From: Terrabacter aerolatus
GTDB taxonomy: Bacteria > Actinomycetota > Actinomycetes > Actinomycetales > Dermatophilaceae
Assembly: GCF_007991735.1 (NCBI RefSeq)
Contig: NZ_BJYX01000004.1
Span: 62,001 to 126,000 of the forward strand
Length of the DNA: 64,000 bases
Direction: 5' to 3'
The notes below the pieces were generated by a model. It was not told the origin of the DNA. It saw nothing but the letters and a program-made list of their open reading frames with translations, and made no database searches. A program made the position numbers and the translations under genes. Each line of letters opens with the position of its first letter. Positions within the stretch are counted from its first letter, which is position 1. Positions 1 to 64,000 of this stretch are shown piece by piece.

Positions 1-977
1 ACCAGCGCGGTGACGCCGGCGCCGAGCTCCCAGGCGGCGATCCCCGCCACCCCGATGAGCAGCGGCCAGTACAGCTCGCGGCGGGCCATGACCTTCTGCC
101 TCTCGATCTGCTCGCTCGTGCCGAACTTCTCGAGGTCGATGCCGTCGACGACAGGGCCGATGCCGTCGCCGGCGGCGCGGTGGACGTAGGTCAGTCCGAG
201 CTGGTCCCCGATGGAGCGCAACGTGGCCTCGCTGACGACCGACCGGGCGTCCTCCCCGGTGGCGGGGTCCTTGATGTAGTCGTTCGTCGTGTCGAACCGC
301 GACCGCGTGGCCTTCATCCGGCCTCCTTCGGTCGTGCCGTAGCCGAGCACCGCGCCACCGTTGACGAGCCGCTTGTCGATGTCGAAGGGCGCCGGCGGCT
401 CGGAGGCTGTCTGCTCCCCGTCGCCGAAGTAGAAGACGACGCGACCACGCTCAGGGGTGCGCTGGTCGGCCTGCTCGAGGAGCGCCTTGAGGCGGTCGTT
501 GGCCTCGCTGACCGACGTGCCGCGCGAGACCTCGTAGGACTCGGGCAGCAGGGTCTCGACGGCCGCGTCGAGGGCCGTGGTGTCGGTCGTCAGCGGTAGG
601 CGTACCCGCGCCGCCTGGTCGAACGTCACGACCGAGTAGCGGGCGCCGGGCAGGGCCGCGGCGATCGCCGAGATGTCGGACGAGACCCCCTCGATCCGCG
701 GACGGGCGTCGCCGTAGTCCTCGGCGATGATGCTGCTCGTCGTGTCGACGACGAAGTAGACGTTGAGGTTGGCGGCCGTCGTGTCGACCTGCTCCCCCGG
801 CACGGCCGGCCGGAACGCGGCGGTCCCGAGCAGCAGCACCGCGACGGTCAGGCGCCAGTGCGTGGCCCGCGACTCGTCGGGAAGCGACCGGGACGAGGGA
901 TTCCACCAGACAGCAGCGAGGGCCGCGACCACGACGACGAGCAGGACGGGCCAGGGCGCCACGGGGAGCAGGCTCAC
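1..977 (-). CDS. VWA-domain membrane protein (3' end outside window)
   Basis: About 325 codons are visible; the C-terminus lies beyond the left edge. The GTG start overlaps the stop of the upstream VWA gene (GTGA), so the two are translationally coupled. N-terminal hydrophobic segments at about residues 9-25 and 43-56 precede a von Willebrand A domain whose metal site reads DTTSS at about 78-82 (a DxTxS form of the usual DxSxS). A further hydrophobic stretch near the visible end suggests a membrane-anchored VWA domain. In MoxR/DUF58/VWA operons such proteins are thought to act as metal-dependent adhesion or assembly factors with the MoxR ATPase; the client here is unknown. Family assignment is firm, function is inferred. 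Confidence 0.85.
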   Translation of the reverse strand, partial: MSLLPVAPWPVLLVVVVAALAAVWWNPSSRSLPDESRATHWRLTVAVLLLGTAAFRPAVPGEQVDTTAANLNVYFVVDTTSSIIAEDYGDARPRIEGVSSDISAIAAALPGARYSVVTFDQAARVRLPLTTDTTALDAAVETLLPESYEVSRGTSVSEANDRLKALLEQADQRTPERGRVVFYFGDGEQTASEPPAPFDIDKRLVNGGAVLGYGTTEGGRMKATRSRFDTTNDYIKDPATGEDARSVVSEATLRSIGDQLGLTYVHRAAGDGIGPVVDGIDLEKFGTSEQIERQKVMARRELYWPLLIGVAGIAAWELGAGVTAL

Positions 978-1963
978 GACGCCCACCTCCGCGTGGCGCC
1001 GATGACCCCGACGAGGCCGATGCCCGCCAGGGTGATCGGAAGGGTCGGGTCGTCGGAGTGGAGCGAGCGCGAGGCGGAGTCGATGAGGGTGGCCTCCTGG
1101 GCCTCCACCGAGCCGACGATGTCCTTGATGGCGGACTGGTCGCTCATGGCGAAGTACCGGCCGCCCGTGCTCGTGACGATCGTCCGCATGTCCGCGGCCT
1201 CCTGGTCGGGGCCGTCCTCCTCCGGGTTCAGCCCGTACACCCGCACGCCCTTGGTCCGCGCGAGCGCGGCCGCTTCGCCCAGGTCGATGATGGGTCGACC
1301 GGCGAGGTGGTTGTCCGTGGCGAAGACGACCGAGCGGGCCCGTTGCAGGTCGACCTTGTCGAAGCTCGAGACGCACGTCGCCAGCCCGTCGCCGATGAGC
1401 GAGGTGCCGCGGCCGTTGAAGGTGCCCGCGAAGAACGAGTCGTAGGCCGGGTCGCCGGTGAGCGCACGTCCCGCCGCGTCGAGCTCCTCGTTGATGAAGT
1501 CGTAGTCGTCGGTGAGCGGGAAGACGGTCGCCGCGGAGCTGTTGAAGATGACGAGACCGATGCGCTCGCCCTCGAAGCTCTTGACGAGCGTCTTGAAGGT
1601 CGACACGAGCGTCGCGTCGTAGGCCGCCATCGAGCCGGAGATGTCGAGGCACAGCATGATGTCTCGGCTGCGCGACTGCGGCTTGTCGACGGTCGTGTCG
1701 AGCGGTCGGGCCGCCCCGACGAGGGCCGCTCCGCCGAGCAGCGCCGCGCTGGCGGCGAGCACCGCCATGCGGATGCGGTGGCGGCGCAGCGCCCGGCGGT
1801 ACTCCGGGAGCTCGGTCAGGGCGCCGGAGTTGGCGACCGCCGCCGAAGCGCGAGCCTGCCGGCGCGACATGAGGCGGTACACGGCATACGCCAGCGCGAG
1901 CGCGAGCAGCGCGCCGACGACGAGGACCCCCGGCCACTTGAGGTCGGGACCGTTCAGCTCCAT
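974..1963 (-). CDS. VWA-domain membrane protein
   Basis: A 329-residue protein. It has TM segments at about 11-31 and 66-86, a VWA domain with the canonical metal-ion site DISGSM at 107-112, and a final hydrophobic segment at about 308-325, the usual batA-like layout with the VWA domain between membrane anchors. The ATG start (MELNG) overlaps the stop of the upstream small membrane protein by 10 bases, and its own stop overlaps the next VWA gene. A longer upstream reading frame exists but would run through the preceding gene, so this start was chosen. Likely partner of the MoxR ATPase encoded in the same operon; substrate unknown. Confidence 0.85.
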   Translation of the reverse strand: MELNGPDLKWPGVLVVGALLALALAYAVYRLMSRRQARASAAVANSGALTELPEYRRALRRHRIRMAVLAASAALLGGAALVGAARPLDTTVDKPQSRSRDIMLCLDISGSMAAYDATLVSTFKTLVKSFEGERIGLVIFNSSAATVFPLTDDYDFINEELDAAGRALTGDPAYDSFFAGTFNGRGTSLIGDGLATCVSSFDKVDLQRARSVVFATDNHLAGRPIIDLGEAAALARTKGVRVYGLNPEEDGPDQEAADMRTIVTSTGGRYFAMSDQSAIKDIVGSVEAQEATLIDSASRSLHSDDPTLPITLAGIGLVGVIGATRRWAS

Positions 1964-2436
1964 CGGGCCACCACCTGCTTGGCGACGGTGCCCGCTCCGG
2001 CGAGCGTCGCCGTCTCGCGAGGGCCGAACTCGCCGGGGTAGAGCGTGCCGACGACCTCGGAGACCGGCGTGAGACGGGAGCCACCCGCCGTGAGCTCGGT
2101 GAGCGTCATCGTGGGCGCGTCGATCCCCGAGACCTCCTGGACGAAATGACGCACGAGGACGCTCAGCTGCTGGTGCGCCCGGCGCTGGCTGATCTCGCCC
2201 GCCGCCGCGCGTCCCAGGACGAGGTCGATCTGCCGGGTGTAGTCGGCCCGCAGCCGCGTCAGCCGGTCGGGTGTGAGCCGCGGCGGCACGACGACCGGGC
2301 GCTCGCGCGTCGACCACCACACCCAGGCGTACCAGGCGGCCACGAGGACGAGCACGCCGACGCCGATCCACAGCCACTTCGCCGCATACGGGTCGGGGGC
2401 GTAGAAGCCCGGCGGCGGCGCGTCAGCGGCGTGCAC
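1954..2436 (-). CDS. single-TM protein of MoxR/DUF58/VWA operon
   Basis: A 160-residue protein starting at GTG (VHAADAP), overlapping the end of the DUF58 gene by 14 bases. After a short proline-rich start there is one strong TM segment (about residues 20-42, rich in W, V and L), a WWSTRERP turn, then a helical cytoplasmic part of about 110 residues without recognisable catalytic motifs. Its place between DUF58 and VWA genes is that of the DUF4381-like proteins in related operons, but I cannot confirm the family from sequence alone. Probably a membrane accessory subunit of the VWA/MoxR system. Confidence 0.7.
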   Translation of the reverse strand: MHAADAPPPGFYAPDPYAAKWLWIGVGVLVLVAAWYAWVWWSTRERPVVVPPRLTPDRLTRLRADYTRQIDLVLGRAAAGEISQRRAHQQLSVLVRHFVQEVSGIDAPTMTLTELTAGGSRLTPVSEVVGTLYPGEFGPRETATLAGAGTVAKQVVARWS

Positions 2437-3310
2437 GGCGCTGCCTCTCGAGCAGGGCGAACACCGTCGCGACGACCTCGTCGGACGACCCGAGGCGGGC
2501 GTGGTTGATGCCGCGGCGGTCGAGCAGCGCGCTGGTGCGCTCGACCCGGTCGCGGACCGACGCGGCATACGCCGCACGCACGCGAGGGTCGAGCCTGACG
2601 AGGGTGGGCAGCGTGTAGGTGTCGGCGACGTCGTAGGTCGTGCGGCTGCCGTCCACGGCGGTGGGGTCGGCGTCCTCGACCGTGATCCAGAGGATCTCGT
2701 GCTGCACGTGCAGGCGGCGCAACAGCTCGTCGAGCTCAGGGTCCAGCTCCTTGTCGTCGGCGACGACCAGGAGCACGAGACGACGGCGGACATGGCGCAC
2801 GATCCACCGCAGCTGTGTCGCGAGGTTGCTCTGGTCGCCGTCGAGCACCGTCGCCGAGTCGACGGCGCGCAGGAGCAGCTCGAGGTGGGCCTCCGACCCG
2901 CGCATCTCGTGCGCGACGGTCGACCCGGCGGTGCCCCGCACGAGGCCCACGAGGTCACCGTGGCGCTGGGCGAGGTAGCCCACGAGGCCTGCGGCTGCGA
3001 CGGCCACCGACTTCTTGGGCTCGCCGCTGCGCGTCGTCGCCGCCATGCCACGACCCGTGTCGACGACGAGCATGAGGTTCTGCTTGCGGGTCGCGACGTA
3101 GCGCTTGACGAGCGGCGACTGGTGGCGCGCCGTCGCGCGCCAGTCGATGTCGCGCACCTCGTCGCCGGGGACGTAGTCGCGCAGGTCGTCGTAGTCGAGG
3201 CTGCGACCGTGGAAGACCGAGGCGTACTCACCCTCGAGGAGGTTTCGGGACCGCCTGCGCGCATGGACGAAGAGCTTGCTCTTCACCCGTGTCAGCAGCG
3301 TCGTCGTCAT
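2423..3310 (-). CDS. DUF58 domain-containing protein
   Basis: A 295-residue protein with the DUF58 signature GDEVRDIDWRATAR at about residues 49-62, followed by a VWA-like fold (VVDTGRGM at about 82-89). No TM helix is visible, so this is the soluble form of the family. It follows the MoxR gene after a 25-base gap and overlaps the next gene, as expected for a MoxR-DUF58-VWA operon. DUF58 proteins are consistently linked to MoxR ATPases, but their biochemical role is not settled. Recognition of the family is secure. Confidence 0.9.
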   Translation of the reverse strand: MTTTLLTRVKSKLFVHARRRSRNLLEGEYASVFHGRSLDYDDLRDYVPGDEVRDIDWRATARHQSPLVKRYVATRKQNLMLVVDTGRGMAATTRSGEPKKSVAVAAAGLVGYLAQRHGDLVGLVRGTAGSTVAHEMRGSEAHLELLLRAVDSATVLDGDQSNLATQLRWIVRHVRRRLVLLVVADDKELDPELDELLRRLHVQHEILWITVEDADPTAVDGSRTTYDVADTYTLPTLVRLDPRVRAAYAASVRDRVERTSALLDRRGINHARLGSSDEVVATVFALLERQRRARR

Positions 3311-3335
3311 CTCGAGTCCTCGTCAGGCGCCCCGG

Positions 3336-4622
<1,287 letters not shown>

Positions 4623-4728
4623 CGATTCCCCTCTTCGACGTGTGCCGGCGGAGGGAGTCTCGCCGGCAGGGACACATCGTAAGCACTGCTTGCTGTGGCG
4701 CGCCGACCGTCCCCACACCGCGCCGACG

Positions 4729-4757
4729 CCCGGAGGGCCGGTGGCCGGCCCTCCGGG
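4729..4757 (-). terminator. hairpin terminator downstream of parE
   Basis: A perfect 13-bp inverted repeat (cccggagggccgg / ccggccctccggg, loop tgg) lies 8 bases past the parE stop. There is no T tract, which is common for terminators in GC-rich actinobacteria. Confidence 0.7.
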
Positions 4758-4764
4758 AGGACCG

Positions 4765-6900
4765 TCAGGCGTCGATGCGCTCCCGGTCGACCTCGGCCGC
4801 GGACTCGATGATGAAGTCCTTCCGCGGCGCCACCTCGTTGCCCATGAGCAGCTCGAAGACCCGCTCGGCGGCCTCGAGGTCACGCATCGTCACCTTGCGC
4901 AGCGTGCGGTGCCGCGGGTCCATCGTCGTGTCCGCGAGCTGGTCGGCGTCCATCTCACCGAGGCCCTTGTAGCGCTGCATCGGCTGCTTGATCTTCTTGC
5001 CCGACCTCTCGAGGCGGGTCAGCGTGCGACGCATCTCGGCCTCGTTGAAGGTGTAGATGAGCTCGTTCTTCTTGGCGCCGGCGTTGATGACCTCGAGCCG
5101 GTGCAGCGGCGGCATCGCGGCGTAGACGCGACCGGCGTCGACGAGGGGACGCATGTACCGGAAGAAGAGCGTCAGCAGCAGCGTGCGGATGTGGGCGCCG
5201 TCGACGTCGGCGTCGGTCATGATGATGACCTTGCCGTAGCGGGCCGCCGACAGGTCGAAGCTGCGCCCCGACCCGGCTCCGATGACCTGGATGATCGAGG
5301 CGCACTCGGCGTTCTTGAGCATGTCGGCGACCGACGCCTTCTGGACGTTGAGGATCTTGCCGCGAATGGGCAGCAGCGCCTGGAACTCGGAGTTGCGCGC
5401 CTCCTTGGCCGTGCCCATGGCCGAGTCCCCCTCGACGATGAACAGCTCGGACCGCTCGACGTCGGTGGTGCGGCAGTCACGCAGCTTGGAGGGCAGCGTG
5501 GAGCTCTCGAGGGCGTTCTTGCGGCGCTGGGTCTCCTTGTGCAGCCGCGCGCTGATGCGCGACTTCATCTCGGAGACGACCTTCTCGAGCAGCAGCGCCG
5601 ACTGCGACTTGTCGCCCCGCTTGCTCGACGTGAGCCGCTCGGTCAGCTCCTGCTCGACGACCTTGGCGACGATGGCGCGCACGGCGTTGGTGCCGAGCAC
5701 CTCCTTGGTCTGACCCTCGAACTGGGGCTCGGCCAGGCGCACCGTGACGACGGCCGTCAGGCCCGCGAGGATGTCGTCCTTCTCGGGCTTGTCGTTGCCG
5801 GCCTTGAGGCGACGAGCGTTGACCTCGATCTGCTTGCGGAAGACCTTGACGATGGACTGCTCGAAGCCCGTGACGTGGGTGCCGCCCTTGGGCGTCGTGA
5901 TGATGTTGACGAAGGACTGGACCTTCGTGTCGTAGCCCTGGCCCCAGCGCAGCGCGACCTCGACACCGCACTCGCGCTCGAGCTCGGTCGGGGTCATGTG
6001 GCCGTTGACGTCGAGGACCGGCACCGTCTCGGTGAAGGTGCCGGACCCCTCGAGGCGCCAGACGTCGGTGATCGGGGTGTCGGGCGCGAGGAACTCGACG
6101 AAGTCGGTGATGCCCCCGTCGTGCTGGAAGACCTCCTCGATCGGCCCGTCCTGCCCCGGCGTGCCCTTGAGGCGGCGCTCGTCGCGGATGACGAGGCGCA
6201 GCCCCGGAACGAGGAAGGAGGTCTGGCGCGCGCGGCCGAGGATGGCGTCGTAGTCGAGCTCGGCGTCCTTGAGGAAGATCTGACGGTCGGGCCAGAACCG
6301 GACCCGTGAACCGGTGACGCCTCGCTTGGCCTTGCCGACGACCGCGAGCGTGCTCTTCTTCTCGTAGGGGGTGAACGGCGACTCGGGCGAGTGCACGGCT
6401 CCGGCGGCGTCGCCGAACGTGCCGGGCTCACCCCGGCGGAAGCTCATGCCGTAGGTCTTGCCGCCGCGGTCCACCTCGACGTCGAGCCGGGCGGAGAGGG
6501 CGTTGACGACGGACGCGCCGACACCGTGCAGGCCACCTGTGGCGGCATACGACGCACCGCCGAACTTGCCACCCGCGTGCAGCTTGGTGAAGACCACCTC
6601 GACACCGGACAGCCCCGTGCGCGGCTCGACGTCGACGGGGATGCCTCGCCCGTTGTCCCGGACCTCGATCGAGCCGTCGCCGCTGAGGATGACCTCGATG
6701 CCGGTGCACACGCCCGTCAGGGCCTCGTCGACCGCGTTGTCGATGATCTCCCACAGGCAGTGCATGAGACCGCGCTGGTCGGTCGAGCCGATGTACATGC
6801 CGGGGCGCTTGCGCACGGCCTCGAGGCCCTCGAGGACCTGGAGGTGGCGCGCGGTGTAGTCGCCGTTGCCGGAGGGAGCAGGACGGGAGGCGGAAGCCAC
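4765..6900 (-). CDS. parE: DNA topoisomerase IV subunit B (GyrB/ParE family)
   Basis: A 711-residue type IIA topoisomerase ATPase subunit that with a ParC/GyrA-type partner decatenates or supercoils DNA. Visible elements: GHKL motifs EIIDNAVDEAL (about 51-61), NGRGIPV and GGLHGVGASVVNALS; the TOPRIM domain with EGDSAMGTAKEARN and DADVDGAHIRTLL; and the C-terminal QRYKGLGEM motif. The neighbouring DUF7455 gene is characteristic of the second actinobacterial GyrB-like gene next to sigA, which favours ParE over the replication-origin GyrB. The partner subunit is not in the window. Start ATG chosen at MASASR; downstream is a hairpin terminator. An alternative call is simply a GyrB paralogue. Confidence 0.85.
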   Translation of the reverse strand: MASASRPAPSGNGDYTARHLQVLEGLEAVRKRPGMYIGSTDQRGLMHCLWEIIDNAVDEALTGVCTGIEVILSGDGSIEVRDNGRGIPVDVEPRTGLSGVEVVFTKLHAGGKFGGASYAATGGLHGVGASVVNALSARLDVEVDRGGKTYGMSFRRGEPGTFGDAAGAVHSPESPFTPYEKKSTLAVVGKAKRGVTGSRVRFWPDRQIFLKDAELDYDAILGRARQTSFLVPGLRLVIRDERRLKGTPGQDGPIEEVFQHDGGITDFVEFLAPDTPITDVWRLEGSGTFTETVPVLDVNGHMTPTELERECGVEVALRWGQGYDTKVQSFVNIITTPKGGTHVTGFEQSIVKVFRKQIEVNARRLKAGNDKPEKDDILAGLTAVVTVRLAEPQFEGQTKEVLGTNAVRAIVAKVVEQELTERLTSSKRGDKSQSALLLEKVVSEMKSRISARLHKETQRRKNALESSTLPSKLRDCRTTDVERSELFIVEGDSAMGTAKEARNSEFQALLPIRGKILNVQKASVADMLKNAECASIIQVIGAGSGRSFDLSAARYGKVIIMTDADVDGAHIRTLLLTLFFRYMRPLVDAGRVYAAMPPLHRLEVINAGAKKNELIYTFNEAEMRRTLTRLERSGKKIKQPMQRYKGLGEMDADQLADTTMDPRHRTLRKVTMRDLEAAERVFELLMGNEVAPRKDFIIESAAEVDRERIDA

Positions 6901-7237
6901 GGGGTGTCGTTCTCTTTCGGTCGGGAGCGGCCAGCGGTCGGGCTGTGGAGGGCTGGCAGGGGAAGCCTAGCCACCGTCGCCGACGGTCCCTCGCAGGCTC
7001 GCTGGGCCGGCCGGCCATCCGGGACGGGCACCGCGGCGAATCACCGACACGTAACGATGTTGGTGCGACCGGCGTCTCACCGACCGAGCCTCATCGTCGG
7101 GAAGGATTCCACGTGATTCACTGTTGGAACGTCCGCGAGGCACGAGTGGTCCACCGAATGGACCATCACGAGCGTCGCAGACACATGGCAGGGTTACCCT
7201 CCGGGGAACCCCCGAGGGAGGAAAGAGGCGAAATACG
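6901..7237. promoter_or_regulatory. divergent intergenic region, parE / DUF7455
   Basis: 337 bases separate the divergent parE and DUF7455 genes and must hold both promoters. I see a perfect inverted repeat at 7147-7165 (listed separately) and a hairpin at 7197-7218 (ccctc-c-gggg / cccc-gaggg) that ends just before the ribosome binding site of the DUF7455 gene. No convincing -35/-10 pair could be assigned by eye, and no ORF of interest. Confidence 0.5.
7147..7165. promoter_or_regulatory. perfect 7+7 inverted repeat, possible operator
   Basis: TGGTCCA-ccgaa-TGGACCA lies about 75 bases upstream of the DUF7455 start and about 250 bases upstream of parE. The 12-base centre-to-centre spacing suits a dimeric repressor on one DNA face; it could also fold in RNA. 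No cognate regulator is encoded nearby. Confidence 0.4.
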
Positions 7238-7462
7238 ATGACGACAGCACTGGCACCAGAACTGACCGCTGCTGACCGCTGCGACCGGTGTGGGGCTCAG
7301 GCCTACATCCGCGCCCGCCTCGTTTCCGGCGGAGAGCTGCTCTTCTGCGCGCACCACGGACGGGAGCACCTCCCGGCGCTGAAGGACAAGGCTCTCGACA
7401 TCCGCGACGAGACGGACCGACTCAGCGACATCCCGGGCTCGGCGCCCGTGGAAGAACGCTGA
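7238..7462 (+). CDS. DUF7455 family small zinc-ribbon-like protein
   Basis: A 74-residue protein with a CDRCGAQ motif at about residues 16-22 and a CAHHGREH motif at about 38-45, giving a CxxC...CxxH arrangement typical of a small zinc-binding fold. The ATG was chosen because the purine-rich gagggaggaaagagg lies 5-20 bases upstream; longer frames lack a binding site. This family is conserved in actinobacteria between sigA and the second gyrB-like gene, matching the divergent parE here. Function is not known; the zinc ribbon suggests a nucleic-acid or RNA-polymerase partner, which is inference. Confidence 0.85.
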   Translation: MTTALAPELTAADRCDRCGAQAYIRARLVSGGELLFCAHHGREHLPALKDKALDIRDETDRLSDIPGSAPVEER

Positions 7463-7534
7463 GCCCGACAGGCGATCTGCGACCCGGCCCCTTCCTGACC
7501 CCATCCTGATCCGAACGCTGCCGACGGCTGCCCG

Positions 7535-8023
7535 GTGATCACGGCGACGAACGTCCTCGTTCTGCTCGCCATGGTCGTGGGCACCGTCGGCATCGTCGTC
7601 CCGGTGCTGCCGGGACTCGTCGTGGTCTGGGGCGCCGTGCTCGTGTGGGCGATCGGGCGTCAGGACGGGCCGGGGTGGCTCGCTCTCGGCATCGCGACGA
7701 TCGTGTATGCCGTGGGCCTCGTCGCGAAGTACCTGCTGCCCGGGCGTCGGATGAGGACTGCAGGGGTGGACGGTGTCATCGTGGCGGTGGCCCTGGTCGT
7801 CGCCGTCGTGGGTTTCTTCGTCGTTCCCGTCGTCGGCGGTCCCGTCGGTTTCGTCCTGGCGATCTACGTGCTCGAGCTGGCGAAGCGGCGGGAGCACGCG
7901 GGTGCCTGGCGGGCGACCCTCTCGGCCATCCGGGCCGTGGGTCTCAACATCGGCATCGAGCTGGCGACCGCGTTCGCGATCGTCGCGACGTGGAGCGTCG
8001 CGGTCTACGTCACCAGCGGTTGA
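7535..8023 (+). CDS. DUF456 family membrane protein
   Basis: A 162-residue very hydrophobic protein with about five TM segments (roughly residues 5-25, 28-45, 48-68, 80-108 and 130-155) and glycine-rich turns such as PVLPGLVVVWGA and VVGGPVGFVLAIYVLEL, which match the DUF456 family. Start is GTG (VITATN). It ends 45 bases before the convergent DUF3040 gene, with a small hairpin between. Its Tyr-Ala at about residues 57-58 is encoded TAT GCC within the recurring GTATGCCG motif. Function unknown. Confidence 0.8.
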   Translation: MITATNVLVLLAMVVGTVGIVVPVLPGLVVVWGAVLVWAIGRQDGPGWLALGIATIVYAVGLVAKYLLPGRRMRTAGVDGVIVAVALVVAVVGFFVVPVVGGPVGFVLAIYVLELAKRREHAGAWRATLSAIRAVGLNIGIELATAFAIVATWSVAVYVTSG

Positions 8024-8033
8024 GCCGGCGGGT

Positions 8034-8051
8034 GGTCCCGAGGGTGGGACC
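8034..8051. terminator. short hairpin between convergent genes
   Basis: ggtccc-gagggt-gggacc, a 6-bp perfect stem in the 45-base gap between the DUF456 gene and the convergent DUF3040 gene. Plausible bidirectional terminator, weaker than the others in the window. Confidence 0.4.
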
Positions 8052-8068
8052 GGGGACTGGATCGGTCG

Positions 8069-8467
8069 TCACCACTGGTCGCGGCGACGCTTCTCCCAAC
8101 GCTCCTCGAGGCGCTCCATGAAGGTGCCCTGCTTGGGGGCGCTCGCCTTGACCTTGCCCTGACGGGGCTTCGTCGTGCCGTCGGCGGCGACGGCGGCCAG
8201 CTTGGTCTTGGAGGGGGTGATGGCGTAGACGATGCCCGCGACCATGATCGCGAACCCACCCGCGCCGAGCCAGATGTTGCTGCTCATGGCGGAGAACACG
8301 ACCAGCGCCAGTCCTGCGACCCCGGCGACGACGCCCACGACGACGCGCCCACGGCCGAGACCGCGCGACTTCGTCTTCTCGATGCGCGAAGCGAATCGAG
8401 GGTCTTCGGCGTAGAGGGCTTCCTCCATCTGCTGGAGGAGTGCTTCCTCGTGTTCCGAGAGTGCCAC
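8069..8467 (-). CDS. DUF3040 family membrane protein
   Basis: A 132-residue protein beginning MALSEHEEALLQQMEEAL and continuing with DPRFAS, the DUF3040 N-terminal signature (an amphipathic helix). Two TM segments follow at about residues 41-60 and 66-85, then a basic tail (KPRQGKVKASAPKQ). In actinobacteria DUF3040 genes often sit near the division and cell-wall cluster with mraZ; here the gene is next to dinB. Role unknown; membrane localisation is inferred from the TM pair. Confidence 0.88.
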   Translation of the reverse strand: MALSEHEEALLQQMEEALYAEDPRFASRIEKTKSRGLGRGRVVVGVVAGVAGLALVVFSAMSSNIWLGAGGFAIMVAGIVYAITPSKTKLAAVAADGTTKPRQGKVKASAPKQGTFMERLEERWEKRRRDQW

Positions 8468-8541
8468 CCGGCACCTCCCTGGTGCGAAATCGACTGTGCC
8501 CGAATCGTATGTCGGAAACGGCCGACACGGACTTCTTTCCC

Positions 8542-9801
8542 TCAGGATAAGTCGCGCCGCTCGCGTTGGGAACCCGAGGGTCGGTCAGGCATGAGTGACG
8601 CTGGACGCACCGATCCGGCACCGAAGCGCGCGCTCGCCCGGTCGACCGCACGGTCTGCTTCGCGCCACCCGTGCTCGGGCTCGTCGAGGGTGGCCTGGAT
8701 GGGTGCCACGGCCGACGGCACGAGCCCTTCGAGGCGCACCCCGACGAGCCGGATCCGGGCCCGTTGGAGGCCGAGTCGGTCGTAGAGCTCGCGGGCGGTG
8801 GCGAAGATGTCGCGCGAGACGTCGGTGTGGTGGCGCAGGGTCTTGGCCCGGGTGATCGTCGTGAAGTCGGAGAACCGGACCTTGATCGAGACCGTGCGTC
8901 CCGTCATGCCGGCGGACCGGGCCCGGGCTGCGGTGCGGTCGGCGAGGCGCAGCAGCTCGCGGTGGATGCGGACGGGGTCGTCGATGTCGTGGGCGAACGT
9001 CTCGTCGGCGCCGATGGACTTCTCGCGTCGCTCGGGGACGACCGACCGGGGGTCGCGTCCCCAGGCGAGGTCGTGCAGGCTGCGGCCGGCCACGTCGCCG
9101 AGGGCCCGTTGGAGGGTCTCGAGTGGCGTGTGGGCGAGGTCGGCGACCGTGCGCAGGCCGAGGCGGTGCAGGTGCTCCTCGGTCTTGTCGCCGACCCCCC
9201 AGATGGCACCGACCGGCAGCTGGTGCAGGAACGAGACGACCTCCTCACGAGGCACGACGATGAGCCCGTCGGGCTTGGCGAGGGTGGAGGCCAGCTTGGC
9301 GACGAACTTCGTCGAGGCCACCCCGACCGAGCAGGTGATGCCCTGCTCGTCGGCGATGGTGTCGCGCAGCTGCTCGGCGATCTGCGTGGGAGGCCCCAGA
9401 CGCCGCACGGCCCCGGAGACGTCGAGGAACGCCTCGTCGAGCGAGAGCGGTTCGACGCTGTCGGTGATCGTCGCGAAGGTGGCCATGACCGCCTCGGAGA
9501 TCGCGGCGTACCGGCGGTGGTCCGGTTCGATGACGACGGCCTGCGGGCACAGGCGTCGGGCCCGGGCCATCGGCATGGCCGAGGCGACGCCGAAGGCGCG
9601 CGCCTCGTAGGTCGCGGAGAGGACCACGGAGCGGCCGCCCGCACCCCCGATGATGACCGGACGGCCCCGCAGCTCGGGCCGCGAGATGAGCGACGCCGAG
9701 GCGTAGAAGGCGTCCATGTCGACGTGCAGGACGGTGCAGCCGGTGTCGTCGGGCGGCTCGCTGCCCCCGCGGGTCGGCGCGGCGAACTGCCGGCGGCTCA
9801 T
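8542..9801 (-). CDS. dinB: DNA polymerase IV (Y-family, DinB)
   Basis: A 419-residue Y-family translesion polymerase. Catalytic residues are present: HVDMDAFYAS (about 26-35) and SLDEAFLDVSG (118-128, the DE pair), so this is an active polymerase and not an ImuB-type pseudo-polymerase. A helix-hairpin-helix region (AIWGVGDKTEEHLHRLG) and little-finger domain follow. No clear QxxLF clamp-binding motif is seen; a degenerate QATLDE occurs late in the protein. It is the last gene of a co-oriented set behind the SOS box at 15658, 84 bases after a methyltransferase gene, so it is probably induced with DnaE2 on DNA damage. Confidence 0.92.
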   Translation of the reverse strand: MSRRQFAAPTRGGSEPPDDTGCTVLHVDMDAFYASASLISRPELRGRPVIIGGAGGRSVVLSATYEARAFGVASAMPMARARRLCPQAVVIEPDHRRYAAISEAVMATFATITDSVEPLSLDEAFLDVSGAVRRLGPPTQIAEQLRDTIADEQGITCSVGVASTKFVAKLASTLAKPDGLIVVPREEVVSFLHQLPVGAIWGVGDKTEEHLHRLGLRTVADLAHTPLETLQRALGDVAGRSLHDLAWGRDPRSVVPERREKSIGADETFAHDIDDPVRIHRELLRLADRTAARARSAGMTGRTVSIKVRFSDFTTITRAKTLRHHTDVSRDIFATARELYDRLGLQRARIRLVGVRLEGLVPSAVAPIQATLDEPEHGWREADRAVDRASARFGAGSVRPASLMPDRPSGSQRERRDLS

Positions 9802-9885
9802 CGCCTCACCTCCCGTCGGGTCGCCCGTCGGGTGTCGGCGCCCACCGGTTCGGCGGGCACCGGCGCGTGGTCGGTCGCGAGGGGG

Positions 9886-10650
9886 TCAGTCGCGACGGGC
9901 GACGACGTGGAGGGCATTGCCGAGGGTGCGGAGGAACTCGCGTCCGGGGCCGGAGACGAGCAGCTCGTCGAGCTCGGCGAGGGCGGTGCGGTCGGCCTCG
10001 GAGTCGATGAGCGAGGCGGGCACGAGGTGTCCGAGGATGTTGGTCCCGCGGACCCGGACGTCGGTGAAACCGGCGTCGGCCAGCAGGGTCTCGAGCTGGT
10101 CGACGTCGAAACGGCGCGGCAGCGGGTCGGTGCTCCCCCACCGGCCGGACGGGTCGACGAGGGCGGCCCGGGCCTGGCCGAACTCGCCGGCGATGGCCTT
10201 GGCGAAGACGACGGACAACCGCCCGGAGACGAGGAGCGAGAGGACCCCGCCCTCTCCCAGGGCCTGGGCGATGGCGTGGAGCGTGGCGCCGGGGTCGTCG
10301 ACGAACTCCAGCGTGCCGTGGCAGCAGGCGAGGTCGACGTGACGGCCGGCGAGGACGGCTCCGAGGGAGTCACCGTCGCCCTGGACGGCAGTGATGTGGT
10401 CGACGATGCCGGCCTCGCGGGCTCGGCGGCCGAGCGAGGCGAGCGCGTCGGGACTGGGGTCGACGACGGTGACGTGGTGGCCGGCCTCGGCGAGCGGGAC
10501 GGCGACCCCACCGGTGCCGCCACCGAGGTCGAGCACCTCGAGGGGACGGCCGAGGCGGTCACCGCACTCGTCGGCGATGCGACCCACGGCCGAGACGACG
10601 GCGGACGGCCGGGCCCCTCCACGTCGCTGGGGGCGCTGCTCGTCGGGCAC
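9886..10650 (-). CDS. class I SAM-dependent methyltransferase in the TLS operon
   Basis: A 254-residue methyltransferase. The SAM-binding motif I is LEVLDLGGGTGGVAVPLA (about 37-54), motif II HHVTVVDPSPDAL, then DLACCHGTLEFVDDP. The C-terminal half resembles small-molecule rather than DNA methyltransferases; no NPPY or PCQ catalytic motif is present. It lies between dnaE2 and dinB (63- and 84-base gaps), all on one strand, and is conserved near translesion genes in other actinobacteria as far as I recall. Substrate unknown. Confidence 0.8.
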   Translation of the reverse strand: MPDEQRPQRRGGARPSAVVSAVGRIADECGDRLGRPLEVLDLGGGTGGVAVPLAEAGHHVTVVDPSPDALASLGRRAREAGIVDHITAVQGDGDSLGAVLAGRHVDLACCHGTLEFVDDPGATLHAIAQALGEGGVLSLLVSGRLSVVFAKAIAGEFGQARAALVDPSGRWGSTDPLPRRFDVDQLETLLADAGFTDVRVRGTNILGHLVPASLIDSEADRTALAELDELLVSGPGREFLRTLGNALHVVARRD

Positions 10651-10713
10651 GGGATCCTCCGTCTGGGAACGTGGTACGCGTGGTGCCGCGTGGGGTTCGT
10701 GTGCGTCCTCACC

Positions 10714-13700
10714 TTAGTGCCCCGAGCTTCCCGGGCTCGCGTGCCACAGCTTGCGCGGTGGCCCTCCGACGGTCTCGGTGGGAACGAGCCCGCTCGTGCC
10801 GCGGGGTCCCCTGACATCGTCACCGGCCGGCTTGATGTCGGCGTACGGCGACTGCTTGAACCCCGAGGCGTGGACGAGCACACGTCGACCGTCCGGCCCC
10901 TCACCCACCCCGGCAGGTCCGGTGGATCCGGAGAGTGCGTTGGCCCGCTCCCACGCCGCCCGGTCGGCGGCGTCGAGCGCGTCGCGGACGGCGACGACCC
11001 CGCCGGAGGTCCACGCCTCCTGCAGCGCGGACAGCTCCCACGCACCGGTGGCCCGGATCGAGACGCCGCGCGGGCCGGTGCGTCGCACGACCCCGCGACA
11101 GAGGAGCAGCCACGAGTGGAAGACGGTGGCGGCATACGGACCCTGGACGTCCTCGAAGAAGGTGAGGTCGCAGGGACCCGTGGCGTCGTCGAGGGTGAGG
11201 AAGACGACGCGGCGCCCGGTGCGGATCGGTGGCGTCTGGGTGGCGACCTTGACCCCGGCCACGAGGACCTCACGCCCGCTGCGTCCGGTGAGGAGGTCAC
11301 GCGCCCGGGTGACGCCGAGCGCGTCGAGCAGCGGGGCGTAGAAGTCGACGACGTGCCCGCTGGCGTCGAGGCCGAGCACCTCGAGCTCGGCCCGGACCTG
11401 CTCGGGGCCGGTCATCTCGGGCAGCCCGCTCGTCGCGGAGAGTCGTGGTGTGTCGCCGAGGTCGAGCGTCAGCTGGGTCGCGAGGTGCTGGGGTGCTCCG
11501 GCGGAGGCCTGTGACTGCGCGGCGGCCAGGGCCCGGATGTCACCCGTGGCCGAGACCGACGTGACGCGCCCCCTGGTCGCGCTGGACCGGCTCGCGGCGG
11601 AGACGCGTGAGGAGGTGCGGCGCGACGATCGCTGCGAGGCCGACCAGCGGTCGAGCTCGGCGACGTGGAGCAGCAGGTCGCGCCGCGTGACCCGACCACG
11701 ACGGCCGAGGCCGGCACCGGCGCGTCCCACGACGTCGGAACCGCTCTCTCCCCGTCGGGACGGACCACCGAGGTGGATGTCGTGCAGGGTGTCGAATCCC
11801 CCTGCGAGCACGAGCTTCTCGGCGATCGGGCGGGAGACGTGGGCGCGCTGCCAGAAGTCGGACAGGCTGGAGTAGGGCTGGCCCGCGACGATCTGCGCGA
11901 CCTCGGCCTCGCTGATGCCGTGGACGTCCGCGAGCGAGAGCCGGATGGCCTCGCCGCCGTCGTCGGTGCGCTCGAACCGGTAGGCGCCGGTCGAGACGTT
12001 GACGTCGAGCCCGAGGATCGTGATGCCGAAGGTGCGGGCGTCGTCGAGGATGAGGCGCTTGGGGTACATGCCCGGGTCGTGGGTGAGCACCCCGGCGAGG
12101 AAGGCCGCGGGGTGGTGCGTCTTGAGCCACGCCGACTGGTAGGTCGGCAGCGCGAAGGCCGCGGCGTGGGCCTTGCAGAAGCCGAACGACGCGAAGGCCT
12201 TGAGGACCTCCCAGATCTTGTCCGCGACGTCGGGGGCGTAGCCGCGGTCCCGGACGGCGGGTCGCCACCACGCCTCGATGCGCTTCTGCCCGTCGGGCGT
12301 GCCGAGCGCACGGCGCACCTCGTCGGCCTGGGCCAGGGTCACGCCGGTCGTCTCGGCGACGATCATCAGCACCTGCTCGTGGAAGACGACGACGCCCTCG
12401 GTCTCCTCGAGCGCCGGCACGAGGGTGGGGTGGAGGTAGGAGGGGTCCTTCCATCCCTGCCTCGCGTTGAGGAAGGGGATGATCATGTCGCTCTTGACCG
12501 GCCCGGGCCGGAAGAGCGAGATGTCGATGATGAGGTCGTCGAAGCTGCGTGGCCCGAACTTGCCGATGAGCTCTCGTTGCCCGGGGCTCTCGATCTGGAA
12601 GCACCCGAGGGTCTTCGTCGACCGGACGAGCTCGAAGGTCGGCTCGTCGTCGAACGGCACCTGGTCCTCGTCGTCGAGGTCGATGTGGTCGCCGTCGACG
12701 CGCTCGACCTCGTCGATCGCGTGGGCCATCGCCGACTGCATGCGGATGCCGAGGACGTCGAGCTTGAGCAGCCCCATCTCCTCGACGTCGTCCTTGTCGA
12801 ACTGGCTCATGGGGAAGCCGAGCCAGCTCGCCTCGACGGGCGTGCGGTCGAGCAGGACGGAGTCGGACAGCACGACGCCGCACGGGTGCAGCGCGATGTG
12901 CCGGGGCAGCCCGTCGAGCCGCTCGACGATGTCGAACATCAGCTGCAGGCGCGGCACGTCGAGTCCGCTCGCCCGAAGCTCGGGAAGCTCGGCGAGGGCG
13001 TTGCGCACGTTGCGGGCGGCGATGTGCGGGAAGGCCTTGGCCATGGCGTCGATCTCGGGCGGCGGCAGTCCGAGTGCGGCCCCGGCGTCGCGGATCGCGT
13101 GGCGCACCCGGTAGGTGTCCATCATCGAGACGCACGTGACGCGGTCACCGCCGAAGTGCTCGAGGATGCGCTCGTAGATCTCGGTGCGACGAGCCGACTC
13201 GACGTCGATGTCGATGTCGGGCAGCTCGGCGCGCAGGGGCGAGCAGAAGCGCTCCATGAGCAGGCCGTGGCGCATCGGGTCGACGCCGGAGATGCCGAGG
13301 AGGTAGTTGACGAGCGACCCCGCGCCGGACCCGCGGGCCGCGACCCGGACCCCCATCTCTCGGATGAGGTCGCAGACCTGCGCGACGGTGAGGAAGTAGG
13401 TCGCGTAACCGAGGGTCTCGATGACGCCGAGCTCGTCCTCGAGCCGGTCGCTGACCGCGACGAGCTCGCTCTCGGTGCGCCCGGGGTAGCGGGCCGGGAT
13501 CGACTCGCGGCACCGGCGGGCGAGGACCCGGTGCGGGTTGGTGCCGGGTCGGATGCCGAGGACCCCGGGCTCGGGGAGGTGGACCGATCCGATGCCGAGG
13601 TCGGCTCGGGGGTCCTGGACGCATTCGGCCGCGAGCGCCGTGGTGCGGGCCAGCAGTTCGCGGGCCTGCTCGCGGGCGAGCGCGCCCCCACCGACGAGGC

Positions 13701-14727
13701 CCGGCCCGGAGACCTGCACGACGTCGAGGGCGAGCGCGTGCATGAGCGGGGTCGGTGCGAGGTGCCCTGCCGTCGTGACGCGGTCGAGGTGGCGGGCGTC
13801 GAGGGCGACGAGCCGACGGGCGGCGTCGAGCACGTCGACGATGGCTGCGTCCTGCGGGTCGGTGTGGCGCACCGCCGCCGTGATGACGCTCGGCACCCCG
13901 ACCTCGCGGGCCAGCGCGAGCATGCGGGCGGCCTGGCCGAGGCTCCCGGGCTGGTGCTCCGGTCCGCCGTGGCACACGACCTCGACGACGACCGCGCCGC
14001 GCGGGAGGAGGGCGACCCAGCGCTCGAGGGCCGCGCGAGCCTGGTCGCGCCGCTTGGCGAGCACCGCCCGACCGACGTCGGAGTCAGGCCCGAGGAGCAC
14101 GACGAGCCGGGAGGGACGACCGTCCGCCACCGCCGGGACGCGGAGCCTGCGAGGCTCGTCGGGTCGCCCGTCCGCCGGGTCGGACCCCTCGGACGCCTCA
14201 GACCCCTTGTACCCCTCGGATGCCTCGGGCAGCGCGCGGGCGTGCTCGGCGACGAGGCGGGCGGTCGTGACGGGGTTGCCGCGCTCGCCGCGCAGGTGCG
14301 TGGCGGTCACGAGGCGGCAGAGCGCCGCCCAGCCCTCGCCGGGGGCGAGGCCGCTGCTGCCGCCTCGGGCCAGCACCGTGACGCGCGGCAGCCTCGGGTC
14401 GACGAGCGCTCCACCGCGCACCGGGGTGCGCACGGGTCGGCGACGCTCGGGGTGCTCGGGGCCGACGGCGAGGTCGACGCCGAGGATCGGAGCGACGTCG
14501 TGGTCCATGCACGCGCGCACGAACTTGACCGCCCCGTAGAGCCCGTCGCGGTCGGTCAGGGCGAGGGCCGGCTGCCCGAACGCGGCCGCCCGTTCGACGA
14601 GCTGGCGTGGCTGCGCCGTGCCGTAGCGCATGGAGTAGCCCGAGGCGACGTGCAGGTGCACGAAGCTCTCGCCGGCGCCGCCGGTGCTCACGGTGCTCAG
14701 GGTGCTGGTGGTCATGCTCGTCGTCAC
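10714..14727 (-). CDS. dnaE2: DNA polymerase III alpha-type error-prone polymerase (DnaE2-like)
   Basis: A 1337-residue C-family polymerase. The N-terminal PHP domain starts FVHLHVASGYSMRYG, the palm carries the catalytic LPDIDIDVES at about residue 510, and the C-terminal third has the helix-hairpin-helix and OB-fold regions. PHP sequence and context (HEPN protein, DinB, SOS box) match the second, mutagenic DnaE of actinobacteria rather than the replicative one. It is longer than typical DnaE2 (about 1050-1150) because of low-complexity insertions in the PHP/palm link, for example near EGYKGSEASEGS. The GTG start overlaps the HEPN gene stop (GTGA); an ATG four codons later is an alternative. 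DnaE1 identity cannot be fully excluded. Confidence 0.85.
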   Translation of the reverse strand: MTTSMTTSTLSTVSTGGAGESFVHLHVASGYSMRYGTAQPRQLVERAAAFGQPALALTDRDGLYGAVKFVRACMDHDVAPILGVDLAVGPEHPERRRPVRTPVRGGALVDPRLPRVTVLARGGSSGLAPGEGWAALCRLVTATHLRGERGNPVTTARLVAEHARALPEASEGYKGSEASEGSDPADGRPDEPRRLRVPAVADGRPSRLVVLLGPDSDVGRAVLAKRRDQARAALERWVALLPRGAVVVEVVCHGGPEHQPGSLGQAARMLALAREVGVPSVITAAVRHTDPQDAAIVDVLDAARRLVALDARHLDRVTTAGHLAPTPLMHALALDVVQVSGPGLVGGGALAREQARELLARTTALAAECVQDPRADLGIGSVHLPEPGVLGIRPGTNPHRVLARRCRESIPARYPGRTESELVAVSDRLEDELGVIETLGYATYFLTVAQVCDLIREMGVRVAARGSGAGSLVNYLLGISGVDPMRHGLLMERFCSPLRAELPDIDIDVESARRTEIYERILEHFGGDRVTCVSMMDTYRVRHAIRDAGAALGLPPPEIDAMAKAFPHIAARNVRNALAELPELRASGLDVPRLQLMFDIVERLDGLPRHIALHPCGVVLSDSVLLDRTPVEASWLGFPMSQFDKDDVEEMGLLKLDVLGIRMQSAMAHAIDEVERVDGDHIDLDDEDQVPFDDEPTFELVRSTKTLGCFQIESPGQRELIGKFGPRSFDDLIIDISLFRPGPVKSDMIIPFLNARQGWKDPSYLHPTLVPALEETEGVVVFHEQVLMIVAETTGVTLAQADEVRRALGTPDGQKRIEAWWRPAVRDRGYAPDVADKIWEVLKAFASFGFCKAHAAAFALPTYQSAWLKTHHPAAFLAGVLTHDPGMYPKRLILDDARTFGITILGLDVNVSTGAYRFERTDDGGEAIRLSLADVHGISEAEVAQIVAGQPYSSLSDFWQRAHVSRPIAEKLVLAGGFDTLHDIHLGGPSRRGESGSDVVGRAGAGLGRRGRVTRRDLLLHVAELDRWSASQRSSRRTSSRVSAASRSSATRGRVTSVSATGDIRALAAAQSQASAGAPQHLATQLTLDLGDTPRLSATSGLPEMTGPEQVRAELEVLGLDASGHVVDFYAPLLDALGVTRARDLLTGRSGREVLVAGVKVATQTPPIRTGRRVVFLTLDDATGPCDLTFFEDVQGPYAATVFHSWLLLCRGVVRRTGPRGVSIRATGAWELSALQEAWTSGGVVAVRDALDAADRAAWERANALSGSTGPAGVGEGPDGRRVLVHASGFKQSPYADIKPAGDDVRGPRGTSGLVPTETVGGPPRKLWHASPGSSGH

Positions 14728-15176
14728 GCCCCGGTCGCCCGGCTCCTCGAGACGGGCGTGATCGACTGCGGGAGCGGGACCGTCAGGGGGACGCCGAGCA
14801 GGTCCTGGACGATCTCGAGGAACATCTCGGCCTGGCGCAGCAGGTCGTCGGACTCGCGCGCGCTGATGTGACCACCCCGGTCGATGACCGACCGGTGGGC
14901 CGAGCACGCGGCGAAGAAGGCGGCCCACTCCCCCAGCTCGGGTGCCACGCCGGGCAGCACCTGCCAGACGCTGCGTGGTCGCGAGCGCGGAGAGGGGACG
15001 GTGCGGGAGGCGACGAGGGCCGCGGCGGCACGCAGGGCACCGAGGTGGGCGTCCCGGTAGCGCTCGGACGCGTCGCTCGTACGGCACGCCGACTCGAGGG
15101 TCGTCCGGCCTCGCTCGAGCAGGTCGAGGACGGCGGCCGAGATGGGTGGACGGCGCACGTCGTGGGCAGCGGTCAT
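14724..15176 (-). CDS. SAV_6107-family HEPN domain protein
   Basis: A 150-residue all-helical protein with the HEPN ribonuclease-type motif Rx4H (R39-YRDA-H44) followed by an alanine-rich helix, and a second conserved part around GEWAAFFAACSAHRSVID. This matches the actinobacterial SAV_6107 HEPN family, which I recall as a neighbour of DnaE2 genes. A good RBS (AGGAGAGGAACCACC) precedes the ATG. The stop overlaps the dnaE2 start, so the two are translationally coupled. HEPN proteins often cleave RNA in stress or defence systems; whether this one is catalytic is unknown. No MNT antitoxin partner is nearby. Confidence 0.82.
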   Translation of the reverse strand: MTAAHDVRRPPISAAVLDLLERGRTTLESACRTSDASERYRDAHLGALRAAAALVASRTVPSPRSRPRSVWQVLPGVAPELGEWAAFFAACSAHRSVIDRGGHISARESDDLLRQAEMFLEIVQDLLGVPLTVPLPQSITPVSRSRATGA

Positions 15177-15209
15177 GGTGGTTCCTCTCCTCTCTCGTCT
15201 CATGGCGTC

Positions 15210-15551
15210 TCAGTCGGCGACCCGGACGAGCGACCACCGGTCGTCACGCGGGGACTCGTCGTGGGCGAGGTCGTAGACGCCGGGGGCGAAGGACCATCCC
15301 GGGCTCGCCTCGACGCGCCACACGTGCTGCTCGCTCGCCGCGGCGACGAGCGTCTCGCCGGGACGGACCTGGCCCTCGTCGGCGTCGAGCGCGTCGTGCC
15401 ACCACGCCCGTCGCTCGCGCCACTGGGCGAGGACGCCACGCACGACGTAGAGCCGGCCGCGCCAGATGAAGGCCTCGGGCCGGGCCGACACCTCGGACTG
15501 CTCCCGCTCGTGCACTCTCACCTGCACGGAATCACTGAACCTGCGCACCAC
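15210..15551 (-). CDS. DUF6504 family protein, first gene of SOS-linked TLS operon
   Basis: A 113-residue protein with the pattern FIWRGRLYVVRGVLAQWRERRAWW in its first half (key residues WRGRLY and WRERRAWW) and HVWRVEA later, which match DUF6504, a small family linked to DnaE2/DinB in actinobacteria. The start is GTG at 15551 because GAGGGAG lies 7 bases upstream; an open frame reaches to 15665 but would begin inside the SOS box. The HEPN gene follows after 33 bases. Function unknown; co-regulation suggests a role in damage tolerance. Confidence 0.75.
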   Translation of the reverse strand: MVRRFSDSVQVRVHEREQSEVSARPEAFIWRGRLYVVRGVLAQWRERRAWWHDALDADEGQVRPGETLVAAASEQHVWRVEASPGWSFAPGVYDLAHDESPRDDRWSLVRVAD

Positions 15552-15657
15552 GACACGTCTCCCTCGGACACGTCGAGGCCGGACATCACGACCCGAACCA
15601 CCCGCGCCCCACACGAGCGGTCCGACAACCAACCGACGACTGAACTGATCTCTTGAT

Positions 15658-15673
15658 TCGAACACGTGTTCGA
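15658..15673. promoter_or_regulatory. LexA binding site (SOS box)
   Basis: TCGAACACGTGTTCGA is a perfect 16-bp palindrome and an exact match to the mycobacterial SOS box form TCGAAC-N4-GTTCGA. It lies 106 bases upstream of the DUF6504 start and should place the DUF6504-HEPN-dnaE2-methyltransferase-dinB genes under LexA. Because it is symmetric it could also control a rightward transcript. Confidence 0.88.
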
Positions 15674-15776
15674 TAGGACAACCCTAACCCCCGCCGCCGA
15701 CACCGTGTCAAGAAGGGCTGGGACCCGCTCGACCGGGCACACGGCATACGACCGACGAGCCCCCGCGGGCGTCGTG

Positions 15777-15816
15777 GACGGGCCGACCTGAGTACCCGTG
15801 CTCAGGTCGGCCCGTC
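15777..15816 (+). terminator. 16-bp perfect hairpin with no upstream gene
   Basis: gacgggccgacctgag-tacccgtg-ctcaggtcggcccgtc forms a 16-bp perfect stem with an 8-base loop, the strongest hairpin in the window. Other hairpins of this type here follow gene ends, but here no gene ends nearby: the flanking genes diverge. It may end an unannotated small RNA starting near the SOS box, or act as an insulator. Confidence 0.55.
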
Positions 15817-16086
15817 GCTCCCGGGGCAGAGTGGGGCCGCGGGTCCGGTCCGCGAACGGAGAGGTGCAGGGGTCCTGTCCGCTCACGGATCGGGCCCGTT
15901 CCGCTGCCCGGAACACGACGGCGGCACCTCCCCGCCCCGTGGCTCGCCCCGTGGCCCGTTGCGTGGTCCGTTGCGTGGCCCCCGGGAATGCGGGAGCGTC
16001 AGTGGCGTTGGACCCGTGCTCGGCCGTCCGGCCCGGCAGCAGACGCACCGGCGCACCCGCGACCGGCGCACGACCGAAGGAGTGTC

Positions 16087-16884
16087 GTGGGCGCCGAGCT
16101 CATCCCCATGGCCTTCACCACCGGGTGGGGCAGCGGCATCAACGCGTACGCCGTCGTGCTCGTCCTCGGGCTCGCCGACAAGATCTTCCACCTCGGCCAG
16201 ATCCCCGACGCCCTGGCCCGCACCGACGTGCTTGTCGGCGCCGGCATCCTCTTCGCCATCGAGATGCTCGCCGACAAGATCCCCTACGTGGACTCCGTCT
16301 GGGACTCGGTCCACACCGTCGTGAGGCCGGCGGTCGGGGCGACCATCGGCTACCTCATCGGCCACGACACGGCGAGCCTCGACGCCGCGGTCGGCGCCGC
16401 GACGGGCGGCGTCACCGCCCTCATCTCGCACGGCATCAAGGCCGGCCTGCGCGCTGCCGTCAACACCTCCCCCGAACCCGCGAGCAACATCCTCGTCAGC
16501 ACGACCGAGGACGTCACGGTCACGGGGGTCACGGCTCTGGCCATCGCCCACCCGTGGTGGGCCGCGGCCATCGCCTTCCTCCTCCTCGCACTCGGCGCCT
16601 TCCTCGTCTACAAGCTCGCCGGTCGGATCCGTCGCTACAAGCAGCGCTACGACGCATGGGGCGAGCGCCTGGGCATCTCCGCCCCGACCGGGCGACCAGG
16701 GCGACCAGAGCGACCCGGGCGACCAGGGCGACACGGGTGGCGCGACCCCGACCCGGGCACAGGACCCGGAGCCACGGCTCCCCCACCGCCGCGCAGCGAG
16801 GCCCAGAAGGACGCACGGGAGGACACACGACAGGACATGCGGCTGGACGCACGGCTCGACCGTCCCTTCGACCAGGAGACCTGA
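16087..16884 (+). CDS. DUF4126 family membrane protein
   Basis: A 265-residue protein. GTG start at 16087 follows AAGGAG at 16077-16082. The DUF4126 pattern is clear: FTTGWGSGINAYAVVLVLGLADK near the N-terminus, PYVDSVWDSVHTVVRPAVGA, and several TM segments (about 8-30, 43-62, 70-120, 155-180). The last 75 residues are a hydrophilic tail with GRPGRPERPGRPGR repeats followed by an acidic/basic helix, absent in compact relatives. Function of DUF4126 is not known. Confidence 0.83.
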   Translation: MGAELIPMAFTTGWGSGINAYAVVLVLGLADKIFHLGQIPDALARTDVLVGAGILFAIEMLADKIPYVDSVWDSVHTVVRPAVGATIGYLIGHDTASLDAAVGAATGGVTALISHGIKAGLRAAVNTSPEPASNILVSTTEDVTVTGVTALAIAHPWWAAAIAFLLLALGAFLVYKLAGRIRRYKQRYDAWGERLGISAPTGRPGRPERPGRPGRHGWRDPDPGTGPGATAPPPPRSEAQKDAREDTRQDMRLDARLDRPFDQET

Positions 16885-17021
16885 CCGCCCCGCGCCACGA
16901 GGCCCACAGGTCGGCGCTCCCTTCACAGGACCTCCCCACCCTGACGAAGGGGCAGGCACAGGGCCACGACCGACGGTGGACACAGCTGGCACGAGGCCGG
17001 CCCATCGAAGGAGTGGAACGC

Positions 17022-17537
17022 ATGAGGAACAAGACCATCGCGCTGGCAGGCGCCGGCATCGTGGCCGCATCGGCGCTCGCGCTCGGCGGCGCAGCCCTCG
17101 CGAGCGCGGACGAGACAGGCAGCACGGGCACCGCGACGACGGGCATCTACGGGCAGGTCGACGAGGGCTCCCGGGGCGGCCCGGGCCAGAACGGCAACGG
17201 CAACACCGACCCGAGCAAGCCCATGCGCTCCGACGAGAACCTGCTCACCGGCGACACCGCCGCCAAGGTGACGGCCGCCGCCAAGGCCAAGGAGACGACG
17301 GCGACGATCGAACGCGTCGAGACCGACTCGGACGGCGTCTACGAGGCGCACATGGTGCGCACCGACGGCACGCACGTCACGGTGAAGGTCGACGCCTCCT
17401 TCGCCGTCACGGCGGTCGAGGTGGGCGGACCCGGAGGCCCCGGCGGCCGGGGCGGCGACCACGACGGTGACGGCCCCCAGCAGGGCCAGACGCCCACCGC
17501 CCCCAGCGGCACGGCGACCCCGTCGAGCACCACCTGA
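17022..17537 (+). CDS. secreted PepSY-like small protein
   Basis: A 171-residue protein with an N-terminal signal peptide (MRNKTIALAGAGIVAASAL, cleavage near ALASADE at about 28), a glycine/asparagine-rich linker, and a domain of about 60 residues (KVTAAAKAKETTATIERVETDSDG... then HVTVKVDASFAVTAVE) resembling PepSY folds. The tail is GGPGGPGGRGGDHDGDG and threonine/serine-rich, probably disordered. ATG follows AAGGAG by 8 bases. Likely exported; PepSY domains often inhibit peptidases or bind at the cell surface, but no target is visible. Confidence 0.75.
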   Translation: MRNKTIALAGAGIVAASALALGGAALASADETGSTGTATTGIYGQVDEGSRGGPGQNGNGNTDPSKPMRSDENLLTGDTAAKVTAAAKAKETTATIERVETDSDGVYEAHMVRTDGTHVTVKVDASFAVTAVEVGGPGGPGGRGGDHDGDGPQQGQTPTAPSGTATPSSTT

Positions 17538-17596
17538 CCTGACTCGACCCGAGTCCCTGACCCACCCGGGCACCGAGCCTGCGGGCCTCGCGAACC

Positions 17597-17630
17597 GGAC
17601 GGCCGGCCCTTCCCTGGGGGCCGGTCGTCC
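17597..17630 (+). terminator. hairpin after secreted protein gene
   Basis: ggacggccggccc-ttccct-gggggccggtcgtcc forms a long, nearly perfect stem 60 bases past the stop of the PepSY-like gene and before the convergent metF gene. No T tract. Confidence 0.6.
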
Positions 17631-17707
17631 TCCGCGACGGCGCCGCACCCGACGTCACACGTCGGCGCCCGAAGACCCGACGCGGTCGGCCGGACCGGAG
17701 GTCCGTC

Positions 17708-18616
17708 TCAGAGGTTGCCGAACACCTCGAGCGTGGCCGACGAGCGGTTCATCGTGATGAAGTGGATGCCGGGAGCGCCCTCGTCGAGCAGGCGACGCGA
17801 CGACTCGGTCGCGATGGCCATGCCCTCGGCTCGCACGCCATCCGCGTCGTCGCCGTGCCGCTCCAGCCGCTCGGTGACCGCGGCCGGCATCGGCTGACCC
17901 GCGAGCTCGGCCATGCGCGCCACCTGGCGGGCGTTGGTGATCGGCATGATCGCGGGGACGACCGGCAGCCGGGACCCGCGGCGGGCCAGCTCGTCGCGCA
18001 GCCGCAGGTAGTGGTCGACGTCGAAGACCATCTGGGTGATCGCGAACTGGGCGCCGGCCTGCTCCTTGCGGACCAGGGTCTCGGCGTCCTCGCTGATGTC
18101 GGACGACTCGGGGTGCCCGTCGGGGAACGCCGCGACGCCGACGGTGAAGTCGCCGAGCCCGCGGACCAGCGCGACGAGCTCGTCGGCGTGGTCGAGTCCC
18201 TCCGGGTGGGCCACCCACGGCTGGCCGAGCCCGCCCTGGGGGTCACCGCGCAGGGCCAGGATGTTGCGGACCCCGGCGGCGGCATACGACCCGACGATGC
18301 TGCGCAGCTCGGCGACGGAGTGGCCGACGCAGGTCAGGTGCGCCATCGGGGTCAGGGACGTCTCCTCGAGGACCCGCTGGGTCAGGCGCACGGTGCGGCC
18401 TCGAGTGCCTCCCCCGGCGCCGTACGTGATCGACACGAAGCTCGGCGAGACCTTCTCGAGGCGCCGGATGGCGTCCCACAGCTGCGCCTCGGACGCGTCG
18501 TCCTTGGGCGGGAAGAACTCGAAGCTGAAGGTGGGGGTGTCGGCCTCGATCATCGCCGGGATGGACCGCGTGAACCGCTCCGCCCGCGCCATCGAGGATG
18601 CCGTGCCGTGTGCCAT
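17708..18616 (-). CDS. metF: methylenetetrahydrofolate reductase
   Basis: A 302-residue FAD-dependent enzyme reducing 5,10-methylene-THF to 5-methyl-THF for methionine synthesis. Family features: FSFEFFPPKDD near residue 30 (catalytic Glu), THLTC-like AHLTCVGHS, LALRGDPQ, FAITQMVFDVDHY and a C-terminal GIHFITMNRS. Start ATG (MAHGTAS) at 18616; a start 4 codons upstream is also open. Divergent from the polyprenyl synthase gene, the same pairing as Rv2172c/Rv2173 in M. tuberculosis. In mycobacteria some of these homologues are NADH-dependent single-domain MTHFRs; the cofactor cannot be read here. Confidence 0.92.
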   Translation of the reverse strand: MAHGTASSMARAERFTRSIPAMIEADTPTFSFEFFPPKDDASEAQLWDAIRRLEKVSPSFVSITYGAGGGTRGRTVRLTQRVLEETSLTPMAHLTCVGHSVAELRSIVGSYAAAGVRNILALRGDPQGGLGQPWVAHPEGLDHADELVALVRGLGDFTVGVAAFPDGHPESSDISEDAETLVRKEQAGAQFAITQMVFDVDHYLRLRDELARRGSRLPVVPAIMPITNARQVARMAELAGQPMPAAVTERLERHGDDADGVRAEGMAIATESSRRLLDEGAPGIHFITMNRSSATLEVFGNL

Positions 18617-18723
18617 GCCGCACACCATAGGCCGAGCGCGTCCGCGGTGCCCGGGCTGTTCACGGACACACCCGCGCGCCGCGTAGGCTGACCAACGATT
18701 CCCGCGACTCGATGGAGGACCCC

Positions 18724-19818
18724 GTGCAGACCCCCACCGACCTCGACGTGCTGCGCCGTCGGGTGCAGCAGGCGATCGACGGGCAGATCTCCGGGGCCAC
18801 CCAGTCGCTCGCCGCGATCGGCGACGAGACGGCGCCGCTCGTCTCCGCGGTCACCGGGCTGCTGACGGGCGGCAAGGGGCTGCGGGCCGGCTTCCTCTAC
18901 TGGGGCTACCGCGCCGCGGGTGGCGCCGACTCCGACGCGCTCGTGCGCCTCGCCGCGAGCATGGAGTTCTTCCAGGGCGCGGCCCTGCTCCACGACGACG
19001 TCATGGACCGCAGTGACACCAGACGGGGTATGCCGTCCGCCCACCGGGCGGTCGCCTCGCTGCACCAGGAGCGTGGCTGGGCGGGTGATGCCGACCGCTT
19101 CGGCGAGGGCACGGCGATCCTCGCCGGCGACCTGTGCCTGACCTGGTGCGACGAGCTGTACGCGACGTGCGGACTGCCCGCCGACGAGCTGGCCCGTGGT
19201 CGGCAGCTCTTCGACTCGATGCGCACGCAGCTGATGGGTGGCCAGTTCCTCGACCTGCTCGAGTCGGCGCGCGGCTGGGACGGGCTCGATCTCGACGCCC
19301 GGATCGCCTCGGCCCGCAAGGTGATCCGTTTCAAGAGCGCGAAGTACACCATCGAGCACCCTCTGCTCATCGGCGCCCTCGTCGGCGGCGCCCCCCACGG
19401 GGCGCTCGCGCCGCTGTCGGACTACGGCCTCGCCCTCGGTGAGGCGTTCCAGCTGCGCGACGACATCCTCGGCGTCTTCGGCGACCCCGAGGCCACCGGC
19501 AAACCGGCCGGTGACGACCTGCGTGAGGGCAAGCGCACCGTCCTCGTCGCGCACGCCCTCGATGCGGCGTCCGACTCCCAGCGCGACGTCGTCGAAAGCC
19601 TGCTGGGTCGCGACGACCTCGAGCTCGACGGGGTCGAGTCGATCCGGCAGGTGCTCGTCGACACCGGGGCCGTCGACCGGGTCGAGAGCCTCATCACGGA
19701 CCTGGCCGACGACGCCTGCCGAGCGGTCGACCGGGCCAGGGACACCGGAGCCTACGACGCGTCGTCCCTCGACGTGCTCGAGGCCCTCGTGGCCGTCTCC
19801 ACGGCACGCCGTTCCTGA
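18724..19818 (+). CDS. trans-isoprenyl diphosphate synthase
   Basis: A 364-residue all-alpha prenyltransferase making C15-C20 or longer prenyl diphosphates. The first aspartate-rich motif is LLHDDVMDRSDTRRG (about 90-104), the second QLRDDILGVFGD (about 243-254); KGLRAG and KTAKYT-like KSAKYT motifs are also present. GTG at 18724 is preferred because GGAGG ends 5 bases upstream; an ATG 12 bases upstream lies inside that binding site. Syntenic with idsA2 (Rv2173). Product length cannot be judged safely; geranylgeranyl diphosphate is likely. Confidence 0.9.
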   Translation: MQTPTDLDVLRRRVQQAIDGQISGATQSLAAIGDETAPLVSAVTGLLTGGKGLRAGFLYWGYRAAGGADSDALVRLAASMEFFQGAALLHDDVMDRSDTRRGMPSAHRAVASLHQERGWAGDADRFGEGTAILAGDLCLTWCDELYATCGLPADELARGRQLFDSMRTQLMGGQFLDLLESARGWDGLDLDARIASARKVIRFKSAKYTIEHPLLIGALVGGAPHGALAPLSDYGLALGEAFQLRDDILGVFGDPEATGKPAGDDLREGKRTVLVAHALDAASDSQRDVVESLLGRDDLELDGVESIRQVLVDTGAVDRVESLITDLADDACRAVDRARDTGAYDASSLDVLEALVAVSTARRS

Positions 19819-19852
19819 AGAGGCCGCCACGAGGCACCCACCGGCGGTCGGC

Positions 19853-19869
19853 GAGCCCGGGGCGGGCTC
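19853..19869. terminator. hairpin between convergent genes
   Basis: gagcccg-ggg-cgggctc, a 7-bp perfect stem in the 70-base gap between the polyprenyl synthase gene and the convergent Rv2175c homologue. Probable bidirectional terminator. Confidence 0.45.
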
Positions 19870-19888
19870 ACCGTCGGACGCGAACGGG

Positions 19889-20305
19889 TCAGAGCGCGAG
19901 CTCCTGGGCGCGCCGGCGGACCTCGGTCTTGAAACCGGCCAGGATCGCGTCGATGGGCGCGCCCTCGACGGGCAGCGTCGCGTCGGGGGTGTGCAGCCAC
20001 GCGATGATCTCGTCGTCGTCCATGCCGCCGTCGGCGAGGACGGTGAAGGTGCCCCTGAGCTCAGGACGAGGGCCGGTCTCGTCGAGGAACTTCGCCGGGA
20101 TGGCGGCGACCCGGCGCTCGCCGATGCGCGCGGCCAGGACCTCACGGTCGGCGATGAGCTGTCGCACGTGCGACAGGGGCACGCCGATCAGCTCGGCGGC
20201 GTCCGGGACGGTCAGCCACGTCCCCACCAGGGACTCGAGGTCGGGGACGTCGCGGTCGATGGACTCGTCGGACGTGTCGGGCTGAGGTGCGGGGGTGTCG
20301 CTCAC
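19889..20305 (-). CDS. Rv2175c-family DNA-binding protein
   Basis: A 138-residue protein. An acidic N-terminal 25 residues precede a winged-helix/excisionase-like helix-turn-helix (WLTVPDAAELIGVPLSHVRQLIADREVLAARIGERRVAAIPAKFL), then a C-terminal helical part with DDDEIIAWLHTPD. This matches M. tuberculosis Rv2175c, a DNA-binding protein reported as a substrate of the kinase PknL encoded beside it; a kinase gene follows here too, one gene away. The GTG start (VSDTPAP) avoids a long arginine-rich extension with no RBS. Threonines and serines in the N-terminal tail are candidate phosphosites. Confidence 0.87.
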   Translation of the reverse strand: MSDTPAPQPDTSDESIDRDVPDLESLVGTWLTVPDAAELIGVPLSHVRQLIADREVLAARIGERRVAAIPAKFLDETGPRPELRGTFTVLADGGMDDDEIIAWLHTPDATLPVEGAPIDAILAGFKTEVRRRAQELAL

Positions 20306-20726
20306 GGGGCAAGAGTCTGCCACCGACGCCGCGCGGACCGCGCACCCGCCGGGGCGGCGGGCCGACGCGGACGTCACGGCCGGTGCCGCGAGCGCCGTCG
20401 GTGCGCCCGGTCAGCACCCCGTCGGCGCCTGCCGGTGGCCTCGCAGGTCGGCACGAGGGGTGACAAAAAGGTCGTGAATTACACCGCTGTATTTTTAGTT
20501 TAGTGCTCAATTGTGCGCTATCGTCACAGGCGCCACTTCGTTCACAAGGGTCCCACAGCGACGCTCAGGGCGAACGCAGCACCTCCAGACCCGCACGCAC
20601 CTGCTTACCCCGGCTCCGCACGCTCCGCGGACCGGGAACCGTCACCGAGAACTCGACTGCCCCTTCCGAACGCCCCTCCACGCTCTTCGAACTCAGCTCG
20701 GGCCCCAGGAAAGGACTCCACGCCCC
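20306..20726. promoter_or_regulatory. intergenic region with AT-rich patch upstream of LysM gene
   Basis: 421 bases between divergent genes. Positions about 20462-20525 are markedly AT-rich for this genome (runs such as gtatttttagtttagtg and caattgtgc) and probably contain the promoter for the LysM gene. From 20530 to 20726 there is about 200 bases of leader without a convincing ORF. I compared it with the ydaO (c-di-AMP) riboswitch that precedes such hydrolase genes in other actinobacteria and did not find its conserved elements. Confidence 0.5.
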
Positions 20727-21671
20727 ATGCCCTTCGCCGACGTCACCGCGCTCGCACCACCCGCCCACACCGCCGTCGCCCCCGTGGCCACGACGCCCTG
20801 GACGACCGTCACGGTCCGCCCCGGTGACACGCTCTGGCACCTCGCCATCGCGCACCGCTCGACGATCCAGGCGATCGTCGAGAAGAACCGCCTCAGCGGC
20901 GGCGGGGCCCTGATCATGCCCGGCCAGAAGCTGCTCGTGCCGGCCCGGGCCTCCGCGGTCAAGACGGCCCCCAAGCCCGGTCCCGCCACGCCGTCGAAGT
21001 CCTCCGTCAAGAACGGGGTCTACGTCGTGCGCTCGGGCGACACGATGGGCGCCATCGCGCTGCGCTTCGGGGTCTCCCTCACGAAGCTGCTCGCCGCCAA
21101 CAAGATGAGCAGCACGACCGTCATCTTCGTCGGACAGCGGATCACCGTCCCCGGCACGGCGTCCTCGGCCACGCCCACCACCCCGACGCCTGCGCCGACT
21201 CCTCCGGCGGGCTACCAGTACCCGAGCAAGACGGCCCAGGCCGTCGCCGAGAGCAAGGCCAAGCTCTCCGCCACGTCCGTGCCCAGCCGCACCGAGACGA
21301 CGGCGATGATCCGGGCCACGGCCACCCGCAACGGCGTGGATCCCAAGCTGGCGCTCGCCATCGCCTGGATCGAGTCCGGGTGGTACCAGCGCGCCGTGTC
21401 GTACACGAACGCCGTCGGCGTCATGCAGCTGATGCCGGTCGCCGAGACCTGGGCCTCCCAGCTCGCCGGTCGCTCGCTCGACCGCTACGACACCCAGGAC
21501 AACATCACGGGCGGCGTCCTCATCATCCGGTCCCTGCTGGCCACGGCCGACTCTCGGGAGCAGGCCATCGCCGGCTACTACCAGGGGCTCTACTCGGTGC
21601 GGACCAAGGGCATGTACGACGACACCAAGCGCTACGTCGCCACCGTCCTCGCGGAGTACAACCGCCTCTGA
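20727..21671 (+). CDS. double LysM, SLT-type lytic transglycosylase
   Basis: A 314-residue peptidoglycan-active protein. LysM domains span about 27-72 (VRPGDTLWHLAIAH) and 97-140 (VRSGDTMGAIALRFGVS), each ending in GQ+LVP-type strands. A P/T linker leads to a goose-type/SLT domain with catalytic Glu in AIAWIESGW, then NAVGVMQLMP and YDTQDNITGG, all typical. ATG follows an AGGAAAGGA site. No signal peptide is visible from this start or the upstream frame, odd for a wall enzyme; the start may be misjudged or export is non-classical. It precedes the PASTA kinase gene, a wall-sensing neighbour. Confidence 0.88.
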   Translation: MPFADVTALAPPAHTAVAPVATTPWTTVTVRPGDTLWHLAIAHRSTIQAIVEKNRLSGGGALIMPGQKLLVPARASAVKTAPKPGPATPSKSSVKNGVYVVRSGDTMGAIALRFGVSLTKLLAANKMSSTTVIFVGQRITVPGTASSATPTTPTPAPTPPAGYQYPSKTAQAVAESKAKLSATSVPSRTETTAMIRATATRNGVDPKLALAIAWIESGWYQRAVSYTNAVGVMQLMPVAETWASQLAGRSLDRYDTQDNITGGVLIIRSLLATADSREQAIAGYYQGLYSVRTKGMYDDTKRYVATVLAEYNRL

Positions 21672-21843
21672 ACCACCGCAGGCCTCGAGCAGGGCCGGGG
21701 TTCGCAGCCCGTCGGCAGGCCGCGGCGCGGTCGACGGGTGCGGGCCCGACCGCCGGTCGGCCGCCAGCGAGGGGTCGGTCGGCGGCGGGCCGACGGGGCC
21801 GGCCTGCGCGGGATGACAGGGTTCAGCCCGTAAACTTCGCTCC

Positions 21844-23784
21844 GTGACGTCCAGCGTGGCGGACGCCCTCGTCGGTCGGGTGATCGACGGCAGGTACCGC
21901 ATCCTCTCCCACCTCGCCGACGGAGGCATGGCCTCTGTCTACGTGGCGCTGGACGGACGCCTCGACCGCGAGGTGGCCCTGAAGATCATGCGCCCGGGCC
22001 TCGCCACCGACGACGTCTTCGTCGAGCGGTTCCGGGCCGAGGCGCGGTCGGCGGCCCGGCTCAGCCACCCCAACGTCGTCGCAGTCTTCGACCAGGGTGA
22101 GGACGCCGGCGAGGTCTTCCTCGCGATGGAGCTCATCGCCGGAAAGACCCTGCGCGAGGTCATCCACGAGGAGGCCCCGCTCACTGCCCGCGAGTCGCTC
22201 GCCATCCTCGAGCCCATCCTGCTGGCCCTGCGGGCGGCCCACACCGCCGGCATGATCCACCGCGACGTCAAGCCCGAGAACGTCATCGTGCGTCGCGACG
22301 GCGAGGTCAAGGTCGCCGACTTCGGTCTGGCGCGCGCCATCACCAACCAGGCGACGACGAGCCAGACCGGCGTGCTGCTCGGCACCGTCTCCTACCTCTC
22401 GCCCGAGCAGGTCGAGCGCGGCGTCGCCGACGTGCGCAGCGACGTCTACGCCGCGGGCCTGCTCCTCTTCGAGATGCTCACCGGCAGCAAGGCGGTCACG
22501 GGGACGACCCCGATCCAGATCGCGTACAACCACGTCCACGGTTCGATCGTCGCCCCCTCGACGCTCGTGCCCGCCGTCCCGACGGTGCTCGACGACCTCG
22601 TCGCCCGCGCCACCGCCCTCGAGCCGGACGACCGCTTCGACTCCGCGGGGGCGTTCGTGACCGCGCTGCGCGAGGTGAGGAGGGGGCTCACTCCCGAGGA
22701 GCTCGACCGCCGCGCCACCGGTGTCGACCGCGATCGCACCACGGCGCTGCCGACGGCCGTCTCGTCGACGACACGGCTCTCCCCCGTCACGCGCGTCGAC
22801 GGCGCGGCCGCCCTGTCCGGCCTGCCGGTCCACGAGGACGGGCCGTCGCTCGAGCACACCACGGCCATGCCGGTCGAGCGACGCCGAGGCAGGGCCGGAC
22901 GCCGGCGCTGGCCGCTCTGGATCGCGGCGGTCCTGCTCGTGGGTGCCGCCTCCTTCGGCGGCTGGTGGTTCACGGCCGGTCCCGGCGGATCGACCGTGGT
23001 GCCGACCGTCGTCGGCGAGCCGCTCTCCCAGGCCCAGGGGGAGCTGCAGCGGGCCTCGCTGTCCATGGACGCCGTCGAGGAGTTCTCCGAGGGCAAGGCC
23101 CAGGGTGTCGTCCTGCGCGTCGAGCCCGGCGCGGGCACCGAGCTCGGCAAGGACTCGACCGTGCGCGTCGTCGTGTCCAAGGGCAAGGAGAGGTATGCCG
23201 TCCCGACCCTCGTGGGAGTCAAGGTGGGCGACACGGGAGCTGCCTTGTCCCCGTTGACCCTTCGGCTCGGGGACACCTCGCAGGCCTGGAGCGAGACGGT
23301 GCCGGCCGGCACCGTCATCTCCCAGGACCCGGCGCCGGGGGCGTCGGTCAAGCGCAACACCCAGGTCTCGGTCGTCGTCTCCAAGGGCCGTCGGCCCATC
23401 GAGGTGCCCACCGTGACGGGTGCGTCCTTCGACGCAGCCTCGGCCACCCTCACCAAGGCGGGGCTCACCGTCCAACGCGGCACCGACGTCAACAGCGACA
23501 CCGTGCCGGCCGGTCAGGTCGTGTCGCAGTCACCCGACAAGGGCACGCTCCACCAGGGTGACACCGTCACGCTCGTCGTGTCGAAGGGCCCGGTCATGGT
23601 GCCCGTGCCCAACGTCGTCGGCCGCTCGTCCGCCGATGCCGAGAAGGCGCTGACCGACCTCGGCTTCACGGTGAAGAAGGAGGCCGGACTCTTCGGTCCC
23701 GTCCTCGACCTCGTGCAGCACCAGAGCGTCAACGGCGGGGACTCGGCCCCGAAGGGCAGCACCATCGTCCTGACCGTCGTCTGA
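21844..23784 (+). CDS. PASTA-domain serine/threonine protein kinase (pknL position)
   Basis: A 646-residue transmembrane kinase. Kinase domain about 15-275: LADGGMASVY glycine loop, ALKIM lysine, HRDVKPENVIVRRDG catalytic loop, DFGLARA. A linker of about 80 residues leads to a TM helix (about 355-377, WPLWIAAVLLVGAASFGGWWF) and four extracellular PASTA repeats ending in VVVSKG-type strands, which sense peptidoglycan fragments. The locus corresponds to pknL (Rv2176) by neighbours, but M. tuberculosis PknL lacks PASTA repeats, as I recall, so domain layout is PknB-like. GTG start. Likely phosphorylates the neighbouring Rv2175c homologue and division or wall proteins (inference). Confidence 0.93.
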   Translation: MTSSVADALVGRVIDGRYRILSHLADGGMASVYVALDGRLDREVALKIMRPGLATDDVFVERFRAEARSAARLSHPNVVAVFDQGEDAGEVFLAMELIAGKTLREVIHEEAPLTARESLAILEPILLALRAAHTAGMIHRDVKPENVIVRRDGEVKVADFGLARAITNQATTSQTGVLLGTVSYLSPEQVERGVADVRSDVYAAGLLLFEMLTGSKAVTGTTPIQIAYNHVHGSIVAPSTLVPAVPTVLDDLVARATALEPDDRFDSAGAFVTALREVRRGLTPEELDRRATGVDRDRTTALPTAVSSTTRLSPVTRVDGAAALSGLPVHEDGPSLEHTTAMPVERRRGRAGRRRWPLWIAAVLLVGAASFGGWWFTAGPGGSTVVPTVVGEPLSQAQGELQRASLSMDAVEEFSEGKAQGVVLRVEPGAGTELGKDSTVRVVVSKGKERYAVPTLVGVKVGDTGAALSPLTLRLGDTSQAWSETVPAGTVISQDPAPGASVKRNTQVSVVVSKGRRPIEVPTVTGASFDAASATLTKAGLTVQRGTDVNSDTVPAGQVVSQSPDKGTLHQGDTVTLVVSKGPVMVPVPNVVGRSSADAEKALTDLGFTVKKEAGLFGPVLDLVQHQSVNGGDSAPKGSTIVLTVV

Positions 23785-23791
23785 GGCGCGG

Positions 23792-24691
23792 ATGACCGGT
23801 TCGGCGCGCTCGCGCCTCGCGACGATCCTGCTCGTGTCGCTCACGGCCGTCTGGGGCTCGACGTTCTTCCTCGTCCGGGACCTCGTCCAGACCCTGCCGG
23901 CGATGGACTTCCTCGCGGTGCGCTTCAGCATCTCGGCGGTCGTCATGGCCGTCGTCTTCTGGCGCCCGGTCCGGGCCCTCAGCAGGCGTCAGGTCCTCGT
24001 GGGGGTGGGTCTGGGCGTCCTCTACGGGCTGGCCCAGATCTTCCAGACGGTCGGGCTCGCCACGACCCCGGCCTCGGTCTCCGGCTTCGTCACGGGCACC
24101 TACGTCGTGCTGACACCCGTCTTCACGGCGGTGATCCTGCGCGAGCGCGTGCCCGGATCGACCTGGGCCGCAGTGGGGCTCGCGACCGGTGGCCTCGCGC
24201 TGCTGTCGCTCAACGGGCTGTCGGTCGGTGCCGGCGAGGCGATCACGCTGCTCGCCGCCGCGCTCTACGCCCTGCACATCGTGGGGCTGGGTCGTCACAG
24301 CGCGTCGGAGATCGCGACCGGCCTGTCCGTCGTGCAGATGGTCGTCATCGCGGTCATCTGCCTCGTCGGCGCCGCCCCCGGTGGCATCGTCCTGCCGCAC
24401 ACCCCGCGCCAGTGGGCCACCGTGCTCTACATGGTGGTCTTCGCGAGCATTCTCGCCCTGTGGGTGCAGACGTGGGCGCAGGCTCACCTTCCGGCCACCC
24501 GCGCGGCGATCGTCATGACGCTGGAGCCGGTCTTCGCGGCGTTCTTCGCCGTGACGTTCGGTGACGAGAGCGCGACGCTGCGCATGGTGGTCGGTGGTGC
24601 TCTCGTGCTGACGGCCATGTACGCGGTCGAGCTCCTGGCGCGTCGACGTCCGGGTGAGCTACCCGCCGAGGTCCTCCACCACGAGGTGTGA
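23792..24691 (+). CDS. EamA/DMT superfamily transporter
   Basis: A 299-residue protein with ten predicted TM segments in two EamA repeats. The first carries the family motif VWGSTFFLVRDL and AMDFLAVRFSIS; the second ends each half with ERVPGSTWAAVGLATGGLALL and a PVFAAFFAVTFGDES motif. DMT transporters of this type export amino acids or metabolites. It starts 7 bases after the kinase gene, so is probably in the same transcript. Substrate unknown. Confidence 0.88.
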   Translation: MTGSARSRLATILLVSLTAVWGSTFFLVRDLVQTLPAMDFLAVRFSISAVVMAVVFWRPVRALSRRQVLVGVGLGVLYGLAQIFQTVGLATTPASVSGFVTGTYVVLTPVFTAVILRERVPGSTWAAVGLATGGLALLSLNGLSVGAGEAITLLAAALYALHIVGLGRHSASEIATGLSVVQMVVIAVICLVGAAPGGIVLPHTPRQWATVLYMVVFASILALWVQTWAQAHLPATRAAIVMTLEPVFAAFFAVTFGDESATLRMVVGGALVLTAMYAVELLARRRPGELPAEVLHHEV

Positions 24692-24703
24692 CCCACTCGC
24701 TCC

Positions 24704-24730
24704 CGGCACCGAACGGGGCGTTCGGTGCCG
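24704..24730. terminator. perfect hairpin between convergent genes
   Basis: cggcaccgaac-ggggc-gttcggtgccg, an 11-bp perfect stem 12 bases past the transporter stop and 28 bases from the convergent threonine aldolase gene. Bidirectional terminator. Confidence 0.8.
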
Positions 24731-24758
24731 AAGGCGCGTGGCCGGGTCGGGGTCGGGA

Positions 24759-25823
24759 TCAGGCCGTGGGCGGTGTGCGGAGCAGTCCGGTGAGCACGTC
24801 GATCGCGGCGTCCGTGCCGGCGTCGTCGACGTCGAGGTGCCAGACGAGGCGCACGGCACCCGGCCCCACGGCATACGTCCGCACGCCCGCGGCGAGAGCG
24901 GCGTCCACGAAGGCGGCAGCGGTCCACCCGACCGACGCCACGTCGACGATGACGATGTTGGTCTCGATCGTCGCGAGGTCGACGGAGGCGGGAGCGGCCT
25001 CGGCCACGGCCACGGCAGCCCGCCGTGCGCGCGCGTGGTCGTCGGCGAGCCGGTCCACGTTGTGGTCGAGCGCGAAAAGCCCTGCAGCAGCGAGGATCCC
25101 GGCCTGCCTCATGCCTCCGCCGAAGCGCTTGCGCCAGATGCGTGACTCGGCCATCGCCTCGTCCGACCCGACGAGGACGCTGCCGACCGGGGCGCCGAGG
25201 CCCTTGCTGAGGCAGATCGAGACGGTGTCGAACTCGCGCCCGTAGTCGCCGACCGGCACCCCGGAGGCGACATGGGCGTTGAAGAGCCGCGCCCCGTCGA
25301 GGTGCATGGCGACGCCCCGGTCGCGCGTCACCGCACGGGCCCGGCGGATCTCGTCGAGCGACTGGACGGTGCCACCCCCGAAGTTGTGGGTGTTCTCGAC
25401 GATCACGAGCGACGTGCAGACCTGGTAGGGCCCGACGCCGGTGATCATGAGCGAGGCGGCGTCGTCGGCGCGGAACCGGCCCCGCTCGGAGACCCAGGTG
25501 CGCGACGAGATGCCGGAGAGCACCGCTGCCGCGCCCAGCTCGGCCCGCACGACGTGGGCGAGGGAGTCGCCGATGAGCTCCTCCCCCGGCTTGACGTGCA
25601 GGCGCACCCCGAGCTGGTTGGCCATGGAGCCCGACGGCGTGAAGAGCGCCGCCTCGTGGCCGAGCATCCCGGCGACGCGCTCCTCGAGGGCGCGCAGCGT
25701 CGGGTCCTCGCCGAAGACGTCGTCGCCGACCTCCGCGCGCGCCATGGCGTCGCGCATGGCCTCCGAGGGTCGGGTCAGGGTGTCGCTGAGCAGGTCCGCC
25801 CGGAAGGGACTCGTCGTCGCCAC
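24759..25823 (-). CDS. ltaE: low-specificity L-threonine aldolase
   Basis: A 354-residue PLP enzyme of the beta-eliminating lyase family, cleaving threonine or allo-threonine to glycine and acetaldehyde. Visible: RADLLSDTLTRPSEAMRDAM at the N-terminus, EDPT, PSGSMANQL, the ENTHNFGGGTV segment, HLDGARLFNA (PLP-N1 aspartate) and the lysine in CLSKGLGAPVGSVL. Length is normal. It begins 3 bases after the aroG stop on the same strand, so aroG-ltaE is an operon. Lacks a homologue in the M. tuberculosis block. Confidence 0.92.
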   Translation of the reverse strand: MATTSPFRADLLSDTLTRPSEAMRDAMARAEVGDDVFGEDPTLRALEERVAGMLGHEAALFTPSGSMANQLGVRLHVKPGEELIGDSLAHVVRAELGAAAVLSGISSRTWVSERGRFRADDAASLMITGVGPYQVCTSLVIVENTHNFGGGTVQSLDEIRRARAVTRDRGVAMHLDGARLFNAHVASGVPVGDYGREFDTVSICLSKGLGAPVGSVLVGSDEAMAESRIWRKRFGGGMRQAGILAAAGLFALDHNVDRLADDHARARRAAVAVAEAAPASVDLATIETNIVIVDVASVGWTAAAFVDAALAAGVRTYAVGPGAVRLVWHLDVDDAGTDAAIDVLTGLLRTPPTA

Positions 25824-25826
25824 CGA

Positions 25827-27215
25827 TCAGGCCTGGCCGAGCATCTCGGCGACGAGGAACGCGAGCTCGAGCGACTGCTGGTGGTTCAGGCGCGGGTCGC
25901 AGACCGACTCGTAGCGCTTCTCGAGGTCGGAGTCGATGATCTTCTCCGCGCCGCCGAGGCACTCGGTGACGTCGTTGCCGGTGAGCTCGACGTGGATGCC
26001 GCCGGGGATCGTGCCGAGGGACTGGTGCACCTCGAAGAAGCCGCGCACCTCCTCGACGATGTCCTCGAAGTCCCGCGTCTTGTAGCCGGACGGGCTCTCG
26101 AACGTGTTGCCGTGCATCGGGTCGCAGATCCACGTCACCGTGGCGCCCGACGCCGTCACCTTGTCGACGAGCGCCGGCAGGGCGTCGCGGATCGTGCCCG
26201 CGCCCATGCGGGTGATGAAGGTCAGGCGGCCCGGCGTGCGGTTCGGGTCGACCTTGTCGATGAGGCGCAGGACCTCGTCGATGTCGGCCTTGGGCCCGAG
26301 CTTGACGCCGATCGGGTTGCTGATGCGCGAGACGAAGTCGACGTGCGCGCCGTCGAGCTGACGGGTGCGCTCGCCGACCCACACGAAGTGGCCGGACGTG
26401 TCGTACAGGCGTCCGGACCGTGAGTCGATGCGCGTCAGCGGGCGCTCGTAGTCGAGCAGCAGTGCCTCGTGCGCGGCGTAGAACTCGACGGTGCGCATGG
26501 CGTCGAAGTCCGCGCCACAGGCCCACATGAAGCGCATCGCCTTGTCGATGTCCTTGGCGATCTTCTCGTAGCGCTGGTTGGCCGAGTTGGCGACGAACCC
26601 GCGGTTCCAGTCGTGCACGTGCCGCAGGTCGGCGAAGCCGCCTGTCGTGAAAGCGCGCACGAGGTTCAGGGTGGCCGAGCTCGCGTGGTAGGCGCGGACG
26701 AGGCGCTGGGGGTCGGGGATGCGCGCGCTCTCGTGGAAGGCGAAGTCGTTGACCATGTCGCCGCGGAAGGCGGGCAGCGTGACGCCCTCACGGGTCTCGA
26801 CGGTCGAGCTGCGCGGCTTGGCGTACTGCCCGGCCATGCGCCCGATCTTGACGATCGGGACCGACGCGCCGTAGGTCAGCACGGCTGCCATCTGCAGGAT
26901 CGTCTTGATGCGGTCGCGGATGTTGTCGGCGGTCGCGGACGCGAAGGTCTCGGCGCAGTCGCCGCCCTGGAGGACGAAGGCCTCGCCGACGGCGGCCTTG
27001 GCCATGCGGTCGGTGAGGATGTCGCACTCGCCGGCGAAGACGAGCGGAGGATACGAGGCGAGGGTCTCGATCACCTCGGCGAGCGCGGCCGTGTCGGGCC
27101 AGGCAGGCTGCTGCTGGGCCTCGAGCTCGGCGGCGGCAGCCGTGAGGGCGGCCAGGGCCTCGGACCCGTCAACGGGTTCGAGGCCGGCATCGGCAGTGAC
27201 GGTCCTCGTGTTCAC
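25827..27215 (-). CDS. aroG: class II DAHP synthase
   Basis: A 462-residue plant-type (class II) 3-deoxy-D-arabino-heptulosonate-7-phosphate synthase, joining PEP and erythrose 4-phosphate as first step of the shikimate pathway. Typical segments: PPLVFAGECD, VLQGGDCAE (metal Cys), GRMAGQYAKPRS, GDMVNDF, WVGERTRQLDGAH and TWICDPMHGNTFE. It corresponds to Rv2178c of M. tuberculosis, including position near the kinase. The N-terminal extension expected for allosteric control is present. A CGGCATAC-motif copy lies upstream at 27300. Confidence 0.95.
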   Translation of the reverse strand: MNTRTVTADAGLEPVDGSEALAALTAAAAELEAQQQPAWPDTAALAEVIETLASYPPLVFAGECDILTDRMAKAAVGEAFVLQGGDCAETFASATADNIRDRIKTILQMAAVLTYGASVPIVKIGRMAGQYAKPRSSTVETREGVTLPAFRGDMVNDFAFHESARIPDPQRLVRAYHASSATLNLVRAFTTGGFADLRHVHDWNRGFVANSANQRYEKIAKDIDKAMRFMWACGADFDAMRTVEFYAAHEALLLDYERPLTRIDSRSGRLYDTSGHFVWVGERTRQLDGAHVDFVSRISNPIGVKLGPKADIDEVLRLIDKVDPNRTPGRLTFITRMGAGTIRDALPALVDKVTASGATVTWICDPMHGNTFESPSGYKTRDFEDIVEEVRGFFEVHQSLGTIPGGIHVELTGNDVTECLGGAEKIIDSDLEKRYESVCDPRLNHQQSLELAFLVAEMLGQA

Positions 27216-27346
27216 CCCGTCAGCCTAGACGTCGCCGACGGGTGCCCCCGCACGGGTCCGCATCCCGAAACCTTCGCGACCCGCTGGTCCACCGAGGGCG
27301 TATGCCGTGTGGCGCGGACCGGCACGACCCGCCGCGTCGCCGTGGC

Positions 27347-28057
27347 TCAGGTCGGGTCGGTGAGGTCGAGGCCGCGCTCCATGGCGAAGCGGACGAGCTC
27401 GACGCGGTTGTGCATCTGCAGCTTGCCGAAGATGTTCTGCACGTGGTTCTGCACGGTCCGGTGCGAGAGGAAGAGCGTCGCCGCGATCTCCTTGTAGCCC
27501 ATGCCCGTCGCGACGTACTTGAGGATCTCCGTCTCGCGGTCGGTGAGCTCGGGGATGGGGCGCTCGGGGCTGCCGCCGCCCTCCGCCTTGACGCGACGGA
27601 ACTCTCCGAGCACCAGACCGGCCAGCCCCGCGGTGAAGACCGGCTCACCCGCCGCCGTGGCCCGCACGGCTGCGAGGAACTCCTCGCGCCCGGCCGACTT
27701 CACGAGGTAGCCGAGGGCCCCGGCCTTGACCGCGTCGAGCACGTCCTGGTGGTCGCCGCTCGCGGAGAGGATGAGGACGCGGGTCGAGACCCGGGCGGCG
27801 GCCAGTGCGGCGCAGACCTCGGCGCCGCTGAGGCCGGGGAGGTTGAGGTCGAGGACGAGCACGTCGGGCGCCGTGGCCCGGGTGCGCGCCACGGCCGAGC
27901 GCCCGTCGTCGGCCGTCGCCAGCACCTCGAACCCGGCGTCGGCGAGGTCGCGGGCCACCGCGTCGCGCCACATCGGGTGGTCGTCGGCCACGACGACGCG
28001 GATGTGCTCGGGCGGCGTGCTGCTCCCCTGCTGCGGCATGGCGTCCTGCTCCGTCAC
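27347..28057 (-). CDS. NarL/LuxR-family response regulator
   Basis: A 236-residue response regulator. Receiver: acidic pair in VVVADDHPMWRD (about 21-32), phosphoacceptor in DVLVLDLNLPG, Thr/Ser in LILSASG and Lys in YLVKSAG. The C-terminal LuxR helix-turn-helix is PIPELTDRETEILKYVATGMGYKEIAATLFLSHRTVQNHV (about 170-208). The GTG start overlaps the stop of the upstream histidine kinase gene (GTGA), giving a coupled kinase-regulator pair. Targets are not evident; no repeat resembling a binding site was seen near its own promoter. Confidence 0.93.
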   Translation of the reverse strand: MTEQDAMPQQGSSTPPEHIRVVVADDHPMWRDAVARDLADAGFEVLATADDGRSAVARTRATAPDVLVLDLNLPGLSGAEVCAALAAARVSTRVLILSASGDHQDVLDAVKAGALGYLVKSAGREEFLAAVRATAAGEPVFTAGLAGLVLGEFRRVKAEGGGSPERPIPELTDRETEILKYVATGMGYKEIAATLFLSHRTVQNHVQNIFGKLQMHNRVELVRFAMERGLDLTDPT

Positions 28058-29316
28058 GGTGCTCCTCGTCCCCTGCTCCGAGCGTCCGCCTGCCTGTCGG
28101 CGCCGCGCTCCGGTTGACGACCATGGTGACGGCTCGGGTGCCGCCCCGTCCGTTGATTCGGGATCCGCATCTCCACGGTCGTGCCGCCGGCCGGACCGGA
28201 CGAGACGGTGGCGGTGCCGCCGAGGTCGGCCAGGCGGCCGAGGATGCTCGAGGACACACCGAGGCGCCCCTGCGCCACGGCCTGCTGCAACCGTCCCGAG
28301 GGCACCCCGCGCCCGGAGTCGCGGATCGTCACCGCCACCTCGTCGCCGGCGTCGTCGAGCAGCACCCAGGCACGGGCGTCGTCGCCGGCGTGCTGGCGGA
28401 CGTTGTCGAGGGCCGCCTCGACCGCCGCGACGACCTCGTCGGCCACGCGCCGGGGCAGCAGCACCGCGTCGGCGGGCGACACGAGCTGCACGCCGTCGCG
28501 CTCGACGTGGCGCAGCAGTCCGCGCAGGTCGGCGTCGCCGCTGACGGCTCGCCCGACCTCGGCGAGGTCGGTCTGGCTGACGAGGGTGCGCAGGATCCGC
28601 TCCTGCTCACCGGCCATCGCGCCGAGCCGAGCCGCCTCTCCCCCGAGGTCGCTGGCCCGACGGTTGATGAACGCCAACGTCTGGAGCACCCCGTCGTGGA
28701 CCGTGCGTGCGAGCCGGTCACGCTCGGCGCGGGCGGCGTCGAGCCGCATCGCCTCGGCGAGCGCCTCGTGACTGGTGCGCGCGAGGTCGACGCAGTAGCC
28801 GATGCAGCCGCCGAGGAGGAGACCGAAGATCGAGTTGGTGACCGTGTTGGGCGTCGGCTCGACGACCTCGACGAAGGAGCTCGCGGCGACGAGCGACGCA
28901 GCGGCGAGGCCACCCCGCCAGCCGCGCAGGACGGCGAACCCGACGACGGCCGCCGTGGGCCAGATCGACGGGATGGTCTTGGCGCCGGCCGTGATGACCC
29001 CGGGGTCGTCGACGAGGCGCGTCGCGAGGATGGCCGAGCAGCCGATGACGAGCTCGATCGCGTAGGCCCGCACCGTGCGCACGGGACGCAGCGTCACCGC
29101 CAGGGTCCAGCCGGCGAGCACCCCGAGGACCGCCACCGCGAGGGCCGGGTGGGCTATCTGCTCGTGCCGCTCCCAGGTCGACCACGCGGCATACGCCAGG
29201 GCCAGCCAGCGGAAGACGTCGATGCCACGCCACAGTCCACGGACGATGACGTGCTCGTCGTCGAGGACCGCCCTCGTCGTCGCGGCGACGGCGGGCGTGG
29301 GTGCGTCGTCGGCCAT
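28054..29316 (-). CDS. MacS-type histidine kinase
   Basis: A 420-residue sensor kinase. About six TM segments in residues 30-185 with little extracytoplasmic sequence, so it probably senses a membrane or intramembrane signal. The HisKA_3 motif is ERDRLARTVHDGVLQTLAF (phospho-His in TVHDG), followed by a HATPase domain with VEAALDNVRQHAG, IRDSGRGVP and RLGVSSSILGRL, the latter a MacS-family feature. The last 30 residues are arginine/histidine-rich and disordered. ATG at 29316 is 4 bases from the acyltransferase stop, so it probably belongs to the same transcript. Confidence 0.9.
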   Translation of the reverse strand: MADDAPTPAVAATTRAVLDDEHVIVRGLWRGIDVFRWLALAYAAWSTWERHEQIAHPALAVAVLGVLAGWTLAVTLRPVRTVRAYAIELVIGCSAILATRLVDDPGVITAGAKTIPSIWPTAAVVGFAVLRGWRGGLAAASLVAASSFVEVVEPTPNTVTNSIFGLLLGGCIGYCVDLARTSHEALAEAMRLDAARAERDRLARTVHDGVLQTLAFINRRASDLGGEAARLGAMAGEQERILRTLVSQTDLAEVGRAVSGDADLRGLLRHVERDGVQLVSPADAVLLPRRVADEVVAAVEAALDNVRQHAGDDARAWVLLDDAGDEVAVTIRDSGRGVPSGRLQQAVAQGRLGVSSSILGRLADLGGTATVSSGPAGGTTVEMRIPNQRTGRHPSRHHGRQPERGADRQADARSRGRGAP

Positions 29317-29320
29317 GGCC

Positions 29321-30202
29321 TCAGGAGGCCGCCACGACAGGTGCGTCGCCGTCGGCGTCGCCGTCGGCGCGGTTCTCGTCGTCGCCGTCGTCTGCGCGGT
29401 CGTCGGTGGCGTCCCGCGACGGACGGGCCTTGCCCTCGGCGGCGTCCAGCGCCTCCTCGAGCTCGGGCGCGGCGCTCCCGGGCTTGGCGGCATCCTGCAG
29501 CTCACGCGCCTTGGCGCGCGCGGCGGACACGAGCCGGTCCTTCATCGACGTGGCGTACATGTCGACGTACTCCTGGCCCGAGAGGAGCATGAGCTCGTAC
29601 ATGATCTCGTCGGTGATCGACCGCAGGACGAAGCGGTCGTCCTCCATGCCCTCGTAGCGCGAGAAGTCGAGGGGCTTGCCGACCCGGACCCCGACGCGCA
29701 TGATCCGCGGGATGACCTTGCCGGTGGGCTGCGCCTTGTCCGTGCCGATCATGGCGACCGGGATGACGGTGACCTTGCCCTCGAGAGCCATCCGGGCGAC
29801 ACCGGTGCGGCCGCGGTAGAGGCGACCGTCGGGCGAGCGCGTGCCCTCGGGGTAGATGCCGAGCAGCTCACCGCGGCGCAGGACCTTCAGGCCGGAGCTC
29901 AGGGCGGCGTTGCTCGCCTTGCCCCCCGAGCGGTCGACGGGGAGCTGCCCGACGCCCTTGAAGAAGGCAGCCGTCAGACGACCCTTGATGCCGCGACCGG
30001 TGAAGTAGTCGCTCTTGGCGAGGAAGGTGACCCGCCGGGAGACGACGAGCGGCAGGAAGATCGAGTCGGAGAAGGAGAGGTGGTTGCTCGCGAAGATCGC
30101 GGCACCCTCTTCGGGGATGTGCTCCTCGCCCTCCACCCAGGGGCGGAAGACGAGCCTGACGATCGGCCCGATGACGATCGTCTTGAGGAACCAGTAGAAC
30201 AA
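29321..30202 (-). CDS. 1-acyl-sn-glycerol-3-phosphate acyltransferase
   Basis: A 293-residue PlsC-family enzyme acylating lysophosphatidate or a related lipid. The catalytic HX4D motif is SNHLSFSDSIF (about 37-47), and the acceptor-binding motif is YPEGTRSPDGRLYRGRTG. A short hydrophobic N-terminus (MFYWFLKTIVIGPIVRLVF) gives membrane association. Corresponds to Rv2182c in the syntenic M. tuberculosis block. The last 60 residues are acidic and rich in D, A and R (DDRADDGDDENRADGDADGD) and are probably disordered, longer than in compact relatives. Confidence 0.92.
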   Translation of the reverse strand: MFYWFLKTIVIGPIVRLVFRPWVEGEEHIPEEGAAIFASNHLSFSDSIFLPLVVSRRVTFLAKSDYFTGRGIKGRLTAAFFKGVGQLPVDRSGGKASNAALSSGLKVLRRGELLGIYPEGTRSPDGRLYRGRTGVARMALEGKVTVIPVAMIGTDKAQPTGKVIPRIMRVGVRVGKPLDFSRYEGMEDDRFVLRSITDEIMYELMLLSGQEYVDMYATSMKDRLVSAARAKARELQDAAKPGSAAPELEEALDAAEGKARPSRDATDDRADDGDDENRADGDADGDAPVVAAS

Positions 30203-30379
30203 CCGTGTCCGCCTTCCGTCCGTGACGGCTCGAACTCTACGACACTCGCGCTCGCCCGGCGGGGCATGCGAGGATCAGTGGGTTCAGTCGCCTCCACCGA
30301 GGAGCCCCATCGTGACGGTCCCTTCCGACGCCGCAGCCCCGTGCCGGCTGTCCGCGCGACGGAGCTGGAGCACGCCGTC

Positions 30380-31090
30380 ATGAGCGACCCCGACCTCGAC
30401 GCGGAGTTCGCGCGCATCGTCGCCGGGTGGGACGCCGAGGCGCCCGACCCGCTGCCCCGTGCCACCGTGGCGGACGTCCGGCACGTCGCCGACGAGGGCG
30501 ACACCGACCACGACACCGATCGAGGCACCGGCCAAGACGCCGACCGAGACACCGACCGCAGCACCGGCACGTCGGACGGCGGCGACGCCGCCCGCACCGA
30601 CGCGCCGGACCCCCACCGGCCGGGCGGCCCCGCGCCCACGAGCGGCCCGACCACCCCCGGCACCCCTGCCGGCCCGTCCGGCCCCTCCGGCCCCTCCGGC
30701 CCCTCCGGCCCCTCCGGCCCCTCCGGCCCGCCGAGCCCGGCGAGCTCCTCGGGCCTGCTCGAGCTGCCCATCGCGCCGACGACGTCGCACGCCTGGCGCG
30801 GCAGCACCCCGCGTCGCGACGACGCCGACGACCTCGTGGCCGACGACGACCACTTCGTCCCGCCGTCGGACATCGACCTCCCGTCGGCCGAGACGGACCC
30901 GATGTTCTGGGCCATCGTCGGCGGCCTCGTGGGCGGTCCCCTGTTGCTGCTCTACGTGCTCTTCTTCGACCGCGACGGCAGCGACTGGTGGGTCGTGACC
31001 GCCTTGACGATGGTCGTCGTCGGTTTCGTCCTGCTCGTCCTGCGCGGCGGCAACGAGCGCGACCCGTTCGACGACGGCACGCGCCTCTAG
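30380..31090 (+). CDS. two-TM protein with collagen-like GPS repeats
   Basis: A 236-residue protein. The first 35 residues (MSDPDLDAEFARIVAGWDAE) are a helical motif seen at the start of several actinobacterial membrane proteins. A hydrophilic region rich in D, T and R and then a six-fold Gly-Pro-Ser collagen-like run (about 98-118) follow, ending with two TM helices at about 176-194 and 202-219. ATG has GGAG about 9 bases upstream. It ends tail-to-tail with the nuclease gene, sharing a CTAG so that both stops are TAG. Function unknown. Confidence 0.72.
   Translation: MSDPDLDAEFARIVAGWDAEAPDPLPRATVADVRHVADEGDTDHDTDRGTGQDADRDTDRSTGTSDGGDAARTDAPDPHRPGGPAPTSGPTTPGTPAGPSGPSGPSGPSGPSGPSGPPSPASSSGLLELPIAPTTSHAWRGSTPRRDDADDLVADDDHFVPPSDIDLPSAETDPMFWAIVGGLVGGPLLLLYVLFFDRDGSDWWVVTALTMVVVGFVLLVLRGGNERDPFDDGTRL
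30671..30733 (+). repeat. 9-bp tandem repeat (ggcccctcc) coding GPS units
   Basis: Seven 9-base units, of which five are identical (ggcccctcc) and the two outer ones diverge. Each unit codes Gly-Pro-Ser, so copy-number change stays in frame and changes only the length of the collagen-like linker. Confidence 0.9.
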
Positions 31091-31797
31091 ACCGGCTGCG
31101 GCCCGGACAGGTCGAGGTCGACCCAGACCGGGCGGTGGTCCGATGCGGCCGCCAGGTCGCGTTCGTCCACATCGACCTCGGGGGCGCCGAGGACCACCAG
31201 GTCACGCCCGGCGAAGATCGCATCGAGCGTCACGGTCGGGAGGTCGGCCGGGTAGGTCGGCGTGGTCGCGGACGCGAGCGGGTGGCGCGCTGCGATGAGG
31301 GTGTGTGCCGCGCCGCCGGGCCCCTCGTTGAGGTCTCCCGCCACGACGGCCCGGTCGCCCACTCGGTCGAGGACGACCTCGGCGTGCCGCAGGCGCTGCG
31401 GCGCCCGCAGGCCGAGGTGCACGCTGACGACGGTGACGGGACGCGCTCGCGGACCGTCGCCGCCGAGCGAGACGGTCGCGGCGGCATACCCCCGCGTACG
31501 GTCGGGGAAGCGGACCCTCAGGCGACCGCGGCTGACGTCGTGGACGACCACCCTCGGGGCCGTGAGGACCGCGGTCCCACCCGTGCCGAGGCGCCCGCCC
31601 CTCCAGAGCAGGCGACACTCGCGCGCGAACGGTGGCAGCCTCAGCTCGGTCGTGAGCCGGCGCGGCACCTCCTGCAGGCACAGCACGTCCGGGGCCACGG
31701 CGCGGACCGCCCGAGCCGCCGCCGACCGGTCGTCGAGCAGGTCGTGCACGTTGTAGCTCATGACGCGCAGGACGTGCTGCGGTCGTGCGGGCGGCAC
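31087..31797 (-). CDS. endonuclease/exonuclease/phosphatase family protein
   Basis: A 236-residue EEP-fold hydrolase. All core motifs are present: MSYNVHDLL (Asn), LCLQEVPR (Glu), VVSVHLGL (His), VVAGDLNEGP (Asp/Asn) and the C-terminal SDHRPVWVDL (Asp-His). Such proteins hydrolyse phosphodiester or phosphomonoester bonds of nucleic acids or lipids; substrate is not predictable. No signal peptide. It starts 4 bases after the glucokinase stop on the same strand. Confidence 0.88.
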   Translation of the reverse strand: MPPARPQHVLRVMSYNVHDLLDDRSAAARAVRAVAPDVLCLQEVPRRLTTELRLPPFARECRLLWRGGRLGTGGTAVLTAPRVVVHDVSRGRLRVRFPDRTRGYAAATVSLGGDGPRARPVTVVSVHLGLRAPQRLRHAEVVLDRVGDRAVVAGDLNEGPGGAAHTLIAARHPLASATTPTYPADLPTVTLDAIFAGRDLVVLGAPEVDVDERDLAAASDHRPVWVDLDLSGPQPV

Positions 31798-31800
31798 GGT

Positions 31801-32769
31801 TCAGCGACCGGTGCGCGCCAGCTCCGCCGCCCCGATGAGACCGGCGTCGCTGCCGAGGACGGCGCGCACGATCCGGGCCTCGGGTCGGTAGCCACGGCCG
31901 GGCAGCTGGCGGCGGAAGGCCTCGCGCGCCGGGCCGATGAGCATCTCGTCCGCGGCGCTGACGCCACCCCCGATGACGAACAGGCCGGGGTCGAAGGCGG
32001 AGGCGAGGTTGGCCAGACCGATGCCGAGCCACTCACCGATGTCGGCGAGCAGCTCCCGGGCCGTCGGGTCTCCCTCGCGCGCGGCCTCCGTGATGAACGG
32101 ACCCGTCAGGGCCGAGGCGTCGCCCCCGAGACGGGCGAGCAGGTCGGCCACGACGGGCGACCCGGCCTCGATCATGGCCCGCGCCTCGCGCACGAGGGCG
32201 TTGCCGCTCGCGTACTGCTCCCAGCACCCGCGGTTGCCGCACTCGCAGCGGATGCCCCCGGGCATGATCTGCATGTGGCCGAACTCGCCGGCGATGCCGT
32301 GGCGGCCGCGCTCGACGTGACCGTCGATGATGAGCGCCCCGCCGATGCCCGTGCCGAGGGTGATGACGACGACGTGCGACTCCCCGCGCGCCGCCCCGAA
32401 GCAGGCCTCGGCCCAGGCCGCGGCGTTCGCGTCGTTGTCGACGGTGATCGGCAGCTCGATGCGCTGGGTGAGGGCGTCGCGCAGCGGCTCGTTGCGCCAC
32501 GACAGGTGCGGCGCGAAGACGACGGTGGCGCGGTCCTCCGCGACGAAGCCGGCCGCCCCGATGCCCACCGCGACGACGTCGTCGGGGTCGACCTGGCGCA
32601 GCAGCTCCTCGACCGACTCGACGATCGTGTCCTCGACCACGCGTGGTGAGGTCGAGCGGTGCGGGGTGTCGCGACGCGTGCGGTGCGTGATCGCCCCTGC
32701 CTCGTCGACGACGCCGCCGGCGACCTTCGTGCCCCCGATGTCGATGCCGATGGCGAGTCGTCTGGTCAT
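31801..32769 (-). CDS. glkA: ROK-family glucokinase
   Basis: A 322-residue sugar kinase phosphorylating glucose with ATP. ROK features: ATP-binding IGIDIGGTKVAGGVVDE (about 7-23), catalytic region VDNDANAAAWAEACFGAARG, LGTGIGGALIIDG, substrate/zinc motif GHMQIMPGG...CECGNRGCWEQYASG. The start ATG overlaps the stop of the upstream Cys/His-rich gene (ATGA). In Streptomyces glkA follows a small gene (SCO2127) reported to help its expression; the coupled upstream gene here occupies that place, though I cannot show homology. Confidence 0.9.
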   Translation of the reverse strand: MTRRLAIGIDIGGTKVAGGVVDEAGAITHRTRRDTPHRSTSPRVVEDTIVESVEELLRQVDPDDVVAVGIGAAGFVAEDRATVVFAPHLSWRNEPLRDALTQRIELPITVDNDANAAAWAEACFGAARGESHVVVITLGTGIGGALIIDGHVERGRHGIAGEFGHMQIMPGGIRCECGNRGCWEQYASGNALVREARAMIEAGSPVVADLLARLGGDASALTGPFITEAAREGDPTARELLADIGEWLGIGLANLASAFDPGLFVIGGGVSAADEMLIGPAREAFRRQLPGRGYRPEARIVRAVLGSDAGLIGAAELARTGR

Positions 32770-33356
32770 GCGCTGTCTCCCGGTCGGGCTCGGTCCGAGG
32801 CGGATGCGGTGGGGGGTGCCGCCTGCCGGGCGGGCTCGTCGGCGGGCTCGTCGGCAGCCCCGGCCGGAGCCTCGGCGGGTTCCGGACGGGGCTCCGCGCG
32901 CCGCTCGCGCTGCGTCGTGGCCAGGTCGCGCAGGGCCGTGGCCGCGAAGCCGATGAAGTCGGCGACCCGGTCGATCGTGTCGGGGTTGACCTGCTGCACG
33001 AAGGCGATGAGCTGGCAGACCGGGCACACCCGGCACGCCGCCGGTGTCGTCCCTCCGCACGTGCACTCCCCGGGACTCGCGTCCGGACGGCCGCTCGAGC
33101 GGGTCCGCCCGCCGGAGTCGCCACCGTGACCGGCGTGCGGGCCCTGGCCGGCAGCGCTGTCGTGACCGTGAGGGGCGCCGTCGGACCCGTCCCCGTGGGA
33201 CGCGGGTGACGGCATACCGGAGGAGCCCGCCCAGCTCCGCCGGGAGAGCAGGTCCACGAGGAGGGCGGCCTCCTCGGCGACGCTCCCCGGAGGTGGGGCG
33301 GCGGGAGTGGGCTCGGCCCGGTCGGAGGGCGCGGCGGGACCGTCGGTCGGGGTCAC
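32766..33356 (-). CDS. Cys/His-rich hypothetical protein coupled to glucokinase
   Basis: A 196-residue protein of low complexity. The middle is His/Gly/Ser-rich (HGDGSDGAPHGHD, GPHAGHGGDSGG), then a cysteine cluster ECTCGG and CRVCPVC (about 97-118) adjoining a helical segment LIAFVQQVNPDTIDRVADFIGFAATALRDLA; the end is rich in A, E and P. The cysteines suggest a metal site. Its stop overlaps the glucokinase start and it follows the SRPBCC gene by 6 bases, so all lie in one operon. I do not recognise a named family with confidence. No TM or signal peptide. Confidence 0.7.
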   Translation of the reverse strand: MTPTDGPAAPSDRAEPTPAAPPPGSVAEEAALLVDLLSRRSWAGSSGMPSPASHGDGSDGAPHGHDSAAGQGPHAGHGGDSGGRTRSSGRPDASPGECTCGGTTPAACRVCPVCQLIAFVQQVNPDTIDRVADFIGFAATALRDLATTQRERRAEPRPEPAEAPAGAADEPADEPARQAAPPTASASDRARPGDSA

Positions 33357-33362
33357 GGGCGG

Positions 33363-33806
33363 TCAGGCCTCGACGCGCTTCTTCAGCTCCTTGAGCGCGG
33401 TGTCGACGATGACCTTCTCCGCCTTGCGCTTGAGCAGCCCGATCATGGGGATCTTGACGTCGACCGCGAGGCGGTAGGTCACCTTGGTGCCGGCGCCGTC
33501 CGAGCTCAGGGTGTAGGAGCCGTTCATCGCCTTGAGGACCTGGGCCGAGACGAGCGACCACGAGACGACCCCGGTGCCGTCCTCGACGACGTCCCACTCG
33601 TAGTCGAGCACGTACGTGTCCTTGATGGCGCCGGCGTCGAGGGTGAACTGGACCTGGTCGGCCCATCCGTCACCCTCCTCGGCGAGGACGGCGACGTCCT
33701 TCACCTCGCCCGCCCACTCGGGGTAGGCCTCGAAGTCCGCGATGACGTCGAGCACCTCGCCGGGAGGGGCGTCGATGACGATGGAGGACTCGGTGCGATC
33801 GGCCAT
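33363..33806 (-). CDS. SRPBCC/polyketide-cyclase-like lipid-binding protein (Rv2185c type)
   Basis: A 147-residue START/SRPBCC fold protein with VIDAPPGEVLDVIADFEAYPEWAGEVKDVAVL at the N-terminus and a C-terminal helix MIGLLKRKAEKVIVDTALKELKKRVEA. It corresponds to Rv2185c (TB16.3) in M. tuberculosis, also next to fadD15. The fold has a hydrophobic cavity; a role in carrying lipid intermediates near the acyl-CoA ligase and acyltransferase is plausible but inferred. First gene of the leftward operon with the Cys/His-rich protein, glucokinase and nuclease. Confidence 0.9.
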   Translation of the reverse strand: MADRTESSIVIDAPPGEVLDVIADFEAYPEWAGEVKDVAVLAEEGDGWADQVQFTLDAGAIKDTYVLDYEWDVVEDGTGVVSWSLVSAQVLKAMNGSYTLSSDGAGTKVTYRLAVDVKIPMIGLLKRKAEKVIVDTALKELKKRVEA

Positions 33807-33973
33807 GCGCCGAAGGCTATCGCGTCGACCCCGTACGGACGGCCCATCGTCCGGCCGACGCCGACGCGCGTCGGCTGCGTGCCAAGATGGTGGCGAGGGC
33901 ACCCCCTGCGCGACGCGCGACGAGCCCGGTCGGCGGCACACGGCCTGTGATCATCGTGACGTGGCCGTCACGG

Positions 33974-33987
33974 TTACCGATCGGTAA
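33974..33987. promoter_or_regulatory. 14-bp perfect palindrome, likely TetR-type operator
   Basis: TTACCGATCGGTAA lies about 45 bases upstream of the acyl-CoA ligase start, in the gap between divergent genes. Perfect palindromes of this TACCGnnCGGTA form are typical TetR-family operators, and a TetR regulator of lipid genes would fit a fadD promoter. No regulator gene is nearby. Confidence 0.6.
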
Positions 33988-34026
33988 GGTGCAGCAGAGT
34001 CCCGACCCCCGCGATCAGGAGTGACA

Positions 34027-35817
34027 GTGAAGGACAACGTCGTCGCACCACTTGCCCCCGTCACGACGGAGGGAAGCCTCGCGGACCTCCCCGTGCGCAA
34101 CGCGAAGGAGAACGCCGCCGAGACGGCGTTCTCGCGCAAGACCCCCTCCGGCGGCTGGACCCACGTGACGTGGACCCAGTTCGCGGACGACGTCGCCGCG
34201 GTGGCCCGAGGCCTGCTCGCCTCGGGCGTCGAGCCCGGGGACCGGGTGGCCCTCATGTCGCGCACGCGTTACGAGTGGACCCTCGTCGACTTCGCCGCGT
34301 GGACGGCAGGCGCCGTCGTCGTGCCGATCTACGAGACCTCCTCCGCCGAGCAGGTGCAGTGGATCCTCTCCGACTCCGACGCCCACGTCGCCGTCGTCGA
34401 GACCGACGCCCACCGCGCCACCGTCGAGCAGATCCGTGACGAGCTGCCCTCGCTCCGCGAGATCGTCACCATCGACGGCGCAGGACTCGACGCGCTGCGC
34501 GAGAAGGGCCGCTCGGTCCCGGACGCCGACCTCGCCGCCCGCCGAGCGGGCCTCGACCGCCGGTCCGTCGCGACGATCATCTACACCTCGGGCACCACCG
34601 GCCGTCCCAAGGGCTGCGAGCTGACGCACGGCAACTTCCTCGACCTCGCCGAGAACGCCATCGAGAAGCTCGGCCAGGTCGTGCTGACCGACAACGCCTC
34701 GACCCTGCTCTTCCTGCCGCTCGCCCACGTCTTCGCACGCTTCATCGAGGTGCTCTGCGTCGCCGGCCGGGCCCGGATGGGGCACTCGGCCGACATCAAG
34801 AACCTGCTCGACGACTTCGCCGGCTTCCAGCCCACCTTCGTGCTCGCGGTCCCGCGCGTCTTCGAGAAGATCTTCAACTCCGCGGAGGCCAAGGCGTCGG
34901 CCGAGGGCAAGGGCAAGATCTTCCTCCGGGCCGCGACGGTCGCGATCGCCTACAGCGAGGCCCTCGACGCCGGAGGTCCCGGCCTGGCGCTGCGGGTCCA
35001 GCACGCCGTCTTCGACCGGCTCGTCTACGGCAAGCTGCGCGCGGCGATGGGCGGCCAGGTGCGCTATGCCGTGTCCGGAGGCGCGCCCCTGGGGACGCGC
35101 CTCGGGCACTTCTACCGCGGCATCGGGGTCGTCATCCTCGAGGGCTACGGCCTCACCGAGACCACCGCCCCCGTCGCGGTGAACACCCCCGACCGGATCA
35201 AGATCGGCACCGTGGGCCCGCCCCTGCCGGGCACCGGCATCCGGATCGCCGACGACGGCGAGATCCTGCTCAAGGGCGTCGGCGTCTTCACCCGCTACCA
35301 CGACAACCCGACCGCGACGTCCGACGCCATCGTCGACGGGTGGTTCCACACCGGCGACATCGGCGAGCTCGACGACGACGGCTACCTGCGCATCACGGGT
35401 CGCAAGAAGGAGATCCTCGTGACGGCCGGCGGCAAGAACGTCGCCCCCGCCGTGCTCGAGGACCGCCTGCGCTCGCACCCGCTCGTGTCGCAGTGCATCG
35501 TCGTCGGCGACCAGAAGCCGTTCGTCGCGGTGCTCGTGACGCTCGACGAGGAGATGTGGCCGCTCTGGGCCAAGACCCACGGCGTCGAGGGCGTCACGCT
35601 CGAGCAGGCGCGCACCCACCCGAAGGTGCTCGAGGCCCTCCAGGAGGCCGTCGACCGGGCCAACGACGCCGTGTCCAAGGCCGAGTCGATCCGCAAGTTC
35701 GCGGTGCTTCCCGGGGACTTCACCGAGGCCAACGGCTACCTGACACCGTCGCTCAAGCTCAAGCGCAACGTCGTCATGAAGGACTTCGGCGACGAGGTCG
35801 AGAAGCTCTACGCCTGA
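34027..35817 (+). CDS. fadD15: long-chain fatty-acid-CoA ligase (FadD15 type)
   Basis: A 596-residue adenylate-forming enzyme activating fatty acids to acyl-CoA. Motifs: YTSGTTGRPKGCELTHGNF (P-loop, about 185-203), GYGLTETTAPVA, GWFHTGDIGELDDDGYLRITGRKKE (A8 hinge) and a C-terminal LTPSLKLKR with the catalytic Lys region. Position matches Rv2187. GTG at 34027 is preferred because AGGAG ends 5 bases upstream; GTG at 34021 would overlap that site. A palindromic operator candidate precedes it. Confidence 0.93.
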   Translation: MKDNVVAPLAPVTTEGSLADLPVRNAKENAAETAFSRKTPSGGWTHVTWTQFADDVAAVARGLLASGVEPGDRVALMSRTRYEWTLVDFAAWTAGAVVVPIYETSSAEQVQWILSDSDAHVAVVETDAHRATVEQIRDELPSLREIVTIDGAGLDALREKGRSVPDADLAARRAGLDRRSVATIIYTSGTTGRPKGCELTHGNFLDLAENAIEKLGQVVLTDNASTLLFLPLAHVFARFIEVLCVAGRARMGHSADIKNLLDDFAGFQPTFVLAVPRVFEKIFNSAEAKASAEGKGKIFLRAATVAIAYSEALDAGGPGLALRVQHAVFDRLVYGKLRAAMGGQVRYAVSGGAPLGTRLGHFYRGIGVVILEGYGLTETTAPVAVNTPDRIKIGTVGPPLPGTGIRIADDGEILLKGVGVFTRYHDNPTATSDAIVDGWFHTGDIGELDDDGYLRITGRKKEILVTAGGKNVAPAVLEDRLRSHPLVSQCIVVGDQKPFVAVLVTLDEEMWPLWAKTHGVEGVTLEQARTHPKVLEALQEAVDRANDAVSKAESIRKFAVLPGDFTEANGYLTPSLKLKRNVVMKDFGDEVEKLYA

Positions 35818-35821
35818 GGCG

Positions 35822-37171
35822 TCATCGCACGAGGCCACGCAGCCGCGCCTGCCACTGCTGCACGAGTGCGGCACGGGTGGTCCCCACGGTCGAGCGCAGG
35901 GCGTCGTCGACAGCCCCTTCACGGTCGTCGACTCGGTCGGTCGGCTCGACGAGCCCGCCCGCGGCGGCACGGTAGAGCCGGACGACGGCCTGGGTGCCGT
36001 ACCGGTCGGCCAGGGTGCGCAGGGCCAGCAGTGACAGGCCGTATGCCGCAGCCAGGGTCTGGGTGCCGGGCTCGAAGTCCGCGTCGGCCGGCAGGGCTGC
36101 CGGCAGCCCCGATGTCCTGACGCGCTCGAGCGCCGGCGCGACGACGGTGGCCTCCGGCAGGTCGATCGGGTCGTAGGCGACGAGCTCGGCAAAGCCCTCG
36201 GACAGCCACACCGGCACGGCGCGGGTCGTCGAGGCCCGGACCGTGACGTGGGTCAGCTCGTGGGTCATGACGACGTCCCGGCCGTCAGGGCGCAGCGACG
36301 TCCACGCGCCCGGGACGAGGACGATGCGGTCGGCTCCAGCCGGCTGACCGGGGGTCAGCGGGCCGTCCGTCGCGGCGGCCACGCCCCGGAGGTCGTCGGC
36401 GGAGCGCCCGAGCAGGCGCGCGGCGTCGGCGTCCGTCGCCGGCGAGACCCACACGGCCGGCCGGGAGTCCCCCCAGACGGCCGCGACGCGCGACGCCGCC
36501 GTCCGCGCCCGCGCCACCACCTCGGCGACCCGGGAGGGCGTGCCGACGACGAGCGCGAGCGCGGTGGCCGACCGGCGCACGACGAGCCCGGCCAGGTCCC
36601 AGGGCTGCGGGCGGTCCGACGGGGCGGAGGCCGTGATGGCGAGATCACCGGGATGCGCCGGGTCGGCCCTGAAGGTGAGGTCGAGGTCGAAGGTCCGCGC
36701 CCCCCGGTCGAACCCCCGAAGGCGATAGGTGAAGCTCGCCCTCACGTCCCACTCGACCTGCGTTCCACGCGGGGCCGCCACCGGCTCGGTCACCTCACGG
36801 ACACCAGTCACCTCGAGGTCCCCGGCCTGCATGGCGCGCATCCGGGCGAAGACGGCGGACTGGGTGGTGCGCAGCGACGTGACGGAGGCCCCTCCCAGGG
36901 GCGCCAGCCAACCGGCCTCGTCGCCCCGGTCCGCCGCGCCCACGCGGTCCCGGAGCAGCCGCGTCACCGCATCGGTGCGGGCGGCGGCCCATGCCTGCGG
37001 CGCGAGGTCGGCGACGGTCGGGACGGTGCGCGCGGCGTCCGCCGAGACCGTCCCGCGGGTCCCGGAGACAGGAGCCTGCTCCCCGGTGCACGCCCCCAGG
37101 CCGATCGCCACCGTCGTCGCGCACGCGACGACCGTCAGCCGTGCAGCGGCGCGACGACTCGGGCTGGACAC
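35822..37171 (-). CDS. lipoprotein with gluzincin metallopeptidase motif
   Basis: A 449-residue exported lipoprotein. The signal peptide has lipobox LGAC (Cys about 28). About 250 residues without clear motifs (two NTF2-like or Tim44-like stretches) precede a zinc-protease motif: MTHELTHV with the third ligand Glu in WLSEGFAELVAY, 25 residues later, as in gluzincins with a basic-protease-like fold. The C-terminus has helices ending WQARLRGLVR. Start is GTG. Tail-to-tail with the acyl-CoA ligase gene (5 bases). Probably a surface peptidase; physiological substrate unknown. Confidence 0.8.
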   Translation of the reverse strand: MSSPSRRAAARLTVVACATTVAIGLGACTGEQAPVSGTRGTVSADAARTVPTVADLAPQAWAAARTDAVTRLLRDRVGAADRGDEAGWLAPLGGASVTSLRTTQSAVFARMRAMQAGDLEVTGVREVTEPVAAPRGTQVEWDVRASFTYRLRGFDRGARTFDLDLTFRADPAHPGDLAITASAPSDRPQPWDLAGLVVRRSATALALVVGTPSRVAEVVARARTAASRVAAVWGDSRPAVWVSPATDADAARLLGRSADDLRGVAAATDGPLTPGQPAGADRIVLVPGAWTSLRPDGRDVVMTHELTHVTVRASTTRAVPVWLSEGFAELVAYDPIDLPEATVVAPALERVRTSGLPAALPADADFEPGTQTLAAAYGLSLLALRTLADRYGTQAVVRLYRAAAGGLVEPTDRVDDREGAVDDALRSTVGTTRAALVQQWQARLRGLVR

Positions 37172-37217
37172 GGCGTCATCGTGCCATGCGTCCGTGGCAG
37201 CAGGCCCGGCTCGCGGG

Positions 37218-37553
37218 TCAGACGGCCCTGCGGGCCCGGTGCGACGCCTGGGCCCGGTGGGCAGGGTCGGCCCGGTGGGCAGCAGGGACCACCGGGCGGG
37301 CCTCGGCCGGGTCGAGCTCGGCCCGGGCGGCGTTGGCCGTCGCCGTCGTCACGAGTCCAGCGGCCAGGAAGGCCGACACGGCACGCCGCTCGGCGCGGTC
37401 GAGCGCGGCGGTCGCAGGCTCACCGCCGTCGGCGTCGAGTCGGTGCGTGACGGCCCGCAGGGGGATCGTGGTCGCGATGTTCAGGGCGGTCACCATGCAG
37501 TCTGCGCAGTGGACGTCCCGCACCGGGCAGGTCTGGCAGTCGACGAGCATCAT
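37218..37553 (-). CDS. conserved Cys-rich small protein
   Basis: A 111-residue protein that opens MMLVDCQTCPVRDVHCADCMVTAL: four cysteines (CxxC and CxxC about 8 apart) suggest a small metal site. The middle is helical with ERRAVSAFLAAGLV, the end rich in A, R and H. This N-terminal pattern is one I recall as conserved in actinobacteria next to the trpD/exonuclease block. Start at the first ATG of a tandem ATGATG. Divergent from the exonuclease-UvrC gene. Function unknown. Confidence 0.7.
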   Translation of the reverse strand: MMLVDCQTCPVRDVHCADCMVTALNIATTIPLRAVTHRLDADGGEPATAALDRAERRAVSAFLAAGLVTTATANAARAELDPAEARPVVPAAHRADPAHRAQASHRARRAV

Positions 37554-37768
37554 CTCGGTCCAACCCTTCGTCTCTCGTTGCGATCTGTCGTGAAAGACGC
37601 TAGGTGCCCCCACCGACAGTCCCTCCGCCCGACGCCGCGGACGCGACCGGACCGGCCCCCGGCATCCCGAGCGCCCTTGCGGCAGAACGGATGCCTGATC
37701 GGGGCACCACCTCGGCCCCGTCGCGCGCCTTCGCGGCCTTGTCGGCGGCCCGGCATAGCGTCGGGGTC

Positions 37769-39613
37769 ATGCAAGCCATCCAGTCCACGTTCGACGACCT
37801 CGGCACCCCCCTTGCCGGCGTCACGTTCGTCGTCGTGGACCTCGAGACGACCGGCGGCACACCGGCGCAGTGCGGCATCACCGAGATCGGCGCCGTCAAG
37901 GTCCGCGGTGGCGAGGTGCTCGGCGAGTTCCAGACCCTCGTCAACCCCTCGGAGCCCATCCCGGCGTTCATCTCCGTGCTGACCGGCATCACCGACACCA
38001 TGGTCCGCGACGCACCTCGCATCGACAGCGCGCTCCCCGCCTTCCTCGAGTTCGCCGCAGGCAGCGTGCTCGTCGCGCACAACGCCGGCTTCGACATCGG
38101 CTTCCTCAAGGCGGCCGCGGCACGCACCGGGGCGGGGTGGCCCGGCTTCCCGGTCCTCGACACCCTGCAGCTGGCCCGCCAGCTCGTCGTCCGGGACGAG
38201 TCGCCCAACCACCGGCTCTCCTCCCTGGCCCAGGTGTTCGGCTCGCCGACCACGCCCGACCACCGCGCCCTGCACGACGCCCGCGCCACCGTCGACGTGC
38301 TCCACGGCCTCATCGAGCGCGTGGGCAACCTCGGGGTCCACACGCTCGAGGAGCTCTCCAGCTACAGCTCGCGGGTGACGCCGTCCCAGCGCCGCAAGCG
38401 GTTCCTCGCCGACCCGCTGCCGAGCGCGCCGGGGGTCTACCTCTTCAAGGACGGCAGCGACCGCGTCCTCTACGTCGGCACGAGCCGCGACATCCGCACG
38501 CGCGTGCGCAGCTACTTCACGGCGTCCGAGCAGCGCAGTCGCATGGCCGAGATGGTGCGTCTCGCCCACGTGGTCCACCCGGTCGTGTGCCAGACCTCCC
38601 TCGAGGCCCAGGTCCGCGAGCTGCGGCTCATCGACGAGCACAAGCCGCGGTTCAACCGCCGATCCAAGAACGCCCGCAAGCTCGTGTGGGTCAAGCTGAC
38701 GCAGGAGCGCTTCCCGCGCCTGTCGATCGTCAAGCAGGTCAAGGACGACGCGGCGCACCACATCGGCCCGTTCCGCTCGCGCGTCACGGCCCAGTCGGCC
38801 ATCGACGCGGTCCACGAGGTGGTGCCCCTGCGTCAGTGCACCGGACGGCTCACCGGTCACGGCACCGCCTGCGCGCTGGCCGACATGGGTCGCTGCGGCG
38901 CCCCGTGCACCGGTGCCCAGTCGGAGGACGACTACGCCGTGGTCGTCGCCGAGTGCCAAGCGATCTTCACCGGAGACGCCCGTCCCGGCGCCGAGCTGCT
39001 GCGGTCGCGGCTCGAGGAGCTCGCCTCGCAGGAACGCTTCGAGGACGCCGCCCGCGTGCGGGACCGCTTCCTCCAGCTCGTCCGGGGCGCGGCGCGGGCC
39101 CAACGGCTCGCTCCCCTCGTCCGCTCCCCCGAGATCGTCGCCGCACGGCGCAGCGACGTCGGCGGCTGGGAGCTCGTCTCCATCCGCCACGGACGCCTTG
39201 CGGGCACGGCCGTGAGCCCCCGGGGAGCCGACCCCATGCCCTTCGTCCGGTCCCTGCAGGCGACGGCCGAGGTGGTCCCGGCGCCCACCCCGGAACGCCC
39301 GTCCGCTCTCACCGAGGAGACGGAGATCCTGTTGCGGTGGCTCGAGGCGCCGGGCGTGCGCATCGTCGAGCTCGACGGCTCCTGGACGTGCCCGGTCGGT
39401 GGCGCAGGCTCGGTGCGCAGCGAGCTCGAGCCGGCAGTGGCGTCGGCCCACGACGTCATCGGCTTCGACCACGACGTGCCGAGCCCGGCCGGACGCGCAG
39501 GCGCTGCCGTCGGGACTCCTGCCGGTGTCGGACCCGGTCGACACGGCGGCCGGCCGGGGACCGGCCGTCGGGGCGGCGGCCTGCGTCGGACGGGCGAGCC
39601 CCGGCTAGGCTGA
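37769..39613 (+). CDS. DEDD exonuclease fused to UvrC-like GIY-YIG nuclease
   Basis: A 614-residue fusion. Residues about 18-185 are a DnaQ-type 3'-5' exonuclease with VVDLETTGG, HNAGFDIGFL and HRALHDARATVDV. Residues about 215-460 carry a GIY-YIG nuclease (GVYLFKDGSDRVLYVGTSRDIRTRVRSYF) and UvrC-like cysteines CALADMGRCGAPCTG; a UVR-type helix (LEELASQERFEDAARVRDRF) follows. Matches Rv2191 in M. tuberculosis, next to trpD. ATG at 37769; upstream codons are open but lack an RBS. The UvrC endonuclease-H-like C-terminal half is absent, so it is a Cho-like single-nuclease protein with an exonuclease. Role in DNA repair is inferred. Confidence 0.9.
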   Translation: MQAIQSTFDDLGTPLAGVTFVVVDLETTGGTPAQCGITEIGAVKVRGGEVLGEFQTLVNPSEPIPAFISVLTGITDTMVRDAPRIDSALPAFLEFAAGSVLVAHNAGFDIGFLKAAAARTGAGWPGFPVLDTLQLARQLVVRDESPNHRLSSLAQVFGSPTTPDHRALHDARATVDVLHGLIERVGNLGVHTLEELSSYSSRVTPSQRRKRFLADPLPSAPGVYLFKDGSDRVLYVGTSRDIRTRVRSYFTASEQRSRMAEMVRLAHVVHPVVCQTSLEAQVRELRLIDEHKPRFNRRSKNARKLVWVKLTQERFPRLSIVKQVKDDAAHHIGPFRSRVTAQSAIDAVHEVVPLRQCTGRLTGHGTACALADMGRCGAPCTGAQSEDDYAVVVAECQAIFTGDARPGAELLRSRLEELASQERFEDAARVRDRFLQLVRGAARAQRLAPLVRSPEIVAARRSDVGGWELVSIRHGRLAGTAVSPRGADPMPFVRSLQATAEVVPAPTPERPSALTEETEILLRWLEAPGVRIVELDGSWTCPVGGAGSVRSELEPAVASAHDVIGFDHDVPSPAGRAGAAVGTPAGVGPGRHGGRPGTGRRGGGLRRTGEPRLG

Positions 39614-39617
39614 CCCC

Positions 39618-39902
39618 GTGATCACCGCCATCGTCATGATCAGCTGCGAGGTCGACCGGATCCCCGAGGTCGCCGAGGCCGTCGCCGACATCGCGGCCGT
39701 GTCCGAGGTCTACTCGGTGACGGGCGACGCCGATCTCATCGCCATGGTGCGGGTCAAGGCGCACGAGGAGTTCGCCGACGTCATCGCCGGCCGGCTCAAC
39801 AAGGTGGAGGGCGTCGTCGGCACCTCGACGCACATCGCCTTCCGCACCTACTCCTCCCACGACCTCGAGGCGGCCTTCAGCCTAGGCCTCGAGGGCGAGT
39901 AG
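39618..39902 (+). CDS. stand-alone Lrp/AsnC ligand-binding (RAM) domain protein
   Basis: A 94-residue protein consisting only of the RAM/ACT-like effector domain of Lrp/AsnC regulators (ITAIVMISCEVDRIPEVAEAVADIAAVSEVYSVTGDADLIAMVRV). The helix-turn-helix domain is lacking, so it cannot bind DNA alone; such proteins form oligomers binding amino acids. GTG start 4 bases after the exonuclease stop. Located before trpD, where a tryptophan or other amino-acid sensor would make sense (inference). Confidence 0.88.
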   Translation: MITAIVMISCEVDRIPEVAEAVADIAAVSEVYSVTGDADLIAMVRVKAHEEFADVIAGRLNKVEGVVGTSTHIAFRTYSSHDLEAAFSLGLEGE

Positions 39903-39918
39903 CCCGAGAGCGGTCCGC

Positions 39919-39942
39919 AGCGGGCACCTGCCGGGGCCCGCT
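39919..39942. terminator. hairpin between convergent genes
   Basis: agcgggc-acctgccggg-gcccgct, a 7-bp stem in the 120-base gap between the RAM-domain gene and trpD. Moderate terminator candidate. Confidence 0.35.
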
Positions 39943-40022
39943 CGAGTGAACACTCAGCTGAGGGCGACCTGCGCCCCTGGTGACCGGCAGGACCGGGCGA
40001 CCCGTCGGGCCCTGGCGACCGG

Positions 40023-41072
40023 TCAGCCGCGGGTGGCGGTCACCCAGCGCTCGACGAGGGCCGTGGCGGCGCCGCTGTCGATCGCCTGAGCCGCCCGCGC
40101 CATGCCCGCCCGGAGGTCGGCGTCGAAGTCGGCCTCCGACGGACCCGAGTCCGGCTGGGTGACGGCCAGCGCGATGCCGGCGTTGAGCAGGACGGCGTCG
40201 CGCACCGCGCCCGTGGCGCCGGCGAAGACGTCGGTGACGACCCCCGCGTTGTGCGCCGCGTCGCCGCCCCGCAGCTCCTCCAAGGGGTGGCGCTCCAGCC
40301 CGAGCCGCGTGGGGTCGAGCGAGCGTTCCGAGACGACCCCGTCCCGCACCCACCACACGTGCGTCGTCGTCGAGACCGTGACCTCGTCGAGTCCGTCGTC
40401 GCCGCGGAAGACCGCGGCGTCCTTGCCCCGGTCGGCGAAGACGCCGGCGAGGAGCGGCGCCATGCGCGCGTCGGCGCAGCCGACAGCGGCATACGTCGGC
40501 TGGGCCGGGTTGGTCAGGGGCCCGAGGAAGTTGAACGCCGTCCCGATGCCGAGGTCACGCCGGGGGACGGCCGTGTGCCGGAAGGACGGGTGGAAGGTCT
40601 GCGCGAAGCAGAAGGTGATGCCGGCCTGCGACGCCACCTCGACGACACGCTCGGGCGGCAACGACAGGTCGACGCCGAGCGCCTCGAGCACGTCGGCCGA
40701 GCCGGAGGACGACGACGCCGCACGGTTGCCGTGCTTGACGACACGGACGCCGGCGGCCGCGGCGACCATCGAGGACATCGTCGAGATGTTGACGGTGTGC
40801 GCCCGGTCGCCACCGGTGCCGACGATGTCGAGGCTGGGGCCGGGGACCTCGATGCGCTTCGCGTGCGCCAGCATCTGCTCGGCGAGGCCGGTCATCTCCT
40901 CGACGCTCTCGCCCTTGGCGCGCAGGCCGATGAGGAACCCGGCGACCTGGGAGGGGGTGGCCTCGCCGCTCATGATCTGACCCATGCACCACTCAGCCGT
41001 GGCTCGGTCGAGGTCGTGACCGGAGATGAGGTCGCTGAGGACCGAGGGCCAGGTCGTCGTCTGCGACGCCAT
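40023..41072 (-). CDS. trpD: anthranilate phosphoribosyltransferase
   Basis: A 349-residue enzyme transferring phosphoribosyl from PRPP to anthranilate in tryptophan synthesis. Signature motifs: GTGGDRAHTVNISTMSS (PRPP loop, about 85-101), KHGNRAASSSSGSADVLEALG, and GPLTNPAQPTYAAVG. Same locus as Rv2192c, distant from the rest of the trp genes. A CGGCATAC motif copy makes its Tyr-Ala codons TAT GCC. Begins 3 bases after the receiver-like gene stop on the same strand. Confidence 0.95.
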   Translation of the reverse strand: MASQTTTWPSVLSDLISGHDLDRATAEWCMGQIMSGEATPSQVAGFLIGLRAKGESVEEMTGLAEQMLAHAKRIEVPGPSLDIVGTGGDRAHTVNISTMSSMVAAAAGVRVVKHGNRAASSSSGSADVLEALGVDLSLPPERVVEVASQAGITFCFAQTFHPSFRHTAVPRRDLGIGTAFNFLGPLTNPAQPTYAAVGCADARMAPLLAGVFADRGKDAAVFRGDDGLDEVTVSTTTHVWWVRDGVVSERSLDPTRLGLERHPLEELRGGDAAHNAGVVTDVFAGATGAVRDAVLLNAGIALAVTQPDSGPSEADFDADLRAGMARAAQAIDSGAATALVERWVTATRG

Positions 41073-41075
41073 GCG

Positions 41076-41546
41076 TCAGGCCGTCGGCACGCCCGAACGC
41101 GCGAGCGTGGCGATGGCCGACGTCAGCGCGATCGGGTCGAGCGGGTGCGGGACGGCCAGGTCGGCCTGGGACCAGGCGGCGAGCCAGCTGTCCTGCGGGC
41201 GACCGGTCAGCACGATGATCGGCGGGCACTCGAAGATCTCGTTCTTGAGCTGGCGGGCCAGGCCCAGGCCCCCGACCTTGGCCGCCTCTCCGTCGAGGAC
41301 GAGGATGTCGAAGCGCTCGGCCTCGACGGAGCTGATGACGGCGTCCGCGGTAGCGCACTCGTGCCAGCGGACCACCTCGACGTCCTTGGCGGGACGACGG
41401 CCGACTGCTGCGCGCACCGCGTCGCGGGTCGTGAAGTCGTCGCTGTAGAGCAGCACGCTGACCCGTGCCACCGGACGCTGCGACCCCGAGGTCGTCGAGA
41501 TGGCGGTGGACGGGGCCTGCGCTGCGCTGTCGTTCGAGGCGGTCAT
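41076..41546 (-). CDS. orphan receiver-like protein with altered Lys
   Basis: A 156-residue protein: 25 disordered residues, then a CheY-like fold. The acidic pair (LLYSDDFTT), the phosphoacceptor Asp (DILVLDGEA) and the Thr (IIVLTGRPQD) are present, but the conserved Lys before the last strand is replaced by His (VPHPLDP). No output domain and no kinase gene nearby. Located upstream of trpD and divergent from ctaE. Likely a degenerate or atypically activated receiver acting through protein contact. Confidence 0.75.
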   Translation of the reverse strand: MTASNDSAAQAPSTAISTTSGSQRPVARVSVLLYSDDFTTRDAVRAAVGRRPAKDVEVVRWHECATADAVISSVEAERFDILVLDGEAAKVGGLGLARQLKNEIFECPPIIVLTGRPQDSWLAAWSQADLAVPHPLDPIALTSAIATLARSGVPTA

Positions 41547-41708
41547 GCGCCCGATGCTACCGGGGTCGAGCGCGGCGCAGCGCACCGACCTCCCACCCGC
41601 AGGACAGCGGTGACGAGGGTCGTGGGAGGGTGTTCCCGGACGGCCTGCGGCACGGCTGTTCAGGGTTCGTGTCGGTATGGTCACGAATCCTCTACACCCG
41701 CGCGAGAA

Positions 41709-41732
41709 AGGGCCCCGTAGCGGGGGGTCCCT
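41709..41732 (+). promoter_or_regulatory. 5'-leader hairpin before ctaE
   Basis: agggccccg-tag-cgggg(ggt)ccct: five inner and four outer base pairs with a 3-base bulge, ending about 30 bases before the ctaE start. It could stabilise the respiratory operon mRNA or attenuate it. Confidence 0.35.
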
Positions 41733-41760
41733 CGCACAGCCGGACAGGAATGTGGGAATA

Positions 41761-42423
41761 ATGTCCAACGTGGCGACAGCATCGGCAGTTCCTTCAAGCA
41801 CCGTGGCGAGCCCGGCCCATCACGGCCCGGCGACCCGCCCCAACATGGTTGCCGTCGGCACCATCGTGTGGCTCTCCAGCGAGCTCATGTTCTTCGCGGG
41901 TCTCTTCGCGGTCTACTTCCAGCTCCGGTCGGTCCGTGGCGACCTCTGGGCCATGCAGACCGAGAAGCTCAACCTCCCCTTCGCGAGCGTCAACTGCCTC
42001 GTGCTCGTCATCTCCTCCGTGTGGTGCCAGCTCGGCGTCTGGAAGGCCGAGCGTGGCCAGAAGGCCCGCACCGGCAAGCTCCTCGACCTCAAGAGCTGGG
42101 GCATGCGTGAGTGGTACGTCCTGACCTACCTCTTCGGCGCCTTCTTCATCTCCGGCCAGGTCATGGAGTACTCCGAGCTCGTCCACGAGAACATCACGCT
42201 GAGCTCCGACGCGTACGGCTCGGTCTTCTACATGGCGACCGGCTTCCACGGCCTGCACGTCACGGGTGGCCTCATCGCCTTCCTGCTCATCATCGCCCGC
42301 ACCTTCACGACGCGCCGCTACACCCACGCGAACGCCACCGGCGCCGTCGTGACGTCGTACTACTGGCACTTCGTCGACGTCGTGTGGATCGCACTCTTCG
42401 CGACCATCTACATCCTGCGCTGA
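41761..42423 (+). CDS. ctaE: cytochrome c oxidase subunit III
   Basis: A 220-residue five-TM subunit III of the aa3 oxidase. Typical segments: [55 protein letters not shown] and the C-terminal [16 protein letters not shown]. The actinobacterial arrangement ctaE-qcrC-qcrA-qcrB is conserved (Rv2193-2196), reflecting the obligate III-IV supercomplex. ATG selected at MSNVATAS; an upstream in-frame ATG at 41677 lacks an RBS. First gene of the operon. Confidence 0.95.
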
Positions 42424-42484
42424 CCTCCGGCATGAGCTCACGCCCCCACCCGAACCCCACCTCCATGGACGACAGGAACCCACA

Positions 42485-43294
42485 GTGAACGCCTTGGCCG
42501 CCCGACGCCGACACCCCGCCGCGATCGCGGTGCTGCTGCTGCTCGGCCTCCTCGTGACCGGTGGCGCCTACTCCTTCCTCGCCCCCAAGGACGCCAACGC
42601 CGCCGCGACCACCGTCGCCGCCGACGACGTCGCCAAGGGCAAGGACCTCTTCATCGCCAACTGCGCCTCGTGCCACGGCGTCGCCGCGCAGGGCACCAAG
42701 TCCGGCCCCTCGCTCGTCGGTGTCGGCGCCGCGTCGGTCGACTTCCAGGTCGGCACGGGTCGTATGCCGCTGGCCGGGCCGAACATCCAGGCCCCCCAGA
42801 ACAAGGTGAAGTTCGACGACACGCAGATCGCCGCGCTCGCCGCCTATGTCGCGTCCCTCGGCCCCGGCCCGTCCGTCCCGGAGGACAAGTACACGACGGT
42901 CATCCAGCCCGGCACCCCCGAGAACAACAAGGCGATCGCCGAGGGCGGACAGATCTTCCGCGTCAACTGCGCCATGTGCCACAACTTCGCCGGCGCCGGC
43001 GGCGCCCTGACGCGAGGCAAGTTCGCTCCCGCGCTCGAGGGCACGACGCCCAAGCACATCTACGAGGCCATGGTCACGGGACCCCAGTCGATGCCCGTCT
43101 TCAACGACATGAACCTGACGCCCGAGGCCAAGCAGAAGGTCATCTCCTACCTCAAGGCGCAGGAGAACGAGACCAACGTCGGTGGCCTGACGCTCGGCAA
43201 CCTGGGACCGGTGTCCGAGGGTCTCTTCGCCTGGGTGTTCGCGCTCGGCATCCTCATCGGCTGTGCGGTCTGGCTCGGCAAGAAGGCCGCATGA
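42485..43294 (+). CDS. qcrC: cytochrome bc1 complex di-heme cytochrome c subunit
   Basis: A 269-residue membrane-anchored cytochrome cc with two CxxCH heme sites, NCASCHG (about 60) and NCAMCHN (about 160), as in actinobacterial QcrC where the second heme replaces a soluble cytochrome c. An N-terminal TM (about 10-32) and C-terminal TM (about 242-265) anchor it. GTG start 61 bases after ctaE; qcrA follows after 49 bases. Confidence 0.96.
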   Translation: MNALAARRRHPAAIAVLLLLGLLVTGGAYSFLAPKDANAAATTVAADDVAKGKDLFIANCASCHGVAAQGTKSGPSLVGVGAASVDFQVGTGRMPLAGPNIQAPQNKVKFDDTQIAALAAYVASLGPGPSVPEDKYTTVIQPGTPENNKAIAEGGQIFRVNCAMCHNFAGAGGALTRGKFAPALEGTTPKHIYEAMVTGPQSMPVFNDMNLTPEAKQKVISYLKAQENETNVGGLTLGNLGPVSEGLFAWVFALGILIGCAVWLGKKAA

Positions 43295-43343
43295 CCACGC
43301 GCTGCACCGACACGCTCACGAACGACGACAGGACCACGACCCG

Positions 43344-44453
43344 ATGAACGACAACGAGACCACGGACCAGGGCACGAACCGCGCGCTCGTCCCTGCGTCC
43401 GGAGACGGCCACGACCTGCTGCCGGCGTCGCTGATCACCGGCGTCGACCAGTTCGAGAACCCGGGTCTGCCGCCGCACGTCCACCGTGCGGCCGACGACG
43501 ACCCCGCCGCCGCGAAGCGGGCCGAGCGCCAGGTCGCGACGATGTTCGGCCTGTCGATGCTCGGCACGCTCGTCTTCATCGTCAGCTACTTCGCGGTGCC
43601 CGACGAGGCGACCTTCTTCTTCCCCGGCATCGGCATCGCCAAGACGCAGAACGTCGTGCTGGGCCTGTCCCTCGGCTTCGCCATCTTCTTCATCGGCATC
43701 GGAGCCGTGCACTGGGCCAAGACCCTCATGTCCGACGAGGAGATCGTCGAGGAGCGTCACGAGCAGGCCTCGACGGCCGAGGAGCGCGCCAAGGCCGTGG
43801 CCGTCGTCAGCGCGGGCGTCGCCTCGACGCAGCTGCCGCGACGTCCCCTCATCAAGTACTCCCTCGGTGGTGCGCTCGGCCTGTTCGCGCTCCCCCTGGG
43901 GCTCCAGGTCGCCGGCTCCCTCGGCCCCGTGAACGTCGAGGAGCTCAAGCACACGATCTGGGACCCGAAGGACAACGGCGGCAAGCCGATCCGGCTCATG
44001 CGTGACCCGGAGATGACGCCGATCCGCTTCGACGAGGTCACCAACGGCTCGGTCTTCCACGTGATGCCCGAGACGCTCCAGAAGTACATCGACGAGGGCA
44101 AGCACGTCCTCGAGGCCAAGGCCAAGGCGGCCGTCATCCTCATCCGCCTCGACCCTGATCTGATCAAGGTGCAGAAGGCCAAGGACTGGGGCATCGACGG
44201 TGTCGTCGCCTACTCCAAGATCTGCACCCACGTCGGCTGCGCGGTCGGCCTGTACGAGCAGCAGACGCACCACCTGCTCTGCCCGTGCCACCAGTCGACC
44301 TTCGACCTCACCGAGGACTGCGCCGTCATCTTCGGTCCGGCCAAGCGGCCGCTGCCGCAACTCAAGATCACCGTCGACGACGCGGGCTACCTCGTCGCCC
44401 CCCAGGGCTTTGCCGAGCCCGTGGGACCGAGCTTCTGGGAGCGTGCGCGATGA
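43344..44453 (+). CDS. qcrA: cytochrome bc1 Rieske iron-sulfur subunit
   Basis: A 369-residue Rieske protein with the actinobacterial three-TM N-terminal half (about 72-92, 102-130, 173-195). The [2Fe-2S] ligands are CTHVGC and CPCHQS at about 290-316 in the C-terminal domain. The start ATG at 43344 was chosen over an upstream frame reaching back into qcrC. Its stop overlaps qcrB (ATGA), so translation is coupled. Confidence 0.96.
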   Translation: MNDNETTDQGTNRALVPASGDGHDLLPASLITGVDQFENPGLPPHVHRAADDDPAAAKRAERQVATMFGLSMLGTLVFIVSYFAVPDEATFFFPGIGIAKTQNVVLGLSLGFAIFFIGIGAVHWAKTLMSDEEIVEERHEQASTAEERAKAVAVVSAGVASTQLPRRPLIKYSLGGALGLFALPLGLQVAGSLGPVNVEELKHTIWDPKDNGGKPIRLMRDPEMTPIRFDEVTNGSVFHVMPETLQKYIDEGKHVLEAKAKAAVILIRLDPDLIKVQKAKDWGIDGVVAYSKICTHVGCAVGLYEQQTHHLLCPCHQSTFDLTEDCAVIFGPAKRPLPQLKITVDDAGYLVAPQGFAEPVGPSFWERAR

Positions 44454-46213
44454 GCACCATCAACGAGACTCGACCTGCCGACGCGCTCCGCGCCGGCGAC
44501 CGCCAGGCCGACGAGCGAGCCTCGTCGACCAAGCCGCTCGGCGGTATCGCCGGGTGGATGGACGACCGTCTCGGTGGCGCCAAGGGCGTCTCCTTCCTCG
44601 CGAAGAAGGTCTTCCCGGACCACTGGTCGTTCATGCTCGGCGAGATCGCCATGTACTCGATGATCGTCTGCCTGCTGACCGGCGCGTTCCTCACCTTCTG
44701 GTTCGTCCCGAGCGCCACCCAGGTCGTCTACGACGGCTCCTACGTGCCGCTCCAGGGCGTCACGATGTCGGACGCCTACCGGTCGACGCTGGCGATCTCC
44801 TTCGACATCCGCGGCGGGCTGCTCATCCGGCAGATCCACCACTGGGCCGCGCTGATCTTCGTCGTCTCGGTCTTCGTGCACATGGCCCGCGTCTTCTTCA
44901 CCGGTGCGTTCCGCAAGCCGCGTGAGATCAACTGGGTCTTCGGCACCATCCTGTCGCTGCTGGCCTGCGTCGAGGGCTTCGCCGGCTACTCGCTGCCCGA
45001 CGACCTGCTCTCCGGCACCGGCATCCGCGCCATGAACGGCTTCATGCAGTCCGCGCCGATCATCGGCTCGTACATGTCGTACTTCATCTTCGGCGGGGCG
45101 TTCCCGGGCGAGGCGATCATCCCGCGCCTCTACTCGGCGCACGTGCTGCTCATCCCGGCCATCCTCGTCGGCCTCTTCACGGCGCACATCCTGCTCGTGT
45201 TCCTGCACAAGCACACCCAGTTCCCCGGCCCGGGCCGCACGAACAAGAACGTCGTGGGCTACCCGCTCCTGCCGGTCTACATCGCCAAGGCCGGTGGCTT
45301 CTTCTTCATCGTGTTCGGCGTCATCGCGCTCATCTCGGCCGTCGTGACGATCAACCCGATCTGGGCCTACGGTCCCTACGACCCGTCCCCCATCACGGCC
45401 GGCTCGCAGCCCGACTGGTACATGGGCTTCGCCGACGGTGCACTGCGACTGCTGCCCGGCTTCCTCGAGTTCGTCTCGTGGGGCAACTTCACGTGGAGCA
45501 TGAACATCTTCCCGGGCTCGCTCGTGCTGCTCCCCGTGATGTGGACGATCATCGGCGCCTACCCGTTCGTCGAGTCCTGGGTGACCGGCGACAAGCGCGA
45601 GCACCACCTGCTCGACCGCCCGCGCAACGCGCCGACCCGCACCGCGATCGGCATCGCCGGCATCTCGATGTACGTCGTGCTCTTCCTCGCCGCCGGCAAC
45701 GACCTCATGGCGATCAAGCTGCACCTGTCGATCAACGACATCACGCAGACGCTGCGGGTGCTCTTCTTCGTCGCTCCCCCGGTCGCCTTCTGGATCACCA
45801 AGCGCATCTGCCTCAGCCTGCAGCGCGCCGACCGCCAGAAGGTCCTGCACGGACGCGAGACGGGCACCATCTGGCGCTACGCCGACGGCCGCTTCGAAGA
45901 GGTGCACGCACCCCTGACGCCGGAGGAGCGCTGGGTCCTCGTCCAGCACGAGTCCCGCGAGCCCCTCCAGCTCACGTCCGCCAAGGACGCCAACGGCGTG
46001 GACAGCCCGATCGCCCGCAAGGAGCAGCTGCGCGCGAAGTTCTCGAACTTCTACTTCCGTGACCGCGTGGCGCCCCCGACGCCGTCCGAGCTCGAGGCCG
46101 CCCACCACGAGCACGACCACGGCAGCGCCCCTGACGGTGCGCACGAGGCCATCGAGGCAGCCGGCGCGGGCCGGGAGCGCGAGACGATCAAGGCGGACAA
46201 GCAGCTCGACTGA
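44450..46213 (+). CDS. qcrB: cytochrome bc1 complex cytochrome b subunit
   Basis: A 587-residue cytochrome b. The heme-binding helix region RQIHHWAALIFVVSVFVHMARVF and the second pair HVLLIPAILVGLFTAHILLVFLHKHTQF are present, as is the quinol-site PDWYMGF. The C-terminal 120 residues are a hydrophilic extension typical of actinobacterial QcrB. Menaquinol is the likely electron donor. Followed by a strong hairpin terminator. Confidence 0.96.
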   Translation: MSTINETRPADALRAGDRQADERASSTKPLGGIAGWMDDRLGGAKGVSFLAKKVFPDHWSFMLGEIAMYSMIVCLLTGAFLTFWFVPSATQVVYDGSYVPLQGVTMSDAYRSTLAISFDIRGGLLIRQIHHWAALIFVVSVFVHMARVFFTGAFRKPREINWVFGTILSLLACVEGFAGYSLPDDLLSGTGIRAMNGFMQSAPIIGSYMSYFIFGGAFPGEAIIPRLYSAHVLLIPAILVGLFTAHILLVFLHKHTQFPGPGRTNKNVVGYPLLPVYIAKAGGFFFIVFGVIALISAVVTINPIWAYGPYDPSPITAGSQPDWYMGFADGALRLLPGFLEFVSWGNFTWSMNIFPGSLVLLPVMWTIIGAYPFVESWVTGDKREHHLLDRPRNAPTRTAIGIAGISMYVVLFLAAGNDLMAIKLHLSINDITQTLRVLFFVAPPVAFWITKRICLSLQRADRQKVLHGRETGTIWRYADGRFEEVHAPLTPEERWVLVQHESREPLQLTSAKDANGVDSPIARKEQLRAKFSNFYFRDRVAPPTPSELEAAHHEHDHGSAPDGAHEAIEAAGAGRERETIKADKQLD

Positions 46214-46238
46214 CGAGCAGCGGACACTCGCAGCACCA

Positions 46239-46276
46239 CCGAGAGGGACCTCCTTTGAGCAGGGGGTCCCTCTCGG
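46239..46276 (+). terminator. terminator of the ctaE-qcrCAB operon
   Basis: ccgagagggacc / ggtccctctcgg, a 12-bp perfect stem with a 14-base loop, 26 bases past the qcrB stop. A short T run lies in the loop, not after the stem. Confidence 0.75.
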
Positions 46277-46318
46277 CATGCGGGGCTCACGGTCGGTCGC
46301 CGAGCTCATGACAGACTC

Positions 46319-46678
46319 GTGACCATGCACCACCTGTCCGAGGCCGAGTTCGAGGAGGCGGTCGGCGACGCCCTCGACTCGATCCCACCGGAGCTCGCCC
46401 AGGCCATGGACAACGTCGTCGTCCTCGTGGAGACGGAGCCTCCGGCCGACGACCCCGACCTGCTCGGTGTCTACGACGGGACTCCCCTGACCGAGCGGGA
46501 CGGCTGGTGGGGCGCCGGGGCCCTGCCCGACCGCATCACGATCTTCCAGGGCCCCTTGGAGCGGCTGTGCGCCACCGCAGAGGAGCTGCGCGAGGAGATC
46601 GCCATCACGGTCGTGCACGAGATAGCCCACCACTTCGGCATCGACGACGCCCACCTGCACGAGCTCGGCTGGGGTTGA
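46319..46678 (+). CDS. small metallopeptidase-family (minimal zincin) protein
   Basis: A 119-residue protein with HEIAHHFGIDDAHLHELGW at the C-terminus: an HExxHxxGxxD motif plus a following His, the signature of the small actinobacterial zinc metallopeptidase family. An acidic N-terminal helix (EAEFEEAVGDALDSIPPEL) precedes VLVETEPP and a strand-rich middle. GTG at 46319 or ATG at 46325. In other actinobacteria this family is common and uncharacterised. Cytosolic, no signal. Confidence 0.82.
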   Translation: MTMHHLSEAEFEEAVGDALDSIPPELAQAMDNVVVLVETEPPADDPDLLGVYDGTPLTERDGWWGAGALPDRITIFQGPLERLCATAEELREEIAITVVHEIAHHFGIDDAHLHELGWG

Positions 46679-46851
46679 GGTCCGGCGCTCTCGCGCGCTC
46701 GTCCGTCGCGACACCCGGCTCGACCCCACCCGTTCCGGCGTCTCGCATCCGGGACGGTTTGTCGGGTGCGGGCGGAGCGCCCCTTTACGTCGATCCGCAC
46801 CGGAGCTACGGTCGAGATACCGTTCAACCGATCGGATGGAGGTGCGCCCCG

Positions 46852-46896
46852 ATGTTCTCTCCCACACGATCGCACTGCGAGCCGCACGGGCCGTGA
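46852..46896 (+). CDS. possible 14-residue peptide with RBS and downstream hairpin
   Basis: ATG TTC TCT CCC ... CCG TGA codes MFSPTRSHCEPHGP. GGAGG lies 9 bases upstream, at ideal distance, and a 14-bp perfect hairpin follows 15 bases after the stop. The pattern (RBS, tiny ORF, hairpin, then the epimerase gene) resembles a leader peptide or an independent micro-transcript. The peptide has one Cys and two His but no amino-acid run that would indicate classical attenuation. Tentative. Confidence 0.4.
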   Translation: MFSPTRSHCEPHGP

Positions 46897-46911
46897 AGGC
46901 CCATGACGGAT

Positions 46912-46943
46912 CGAAGGGGAAGGCCGGATGGCCTTCCCCTTCG
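46912..46943 (+). terminator. perfect 14-bp hairpin
   Basis: cgaaggggaaggcc-ggat-ggccttccccttcg, 14-bp perfect stem with a 4-base loop, between the 14-codon ORF and the epimerase start. Either terminates a short transcript or serves as an attenuator for the epimerase gene. Confidence 0.65.
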
Positions 46944-46983
46944 CGCTGTCCGGCGCCGGAGGTGGCGCGACTAGGGTGCTGGA

Positions 46984-47841
46984 GTGACCACCACCAACGC
47001 ACCCATCGTCGTGACCGGAGCGGCCGGTAAGGCCGGCAGGGCCGCCGTGGCCCACCTGCTCGAGCACGGCTACGACGTCCTCGCCACCGACCTCACGCAG
47101 GCCCCCGAGGGCCTCGACACGGCATACCTCAGGGCCGACCTCACCGACCACGGGCAGGTCGTCGACGTCCTGACCGGGGCCGACGCGGTCGTGCACCTGG
47201 CCAACATCCCCGCCCCCGGTCTGCGCCCCGCGGCCCGCACGCTCACCGAGAACACGACGATGAACGCGCACGTCTTCCTCGCGGCCCAGACGCTCGGGCT
47301 CCGGAAGGTCGTGTGGGCCTCGAGCGAGACGACGCTCGGGCTCGCCTTCGGTCCCGACGCTCCCCCGCGCTACGCACCCGTCGACGAGGACCACTACCCC
47401 CACCCCGAGTCGACGTACGCCCTGTCCAAGGTGCTCTCCGAGACGATGGCCGAGCACATCAGCACCTGGAGCGGCATCCCCTTCGTGGGGCTGCGCTTCT
47501 CCAACATCTTCACGGACGAGGACTACCGCCGGGTGGCGAGCTTCCAGGACGACGCCACGGCCCGCATGTGGAACCTCTGGGGCTACATCGACGTGCGTGA
47601 CGCGGCGGCCTCGTGCCGCAACGCCCTGGAGGCCGACACGACGGGCTCGCTCAACCTCATCATCGCCAACGACGACACGATCATGGAGCGCCCGAGCGCC
47701 GACCTGCTCTCGGAGGTCTTCCCGGACGTCGAGGTGCGCGGGGACGTCACCGGGCACCAGACGCTGCTGTCCAACGCCCGGGCGCGCCGGCTCATCGGCT
47801 TCGAGCCGCAGCACGGGTGGCGGCAGGGACGGCCCGCCTGA
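46984..47841 (+). CDS. NAD-dependent epimerase/dehydratase family protein
   Basis: A 285-residue extended SDR. The nucleotide-binding motif is VVTGAAGKAGRAAVAHL (about 9-25), with ADLTDHGQVVDVL, AVVHLANIPAPG, and the catalytic YALSK (Tyr-xxx-Lys, about 140-144). The LDLANIPA and WASSETTLG features are those of a subgroup acting on nucleotide sugars or small hydroxy compounds; substrate unknown. GTG start just after GGAG-like sequence. A strong hairpin follows. Confidence 0.87.
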   Translation: MTTTNAPIVVTGAAGKAGRAAVAHLLEHGYDVLATDLTQAPEGLDTAYLRADLTDHGQVVDVLTGADAVVHLANIPAPGLRPAARTLTENTTMNAHVFLAAQTLGLRKVVWASSETTLGLAFGPDAPPRYAPVDEDHYPHPESTYALSKVLSETMAEHISTWSGIPFVGLRFSNIFTDEDYRRVASFQDDATARMWNLWGYIDVRDAAASCRNALEADTTGSLNLIIANDDTIMERPSADLLSEVFPDVEVRGDVTGHQTLLSNARARRLIGFEPQHGWRQGRPA

Positions 47842-47881
47842 GCCGGACCTGCAGGTGCGGGCGCGCCACGCCTGAGCACGA

Positions 47882-47914
47882 CAGAGGGCCCCGGTCGACG
47901 ACCGGGGCCCTCTG
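47882..47914. terminator. bidirectional terminator, epimerase / ctaF
   Basis: cagagggccccggt-cgacg-accggggccctctg, a 14-bp perfect stem between convergent genes. Confidence 0.85.
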
Positions 47915-47935
47915 CTCGTCCGAGCGGACGGTGGG

Positions 47936-48337
47936 TCAGATGGAGTACTCGCCCGAGAAGGACTCGAAGACCCAGAGGCACACGGCCACGATGGCGAAGA
48001 CGGCTCCGATGATGAAGAGCCACCAGCCGATCGCGAGACCGGCGAACATGACGGCCGCGGAACCCGCGAGCCACAGGGGCGTCCAGGAGCTGGCGACGAA
48101 GTAGCCGTAGTTGCCCTCGGCGTCCTCGATCTCACCGGCCGCGTTGTCCTCGGGACGCAGCGGGAGCTTCTTGCCGGTCATGTAGAGGTAGAACCCGCTG
48201 AGCGCGAACAGCAGGGCCGTCAGGATCAGCGCGGTGACGCCGATCGGCTCCTCCCACTTGGACCAGAAGCCGTAGATGAGCACCACGGGGATGAAGAATA
48301 CGAACAGGTAGAGGAAGAGCTTGGTCTCGACGCGCAT
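47936..48337 (-). CDS. ctaF: cytochrome c oxidase subunit IV (actinobacterial CtaF)
   Basis: A 133-residue four-TM protein (about 7-24, 33-55, 86-105, 108-125) with the family start MRVETKLFLYLFVFFIPVVLIYGFWSKWE. Equivalent of Rv2199c, a subunit specific to actinobacterial aa3 oxidases. It starts 5 bases after the ctaD stop; with ctaC and ctaD it forms one leftward operon. Confidence 0.93.
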   Translation of the reverse strand: MRVETKLFLYLFVFFIPVVLIYGFWSKWEEPIGVTALILTALLFALSGFYLYMTGKKLPLRPEDNAAGEIEDAEGNYGYFVASSWTPLWLAGSAAVMFAGLAIGWWLFIIGAVFAIVAVCLWVFESFSGEYSI

Positions 48338-48342
48338 CGGGA

Positions 48343-50109
48343 TCAGTCCTCACGCTTCTCGGTGGTGGTGGTGGACCGCTCGGACCCGGCGACGTCGGCC
48401 GGACCCATGACCTGCACGAGGGTGCCCTGGTCGGCGACGGGTGCGACCCCGGCAGCCGCTTCCGGGTGGTGCAGGTCGAAGGCGGGGCGCTCTGAGCGGA
48501 TACGGGGCAGCGACGTGAAGTTGTGCCGCGGCGGCGGGCAGGAGGTCGCCCACTCGAGCGAGGCGCCGTAGCCCCACGGGTCGTCGGACTCCACGAGCGG
48601 AGCCTTGCGCCACGTCTTCCAGACGTTGTAGACGAACGGGATCATCGAGGCGCCCAGCAGGAACGAGCCGAGGCTCGAGACGATGTTGGCCGCCTGGAAC
48701 CCCTCCTCCGGCAGGTAGTCGGCGTAGCGACGGGCCATGCCCTCGATGCCGAGCCAGTGCTGGATGAGGAAGGTCATGTGGAAGCCGATGAAGAGCATCC
48801 AGAAGTGGATCTTGCCGAGCCGCTCGTCGAGCATGCGTCCCGTCAGCTTGGGCCACCAGAAGTAGTAGCCCGAGAACATCGCGAAGACCACGGTGCCGAA
48901 GACGGTGTAGTGGAAGTGGGCGACGACGAAGTAGCTGTCGGAGAGGTGGAAGTCGAGGGCGGGGCTGGACAGGATGACGCCGGTCAGACCACCGAAGAGG
49001 AAGGTGACGAGGAAGCCCAGGGCCCACAGCATCGGCGTGGCCATGACGACCTTGCCGCCCCACATCGTGCCGATCCAGTTGAAGAACTTCACGCCGGTGG
49101 GCACGGCGATGAGCATCGTCATCACCGCGAAGAAGGGCAGCAGGACCTGACCGGTGACGTACATGTGGTGCGCCCAGACGCTCGCCGACAGCGCCGCGAT
49201 GGCGATGGTGGCGAAGACGAGGGTCTTGTAGCCGAAGATCGGCTTGCGCGAGAAGACCGGCAGGACCTCGCTGATGATGCCGAAGAACGGCAGCGCGATG
49301 ATGTAGACCTCTGGGTGCCCGAAGAACCAGAACAGGTGTTGCCAGAGCATCGCCCCGTTGTTCTCCGGGTCGAAGATGTGCATCCCGAAGCGCCGGTCAC
49401 CGCCGAGGGCGAAGAGCGCGGCCGCGAGGATCGGGAAGACGAGGATCGCCAGGAGCGAGGTGATCAGCACGGTCCACGTGAAGATCGGCATGCGGAACAT
49501 CGTCATGCCGGGAGCGCGGAGGCAGATGATCGTCGTGATGAAGTTGACGGCACCGAGGATCGTGCCGAAACCACCGAGCGCGAGACCGAAGACCCACAGG
49601 TCGCCGCCGACGCCGGGCGAGTAGCTGACGTCGGACAGCGGCGCGTAGGCGAACCAGCCGAAGGCCGCCGCACCCTGCGGGGTCAGGAAGCCGATGGACG
49701 CGATGAGGCCACCGAAGAGGTAGAGCCAGTACGCGAACATGTTGAGGCGCGGGAACGCCACGTCGGGCGCCCCGATCTGCAGCGGCATCACGGCGTTGGC
49801 GAAGCCGGCGAACAGCGGCGTCGCGAAGAGCAGCAGCATGATCGTGCCGTGCATCGTGAAGAGCTGGTTGTACTGCTCCGGGTTGTCGACGATCTGCAGT
49901 CCCGGCGCCATGAGCTCGGCGCGGATCAGCAGGGCCATGACGCCGCCGAAGAGGAAGAAGACGAACGAGGTGATGAAGTAGAGGTTGCCGATGACCTTGT
50001 GGTCGGTCGTCGTCACCCACTTGACGAACGTCTGGCCCTTGGCCAGGCGCGGCCGTGCAGCCGTCATGCCCGGCGCGTGCGCCTCACGGTTGAGCGTTGC
50101 GGATGTCAT
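48343..50109 (-). CDS. ctaD: cytochrome c oxidase subunit I
   Basis: A 588-residue twelve-TM catalytic subunit (heme a, heme a3-CuB). The His-Tyr crosslink motif [17 protein letters not shown] is clear, as are AHHMYVTG (CuB ligands), the heme-ligand segment [14 protein letters not shown], and the K/D-channel region. Start ATG (MTSATLNRE) overlaps the ctaC stop (ATGA). In M. tuberculosis ctaD lies elsewhere, so gathering ctaC-ctaD-ctaF is a difference in this lineage. Confidence 0.96.
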
Positions 50110-51035
50110 CAGTTGCTCCCGGTGCGAGCTGGTGCGGGGATCTTCTGGGCGTCGCCGGGGACCATGTGCTCGCGGCTGGCGTCGACGGGGATGAGGCCAC
50201 CCTGACCGATGTCCTTGAGGTGGACCATCTCCTGGTCGTACTCGGCCTGCGGGACGACCTTGACCATGAAGAGCATCTGCGAGTGGTAGGCGCCGCAGAG
50301 CTCGGCGCACTTGCCCTGGAAGGTGCCGACCTGGGTCGGGGTGAGCTGGAACTTGTTCGTCTTGCCCGGGAGCATGTCCATCTTCATCATGAACGCCGGC
50401 ACCCAGAAGCTGTGGATGACGTCACGGGAGTTGAGGACGAACTCGACGCGCTTGTTGACGGGCAGGTAGAGCACCGGCATCTGGGCGCGCTTGCCGTAGG
50501 TGCCGTCGAGCTCGGTGTGGACGCCCGTCTCGTGGACGTCGGAGTCGACGTAGTTGAAGTCCCAGCTCCACTGCTTGGCGACGACGCTGACCGTGAGGTC
50601 CTTCTTCGTGCTCGTGTCCACGAGGGCGGCCTCGTCACGCGCGGTGTAGTAGAAGAAGACGGCCACCATGAACACCGGGATGACGGTGTAGAGCAGCTCC
50701 ATCGGCACGTTGTAGCGCAGCTGGACGGGAAGGGTCTCGTCACCCTTGCGCTTGCGGAAGCGGATGGCGGCGTAGAGCATCAGGCCCCACGTGATGGCAC
50801 CCACGGCGAGGACGGCGATCCAGCTGCCGACCCAGAGGTCGGTCACCCGCTGGCCGCTGTCGGACACCACGGGGGGCAGGTATCCGTTGGACACCTGTCC
50901 CTGGCAACCGCTGAGGGCCAGTGCGGCGAGGCCGGCGACCCCGGCGATGCGCAGACCCGTGCGTCGCCGCCCGGTCCCGCCTCCCACCGTCGTCACCACC
51001 GGCGACGCCGCTGGGGTGTCTTCGTGCTCAGGCAC
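50109..51035 (-). CDS. ctaC: cytochrome c oxidase subunit II
   Basis: A 308-residue lipoprotein. Signal with lipobox LALSGCQG, then two TM helices (about 70-92 and 110-135) and a cupredoxin domain with the CuA ligands [12 protein letters not shown] and [11 protein letters not shown]. The GTG at 51035 (VPEHEDTP) follows an AAAGG element by about 7 bases; the open frame reaches 51191 but lacks another signal. Accepts electrons directly from the QcrC hemes in the supercomplex. First gene of the ctaC-ctaD-ctaF operon. Confidence 0.92.
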
Positions 51036-51179
51036 CAGGTGCACCTTTCGTTCCGTACGTGGGCGCGCAGGGCGCGCGTCGAACGTGTTCACGTCAAACC
51101 GTCTGGGCAGCAAGGCCCACGGCGCAACCCTACCGTCCCACTTGTCACGCTGTCCGCAGGGGGCGGCTAACGTTGCGGA

Positions 51180-52451
51180 GTGGTCAGTCACGATCCGGGC
51201 ACGAACGTTGGACCTGCCCCTCAGGTCCCCTCAGGAGGCTCCCGCCCGGCGTCGGGCGACCGGCCGACGGGCCACCGACCGCTCCCCCGAACAGGTGCCC
51301 GGCGCCTGCTCGACGCGGCCGCGGGGCCCCTCCATCCCGTGGCCCGTGACACCCTGCTGGCCGCCGCCGAGGTCGGCTGGGCCGACCCCGCACGCCTCCA
51401 CGCCGAGGGGCGCCAGGCGCGGGCCCTGCTCGACCGCTCGCGAGAGGTGGTGGCGGCCGGCCTCGGCGTCCGCCCGTCCGAGGTGAGCTTCCTGCCCAGC
51501 GGACCCACCGCGCTCGCCCGGGCTGTCGACGGGGTGTCGTATGCCGCCCGTCGACGTGGCGCCCGCACCGTGGCCTCCGCGGTGGAGCACTCCGCGGTGC
51601 TCGTCCCGGGCCGCGCACGGGCGGCCGCGGCCGAGGACCCGGCACTCCTGGCCGAGGTCGGCGTGGACCGGGCCGGCCGGCTCGACCTCGACGCGTGGCG
51701 TGCCGCCCTGGCGGTGCCCGGCAGCGTCGTGGCCGTGCTGCAGAGCGCCAACGGCGAGGTCGGCACCCGACAGCCGCTCGCCACGGCCCGCGACGCAGCG
51801 GCGGCGCACGGGACTCCCCTCGTCGTCGACGCGATGGCGTCGCTGGGACGCGACGACGTGCCGGCCGCCTGGGACGTCCTCGTCGGCGACGCGCGGTCGT
51901 GGGGCGGCCCCCCGCTCGGGATCCTCGTCGTGCGCGAGGGCGTGCGGTGGCAGTGGTCGCAGGCCCGGGCCGACGTCGAGCACGGACGCTCCGACGTCAC
52001 GCCGTGGGTGCCACTAGCGCTCGCAGCCGCCGAGGCGTGGCAGCAGTCGGCGGCCACGCGCGACGACGACGCGCGGACCGCTCACGCGCTCGTCGACGAG
52101 ATCCGGGCAGCGGCCGCGGCGGTCCCGGACACCGAGGTCGTCGGCGACCCGGACGACCGGCTCCCCCACGTCGTGACCTTCTCGAGCCTGTACGTCGACG
52201 GTGAGGCCGTCGTCGGGGCCTTCGACGCCGCCGGCTTCGCGGTCGCGAGCGGTTCGGCCTGCACGTCGAGCACGCTCGAACCGAGCCACGTGCTGGCCGC
52301 GATGGGGGTCCTGACGCACGGCAACGTGCGCGTCACCCTGCCCCTTCCCGCCGTCTCCCCCGCCCTCGCCGACGACGTCGCCGCGTTCACCGCGGCCATC
52401 GGGCCCACGGTCCGGGGCGTCCGCGACCAGCTCGGCGTGGCCGACCTGTGA
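51180..52451 (+). CDS. class V aminotransferase/cysteine-desulfurase-like protein lacking the PLP lysine
   Basis: A 423-residue fold-type I protein. It keeps the His of the cofactor site (VEHSAVLVP), the Asp (LVVDAMASLG) and the catalytic-loop Cys (ASGSACTSSTLEPSHVL) of cysteine desulfurases. The lysine motif, normally SAHK-x-x-GP-x-G, reads DARSWGGPPLG, with Ser where Lys forms the Schiff base. The first 35 residues are a disordered extension. GTG start. Its stop overlaps the tusA gene (GTGA). Sulfur transfer with TusA is suggested by context, but canonical desulfurase chemistry would need another base; the family with this motif may be a known actinobacterial variant. Confidence 0.8.
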   Translation: MVSHDPGTNVGPAPQVPSGGSRPASGDRPTGHRPLPRTGARRLLDAAAGPLHPVARDTLLAAAEVGWADPARLHAEGRQARALLDRSREVVAAGLGVRPSEVSFLPSGPTALARAVDGVSYAARRRGARTVASAVEHSAVLVPGRARAAAAEDPALLAEVGVDRAGRLDLDAWRAALAVPGSVVAVLQSANGEVGTRQPLATARDAAAAHGTPLVVDAMASLGRDDVPAAWDVLVGDARSWGGPPLGILVVREGVRWQWSQARADVEHGRSDVTPWVPLALAAAEAWQQSAATRDDDARTAHALVDEIRAAAAAVPDTEVVGDPDDRLPHVVTFSSLYVDGEAVVGAFDAAGFAVASGSACTSSTLEPSHVLAAMGVLTHGNVRVTLPLPAVSPALADDVAAFTAAIGPTVRGVRDQLGVADL

Positions 52452-52711
52452 GCGGGGCGGACGAGTCGGAGGTCGTCGACGCACGCGGTGAGCGCTGCCC
52501 GCTCCCGGTCATCCGGCTCGCGCGACGCGTGGCCGAGCGGCCGCACCTGCGGTTCGTCACGGTGCTGGCCACCGACCCCGCCGCCGCGCACGACGTGCCG
52601 GCGTGGTGCCGGATGCGCGGCCACCGCTTCGTCGAGGCGCGTGCGGAGGACGGCCACACGGCATACGTCGTCGAGGTGGTCAGGCCCAGCAGGCCGGCAG
52701 CGGGGCCCTGA
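52448..52711 (+). CDS. TusA-like sulfurtransferase
   Basis: An 87-residue protein with the TusA/SirA signature RCPLPVIRLAR (active Cys in CPLP, about 17-20) and the fold pattern VTVLATDPAAAHDVPAWCRMRGHRFVE. TusA proteins carry persulfide sulfur for tRNA thiolation or cofactor synthesis. Start overlaps the upstream PLP-fold gene, and the last 32 bases overlap the convergent aat gene. Together the two genes resemble split forms of fused desulfurase-TusA proteins. Confidence 0.88.
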   Translation: MSGADESEVVDARGERCPLPVIRLARRVAERPHLRFVTVLATDPAAAHDVPAWCRMRGHRFVEARAEDGHTAYVVEVVRPSRPAAGP

Positions 52712-53354
52712 GGACGGTCGGCAGGATCGCGAGGTACTCCTCGCGCGGGACCTCCCGAACGCCGAGGGTCGCGAGGTGCGGCGTCTGCCACTGGACGTCG
52801 ACGAGCCGGCGCGGGTCGCCGTCGGCGACGAGCAGGTCGCGCAGCCCGACGAGCGCGACCTTCGAGGCGTCCCGCACGTGGTGGAACATCGACTCGCCGG
52901 CGAAGAGGCCGCCGATCGCGACGCCGTAGAGGCCGCCGGCGAGCCGGCCGTCCTGCCAGGCCTCGACGGAGTGCGCCCACCCGGCCTCGTGCAGCCCGAC
53001 GTAGGAGTCGACGATCTCGGGGGTGATCCAGCGCCCGTCGCGGTCGGGAGCGGCGCAGGCCTCGACCACCGCGCGGAAGTCGGTGTCGACGCGGACCTCG
53101 AAGTGCGCGGCCGCCTTGCGCAGCGACCGGCTCACCTTGAGCTCACGGGGCCGCAGGATGCCGCGCGGGTCCGGCGACCACCATCCGATCGGCTCGGCCC
53201 CCTGCTCGCCGATGCCCATCGGGAAGACCCCGACGGAGTACGCCTCGAAGAGCGTCGAGAGGTCGAGGTCCGCGCCGATGCCGATGAGGTCCTCGCCCGG
53301 CGTCACGCGCTCGAGGGCGAAGTCCCAGGGGGTGGGCGGCGGCGGCGTGGGCAC
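52680..53354 (-). CDS. aat: leucyl/phenylalanyl-tRNA-protein transferase
   Basis: A 224-residue N-end-rule enzyme attaching Leu or Phe to proteins with N-terminal Arg or Lys, marking them for ClpS/ClpAP. Motifs: YSVGVFPMG, WWSPDPRGILRPRELKVSRSLRK, WITPEIVDSYVGLHEAGWAHSVEAW, LAGGLYGVAIGGLFAGESMFH and LVDVQWQTPHLATLG. GTG start; length normal. The 3' end overlaps the convergent tusA gene. Confidence 0.94.
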   Translation of the reverse strand: MPTPPPPTPWDFALERVTPGEDLIGIGADLDLSTLFEAYSVGVFPMGIGEQGAEPIGWWSPDPRGILRPRELKVSRSLRKAAAHFEVRVDTDFRAVVEACAAPDRDGRWITPEIVDSYVGLHEAGWAHSVEAWQDGRLAGGLYGVAIGGLFAGESMFHHVRDASKVALVGLRDLLVADGDPRRLVDVQWQTPHLATLGVREVPREEYLAILPTVLRAPLPACWA

Positions 53355-53405
53355 GGACGGGACCGGACTCGTGGGATGCCGGTCAGCGACCGGTGCGCGA
53401 CGGCG

Positions 53406-54392
53406 TCACGGCCGCGGGCAGGTCAGGTGGGGGCCGATCTCGGCGGCGGACTCGGGGCCGTAGGCCTCGGCGAGACGCTCGAGGAAGCGTTCCTTGCCCA
53501 GGACGTACTCCTGGGTGCCCACCGTCTCGATGACGTACGTCGCGAGCATCGAGCCGAGCTCGGCGCAGCGACGGACCGGCAGGCCCACGGCGAGGCCGGT
53601 GAGGAAGCCGGCGCGGAAGGCGTCGCCGACACCCGTGGGATCGGCCTTGCGCACCTCACGGGCGATGCCGACCTCGACGGGGTCCTCGCCCCGCACGCGG
53701 ACCGTGACGCCGTCCTTGCCGCGGGTCTTGACCTGGACGCGCACGCGGTCGGCGAGCTCGTCCTCGGTCCAGCCGGTCTTCTGGCAGGCGAGGTGGCTCT
53801 CGTACTCGTTCGTGAAGAGGTACTCGGCCCCGTCGATGAGGCGGGCGATGGTCGGGCCGTCGCAGAAGGCGAGCTGCTGCGAGGGGTCCGCCGCGAACGG
53901 GATGCCCCTCGAGCGGCACTCGTCGGAGTGGCGCAGCATGGCCTCGGGGTCGTTGGCGCCGACGACGACGAGGTCGAGGCCTCCGGCGCGCTGCGCGACG
54001 GGCGCGAGCTCGATGTCGCGGGCCTCGGTCATGGCGCCGGCGTAGAAGGTGGCGATCTGGGCCATGTCACGGTCGGTCGTGCAGATGAAGCGCGCCGTGT
54101 GCTGGGACTCGGAGTAGTGCACGCCGCCGCAGTCGACACCGTGCCGCTCGAGCCAGCTGCGGTAGTCGGTGAAGTCCTCGCCGACGGCACCCACGAGCAG
54201 CGGGCGCTGGCCGAGGTTGGCCATGCCGAACGCGATGTTCGCCGCGACCCCGCCCCGCCGGACCTGCAGGTCGGAGGTGAGGAACGACAGGGAGATCTTG
54301 TCGAGCTGCTCGACGACGAGCGAGTCGGCGAAGAGCCCGTCGAAGGTCATGAGGTGGTCGGTGGCGATGGAACCGGTGATGGCGATCTGCAC
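53406..54392 (-). CDS. PfkB-family carbohydrate/adenosine kinase (Rv2202c type)
   Basis: A 328-residue ribokinase-fold enzyme. Start MQIAITGSIATDHLMTFDGLF, with RRGGVAANIAFGMANLG (substrate glycine pair) and the anion-hole/catalytic motif DPTGVGDAFRAGFLTG near residue 245. It corresponds to Rv2202c, shown to be an adenosine kinase (AdoK) unlike other bacterial purine kinases. Ribokinase activity is an alternative. A hairpin for the upstream erpA gene lies before its start. Confidence 0.88.
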   Translation of the reverse strand: MQIAITGSIATDHLMTFDGLFADSLVVEQLDKISLSFLTSDLQVRRGGVAANIAFGMANLGQRPLLVGAVGEDFTDYRSWLERHGVDCGGVHYSESQHTARFICTTDRDMAQIATFYAGAMTEARDIELAPVAQRAGGLDLVVVGANDPEAMLRHSDECRSRGIPFAADPSQQLAFCDGPTIARLIDGAEYLFTNEYESHLACQKTGWTEDELADRVRVQVKTRGKDGVTVRVRGEDPVEVGIAREVRKADPTGVGDAFRAGFLTGLAVGLPVRRCAELGSMLATYVIETVGTQEYVLGKERFLERLAEAYGPESAAEIGPHLTCPRP

Positions 54393-54443
54393 GGGACGAA
54401 CCTACCCGCCGGGAGCGTGCCTCCGACGCCGACCCGGGTACGA

Positions 54444-54476
54444 CGAAGGGCCCGACCGTGACGGCCGGGCCCTTCG
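54444..54476 (-). terminator. terminator downstream of erpA
   Basis: cgaagggcccg / cgggcccttcg, an 11-bp perfect stem with an 11-base loop in the 108-base gap between erpA and the PfkB-family gene, both leftward. Confidence 0.7.
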
Positions 54477-54500
54477 GGCGTGCATCGTGCTGGTGGCGGC

Positions 54501-54878
54501 TCAGCTGAAGGAGTCGCCGCAGGCGCAGCTGCTGCCCGCGTTGGGGTTGTCGATGGTGAAGCCCTGCTTCTCGATGGTGTCCGCGAAGTCGATCGTCGCG
54601 CCCTCGAGGTAGGGCGAGCTCATGCGGTCGACGACGACCTCGACACCGTCGAAGTCGCGGACGAGGTCACCGTCGAGGCTGCGCTCGTCGAAGTAGAGCT
54701 GGTAGATCAGGCCGGAACAGCCACCGGGCTGGACGCCGACACGGAGGCGGAGGTCGTCACGACCCTCCTGCTCGAGCAGGCTCTTGACCTTCGTGGCCGC
54801 GACGTCCGTCAGGACGACACCGTGGGCGGGAGCCTCGGTCTGAACCTCGGCGGCAGATGCGTTCGTCTCGACACTCAT
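54501..54878 (-). CDS. erpA: HesB/ErpA-type iron-sulfur cluster insertion protein
   Basis: A 125-residue A-type carrier delivering Fe-S clusters to apo-proteins. Cluster cysteines: Cys in PGGCSGLIYQLYFD (about 62) and the pair in GSSCACGDSF at the C-terminus. Equivalent to Rv2204c, located by the same glycerate kinase gene. Start MSVETN with GAAGGA upstream. Possible client nearby: the [4Fe-4S] enzyme NadA encoded 1.5 kb away. Confidence 0.93.
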   Translation of the reverse strand: MSVETNASAAEVQTEAPAHGVVLTDVAATKVKSLLEQEGRDDLRLRVGVQPGGCSGLIYQLYFDERSLDGDLVRDFDGVEVVVDRMSSPYLEGATIDFADTIEKQGFTIDNPNAGSSCACGDSFS

Positions 54879-55051
54879 GTGTTGGTCCTTCACGTCGTGG
54901 AACATGGGTCGGAGGTGAGAACCCATGCCGCGCCGGATGTGTTCCCGGCACCACCAAGGATACGTCGGAGGCCGTCCGAACCGGGCATCACGTCCCGGAC
55001 CGGCGTCGTGAGGCCCCGTCTCCGCGAGGTGCCCGCACCCCTCACGGACCC

Positions 55052-56218
55052 TCAGAGGGCCGAGGGCGACCAGGTCCTCGCGACGCGTGCCGTGCGGTCG
55101 GCGAGCCGGGCGGCGGGCTCGGCGAGCGCCGCGGCGACCTGGTCGGGGCGCTCCGCGACGGCATACACCCCCGACAGGCCGGCGGTCATGGCCTCGCGGC
55201 GACCGACGAGCGACTGTCCCGGCACGGCGATGACGGGCACCCCGACGCGGGCCGCGGCCTCCGCGACACCGACGACGACCTTGCCCCTCAGGGACTGCCA
55301 GTCGAAGGTGCCCTCCCCCGTGACGACGAGGTCGGCGGAGGCGACGAGGTCGACGAAGCCGACGGCGTCGAGGACGGCCTCCACCCCGGAGACGCGACGG
55401 GCGCCGAGCAGGTGCAGGGCGTAGCCGAGTCCCCCGGCAGCGCCGGCGCCCGGCTCGCGCTCGGGCTTGAGCAGCGTGCCCGTCAGCAGGTCCCGGGCCG
55501 GGGGCCGCACCCGTGCCACGACGCTGGCGAAGTGGCCGAGCGCGTTCTCGAGCCGTTGCGCGTCCTCCTCCGACGCGCCCTTCTGGGGTGCGAAGACCGC
55601 ACTGGCGCCCTTGAGCCCGAGCAGGGGCGAGTCGACGTCGCTCGCGATGACGAGGTCGACGCCGCGCAGCCGGTCCCGGGCGGCGTCGAGGCCGGCGACG
55701 TCGTCCGCCGTCGTGGCGCCGAGCGCGAGTCCGCCCTGGGCGAGACGGGCTGCTGGCCCGACCCCGAGGGCCGCGAGCAGCCCGGCGCCGGCGTCGTTCG
55801 TCCCCGAGCCGCCGAGCCCGATGACGACCCGTCGCGCGCCGGCGTCGAGGGCCGCGAGCACGAGCGTGCCGACTCCGGTCGTCGTCGTGCGCGTCGGGTC
55901 GCGCTCGTCCGGGGCCAGCAGGTGCAGCCCCGCTGCCTGGGCCGACTCCACGTATGCCGTGCGCCCGCCGGCGCCGTTCGTCAGCAGGATGGTGCCGGGC
56001 ACCTCGCGACCGAGCGGGTCGGTCGTGACGACCGCGTGCACCTCGCCGGGGAGGTTCTCGGCGAGGACGTCGACGAAGCCGGGGCCGCCGTCGGAGAGCG
56101 GGACGAGCGTCAACCGGTCCGTGGGCGCCCGGCGGGCCCAGCCGTCGGCCATCGCAGCGGCGGCCTGCGAGGCGGTGAGGGTGCCGGTGTAGCAGTCGGG
56201 CGCGATGATGACGTGCAC
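55052..56218 (-). CDS. glycerate kinase
   Basis: A 388-residue GarK/GlxK-family enzyme phosphorylating D-glycerate. Motifs: VIIAPDCYTGTLTASQAAAAMADGWAR at the start, PLSDGGPGFVDVL, VIGLGGSGTNDAGAGLLAALGV, and VVTGEGTFDWQSLRGKV. The canonical substrate region PxKG is replaced by a CYTGTLTA stretch at the N-terminus; the usual form is DSFKGSLTA, so the Lys is absent. Start GTG at 56218. Equivalent to Rv2205c. Confidence 0.88.
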   Translation of the reverse strand: MHVIIAPDCYTGTLTASQAAAAMADGWARRAPTDRLTLVPLSDGGPGFVDVLAENLPGEVHAVVTTDPLGREVPGTILLTNGAGGRTAYVESAQAAGLHLLAPDERDPTRTTTTGVGTLVLAALDAGARRVVIGLGGSGTNDAGAGLLAALGVGPAARLAQGGLALGATTADDVAGLDAARDRLRGVDLVIASDVDSPLLGLKGASAVFAPQKGASEEDAQRLENALGHFASVVARVRPPARDLLTGTLLKPEREPGAGAAGGLGYALHLLGARRVSGVEAVLDAVGFVDLVASADLVVTGEGTFDWQSLRGKVVVGVAEAAARVGVPVIAVPGQSLVGRREAMTAGLSGVYAVAERPDQVAAALAEPAARLADRTARVARTWSPSAL

Positions 56219-56367
56219 GTCCGGAATCCTCCCACTGCCTCCGGTGCCGAGGTCACCGTGGGACGGACCCGACGCCGACCTCACCCCGTCACCACCTCGT
56301 CACCACCCGTCACGACCACGGCGTCGCCTCGTCATCGACCCGATCGGCGGCGGCATACGATCTGCTC

Positions 56368-57576
56368 ATGACGACCGACACGGCCTCGGCACCGCTCCCC
56401 CTGCTCGTCCTCGGCAGGGGCACCGACCTGCACACCGAGCGCGGCGTCGAGTGTCCCGGTGACCTGCCGGCCGCCTCGGACCCCGGTCTCGTCGAGCGGG
56501 CCCGTGCTGCCAAGGCCGCGCTCGGGGACCGGGTCTTCGTGCTCGGTCACCACTACCAGCGCGACGAGGTCATCGAGTTCGCCGACGTCACCGGCGACTC
56601 GTTCAAGCTGGCGCGCGACGCGGCTGCCCGGCCCGACGCCCCCTACATCGTCTTCTGTGGCGTGCACTTCATGGCCGAGTCCGCCGACATCCTCACGAGC
56701 GACGAGCAGACCGTGATCCTGCCCGACCTCGCCGCCGGCTGCTCCATGGCCGACATGGCCGCGATCGCCCAGGTCGAGGACTGCTGGGAGCAGCTCGAGG
56801 CGGCCGGCGTCGCCGGAGAGACCATCCCGGTGACGTACATGAACTCCTCGGCCGCGATCAAGGCGTTCACCGGGCGCCACGGCGGCACGATCTGCACCTC
56901 GTCCAACGCCCGCACGGCCCTCGACTGGGCCTTCGAACAGGTCGGCGGGGTGGGTCTCGACGGCTCGGGCACCGGCAAGGTGCTCTTCCTGCCCGACCAG
57001 CACCTCGGCCGCAACACGGCGGTCCGCGAGCTCGGGCTCTCGCTCGACGACTGCGTCGTGTGGGACCCGCACCGCCCGAACGGCGGCCTGACGCGCGATG
57101 AGCTCGAGCGCGCCCGGATGATCCTCTGGCGCGGGCACTGCTCGGTGCACGGCCGGTTCTCGGTCGACGCCGTGGAGGCCGCGCGCCGCGAAATCCCCGG
57201 AGTCAAGGTCATCGTGCACCCGGAGTGCCAGTACGACGTCGTCGAGCTGGCCGACGAGGTGGGCTCGACCGAGAAGATCATCCAGACCATCGCGGCCGCC
57301 CCGGCGGGCACCTCGTGGGTCGTCGGGACCGAGCTCAACCTCGTGCGACGCCTCGCCCAGCAGTTCCCCGAGCAGCGGATCGCCTTCCTGGAGAAGAACG
57401 TCTGCTACTGCTCGACGATGAACCGCATCGACCTGCCCCACCTCGTGTGGGCCCTCGAGTCGCTCGTCGACGGCCGCGTCGTCAACCCGATCCGCGTGGA
57501 CCCGACCGTGGCCGCCGAGGCCCGCGCAGCCCTCGACCGGATGCTTGCCCTGCCCGGCAAGACCCACAAGGACTGA
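56368..57576 (+). CDS. nadA: quinolinate synthase
   Basis: A 402-residue [4Fe-4S] enzyme condensing iminoaspartate and DHAP to quinolinate for NAD. Conserved elements: LGHHYQRDEVIEFADVTGDSF, FCGVHFMAESADIL (cluster Cys), GTICTSSNAR (Cys), FLPDQHLGRNT, VIVHPECQ (Cys) and a C-terminal NVCYCSTMNRIDL. Long actinobacterial form. A copy of CGGCATAC lies in the promoter region at 56352-56358, 10 bases before the ATG. nadB and nadC are not in the window. Confidence 0.95.
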   Translation: MTTDTASAPLPLLVLGRGTDLHTERGVECPGDLPAASDPGLVERARAAKAALGDRVFVLGHHYQRDEVIEFADVTGDSFKLARDAAARPDAPYIVFCGVHFMAESADILTSDEQTVILPDLAAGCSMADMAAIAQVEDCWEQLEAAGVAGETIPVTYMNSSAAIKAFTGRHGGTICTSSNARTALDWAFEQVGGVGLDGSGTGKVLFLPDQHLGRNTAVRELGLSLDDCVVWDPHRPNGGLTRDELERARMILWRGHCSVHGRFSVDAVEAARREIPGVKVIVHPECQYDVVELADEVGSTEKIIQTIAAAPAGTSWVVGTELNLVRRLAQQFPEQRIAFLEKNVCYCSTMNRIDLPHLVWALESLVDGRVVNPIRVDPTVAAEARAALDRMLALPGKTHKD

Positions 57577-57582
57577 CGGCCG

Positions 57583-58464
57583 GTGACGCTGGCGCTCGAC
57601 CGGATCGCGGTCATCTCCGACGTCCACGGCAACATCACGGCGCTCGAGGCCGTCCTCGCCGACATCGAGGCGCGTGGCATCACGCGCGTCCTCAACCTCG
57701 GCGACGTCGTCGGCAAGGGTCCGCGCGGCTCCGAGGCCATCAAGCGCACCCGCGACTCGTGCGAGGTGACCGTCCGCGGCAACTGGGACACCCTCATCGG
57801 CGACTGGGAGGGCTTCGTCGAGCGCGGCGACGTGCCTCGCTTCGACGCGGGTCAGTGGACGCGTGACGAGCTCACCGACGAGGACGCCGCGTGGCTCCTC
57901 GGCCTACCCAACGCGTACGACCTCGTCCTCAGCGGCAAGCGCATCCGGCTCTTCCACGCCTCGCAGACGAGCGAGTTCGTGCGCGTGCGAGCGGCGCACA
58001 CGATGGACGAGTTCCGCGGCATGTTCACCAACACCGACTTCACCGGCCCGTGGGCGCCCGCCCGGCGGGGCCACCCCGACGACACCTCGCCCGACGACGC
58101 CTCGCCCGTCGACACCTGGCCCGTCGACACGTGGCCCGTCGACACGTGGCCCGTCGGCACCACGCCCGACGTCGTCGGCTACGGCGACATCCACGGCGCC
58201 TACCTCGAGGCCGACGAGGGCCTGGTGCTCTTCAACGCCGGGGCCGTCGGCAACCATCTCGACGGGCCGAGCGCGCCCTACTGCATCCTCGAGGGGGTCA
58301 GCGACTCGCTCGTGCCGCAGAGCTTCTCGGTCAACTTCGTCCGGGTGCCCTACGACATCGAGTCCGAGATCGACGCCGCGCGCGACCTCGGCATGCCCGA
58401 CGTGGACGCCTACGCCCGCGAGCTGCGCGACCAGGTCTACCGGGGCGCGGGACGCCCGTCCTGA
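57583..58464 (+). CDS. calcineurin-like metallophosphoesterase with pentapeptide-repeat insertion
   Basis: A 293-residue phosphoesterase of the YfcE/MJ0936-like type. Metal motifs: VISDVHGNITALEAVL (about 8-23), LGDVVGKGP, VRGNWDT, LFHAS and GYGDIHGAYLE (GDxH). An insertion of 30 residues (about 167-196) made of six five-residue repeats such as DTWPV separates two metal ligands and is absent in typical relatives. GTG start 6 bases after nadA, so co-transcribed. Substrate unknown. Confidence 0.88.
   Translation: MTLALDRIAVISDVHGNITALEAVLADIEARGITRVLNLGDVVGKGPRGSEAIKRTRDSCEVTVRGNWDTLIGDWEGFVERGDVPRFDAGQWTRDELTDEDAAWLLGLPNAYDLVLSGKRIRLFHASQTSEFVRVRAAHTMDEFRGMFTNTDFTGPWAPARRGHPDDTSPDDASPVDTWPVDTWPVDTWPVGTTPDVVGYGDIHGAYLEADEGLVLFNAGAVGNHLDGPSAPYCILEGVSDSLVPQSFSVNFVRVPYDIESEIDAARDLGMPDVDAYARELRDQVYRGAGRPS
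58081..58170 (+). repeat. 15-bp tandem repeat in phosphoesterase gene
   Basis: Six units of 15 bases; units 4 and 5 (gacacgtggcccgtc) are identical, unit 3 differs by one base, outer ones by several. Each adds one pentapeptide such as DTWPV in frame. Confidence 0.9.
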
Positions 58465-58483
58465 CCTCCGTGCGTCCGGGGCC

Positions 58484-58514
58484 CTCCTCCTCGGACGTCG
58501 CGTCCGAGGAGGAG
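58484..58514. terminator. perfect hairpin between convergent genes
   Basis: ctcctcctcggac-gtcgc-gtccgaggaggag, a 13-bp perfect stem between the phosphoesterase and M20 peptidase genes. Bidirectional terminator. Confidence 0.8.
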
Positions 58515-58524
58515 CCGCGGGGCG

Positions 58525-59892
58525 TCACCTGCGCTGCAGCGCTCCCAGGCGGGCGAGGAAGACGGCCTCGGCCACGCAGACCTTCTCGAACTCCGCGAGG
58601 TGCAGCGACTCGTTGGCCCCGTGGGCCCGCGTGTCGGGGTCCTCGACGCCGGTGACGATGATCGAGGCCTCCGGGAAGCGCGCGACGAAGTCGGAGATGA
58701 ACGGGATCGAACCACCGACGCCCATGTCGACGGGCTCGGTGCCCCACGCATCGGCGAACGACGCACGTGCCTCGTCGTAGACGGGCCCGTCGGCGTCGGC
58801 GGCGAAGCCGGAGCCGTGCTCCTCGAGGTCGACGGTCACCTTCGCGCCCCAGGGCGCGTGCACGAGCAGGTGATCACGCAGCAGCTCGAAGGCGGCCTGC
58901 GGGTCCTGGGTCGGGGCCAGGCGCATCGACACCTTGGCGGCGGCGCGTGCGGCCAGGGTGTTGGAGGCCTTGTCGACCGAGGTGACGTCGATCCCGATGG
59001 TGGTGATCGACGGCTTGTTCCACAGGCGCGTCAGGATCGAGCCCGAGCCGATGAGCTCGACGCCGTCGAGCAGTCCGGACTCCTCACGGAAGCGGGCCTC
59101 GTCGTAGTCGAGCTCGGCGGCCGTGCCCTCGTCGAGACCCTGCACCGCGACGTTGCCCCCGTCGTCGTGGAGCGAGGCGAGCAGGCGCACGAGCGCGGTG
59201 ACGGCGTCGGGTGCCGCTCCGCCGAACATGCCGGAGTGGACCGAGTGGTCGAGAGTCTCGACGCGCACCACGGCGCGCACGCCGCCACGCAGCGTCGTCG
59301 TGAGGGCGGGCTCGCCGATGGCCCAGTTGCCCGAGTCGGCGATGACGATCGCGTCGGCCGCGAGTCGGTGCCCGTGCTTCTCGAGGATCGTCGGCAGCGA
59401 GGCCGAACCGAACTCCTCCTCGCCCTCGACGAAGACGGTGACGCCGACGGGCAGGTGGCCCGCGTGCGCCCGCAGGGCGGCGACGTGCGCCATGACGCCG
59501 GCCTTGTCGTCCGCGGCGCCCCGACCGTAGAGACGCCCGTCGCGCTCGGTCGGCTCGAACGGCGGGGTGTCCCAGTCGGCGTCGTCGCCGGGGGGCTGCA
59601 CGTCGTGGTGAGCGTAGAGGGTCACCGTCGGGGCCCCCTCGGGGCCGTCGAGGTGGCCGATGACGGCCGGACGACCGCCCTCGACGACGATGTCGACCTC
59701 GAGACCCTCACGGCGCAGCAGCTCGGCCACGGCCTCGGCGCTGCGCGCCACCTGGGACTGGTCGAACGACGTCGCGGACACGCTCGGGATGCGCACGAGC
59801 TCCTCGAGGTCGGCCCGCACCTGGGGCATGAGCTCGGCCACGCGGTCGCGAATCTGCTGGATCTGGTCAGGGGTGAGGGCATCGTCAGTCAC
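58525..59892 (-). CDS. M20-family dipeptidase
   Basis: A 455-residue zinc peptidase. Catalytic motifs: LYAHHDVQPPGDD (His/Asp ligands, about 88-100), GRGAADDKAGVMAH, EGEEEFGSASL (Glu pair), and DSVHSGMFGG-like DHSVHSGMFGG in the dimerisation domain; C-terminal TRAHGANESLHLAEF. M20 dipeptidases (ArgE/DapE/CPG2 group) release amino acids from peptides. GTG start (VTDDALTPDQ). Monocistronic leftward transcript ended by the hairpin at 58484. Confidence 0.92.
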   Translation of the reverse strand: MTDDALTPDQIQQIRDRVAELMPQVRADLEELVRIPSVSATSFDQSQVARSAEAVAELLRREGLEVDIVVEGGRPAVIGHLDGPEGAPTVTLYAHHDVQPPGDDADWDTPPFEPTERDGRLYGRGAADDKAGVMAHVAALRAHAGHLPVGVTVFVEGEEEFGSASLPTILEKHGHRLAADAIVIADSGNWAIGEPALTTTLRGGVRAVVRVETLDHSVHSGMFGGAAPDAVTALVRLLASLHDDGGNVAVQGLDEGTAAELDYDEARFREESGLLDGVELIGSGSILTRLWNKPSITTIGIDVTSVDKASNTLAARAAAKVSMRLAPTQDPQAAFELLRDHLLVHAPWGAKVTVDLEEHGSGFAADADGPVYDEARASFADAWGTEPVDMGVGGSIPFISDFVARFPEASIIVTGVEDPDTRAHGANESLHLAEFEKVCVAEAVFLARLGALQRR

Positions 59893-60019
59893 GATCCCGA
59901 CCCTACCCACGGGCGCTCGCTGCGACGACGCCCGGCACGGTCCGCTCCGGCCCGCCGACCAGAGGTGGTCGCCCGCCACCGGCGTCCGGGCTGTCGCAGC
60001 CCGTCGGTAGGTTCGCCCC

Positions 60020-60829
60020 ATGGGAGACAACACGTTCGTCGCCGGCCAGCAGCCCTGGCTCGAGCGTCTCGGCAACCTGCGCAACGTCGTGCGCCAGGAG
60101 CTGGTCACCCGACAGCTCGAGGCCCACCTGCCCAGGGGTCCCCTCCGTGTCCTCGACGTCGGCGCCGGCCAGGGCACGCAGGCGTTGCGGATGGCCCGGC
60201 GCGGCCACTCCGTCACCGCGGTCGAGCCGGACGGACGCATGCGGGCCGCCTTCGAGCAGGCCGCCGCCGGGCTCACCCCCGGCGAGCGCGAGCACGTCAC
60301 CCTCGTGGCCACCGACCTCGCCGGTCTCGCCAGCGTCACGCAGCCGACGGCATACGACGTCGTCATGTGCCACGGGGTCCTCATGTACCTCCCCGAGAGC
60401 CGTTCAGCGGTGGCCGCGCTCGCCCGCCGCACGGCATCCGGCGGCGTCGTGTCGATCGTGGCCCGCAACGGCGGTGCGATGGCCTGGCGCCCGGCGGCCC
60501 GGCACGACTGGAGCGCCGCGCTCGCCATGCTCGACGAGACGCGGCGAGCGGCCGCCGAGGGCCGGGATGCCCGCTACCGCAACGAGATCGGCGTGGATGC
60601 CCGCGCCGACACCCTTGCCTCGCTCACCGCGGACTGCGAGGCCGCCGACCTGGACGTCGTCGCCTGGTACGGCATCAGGGTCGCCAGCGACGACGTCGCG
60701 GTCGACGAGCCCGCACCCGCGGGTGACGCGCTGGCCACGCTCCTCGACGTCGAGGAGCGGCTGGGCGCGACGGACCCGTACCGCGCCCTCGGCACCCTTG
60801 TCCACGTCGTCGCGCGACCACGCACCTGA
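60020..60829 (+). CDS. class I SAM-dependent methyltransferase
   Basis: A 269-residue enzyme. Motif I is LRVLDVGAGQGTQALRMARRG (about 43-63), with VTAVEPDGRMR and a DVVMCHGVLMYLPE motif. The gene structure is similar to the SmtA group acting on small substrates. The start MGDNTFVAGQQPWLERLGNLRNVVRQELVTRQL shows a long helix. A CGGCATAC copy codes its T-A-Y at about 109-111 (GCA TAC). Substrate unknown. Confidence 0.87.
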   Translation: MGDNTFVAGQQPWLERLGNLRNVVRQELVTRQLEAHLPRGPLRVLDVGAGQGTQALRMARRGHSVTAVEPDGRMRAAFEQAAAGLTPGEREHVTLVATDLAGLASVTQPTAYDVVMCHGVLMYLPESRSAVAALARRTASGGVVSIVARNGGAMAWRPAARHDWSAALAMLDETRRAAAEGRDARYRNEIGVDARADTLASLTADCEAADLDVVAWYGIRVASDDVAVDEPAPAGDALATLLDVEERLGATDPYRALGTLVHVVARPRT

Positions 60830-60861
60830 CGCACGCGGCCCGACCGTGCTTGGCTCGGGAC

Positions 60862-61449
60862 ATGGACGAAGCCGACCGCGTGCAGCAGGCGTTCGCCGCC
60901 GTCCCGCGAGCCCACTTCCTCCCCCGCGGGGCGCGCTCGCGCGCCGGCGAGGACATCCCGATCCTCATCGGCCGCGGCCAGACGAGCTCCCAGCCCCGCA
61001 CCGTCGGCGACATGCTGCGCCTGCTCGACGTGAGGCCGGGCCAGCGGGTGCTCGACGTCCGGTCGGGGTCGGGCTGGACGACGGCCCTGCTGGCCCACCT
61101 CACCGGTGCGGCCGGAGAGGTCGTCGGCGTGGAGCTGGAGCCCGACCTGGCTCGCTGGGGCGCCGCCAACGTCGCGAGGGCAGGTATGCCGTGGGCGACC
61201 GTCCACCGGTCCGCGCCGGGCGTGCTCGGTGACCCCGAGCACGGTCCGTGGGACCGGATCCTCGTCTCCGCCGACGCGCCGGCTCTCCCCCGGTCGCTGG
61301 TCGAGCAGCTGGGCGATCCCGGTCGGCTCGTGCTGCCCGTGGCCGGCACCATGACGCTCGTCGTGCGCGAGCACGGCTCACTCGTCAGCAGCCACCACGG
61401 GCACTACCGGTTCGTGCCCCTCCGCTCGGACACCGACCCGGCGACGTGA
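60862..61449 (+). CDS. protein-L-isoaspartate O-methyltransferase-like protein
   Basis: A 195-residue protein. N-terminal VQQAFAAVPRAHFLPRGARSRAGEDIPI and RGQTSSQPRTVGDMLRLLDVRPGQRVLDV are PCMT features, followed by GWTTALLAHLTG. The usual motif I (DxGxGSGY) reads DVRSGSGW, so the first glycine is Arg. Protein is shorter than most PCMT (about 210). Repairs isoaspartyl residues if active. ATG after a GGGA element. Confidence 0.8.
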   Translation: MDEADRVQQAFAAVPRAHFLPRGARSRAGEDIPILIGRGQTSSQPRTVGDMLRLLDVRPGQRVLDVRSGSGWTTALLAHLTGAAGEVVGVELEPDLARWGAANVARAGMPWATVHRSAPGVLGDPEHGPWDRILVSADAPALPRSLVEQLGDPGRLVLPVAGTMTLVVREHGSLVSSHHGHYRFVPLRSDTDPAT

Positions 61450-61518
61450 GAGGTTCCCGGGCCGGTAGCCCGCGGTCTCGATGCGGGGCCGGGGCGCGCT
61501 TCGGCTTAGAGTGTCCCC

Positions 61519-62097
61519 GTGTTCGGACGCAAGAAGACCCTCAACGACGAGCTCGCGACCCCGGTCTCGACCGACCCCGCGCGGCCCGGCGCCAAGAACC
61601 GGCCCACGCCGAAGCGGCGCGAGCAGGAGGCCCTCAACAAGCGTCCGCTCATCGTCACCGACCGCAAGGCGGCCGGTGCGCAGGACAAGGCGGCCCGCCG
61701 CGAGGCGATGGCCAAGCAGCGCGCCGGCATGATGACCGGCGACGAGAAGTACCTCCCGGCCCGCGACAAGGGTCCTCGGCGCCGCTTCATCCGCGACACC
61801 GTCGACGCCCGCTGGAACGTCGGCGAGTTCATGCTGCCGATCATGCTCATCGTGCTGCTGCTCAGCTTCGTCCGTCAGAGCTGGGCGCTCCTGCTCGTCT
61901 TCGTGCTCGTCTACGGACTCATCCTCGTGGCCATCGGTGACGCGCTGCTCATGTGGCGTCGGACCCGTCGCAAGGTCGACGACAAGTTCGGCGGCGCCGA
62001 GAAGGGCGACGCATGGTACGCCATCATGCGCGCCTTCCAGATGCGCCGCACCCGGATGCCCAAGCCCCAGGTCGACCGAGGCCAGCACCCGGCCTGA
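61519..62097 (+). CDS. DUF3043 membrane protein
   Basis: A 192-residue protein of the DUF3043 family (as Rv2206): first 90 residues basic and Lys/Arg/Pro-rich (KNRPTPKRREQEAL, PLIVTDRKAAG), then two TM helices at about 112-130 and 134-152, then a cytoplasmic basic tail FQMRRTRMPKP. GTG start. In mycobacteria it sits between the glycerate kinase and cobalamin genes, and a cobalamin riboswitch occurs 1.8 kb downstream here. Function unknown. Confidence 0.88.
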   Translation: MFGRKKTLNDELATPVSTDPARPGAKNRPTPKRREQEALNKRPLIVTDRKAAGAQDKAARREAMAKQRAGMMTGDEKYLPARDKGPRRRFIRDTVDARWNVGEFMLPIMLIVLLLSFVRQSWALLLVFVLVYGLILVAIGDALLMWRRTRRKVDDKFGGAEKGDAWYAIMRAFQMRRTRMPKPQVDRGQHPA

Positions 62098-62205
62098 GCC
62101 ACCGTCGAGCCCCGTCTAGCCCCGCCGAGCCCCTTCGAGCACGCTCGAGCTCGGCTCGGCAGCCCGCCCGACGACGTCACGGCGTCACGCGGTCGACGGT
62201 GGACG

Positions 62206-63573
62206 TCAGGGCTGCAGATCGGCGAACGCGAGCGGTGCCCGCGTGACGGCATACGTGGCGAAGTAGAGCTTCTCGACCGAACCGTCAGGGGCACGCACGA
62301 CCTCGAGGACCTCACCGCGCTCCCGGCCCTCGACCGCGCGGTAGCGGTCGGCGCCCTCCGGGGCGTAGCGGGTCTCGGAGAGCTGCTCGTCCTCGGCCAG
62401 CCGCGACCACAGCTCTGCATCGCGCACGAAGAACGTCAGCGGTGACCCCTCGGACCACCACAGGCCGAGCAGCTCGGCCAGGGCCGGCTGCTCCCTCTCG
62501 GGCACCCAGGCGGCGGCGAGCGTCGGCTCGGTGTCGAGGACCGCCTCGACGAGGTCGGTCGCCAGCGCCAGCGTCAGCGCACCGGACGTCGCGTTGGCGA
62601 AGACGACCGCGCCGATGCCGTCCTTGCGCCGGACCCGCAGGCCGGTGAGGAAGCCCGGCATCGCCCCGCCGTGGCCGACGTAGACCCGGTCGCCGCGCCG
62701 GCCCATCCCGAAACCGAGTCCGTAGGCGCCGGTCCAGCCGTCGGTGTCGGTCATGATGATCGGCCGGCACATCTCCTCGACGGTCTCGGGGCGCACGACC
62801 CGGTCGTCGGGGTTCGCGACGTAGGCGGCGTAGCGCGCCATGTCGGCGACGGTCGACCACAGGCCCCCGAGCGGCGCCGTCGCGTTGAGGGTGAAGAGCG
62901 GCTCCTCGCTCGCCGTGCCGGCGTAGGGGTCGACCTGGTAGCCGATGGCCCGGTCGTCCGCCGGGACGAGCCCGGTCCGCGTCATGCCGAGCGGGTCGAG
63001 GACGCGCTCGCGGACGACGTGCTCCCAGTCCTGGCCCGTGACCCGCTCGACGACCTGGCCGAGGAGGCCGTAGGCGAGGTTCGAGTAGTGGAACGCATGA
63101 TGCGCGGGGAGCACCTGCTCGGCCTGCTCGACACCCGCGAGGAACTCGTCGCGCTCCGGGGCCTCGAGGCTCTCCCAGATGTGGCCGACGGGCTCGCGCT
63201 GGAGACCGGAGGCGTGAGCCAGCATCTGGCGCAAGGGAACCCGGGCGTGCGTGGTGCCGGGGAGGTAGGCCTCGAGGGTGTCGTCGAGGGAGAGCCGTCC
63301 GTCGTCGCGCAGTGCCATGACCGCCAGCGCCGTGAACGTCTTGGTCACCGAGCCGATCATGAACTGGGTGTCGTCGGTGGCCGGCACCGGACCGGCGCCG
63401 AGCCGCGCCGACCCCACGTGAGCCGACCAGACGAGGTGCCCGTCACGCACGACGCCGACGCTGACGCCGGGCGCGCGCCACGAGCGCTGCGCCGCGACCA
63501 CGCGCCCGAGCAGGTCGCGCTCGAGCCCCGGCGACAGGGTGGGGACGGACGCGCCGGCCGACGCCGAGCTCAC
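62206..63573 (-). CDS. serine hydrolase, class C beta-lactamase family
   Basis: A 455-residue penicillin-binding-protein-like hydrolase. Catalytic SVTK (SxxK, about 74-77), the YSN in HYSNLAYGLLG (about 167-169), and HGG in VGHGGAMPGF (about 303-305) are present. A C-terminal lipocalin-like domain of about 130 residues (ETRYAPEGADRYRAVEG) follows. No clear signal peptide, so may be cytosolic. GTG start overlaps the preceding small gene. Esterase or peptidase role; substrate unknown. Confidence 0.88.
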   Translation of the reverse strand: MSSASAGASVPTLSPGLERDLLGRVVAAQRSWRAPGVSVGVVRDGHLVWSAHVGSARLGAGPVPATDDTQFMIGSVTKTFTALAVMALRDDGRLSLDDTLEAYLPGTTHARVPLRQMLAHASGLQREPVGHIWESLEAPERDEFLAGVEQAEQVLPAHHAFHYSNLAYGLLGQVVERVTGQDWEHVVRERVLDPLGMTRTGLVPADDRAIGYQVDPYAGTASEEPLFTLNATAPLGGLWSTVADMARYAAYVANPDDRVVRPETVEEMCRPIIMTDTDGWTGAYGLGFGMGRRGDRVYVGHGGAMPGFLTGLRVRRKDGIGAVVFANATSGALTLALATDLVEAVLDTEPTLAAAWVPEREQPALAELLGLWWSEGSPLTFFVRDAELWSRLAEDEQLSETRYAPEGADRYRAVEGRERGEVLEVVRAPDGSVEKLYFATYAVTRAPLAFADLQP

Positions 63574-63785
63574 TCCGCCGCCCGCAGGCTCATCGGGCCG
63601 TAGACGACGACGTCGTGCTCACGGAGGGTGACCGACTCCACCCCCGCCTCGAGCAGCTCGCGCCAGGACTCGCCGAGGTAGCTCTCGGCGTCGCTCTGGG
63701 TCGGGAAGCCCGTGATCGTCACGGCCGCTCCCTCCATCGGGTTCCCGTGGGCGTCGAGGAACAGCCAGGACCAGTCAGCACTCAT
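63570..63785 (-). CDS. small hypothetical protein
   Basis: A 71-residue protein, MSADWSWLFLDAHGNPM then FPTQSDAESYLGESWRELLEAGVESVTL and VVYGPMSLRAAE. It looks like a compact alpha/beta unit of unknown role, conserved in style in actinobacteria. The stop overlaps the hydrolase start (GTGA), so the two are translationally coupled. Confidence 0.75.
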   Translation of the reverse strand: MSADWSWLFLDAHGNPMEGAAVTITGFPTQSDAESYLGESWRELLEAGVESVTLREHDVVVYGPMSLRAAE

Positions 63786-63843
63786 ACCGTCACCCTAGTT
63801 GGCGGCTCGTTTGACGGGCGGCTGCCCGTCGTGCGACGGTTCG

Positions 63844-63957
63844 CCTAACCGAAGGACGATGGGGCAAGCCGGTGCGACTCCGGCGCTGACCCGCAACCGT
63901 GATGCCACTCCCCGCCGCCAGCGGCCAGGGGTGACCAGTCGGAAAACCCGCGTCCCA
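63844..63957 (+). promoter_or_regulatory. cobalamin riboswitch
   Basis: The conserved core is present: ggggcaagccggtgcgactc, then ccggcgctgacccgcaaccgtgatg, and the terminal accagtcggaaaacccg. Outer bases ggacg (63854-63858) can pair with cgtcc (63951-63955) to close the structure. It faces right, so the controlled gene lies past the window edge; in this synteny a cobalamin-related gene or transporter is expected. The linked DUF3043 and downstream cobT position in M. tuberculosis agrees with that. Confidence 0.85.
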
Positions 63958-64000
63958 CCGGCTCCTTTGTCAGTCTGTCGTGGAATGCGGACCGGAGTCA

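What the first reader, a model, noticed from the sequence alone, without database searches (positions are those of the whole stretch)
1..64000. A short non-palindromic motif, RCGGCATAC (GTATGCCGY), is strongly over-represented
I count at least 26 copies of CGGCATAC/GTATGCCG. Plus-strand starts of the GGCATAC part: 1883, 2564, 6544, 11131, 15743, 18281, 24870, 29188, 31483, 33211, 40488, 47121, 52660, 55160, 56352, 60349, 62248; starts of GTATGCC: 7705, 19028, 23193, 27300, 36041, 42762, 51539, 55952, 61184. Every GGCATAC found has C before it and A or G before that. With about 71 percent GC, the 8-mer is expected roughly twice on both strands. Coding contexts differ: Tyr-Ala (TAT GCC), Gly/Arg-Met-Pro (GGT or CGT ATG CCG) and Ala-Tyr (GCA TAC), so rare codons are used in three frames or orientations. 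Three copies are noncoding (15743, 27300, 56352). This argues for selection on DNA. Candidate roles are recombination (chi-like), chromosome segregation or uptake signal, nucleoid-protein site, or a methylation motif. In genes, 18 of 23 show GTATGCCG on the coding strand.
Basis: partly seen in the sequence, partly recalled or inferred. Interest (0 to 1): 0.85.

Follow-up and report, generated by a model that had tools for sequence, protein, structure and literature searches.

The report
Putative DNA uptake word in Terrabacter
A soil bacterium and many of its relatives carry thousands of copies of one eight-letter DNA word (or a close variant of it), which looks like the tag some bacteria use to recognise and take up DNA of their own kind, a habit so far described in only two families of quite different bacteria.

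Summary
Confirmed. CGGCATAC occurs 26 times in the window (0.66 expected) and 2,163 times in the 4.42 Mb genome (reversed word 195), equally on both strands. Codon usage does not explain it: 181 coding copies against 8.6 after codon shuffling, 69 intergenic against 1-2. The genome is a Terrabacter or very near. The word is a family trait (Intrasporangiaceae/Dermatophilaceae): 109 of 186 family genomes hold at least 341 copies, while the 392 non-family genomes of a phylum sample hold at most 386. Some relatives without it carry thousands of copies of a changed word (CGGCATCC, (C/G)CGCATAC, CGNCGTAC); others relax one position (CGNCATAC). These dialects follow the tree. Copies are denser between genes, densest where genes converge; close pairs are mostly inverted and can fold as hairpins; no strand bias. 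Most of this matches DNA uptake sequences of Neisseriaceae and Pasteurellaceae; an excess of near-matches does not. The genome has comEA, comEC and Tad/Flp loci, as needed for transformation in Micrococcus luteus, but no PilM. Best explanation: a DNA uptake sequence system in Gram-positive bacteria. Biased uptake and a receptor are not shown. Chi, segregation and codon artefact are disfavoured; methylation or another binding protein remains possible.

The parts
1882..1889 (+). CGGCATAC copy, in gene 974-1963 (-), VWA domain
2563..2570 (+). CGGCATAC copy, in gene 2423-3310 (-), DUF58
6543..6550 (+). CGGCATAC copy, in gene 4765-6900 (-), DNA gyrase B family
7705..7712 (-). CGGCATAC copy, in gene 7535-8023 (+)
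11130..11137 (+). CGGCATAC copy, in gene 10714-14727 (-), DNA polymerase III alpha
15742..15749 (+). CGGCATAC copy, intergenic
18280..18287 (+). CGGCATAC copy, in gene 17708-18628 (-), MTHFR
19028..19035 (-). CGGCATAC copy, in gene 18712-19818 (+), polyprenyl synthetase; codons read Gly-Met-Pro
23193..23200 (-). CGGCATAC copy, in gene 21844-23784 (+), PASTA protein kinase
24869..24876 (+). CGGCATAC copy, in gene 24759-25823 (-), beta-eliminating lyase
27300..27307 (-). CGGCATAC copy, intergenic
29187..29194 (+). CGGCATAC copy, in gene 28054-29316 (-), histidine kinase
31482..31489 (+). CGGCATAC copy, in gene 31087-31761 (-)
33210..33217 (+). CGGCATAC copy, intergenic by my gene calls, inside a longer possible ORF 32766-33356 (-)
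36041..36048 (-). CGGCATAC copy, in gene 35822-37111 (-); codons read Ala-Tyr
40487..40494 (+). CGGCATAC copy, in gene 40023-41072 (-), glycosyl transferase family 3
42762..42769 (-). CGGCATAC copy, in gene 42530-43294 (+); codons read Arg-Met-Pro
47120..47127 (+). CGGCATAC copy, in gene 46984-47841 (+), NAD-dependent epimerase; Ala-Tyr
51539..51546 (-). CGGCATAC copy, in gene 51339-52451 (+), class V aminotransferase
52659..52666 (+). CGGCATAC copy, in gene 52448-52711 (+); Ala-Tyr
55159..55166 (+). CGGCATAC copy, in gene 55052-56218 (-), glycerate kinase
55952..55959 (-). CGGCATAC copy, in gene 55052-56218 (-), glycerate kinase; Ala-Tyr
56351..56358 (+). CGGCATAC copy, intergenic, just upstream of the gene at 56368 (NadA)
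60348..60355 (+). CGGCATAC copy, in gene 60020-60829 (+); Ala-Tyr
61184..61191 (-). CGGCATAC copy, in gene 60862-61449 (+); Gly-Met-Pro
62247..62254 (+). CGGCATAC copy, in gene 62206-63573 (-)

Best explanation
CGGCATAC is most likely the DNA uptake sequence of a naturally transformable actinobacterium. Shown: the word is strongly over-represented, dispersed, strand-symmetric, independent of coding frame, family-specific, and replaced by related words (dialects) in sister clades. Inferred: a surface protein of the competence apparatus (probably a minor pilin of the Tad/Flp pilus, or a partner of ComEA) binds the word on double-stranded DNA. Fragments carrying it are taken up more often, enter through ComEA/ComEC and recombine into the chromosome. 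Because fragments with the word enter more often than those without, copies accumulate wherever the sequence tolerates them: most densely between genes, especially at gene ends where an inverted pair can also serve as a terminator hairpin, and inside genes mainly in the cheapest codon frames. When the receptor changes specificity, a new word builds up and the old one decays.
For: 2,163 copies in 4.42 Mb, control 195. CDS 181 against 8.6 codon-shuffled; intergenic 69 against 0.9-1.7; 1.33 per kb between genes against 0.42 in genes (on 524 kb: 198/8.9 and 73/1.0). Intergenic density 2.52 per kb between convergent genes, 1.29 tandem, 0.72 divergent; 8 of 12 pairs within 60 bases have the order GTATGCCG..CGGCATAC, 6 of these 8 intergenic, and these 6 fold at -20.5 to -50.8 kcal/mol, z -1.8 to -10.8. 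No strand bias: 101:92 over 340 kb (p 0.56 against even, 1.6e-11 against a 75% bias). Family-limited: 109 of 186 family genomes have at least 341 copies (my count of the listing); the 22 other-family genomes of the order stay at or below 167; the 392 non-family genomes of the phylum sample at or below 386. Dialects in whole genomes: CGGCATCC 3,816, 3,838 and 3,949 in two genera, 260-916 in 40 others and 1,336 in G009; CGCATAC 1,368-2,328 in the 4 g21 genomes, at most 383 in 40 others; CGCCGTAC 3,117 in G126, 80-429 in 17 others, noticed first in 100 kb and then confirmed; in that 100 kb the word is CGNCGTAC (C 69, T 57, A 26, G 25; reversed 8, 9, 1, 2). CGHCATAC 1,155-2,147 in G012, 4 of 4 g12 and 2 of 3 g52 genomes. 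Dialects sit in clades of a ComEC tree. In a scan without a preset word they rank first in G000, G012, G015, G024, G025, G028 and G030, and an overlapping word ranks first in G126. Sites are kept across species more than matched 8-mers: T. tumescens 17 of 21 against 0.50, p 0.004; Humibacillus 6 of 8 against 0.30, p 0.011; G006 11 of 16, p 0.13. Machinery in the own genome: ComEC, ComEA beside it (SLBB plus helix-hairpin-helix), Tad loci, the combination required in Micrococcus luteus (PMC4322843, passages read). Orientation bias inside genes, 131 of 181, is also described for uptake sequences (PMC2346458, abstract).
Against: No uptake or transformation was shown for any of these species in what I read. 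ComEC and TadE-type genes are also present in relatives where I found no dialect (ComEC in 57 of 58, TadE in 43 of 44), so their presence does not track the word. No receptor was identified. One-mismatch forms are not enriched as a group (CDS 300 against 332 expected, intergenic 51 against 39.7; only CGGCATCC, CGGCACAC and CGGCATAG lean up), whereas a gradual uptake-driven build-up might leave more near-misses. The number of close pairs (12) is little above chance (8.3); only their orientation is unusual, and two of the six intergenic ones fold no better than 6 and 11 of 200 shuffles. The relaxed CGHCATAC words have high reversed controls (325-959 in the genomes counted as positive, G139 only 1.2-fold). 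The phage test rests on one phage of a related host (2 copies in 49 kb, control 2). Several relatives (G009, G010, G014, G017, G018, G022) gave no convincing word in 60-200 kb, G065 only an unconfirmed one, and in G023 the word ranked low.
Confidence: 0.66

Rival explanations
1. The word is the target of a DNA methyltransferase or another modification or self-marking system, and is over-represented because copies protect or regulate, as has been suggested for HIP1 in cyanobacteria (recalled).
For: The word is sharply defined and contains adenines; modification enzymes are patchy and change specificity, which could give dialects (inference). Near-matches are not in excess as a group, which suits a strict enzyme site.
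Against: Known restriction-modification targets are usually neutral or avoided rather than enriched about 20-fold (recalled). Intergenic and gene-end enrichment and inverted pairs are not expected. Clade-wise inheritance over many genera is unlike mobile methylase genes (inference).
Confidence: 0.13
2. A Chi-like recombination signal read by the AddAB/AdnAB/RecBCD-type nuclease of these bacteria (which nuclease they have was not examined).
For: Non-palindromic 8-mer about every 2 kb.
Against: No strand bias over 340 kb, 101:92, against about 75% for a Chi of the E. coli kind (that figure recalled). Turnover of the word between genera and even within one genus (G126 against G033 and G127). Threefold preference for intergenic DNA.
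Confidence: 0.07
3. A binding site of an abundant nucleoid, segregation or termination protein.
For: Slightly even dispersal (coefficient of variation of spacing 0.84), enrichment at gene ends, and hairpin pairs could suit a terminator role.
Against: Most copies are inside genes (181 of 252), where terminators would be harmful; no orientation or polarity along the contig; the words change between close relatives although chromosome-organising proteins are usually conserved (second half recalled).
Confidence: 0.08
4. A by-product of codon and codon-pair usage in a GC-rich genome.
For: Codon preference may explain why GTATGCCG is the commoner sense orientation (131 of 181).
Against: 181 against 8.6 expected after codon shuffling, five frame/orientation classes used, and 69 intergenic copies against 1-2.
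Confidence: 0.01

Closest known systems
DNA uptake sequence (DUS) and its dialects in Neisseriaceae, receptor ComP
   Same: About 10^3 copies per genome, related dialect words between relatives that follow the phylogeny, intergenic permissiveness, inverted pairs at terminators (PMC3630211, passages read); competence genes present.
   Different: Different phylum (Gram-positive, GC-rich); no PilM-type type IV pilus gene in the own genome; no ComP-like receptor identified; no uptake assay.
Uptake signal sequence (USS) of Pasteurellaceae
   Same: Short non-palindromic word on both strands, with one orientation commoner inside reading frames (PMC2346458, abstract).
   Different: Sequence unrelated (USS recalled); copies here are not concentrated at gene termini (deciles 17 33 20 21 17 13 22 16 22 17); near-misses not enriched as a group.
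Natural transformation of Micrococcus luteus through two tad loci plus comEA/comEC
   Same: An actinobacterium too; own genome carries comEA, comEC and Tad loci.
   Different: The term 'uptake sequence' occurs 0 times in the main text of PMC4322843; I did not test M. luteus genomes.
Chi of RecBCD / AddAB
   Same: Short non-palindromic word with many copies.
   Different: No strand bias, family-limited, dialects within a genus.
HIP1 of cyanobacteria (recalled)
   Same: Genome-wide over-represented octamer with unclear origin.
   Different: HIP1 is palindromic; this word is not.

Membership tests
DNA uptake sequence (DUS/USS) as a genomic signature | very strong, genome-wide over-representation of one short non-palindromic word | tested here: met
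   2,163 against 195 for the reversed word; codon-shuffle and intergenic tests
DNA uptake sequence (DUS/USS) as a genomic signature | both orientations, no replication-strand bias | tested here: met
   101:92 over 340 kb; 1,091:1,072 in the genome, whose contig orientations are arbitrary
DNA uptake sequence (DUS/USS) as a genomic signature | denser in intergenic, permissive DNA | tested here: met
   1.33 against 0.42 per kb; convergent 2.52, tandem 1.29, divergent 0.72
DNA uptake sequence (DUS/USS) as a genomic signature | inverted pairs forming terminator-like hairpins | tested here: inconclusive
   8 of 12 close pairs in the hairpin orientation, 6 intergenic, four of these six folding clearly better than shuffles; but the number of pairs (12) is near chance (8.3)
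DNA uptake sequence (DUS/USS) as a genomic signature | related dialect words in related taxa, following phylogeny | tested here: met
DNA uptake sequence (DUS/USS) as a genomic signature | excess of near-match words | tested here: not met
   24 one-mismatch words: CDS 300 against 332, intergenic 51 against 39.7
Functional DUS/USS system | natural competence genes in the genome | tested here: met
   ComEC, ComEA, Tad loci
Functional DUS/USS system | preferential uptake of DNA carrying the word | not testable with these tools
   needs a transformation or uptake assay
Functional DUS/USS system | a cognate DNA-binding receptor | tested here: inconclusive
   ComEC and TadE presence does not track the word; no candidate singled out
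Neisseriaceae DUS/ComP system proper | type IV pilus with minor pilin ComP | tested here: not met
   PilM_2 absent from G000; present in 13 of 58 genomes, of which 2 of the 36 family members (G028, G033). ComP itself was not searched
Chi | orientation biased with replication direction | tested here: not met
   (one 340 kb contig; origin position unknown)
HIP1-type palindromic octamer | palindrome | tested here: not met
   CGGCATAC is not its own reverse complement (seen directly; that HIP1 is palindromic is recalled)
Methyltransferase target | the word is modified in the cell | not testable with these tools
   no long-read signal data

The most novel reading that the evidence does not exclude
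A working DNA uptake sequence system outside the Proteobacteria: about 30 genera of the Intrasporangiaceae/Dermatophilaceae gate natural transformation by an eight-base word, read by the Tad/Flp-pilus competence apparatus rather than by a type IV pilus with ComP, with at least four dialects, one of them replaced within a genus. It would be an independent origin of sequence-gated bacterial sex.
Probability: 0.6. Interest if true: 0.92.

Novelty: new variant of a known kind. Interest (0 to 1): 0.82.

Why it matters
[quoted passage not shown] An independent case in Gram-positive soil bacteria would show that sequence-gated transformation evolved more than once and on another pilus type. It would predict that dozens of poorly studied genera, including the Phycicoccus/Tetrasphaera group, are naturally transformable, and hand experimenters the tag to put on DNA to transform them. 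Dialect pairs inside one genus would make receptor identification and the old question of why uptake words accumulate directly testable.

Tried and rejected
Type IVa pilus as the uptake machine: PilM_2 absent from the own genome and found in only 2 of 36 family genomes searched. ComEC or TadE presence as the discriminating gene: nearly universal in the genomes searched. Codon and codon-pair usage: rejected. Low-order Markov rankings bring up codon-driven words such as CGAGCAG, so I used codon shuffling plus an intergenic filter. Regions without the word as horizontally acquired DNA: the two longest gaps hold a flagellar cluster and a helix-turn-helix gene beside a weak Gp49-like gene, too little to conclude. 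A mobile-DNA test on Tetrasphaera phage TJE1: not enriched, but one phage only and its host was not itself counted. Words for G009, G010, G014, G017, G018 and G022: none convincing; G016 gave none on about 40 kb and was too small. For G018 a 9-mer GTCGTTGAA ranked high but not in the codon-shuffled tests. G023 (CGGCATAC 1,142, control 453) reached the top rows only weakly, most of its sampled copies being intergenic, and its codon-shuffled table does not show the word. I had thought that G126 might be Intrasporangium flavum, because both lack CGGCATAC; the I. flavum locus L128 has no CGCCGTAC or CGTCGTAC and its ComEC does not group with G033 of G126's genus, so I dropped that. Literature searches for a published uptake word in this phylum; for the word itself: (71 papers hold one of the two strands of the word; the 20 listed look unrelated by title and abstract start). 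None found in that library, which lacks most subscription papers and all preprints.

Full report
What was claimed and whether it is there. The 8-mer CGGCATAC occurs 26 times in the 64 kb window, at exactly the places listed; shuffles that keep dinucleotides give 0.66 and never more than 3. In the genome that holds the window (4,420,518 bases, 62 contigs) there are 1,091 forward and 1,072 reverse copies, against 105 and 90 for the same letters read backwards, about one per 2 kb. In 464 kb of this genome the core is sharp, the base before it is A 52%, G 28%, C 18%, T 2%, the base after it mostly G or C, and only weak preferences extend further. So RCGGCATAC is the window's local version; the core is CGGCATAC.

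It is not a coding effect. I wrote a small self-trained gene finder (61 genes, 90% of the window) and used it throughout, so coding/intergenic classes depend on it. In 484 kb of own sequence, 181 copies lie in genes against 8.6 (sd 3.2) after shuffling synonymous codons, in five frame and orientation classes; 69 lie between genes against 0.9-1.7 expected; 2 straddle a boundary. On 524 kb the figures are 198 against 8.9 and 73 against 1.0. Density is 1.33 per kb between genes and 0.42 in genes. In genes, GTATGCCG is on the coding strand in 131 of 181 (p 1.5e-9), mainly in the Tyr-Ala frame. An orientation bias inside reading frames is also reported for Pasteurellaceae and Neisseria uptake sequences (PMC2346458, abstract).

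Layout. Over a continuous 340 kb of contig C1 the orientation is 101:92, with no relation to GC skew by eye; this excludes a 75:25 bias (p 1.6e-11) unless an origin or terminus lies in the contig. Spacing is slightly more even than random (coefficient of variation 0.84, 268 gaps). Between genes the word is densest between convergent genes (21 copies in 8.3 kb, 2.52 per kb), then tandem (36 in 28.0 kb, 1.29), then divergent (15 in 20.9 kb, 0.72). Twelve pairs lie within 60 bases, little more than the 8.3 expected; but 8 of the 12 have the order GTATGCCG..CGGCATAC, and 6 of these 8 are between genes. Folded by reference, the six give -20.5 to -50.8 kcal/mol; four fold better than at least 199 of 200 shuffles, the other two are matched by 6 and 11 of 200. 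Inverted uptake-sequence pairs at terminators are described in Neisseriaceae (PMC3630211, passages).

Who it is and who has it. All 8 other same-genus genomes have 1,423-2,358 copies. In the family, 109 of 186 genomes (30 of 53 genera) have at least 341 copies, up to 4,724; the other 77 have 7-322 (my count of the listing). Outside the family there is nothing comparable: at most 167 in 22 genomes of other families of the order, and at most 386, in a 7.5 Mb genome with a control of 176, among the 392 non-family genomes of a phylum sample. In named loci of 11-21 kb around comEA the word is frequent in Terrabacter, Intrasporangium oryzae and I. chromatireducens, Humibacillus, Knoellia and Phycicoccus, and has no copy in three Janibacter loci and one each of Dermacoccus, Kytococcus and I. 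flavum.

Dialects. In relatives poor in CGGCATAC I looked for other words without prior choice, by Markov models, codon shuffling and, in 16 genomes with enough sequence, a filter asking for excess both in codon-shuffled genes and in intergenic DNA. Words found this way were then counted in whole genomes. CGGCATCC: 3,816 and 3,838 in the two genomes of genus g17 and 3,949 in G034 of g27; of the other 41 of 44 genomes, 40 hold 260-916 and G009 1,336. CGCATAC, in the sample preceded by C or G: 1,368-2,328 in the four g21 genomes, at most 383 in the other 40. CGCCGTAC: 3,117 in G126 (control 294), 80-429 in the other 17 genomes; G126 has only 19 copies of CGGCATAC, whereas its two congeners G127 and G033 have 3,681 and 1,062. 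This word was noticed in 100 kb and then confirmed; in that 100 kb the third position is open: CGC 69, CGT 57, CGA 26, CGG 25 before CGTAC, reversed 8, 9, 1 and 2. A relaxed third position, CGHCATAC besides CGGCATAC, is seen in G012 (2,147), four g12 genomes (1,155-1,641) and two of three g52 genomes (1,550 and 1,157; the third, G065, has 45), against 21-407 in the other genomes searched; but the reversed controls are 325-959 in those positive genomes, so the excess over control ranges from 1.2-fold (G139) to about 5-fold. G065 may carry a further word, (C/G)GGTCTAC: 27 and 18 per 100 kb against 1 and 4 reversed, but no whole-genome count was possible after my last search, and it does not lead the two-filter list.

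Phylogeny. A ComEC tree of 47 rows (48 loci were chosen from the 100 fetched; one row of 350 residues or fewer was dropped) puts the CGGCATCC pair (G024, G034), the CGCATAC pair (G028 and an Intrasporangiaceae MAG) and two relaxed CGNCATAC pairs (two Tetrasphaera-like MAGs; two Flexivirga) each together with starred support; the label 'CGGCATAC at 0.3 per kb or more' needs 8 changes against 16.0 in shuffles, none of 500 as low. So the word is inherited with the lineage and is changed or lost on some branches. Related words replacing each other within a family is what Frye and colleagues describe as DUS dialects (PMC3630211, passages).

Conservation. Against T. tumescens, 11 of 15 alignable window sites and 6 of 6 sites near comEA are intact (17 of 21; matched 8-mers about 0.50; p 0.004); against G006 11 of 16 (p 0.13); against G001 3 of 4; Root85 6 of 6; Humibacillus 6 of 8 against 0.30 (p 0.011); Intrasporangium oryzae 3 of 6; Knoellia no site alignable. 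Every alignable intergenic site was intact in these comparisons, but they are few and repeat the same sites. The 24 one-mismatch words are not in excess as a group (CDS 300 against 332; intergenic 51 against 39.7), which means strict recognition or weak drive and speaks against a gradual build-up through near-matches as proposed for H. influenzae and N. gonorrhoeae (PMC1939737, abstract and passages).

Machinery. The own genome has ComEC and beside it ComEA, with SLBB and helix-hairpin-helix domains, and TadE-type pilins at three places. Two of these lie in clusters read in L254 and L255: each has a T2SSE-type ATPase; L255 has a T2SSF protein and a TadE; L254 has a small DUF4244 protein in the place of the Flp pilin and a TadE just under Pfam's cut-off. 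The order and the names tadZ, flp and tadF are my reading, partly recalled. In Micrococcus luteus two separate tad clusters are required for transformation, and tad clusters together with ComEA/ComEC are frequent in Actinobacteria (PMC4322843, passages). PilM, a marker I chose for the type IV pilus of the kind that carries ComP in Neisseria, is absent from the own genome. ComEC and TadE are nearly universal in the genomes searched (57 of 58; 43 of 44), including those without a word, so they cannot be the specificity factor by presence alone.

Interpretation. The signature matches uptake sequences in most of the features I could test, is inconclusive in one (inverted pairs) and fails one (near-match excess). 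Chi-like and segregation signals are disfavoured by strand symmetry and by the fast change of the word; codon usage is refuted; methylation or another binding protein is not excluded. The steps shown are the sequence facts; receptor binding, biased uptake and recombination are inferred. [quoted passage not shown] I therefore call it a new variant of a known kind: it works like a DUS system, on other machinery and in another phylum, with function still to be tested.

Noticed in passing
L241-L245 (G065:C8:1-100000): Candidate further dialect (C/G)GGTCTAC in a genome whose sampled congeners carry CGGCATAC; 27 and 18 per 100 kb against 1 and 4 for the reversed words. No whole-genome count was possible.
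   Followed up: partly
G009 whole genome; L029-L032, L114: CGGCATCC 1,336 copies against 614 and 772 in two other genomes of its genus: perhaps a weak or decaying dialect.
   Followed up: no
G150 in genus g69: Only 50 copies of CGGCATAC while the other 30 genomes of the genus hold 394-1,901; no sequence sampled beyond a small TadE locus (L215).
   Followed up: no
L015:8155-18646 (own contig C1, about 128.2-138.6 kb): The longest stretch without the word in the sampled own sequence (10.5 kb) covers a flagellar cluster (FHIPEP, FlhB, export family 1, FliO, MotA, hook/rod proteins).
   Followed up: partly
L013:12012-20000 and the start of L014 (own contig C1, 92.0-101.3 kb): The second longest gap holds a helix-turn-helix gene beside a gene with a sub-threshold Gp49 match (toxin-antitoxin-like) and two long genes without any Pfam match, perhaps mobile DNA.
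   Followed up: partly
G478 (phylum sample): 161 copies of CGGCATAC against 30 reversed in 1.8 Mb: a mild excess outside the family, unexplained.
   Followed up: no
L254 (G000:C19:1-20000) and L255 (G000:C15:81001-101000): Two Tad/Flp-type loci in the own genome, recalling the two tad clusters both needed for competence in Micrococcus luteus; their small pilin-like proteins are receptor candidates.
   Followed up: partly
L045-L048 (sample of G018): The 9-mer GTCGTTGAA occurs 16 times in 80 kb against 0.9 expected by an order-2 model but does not stand out in the codon-shuffled tests.
   Followed up: partly
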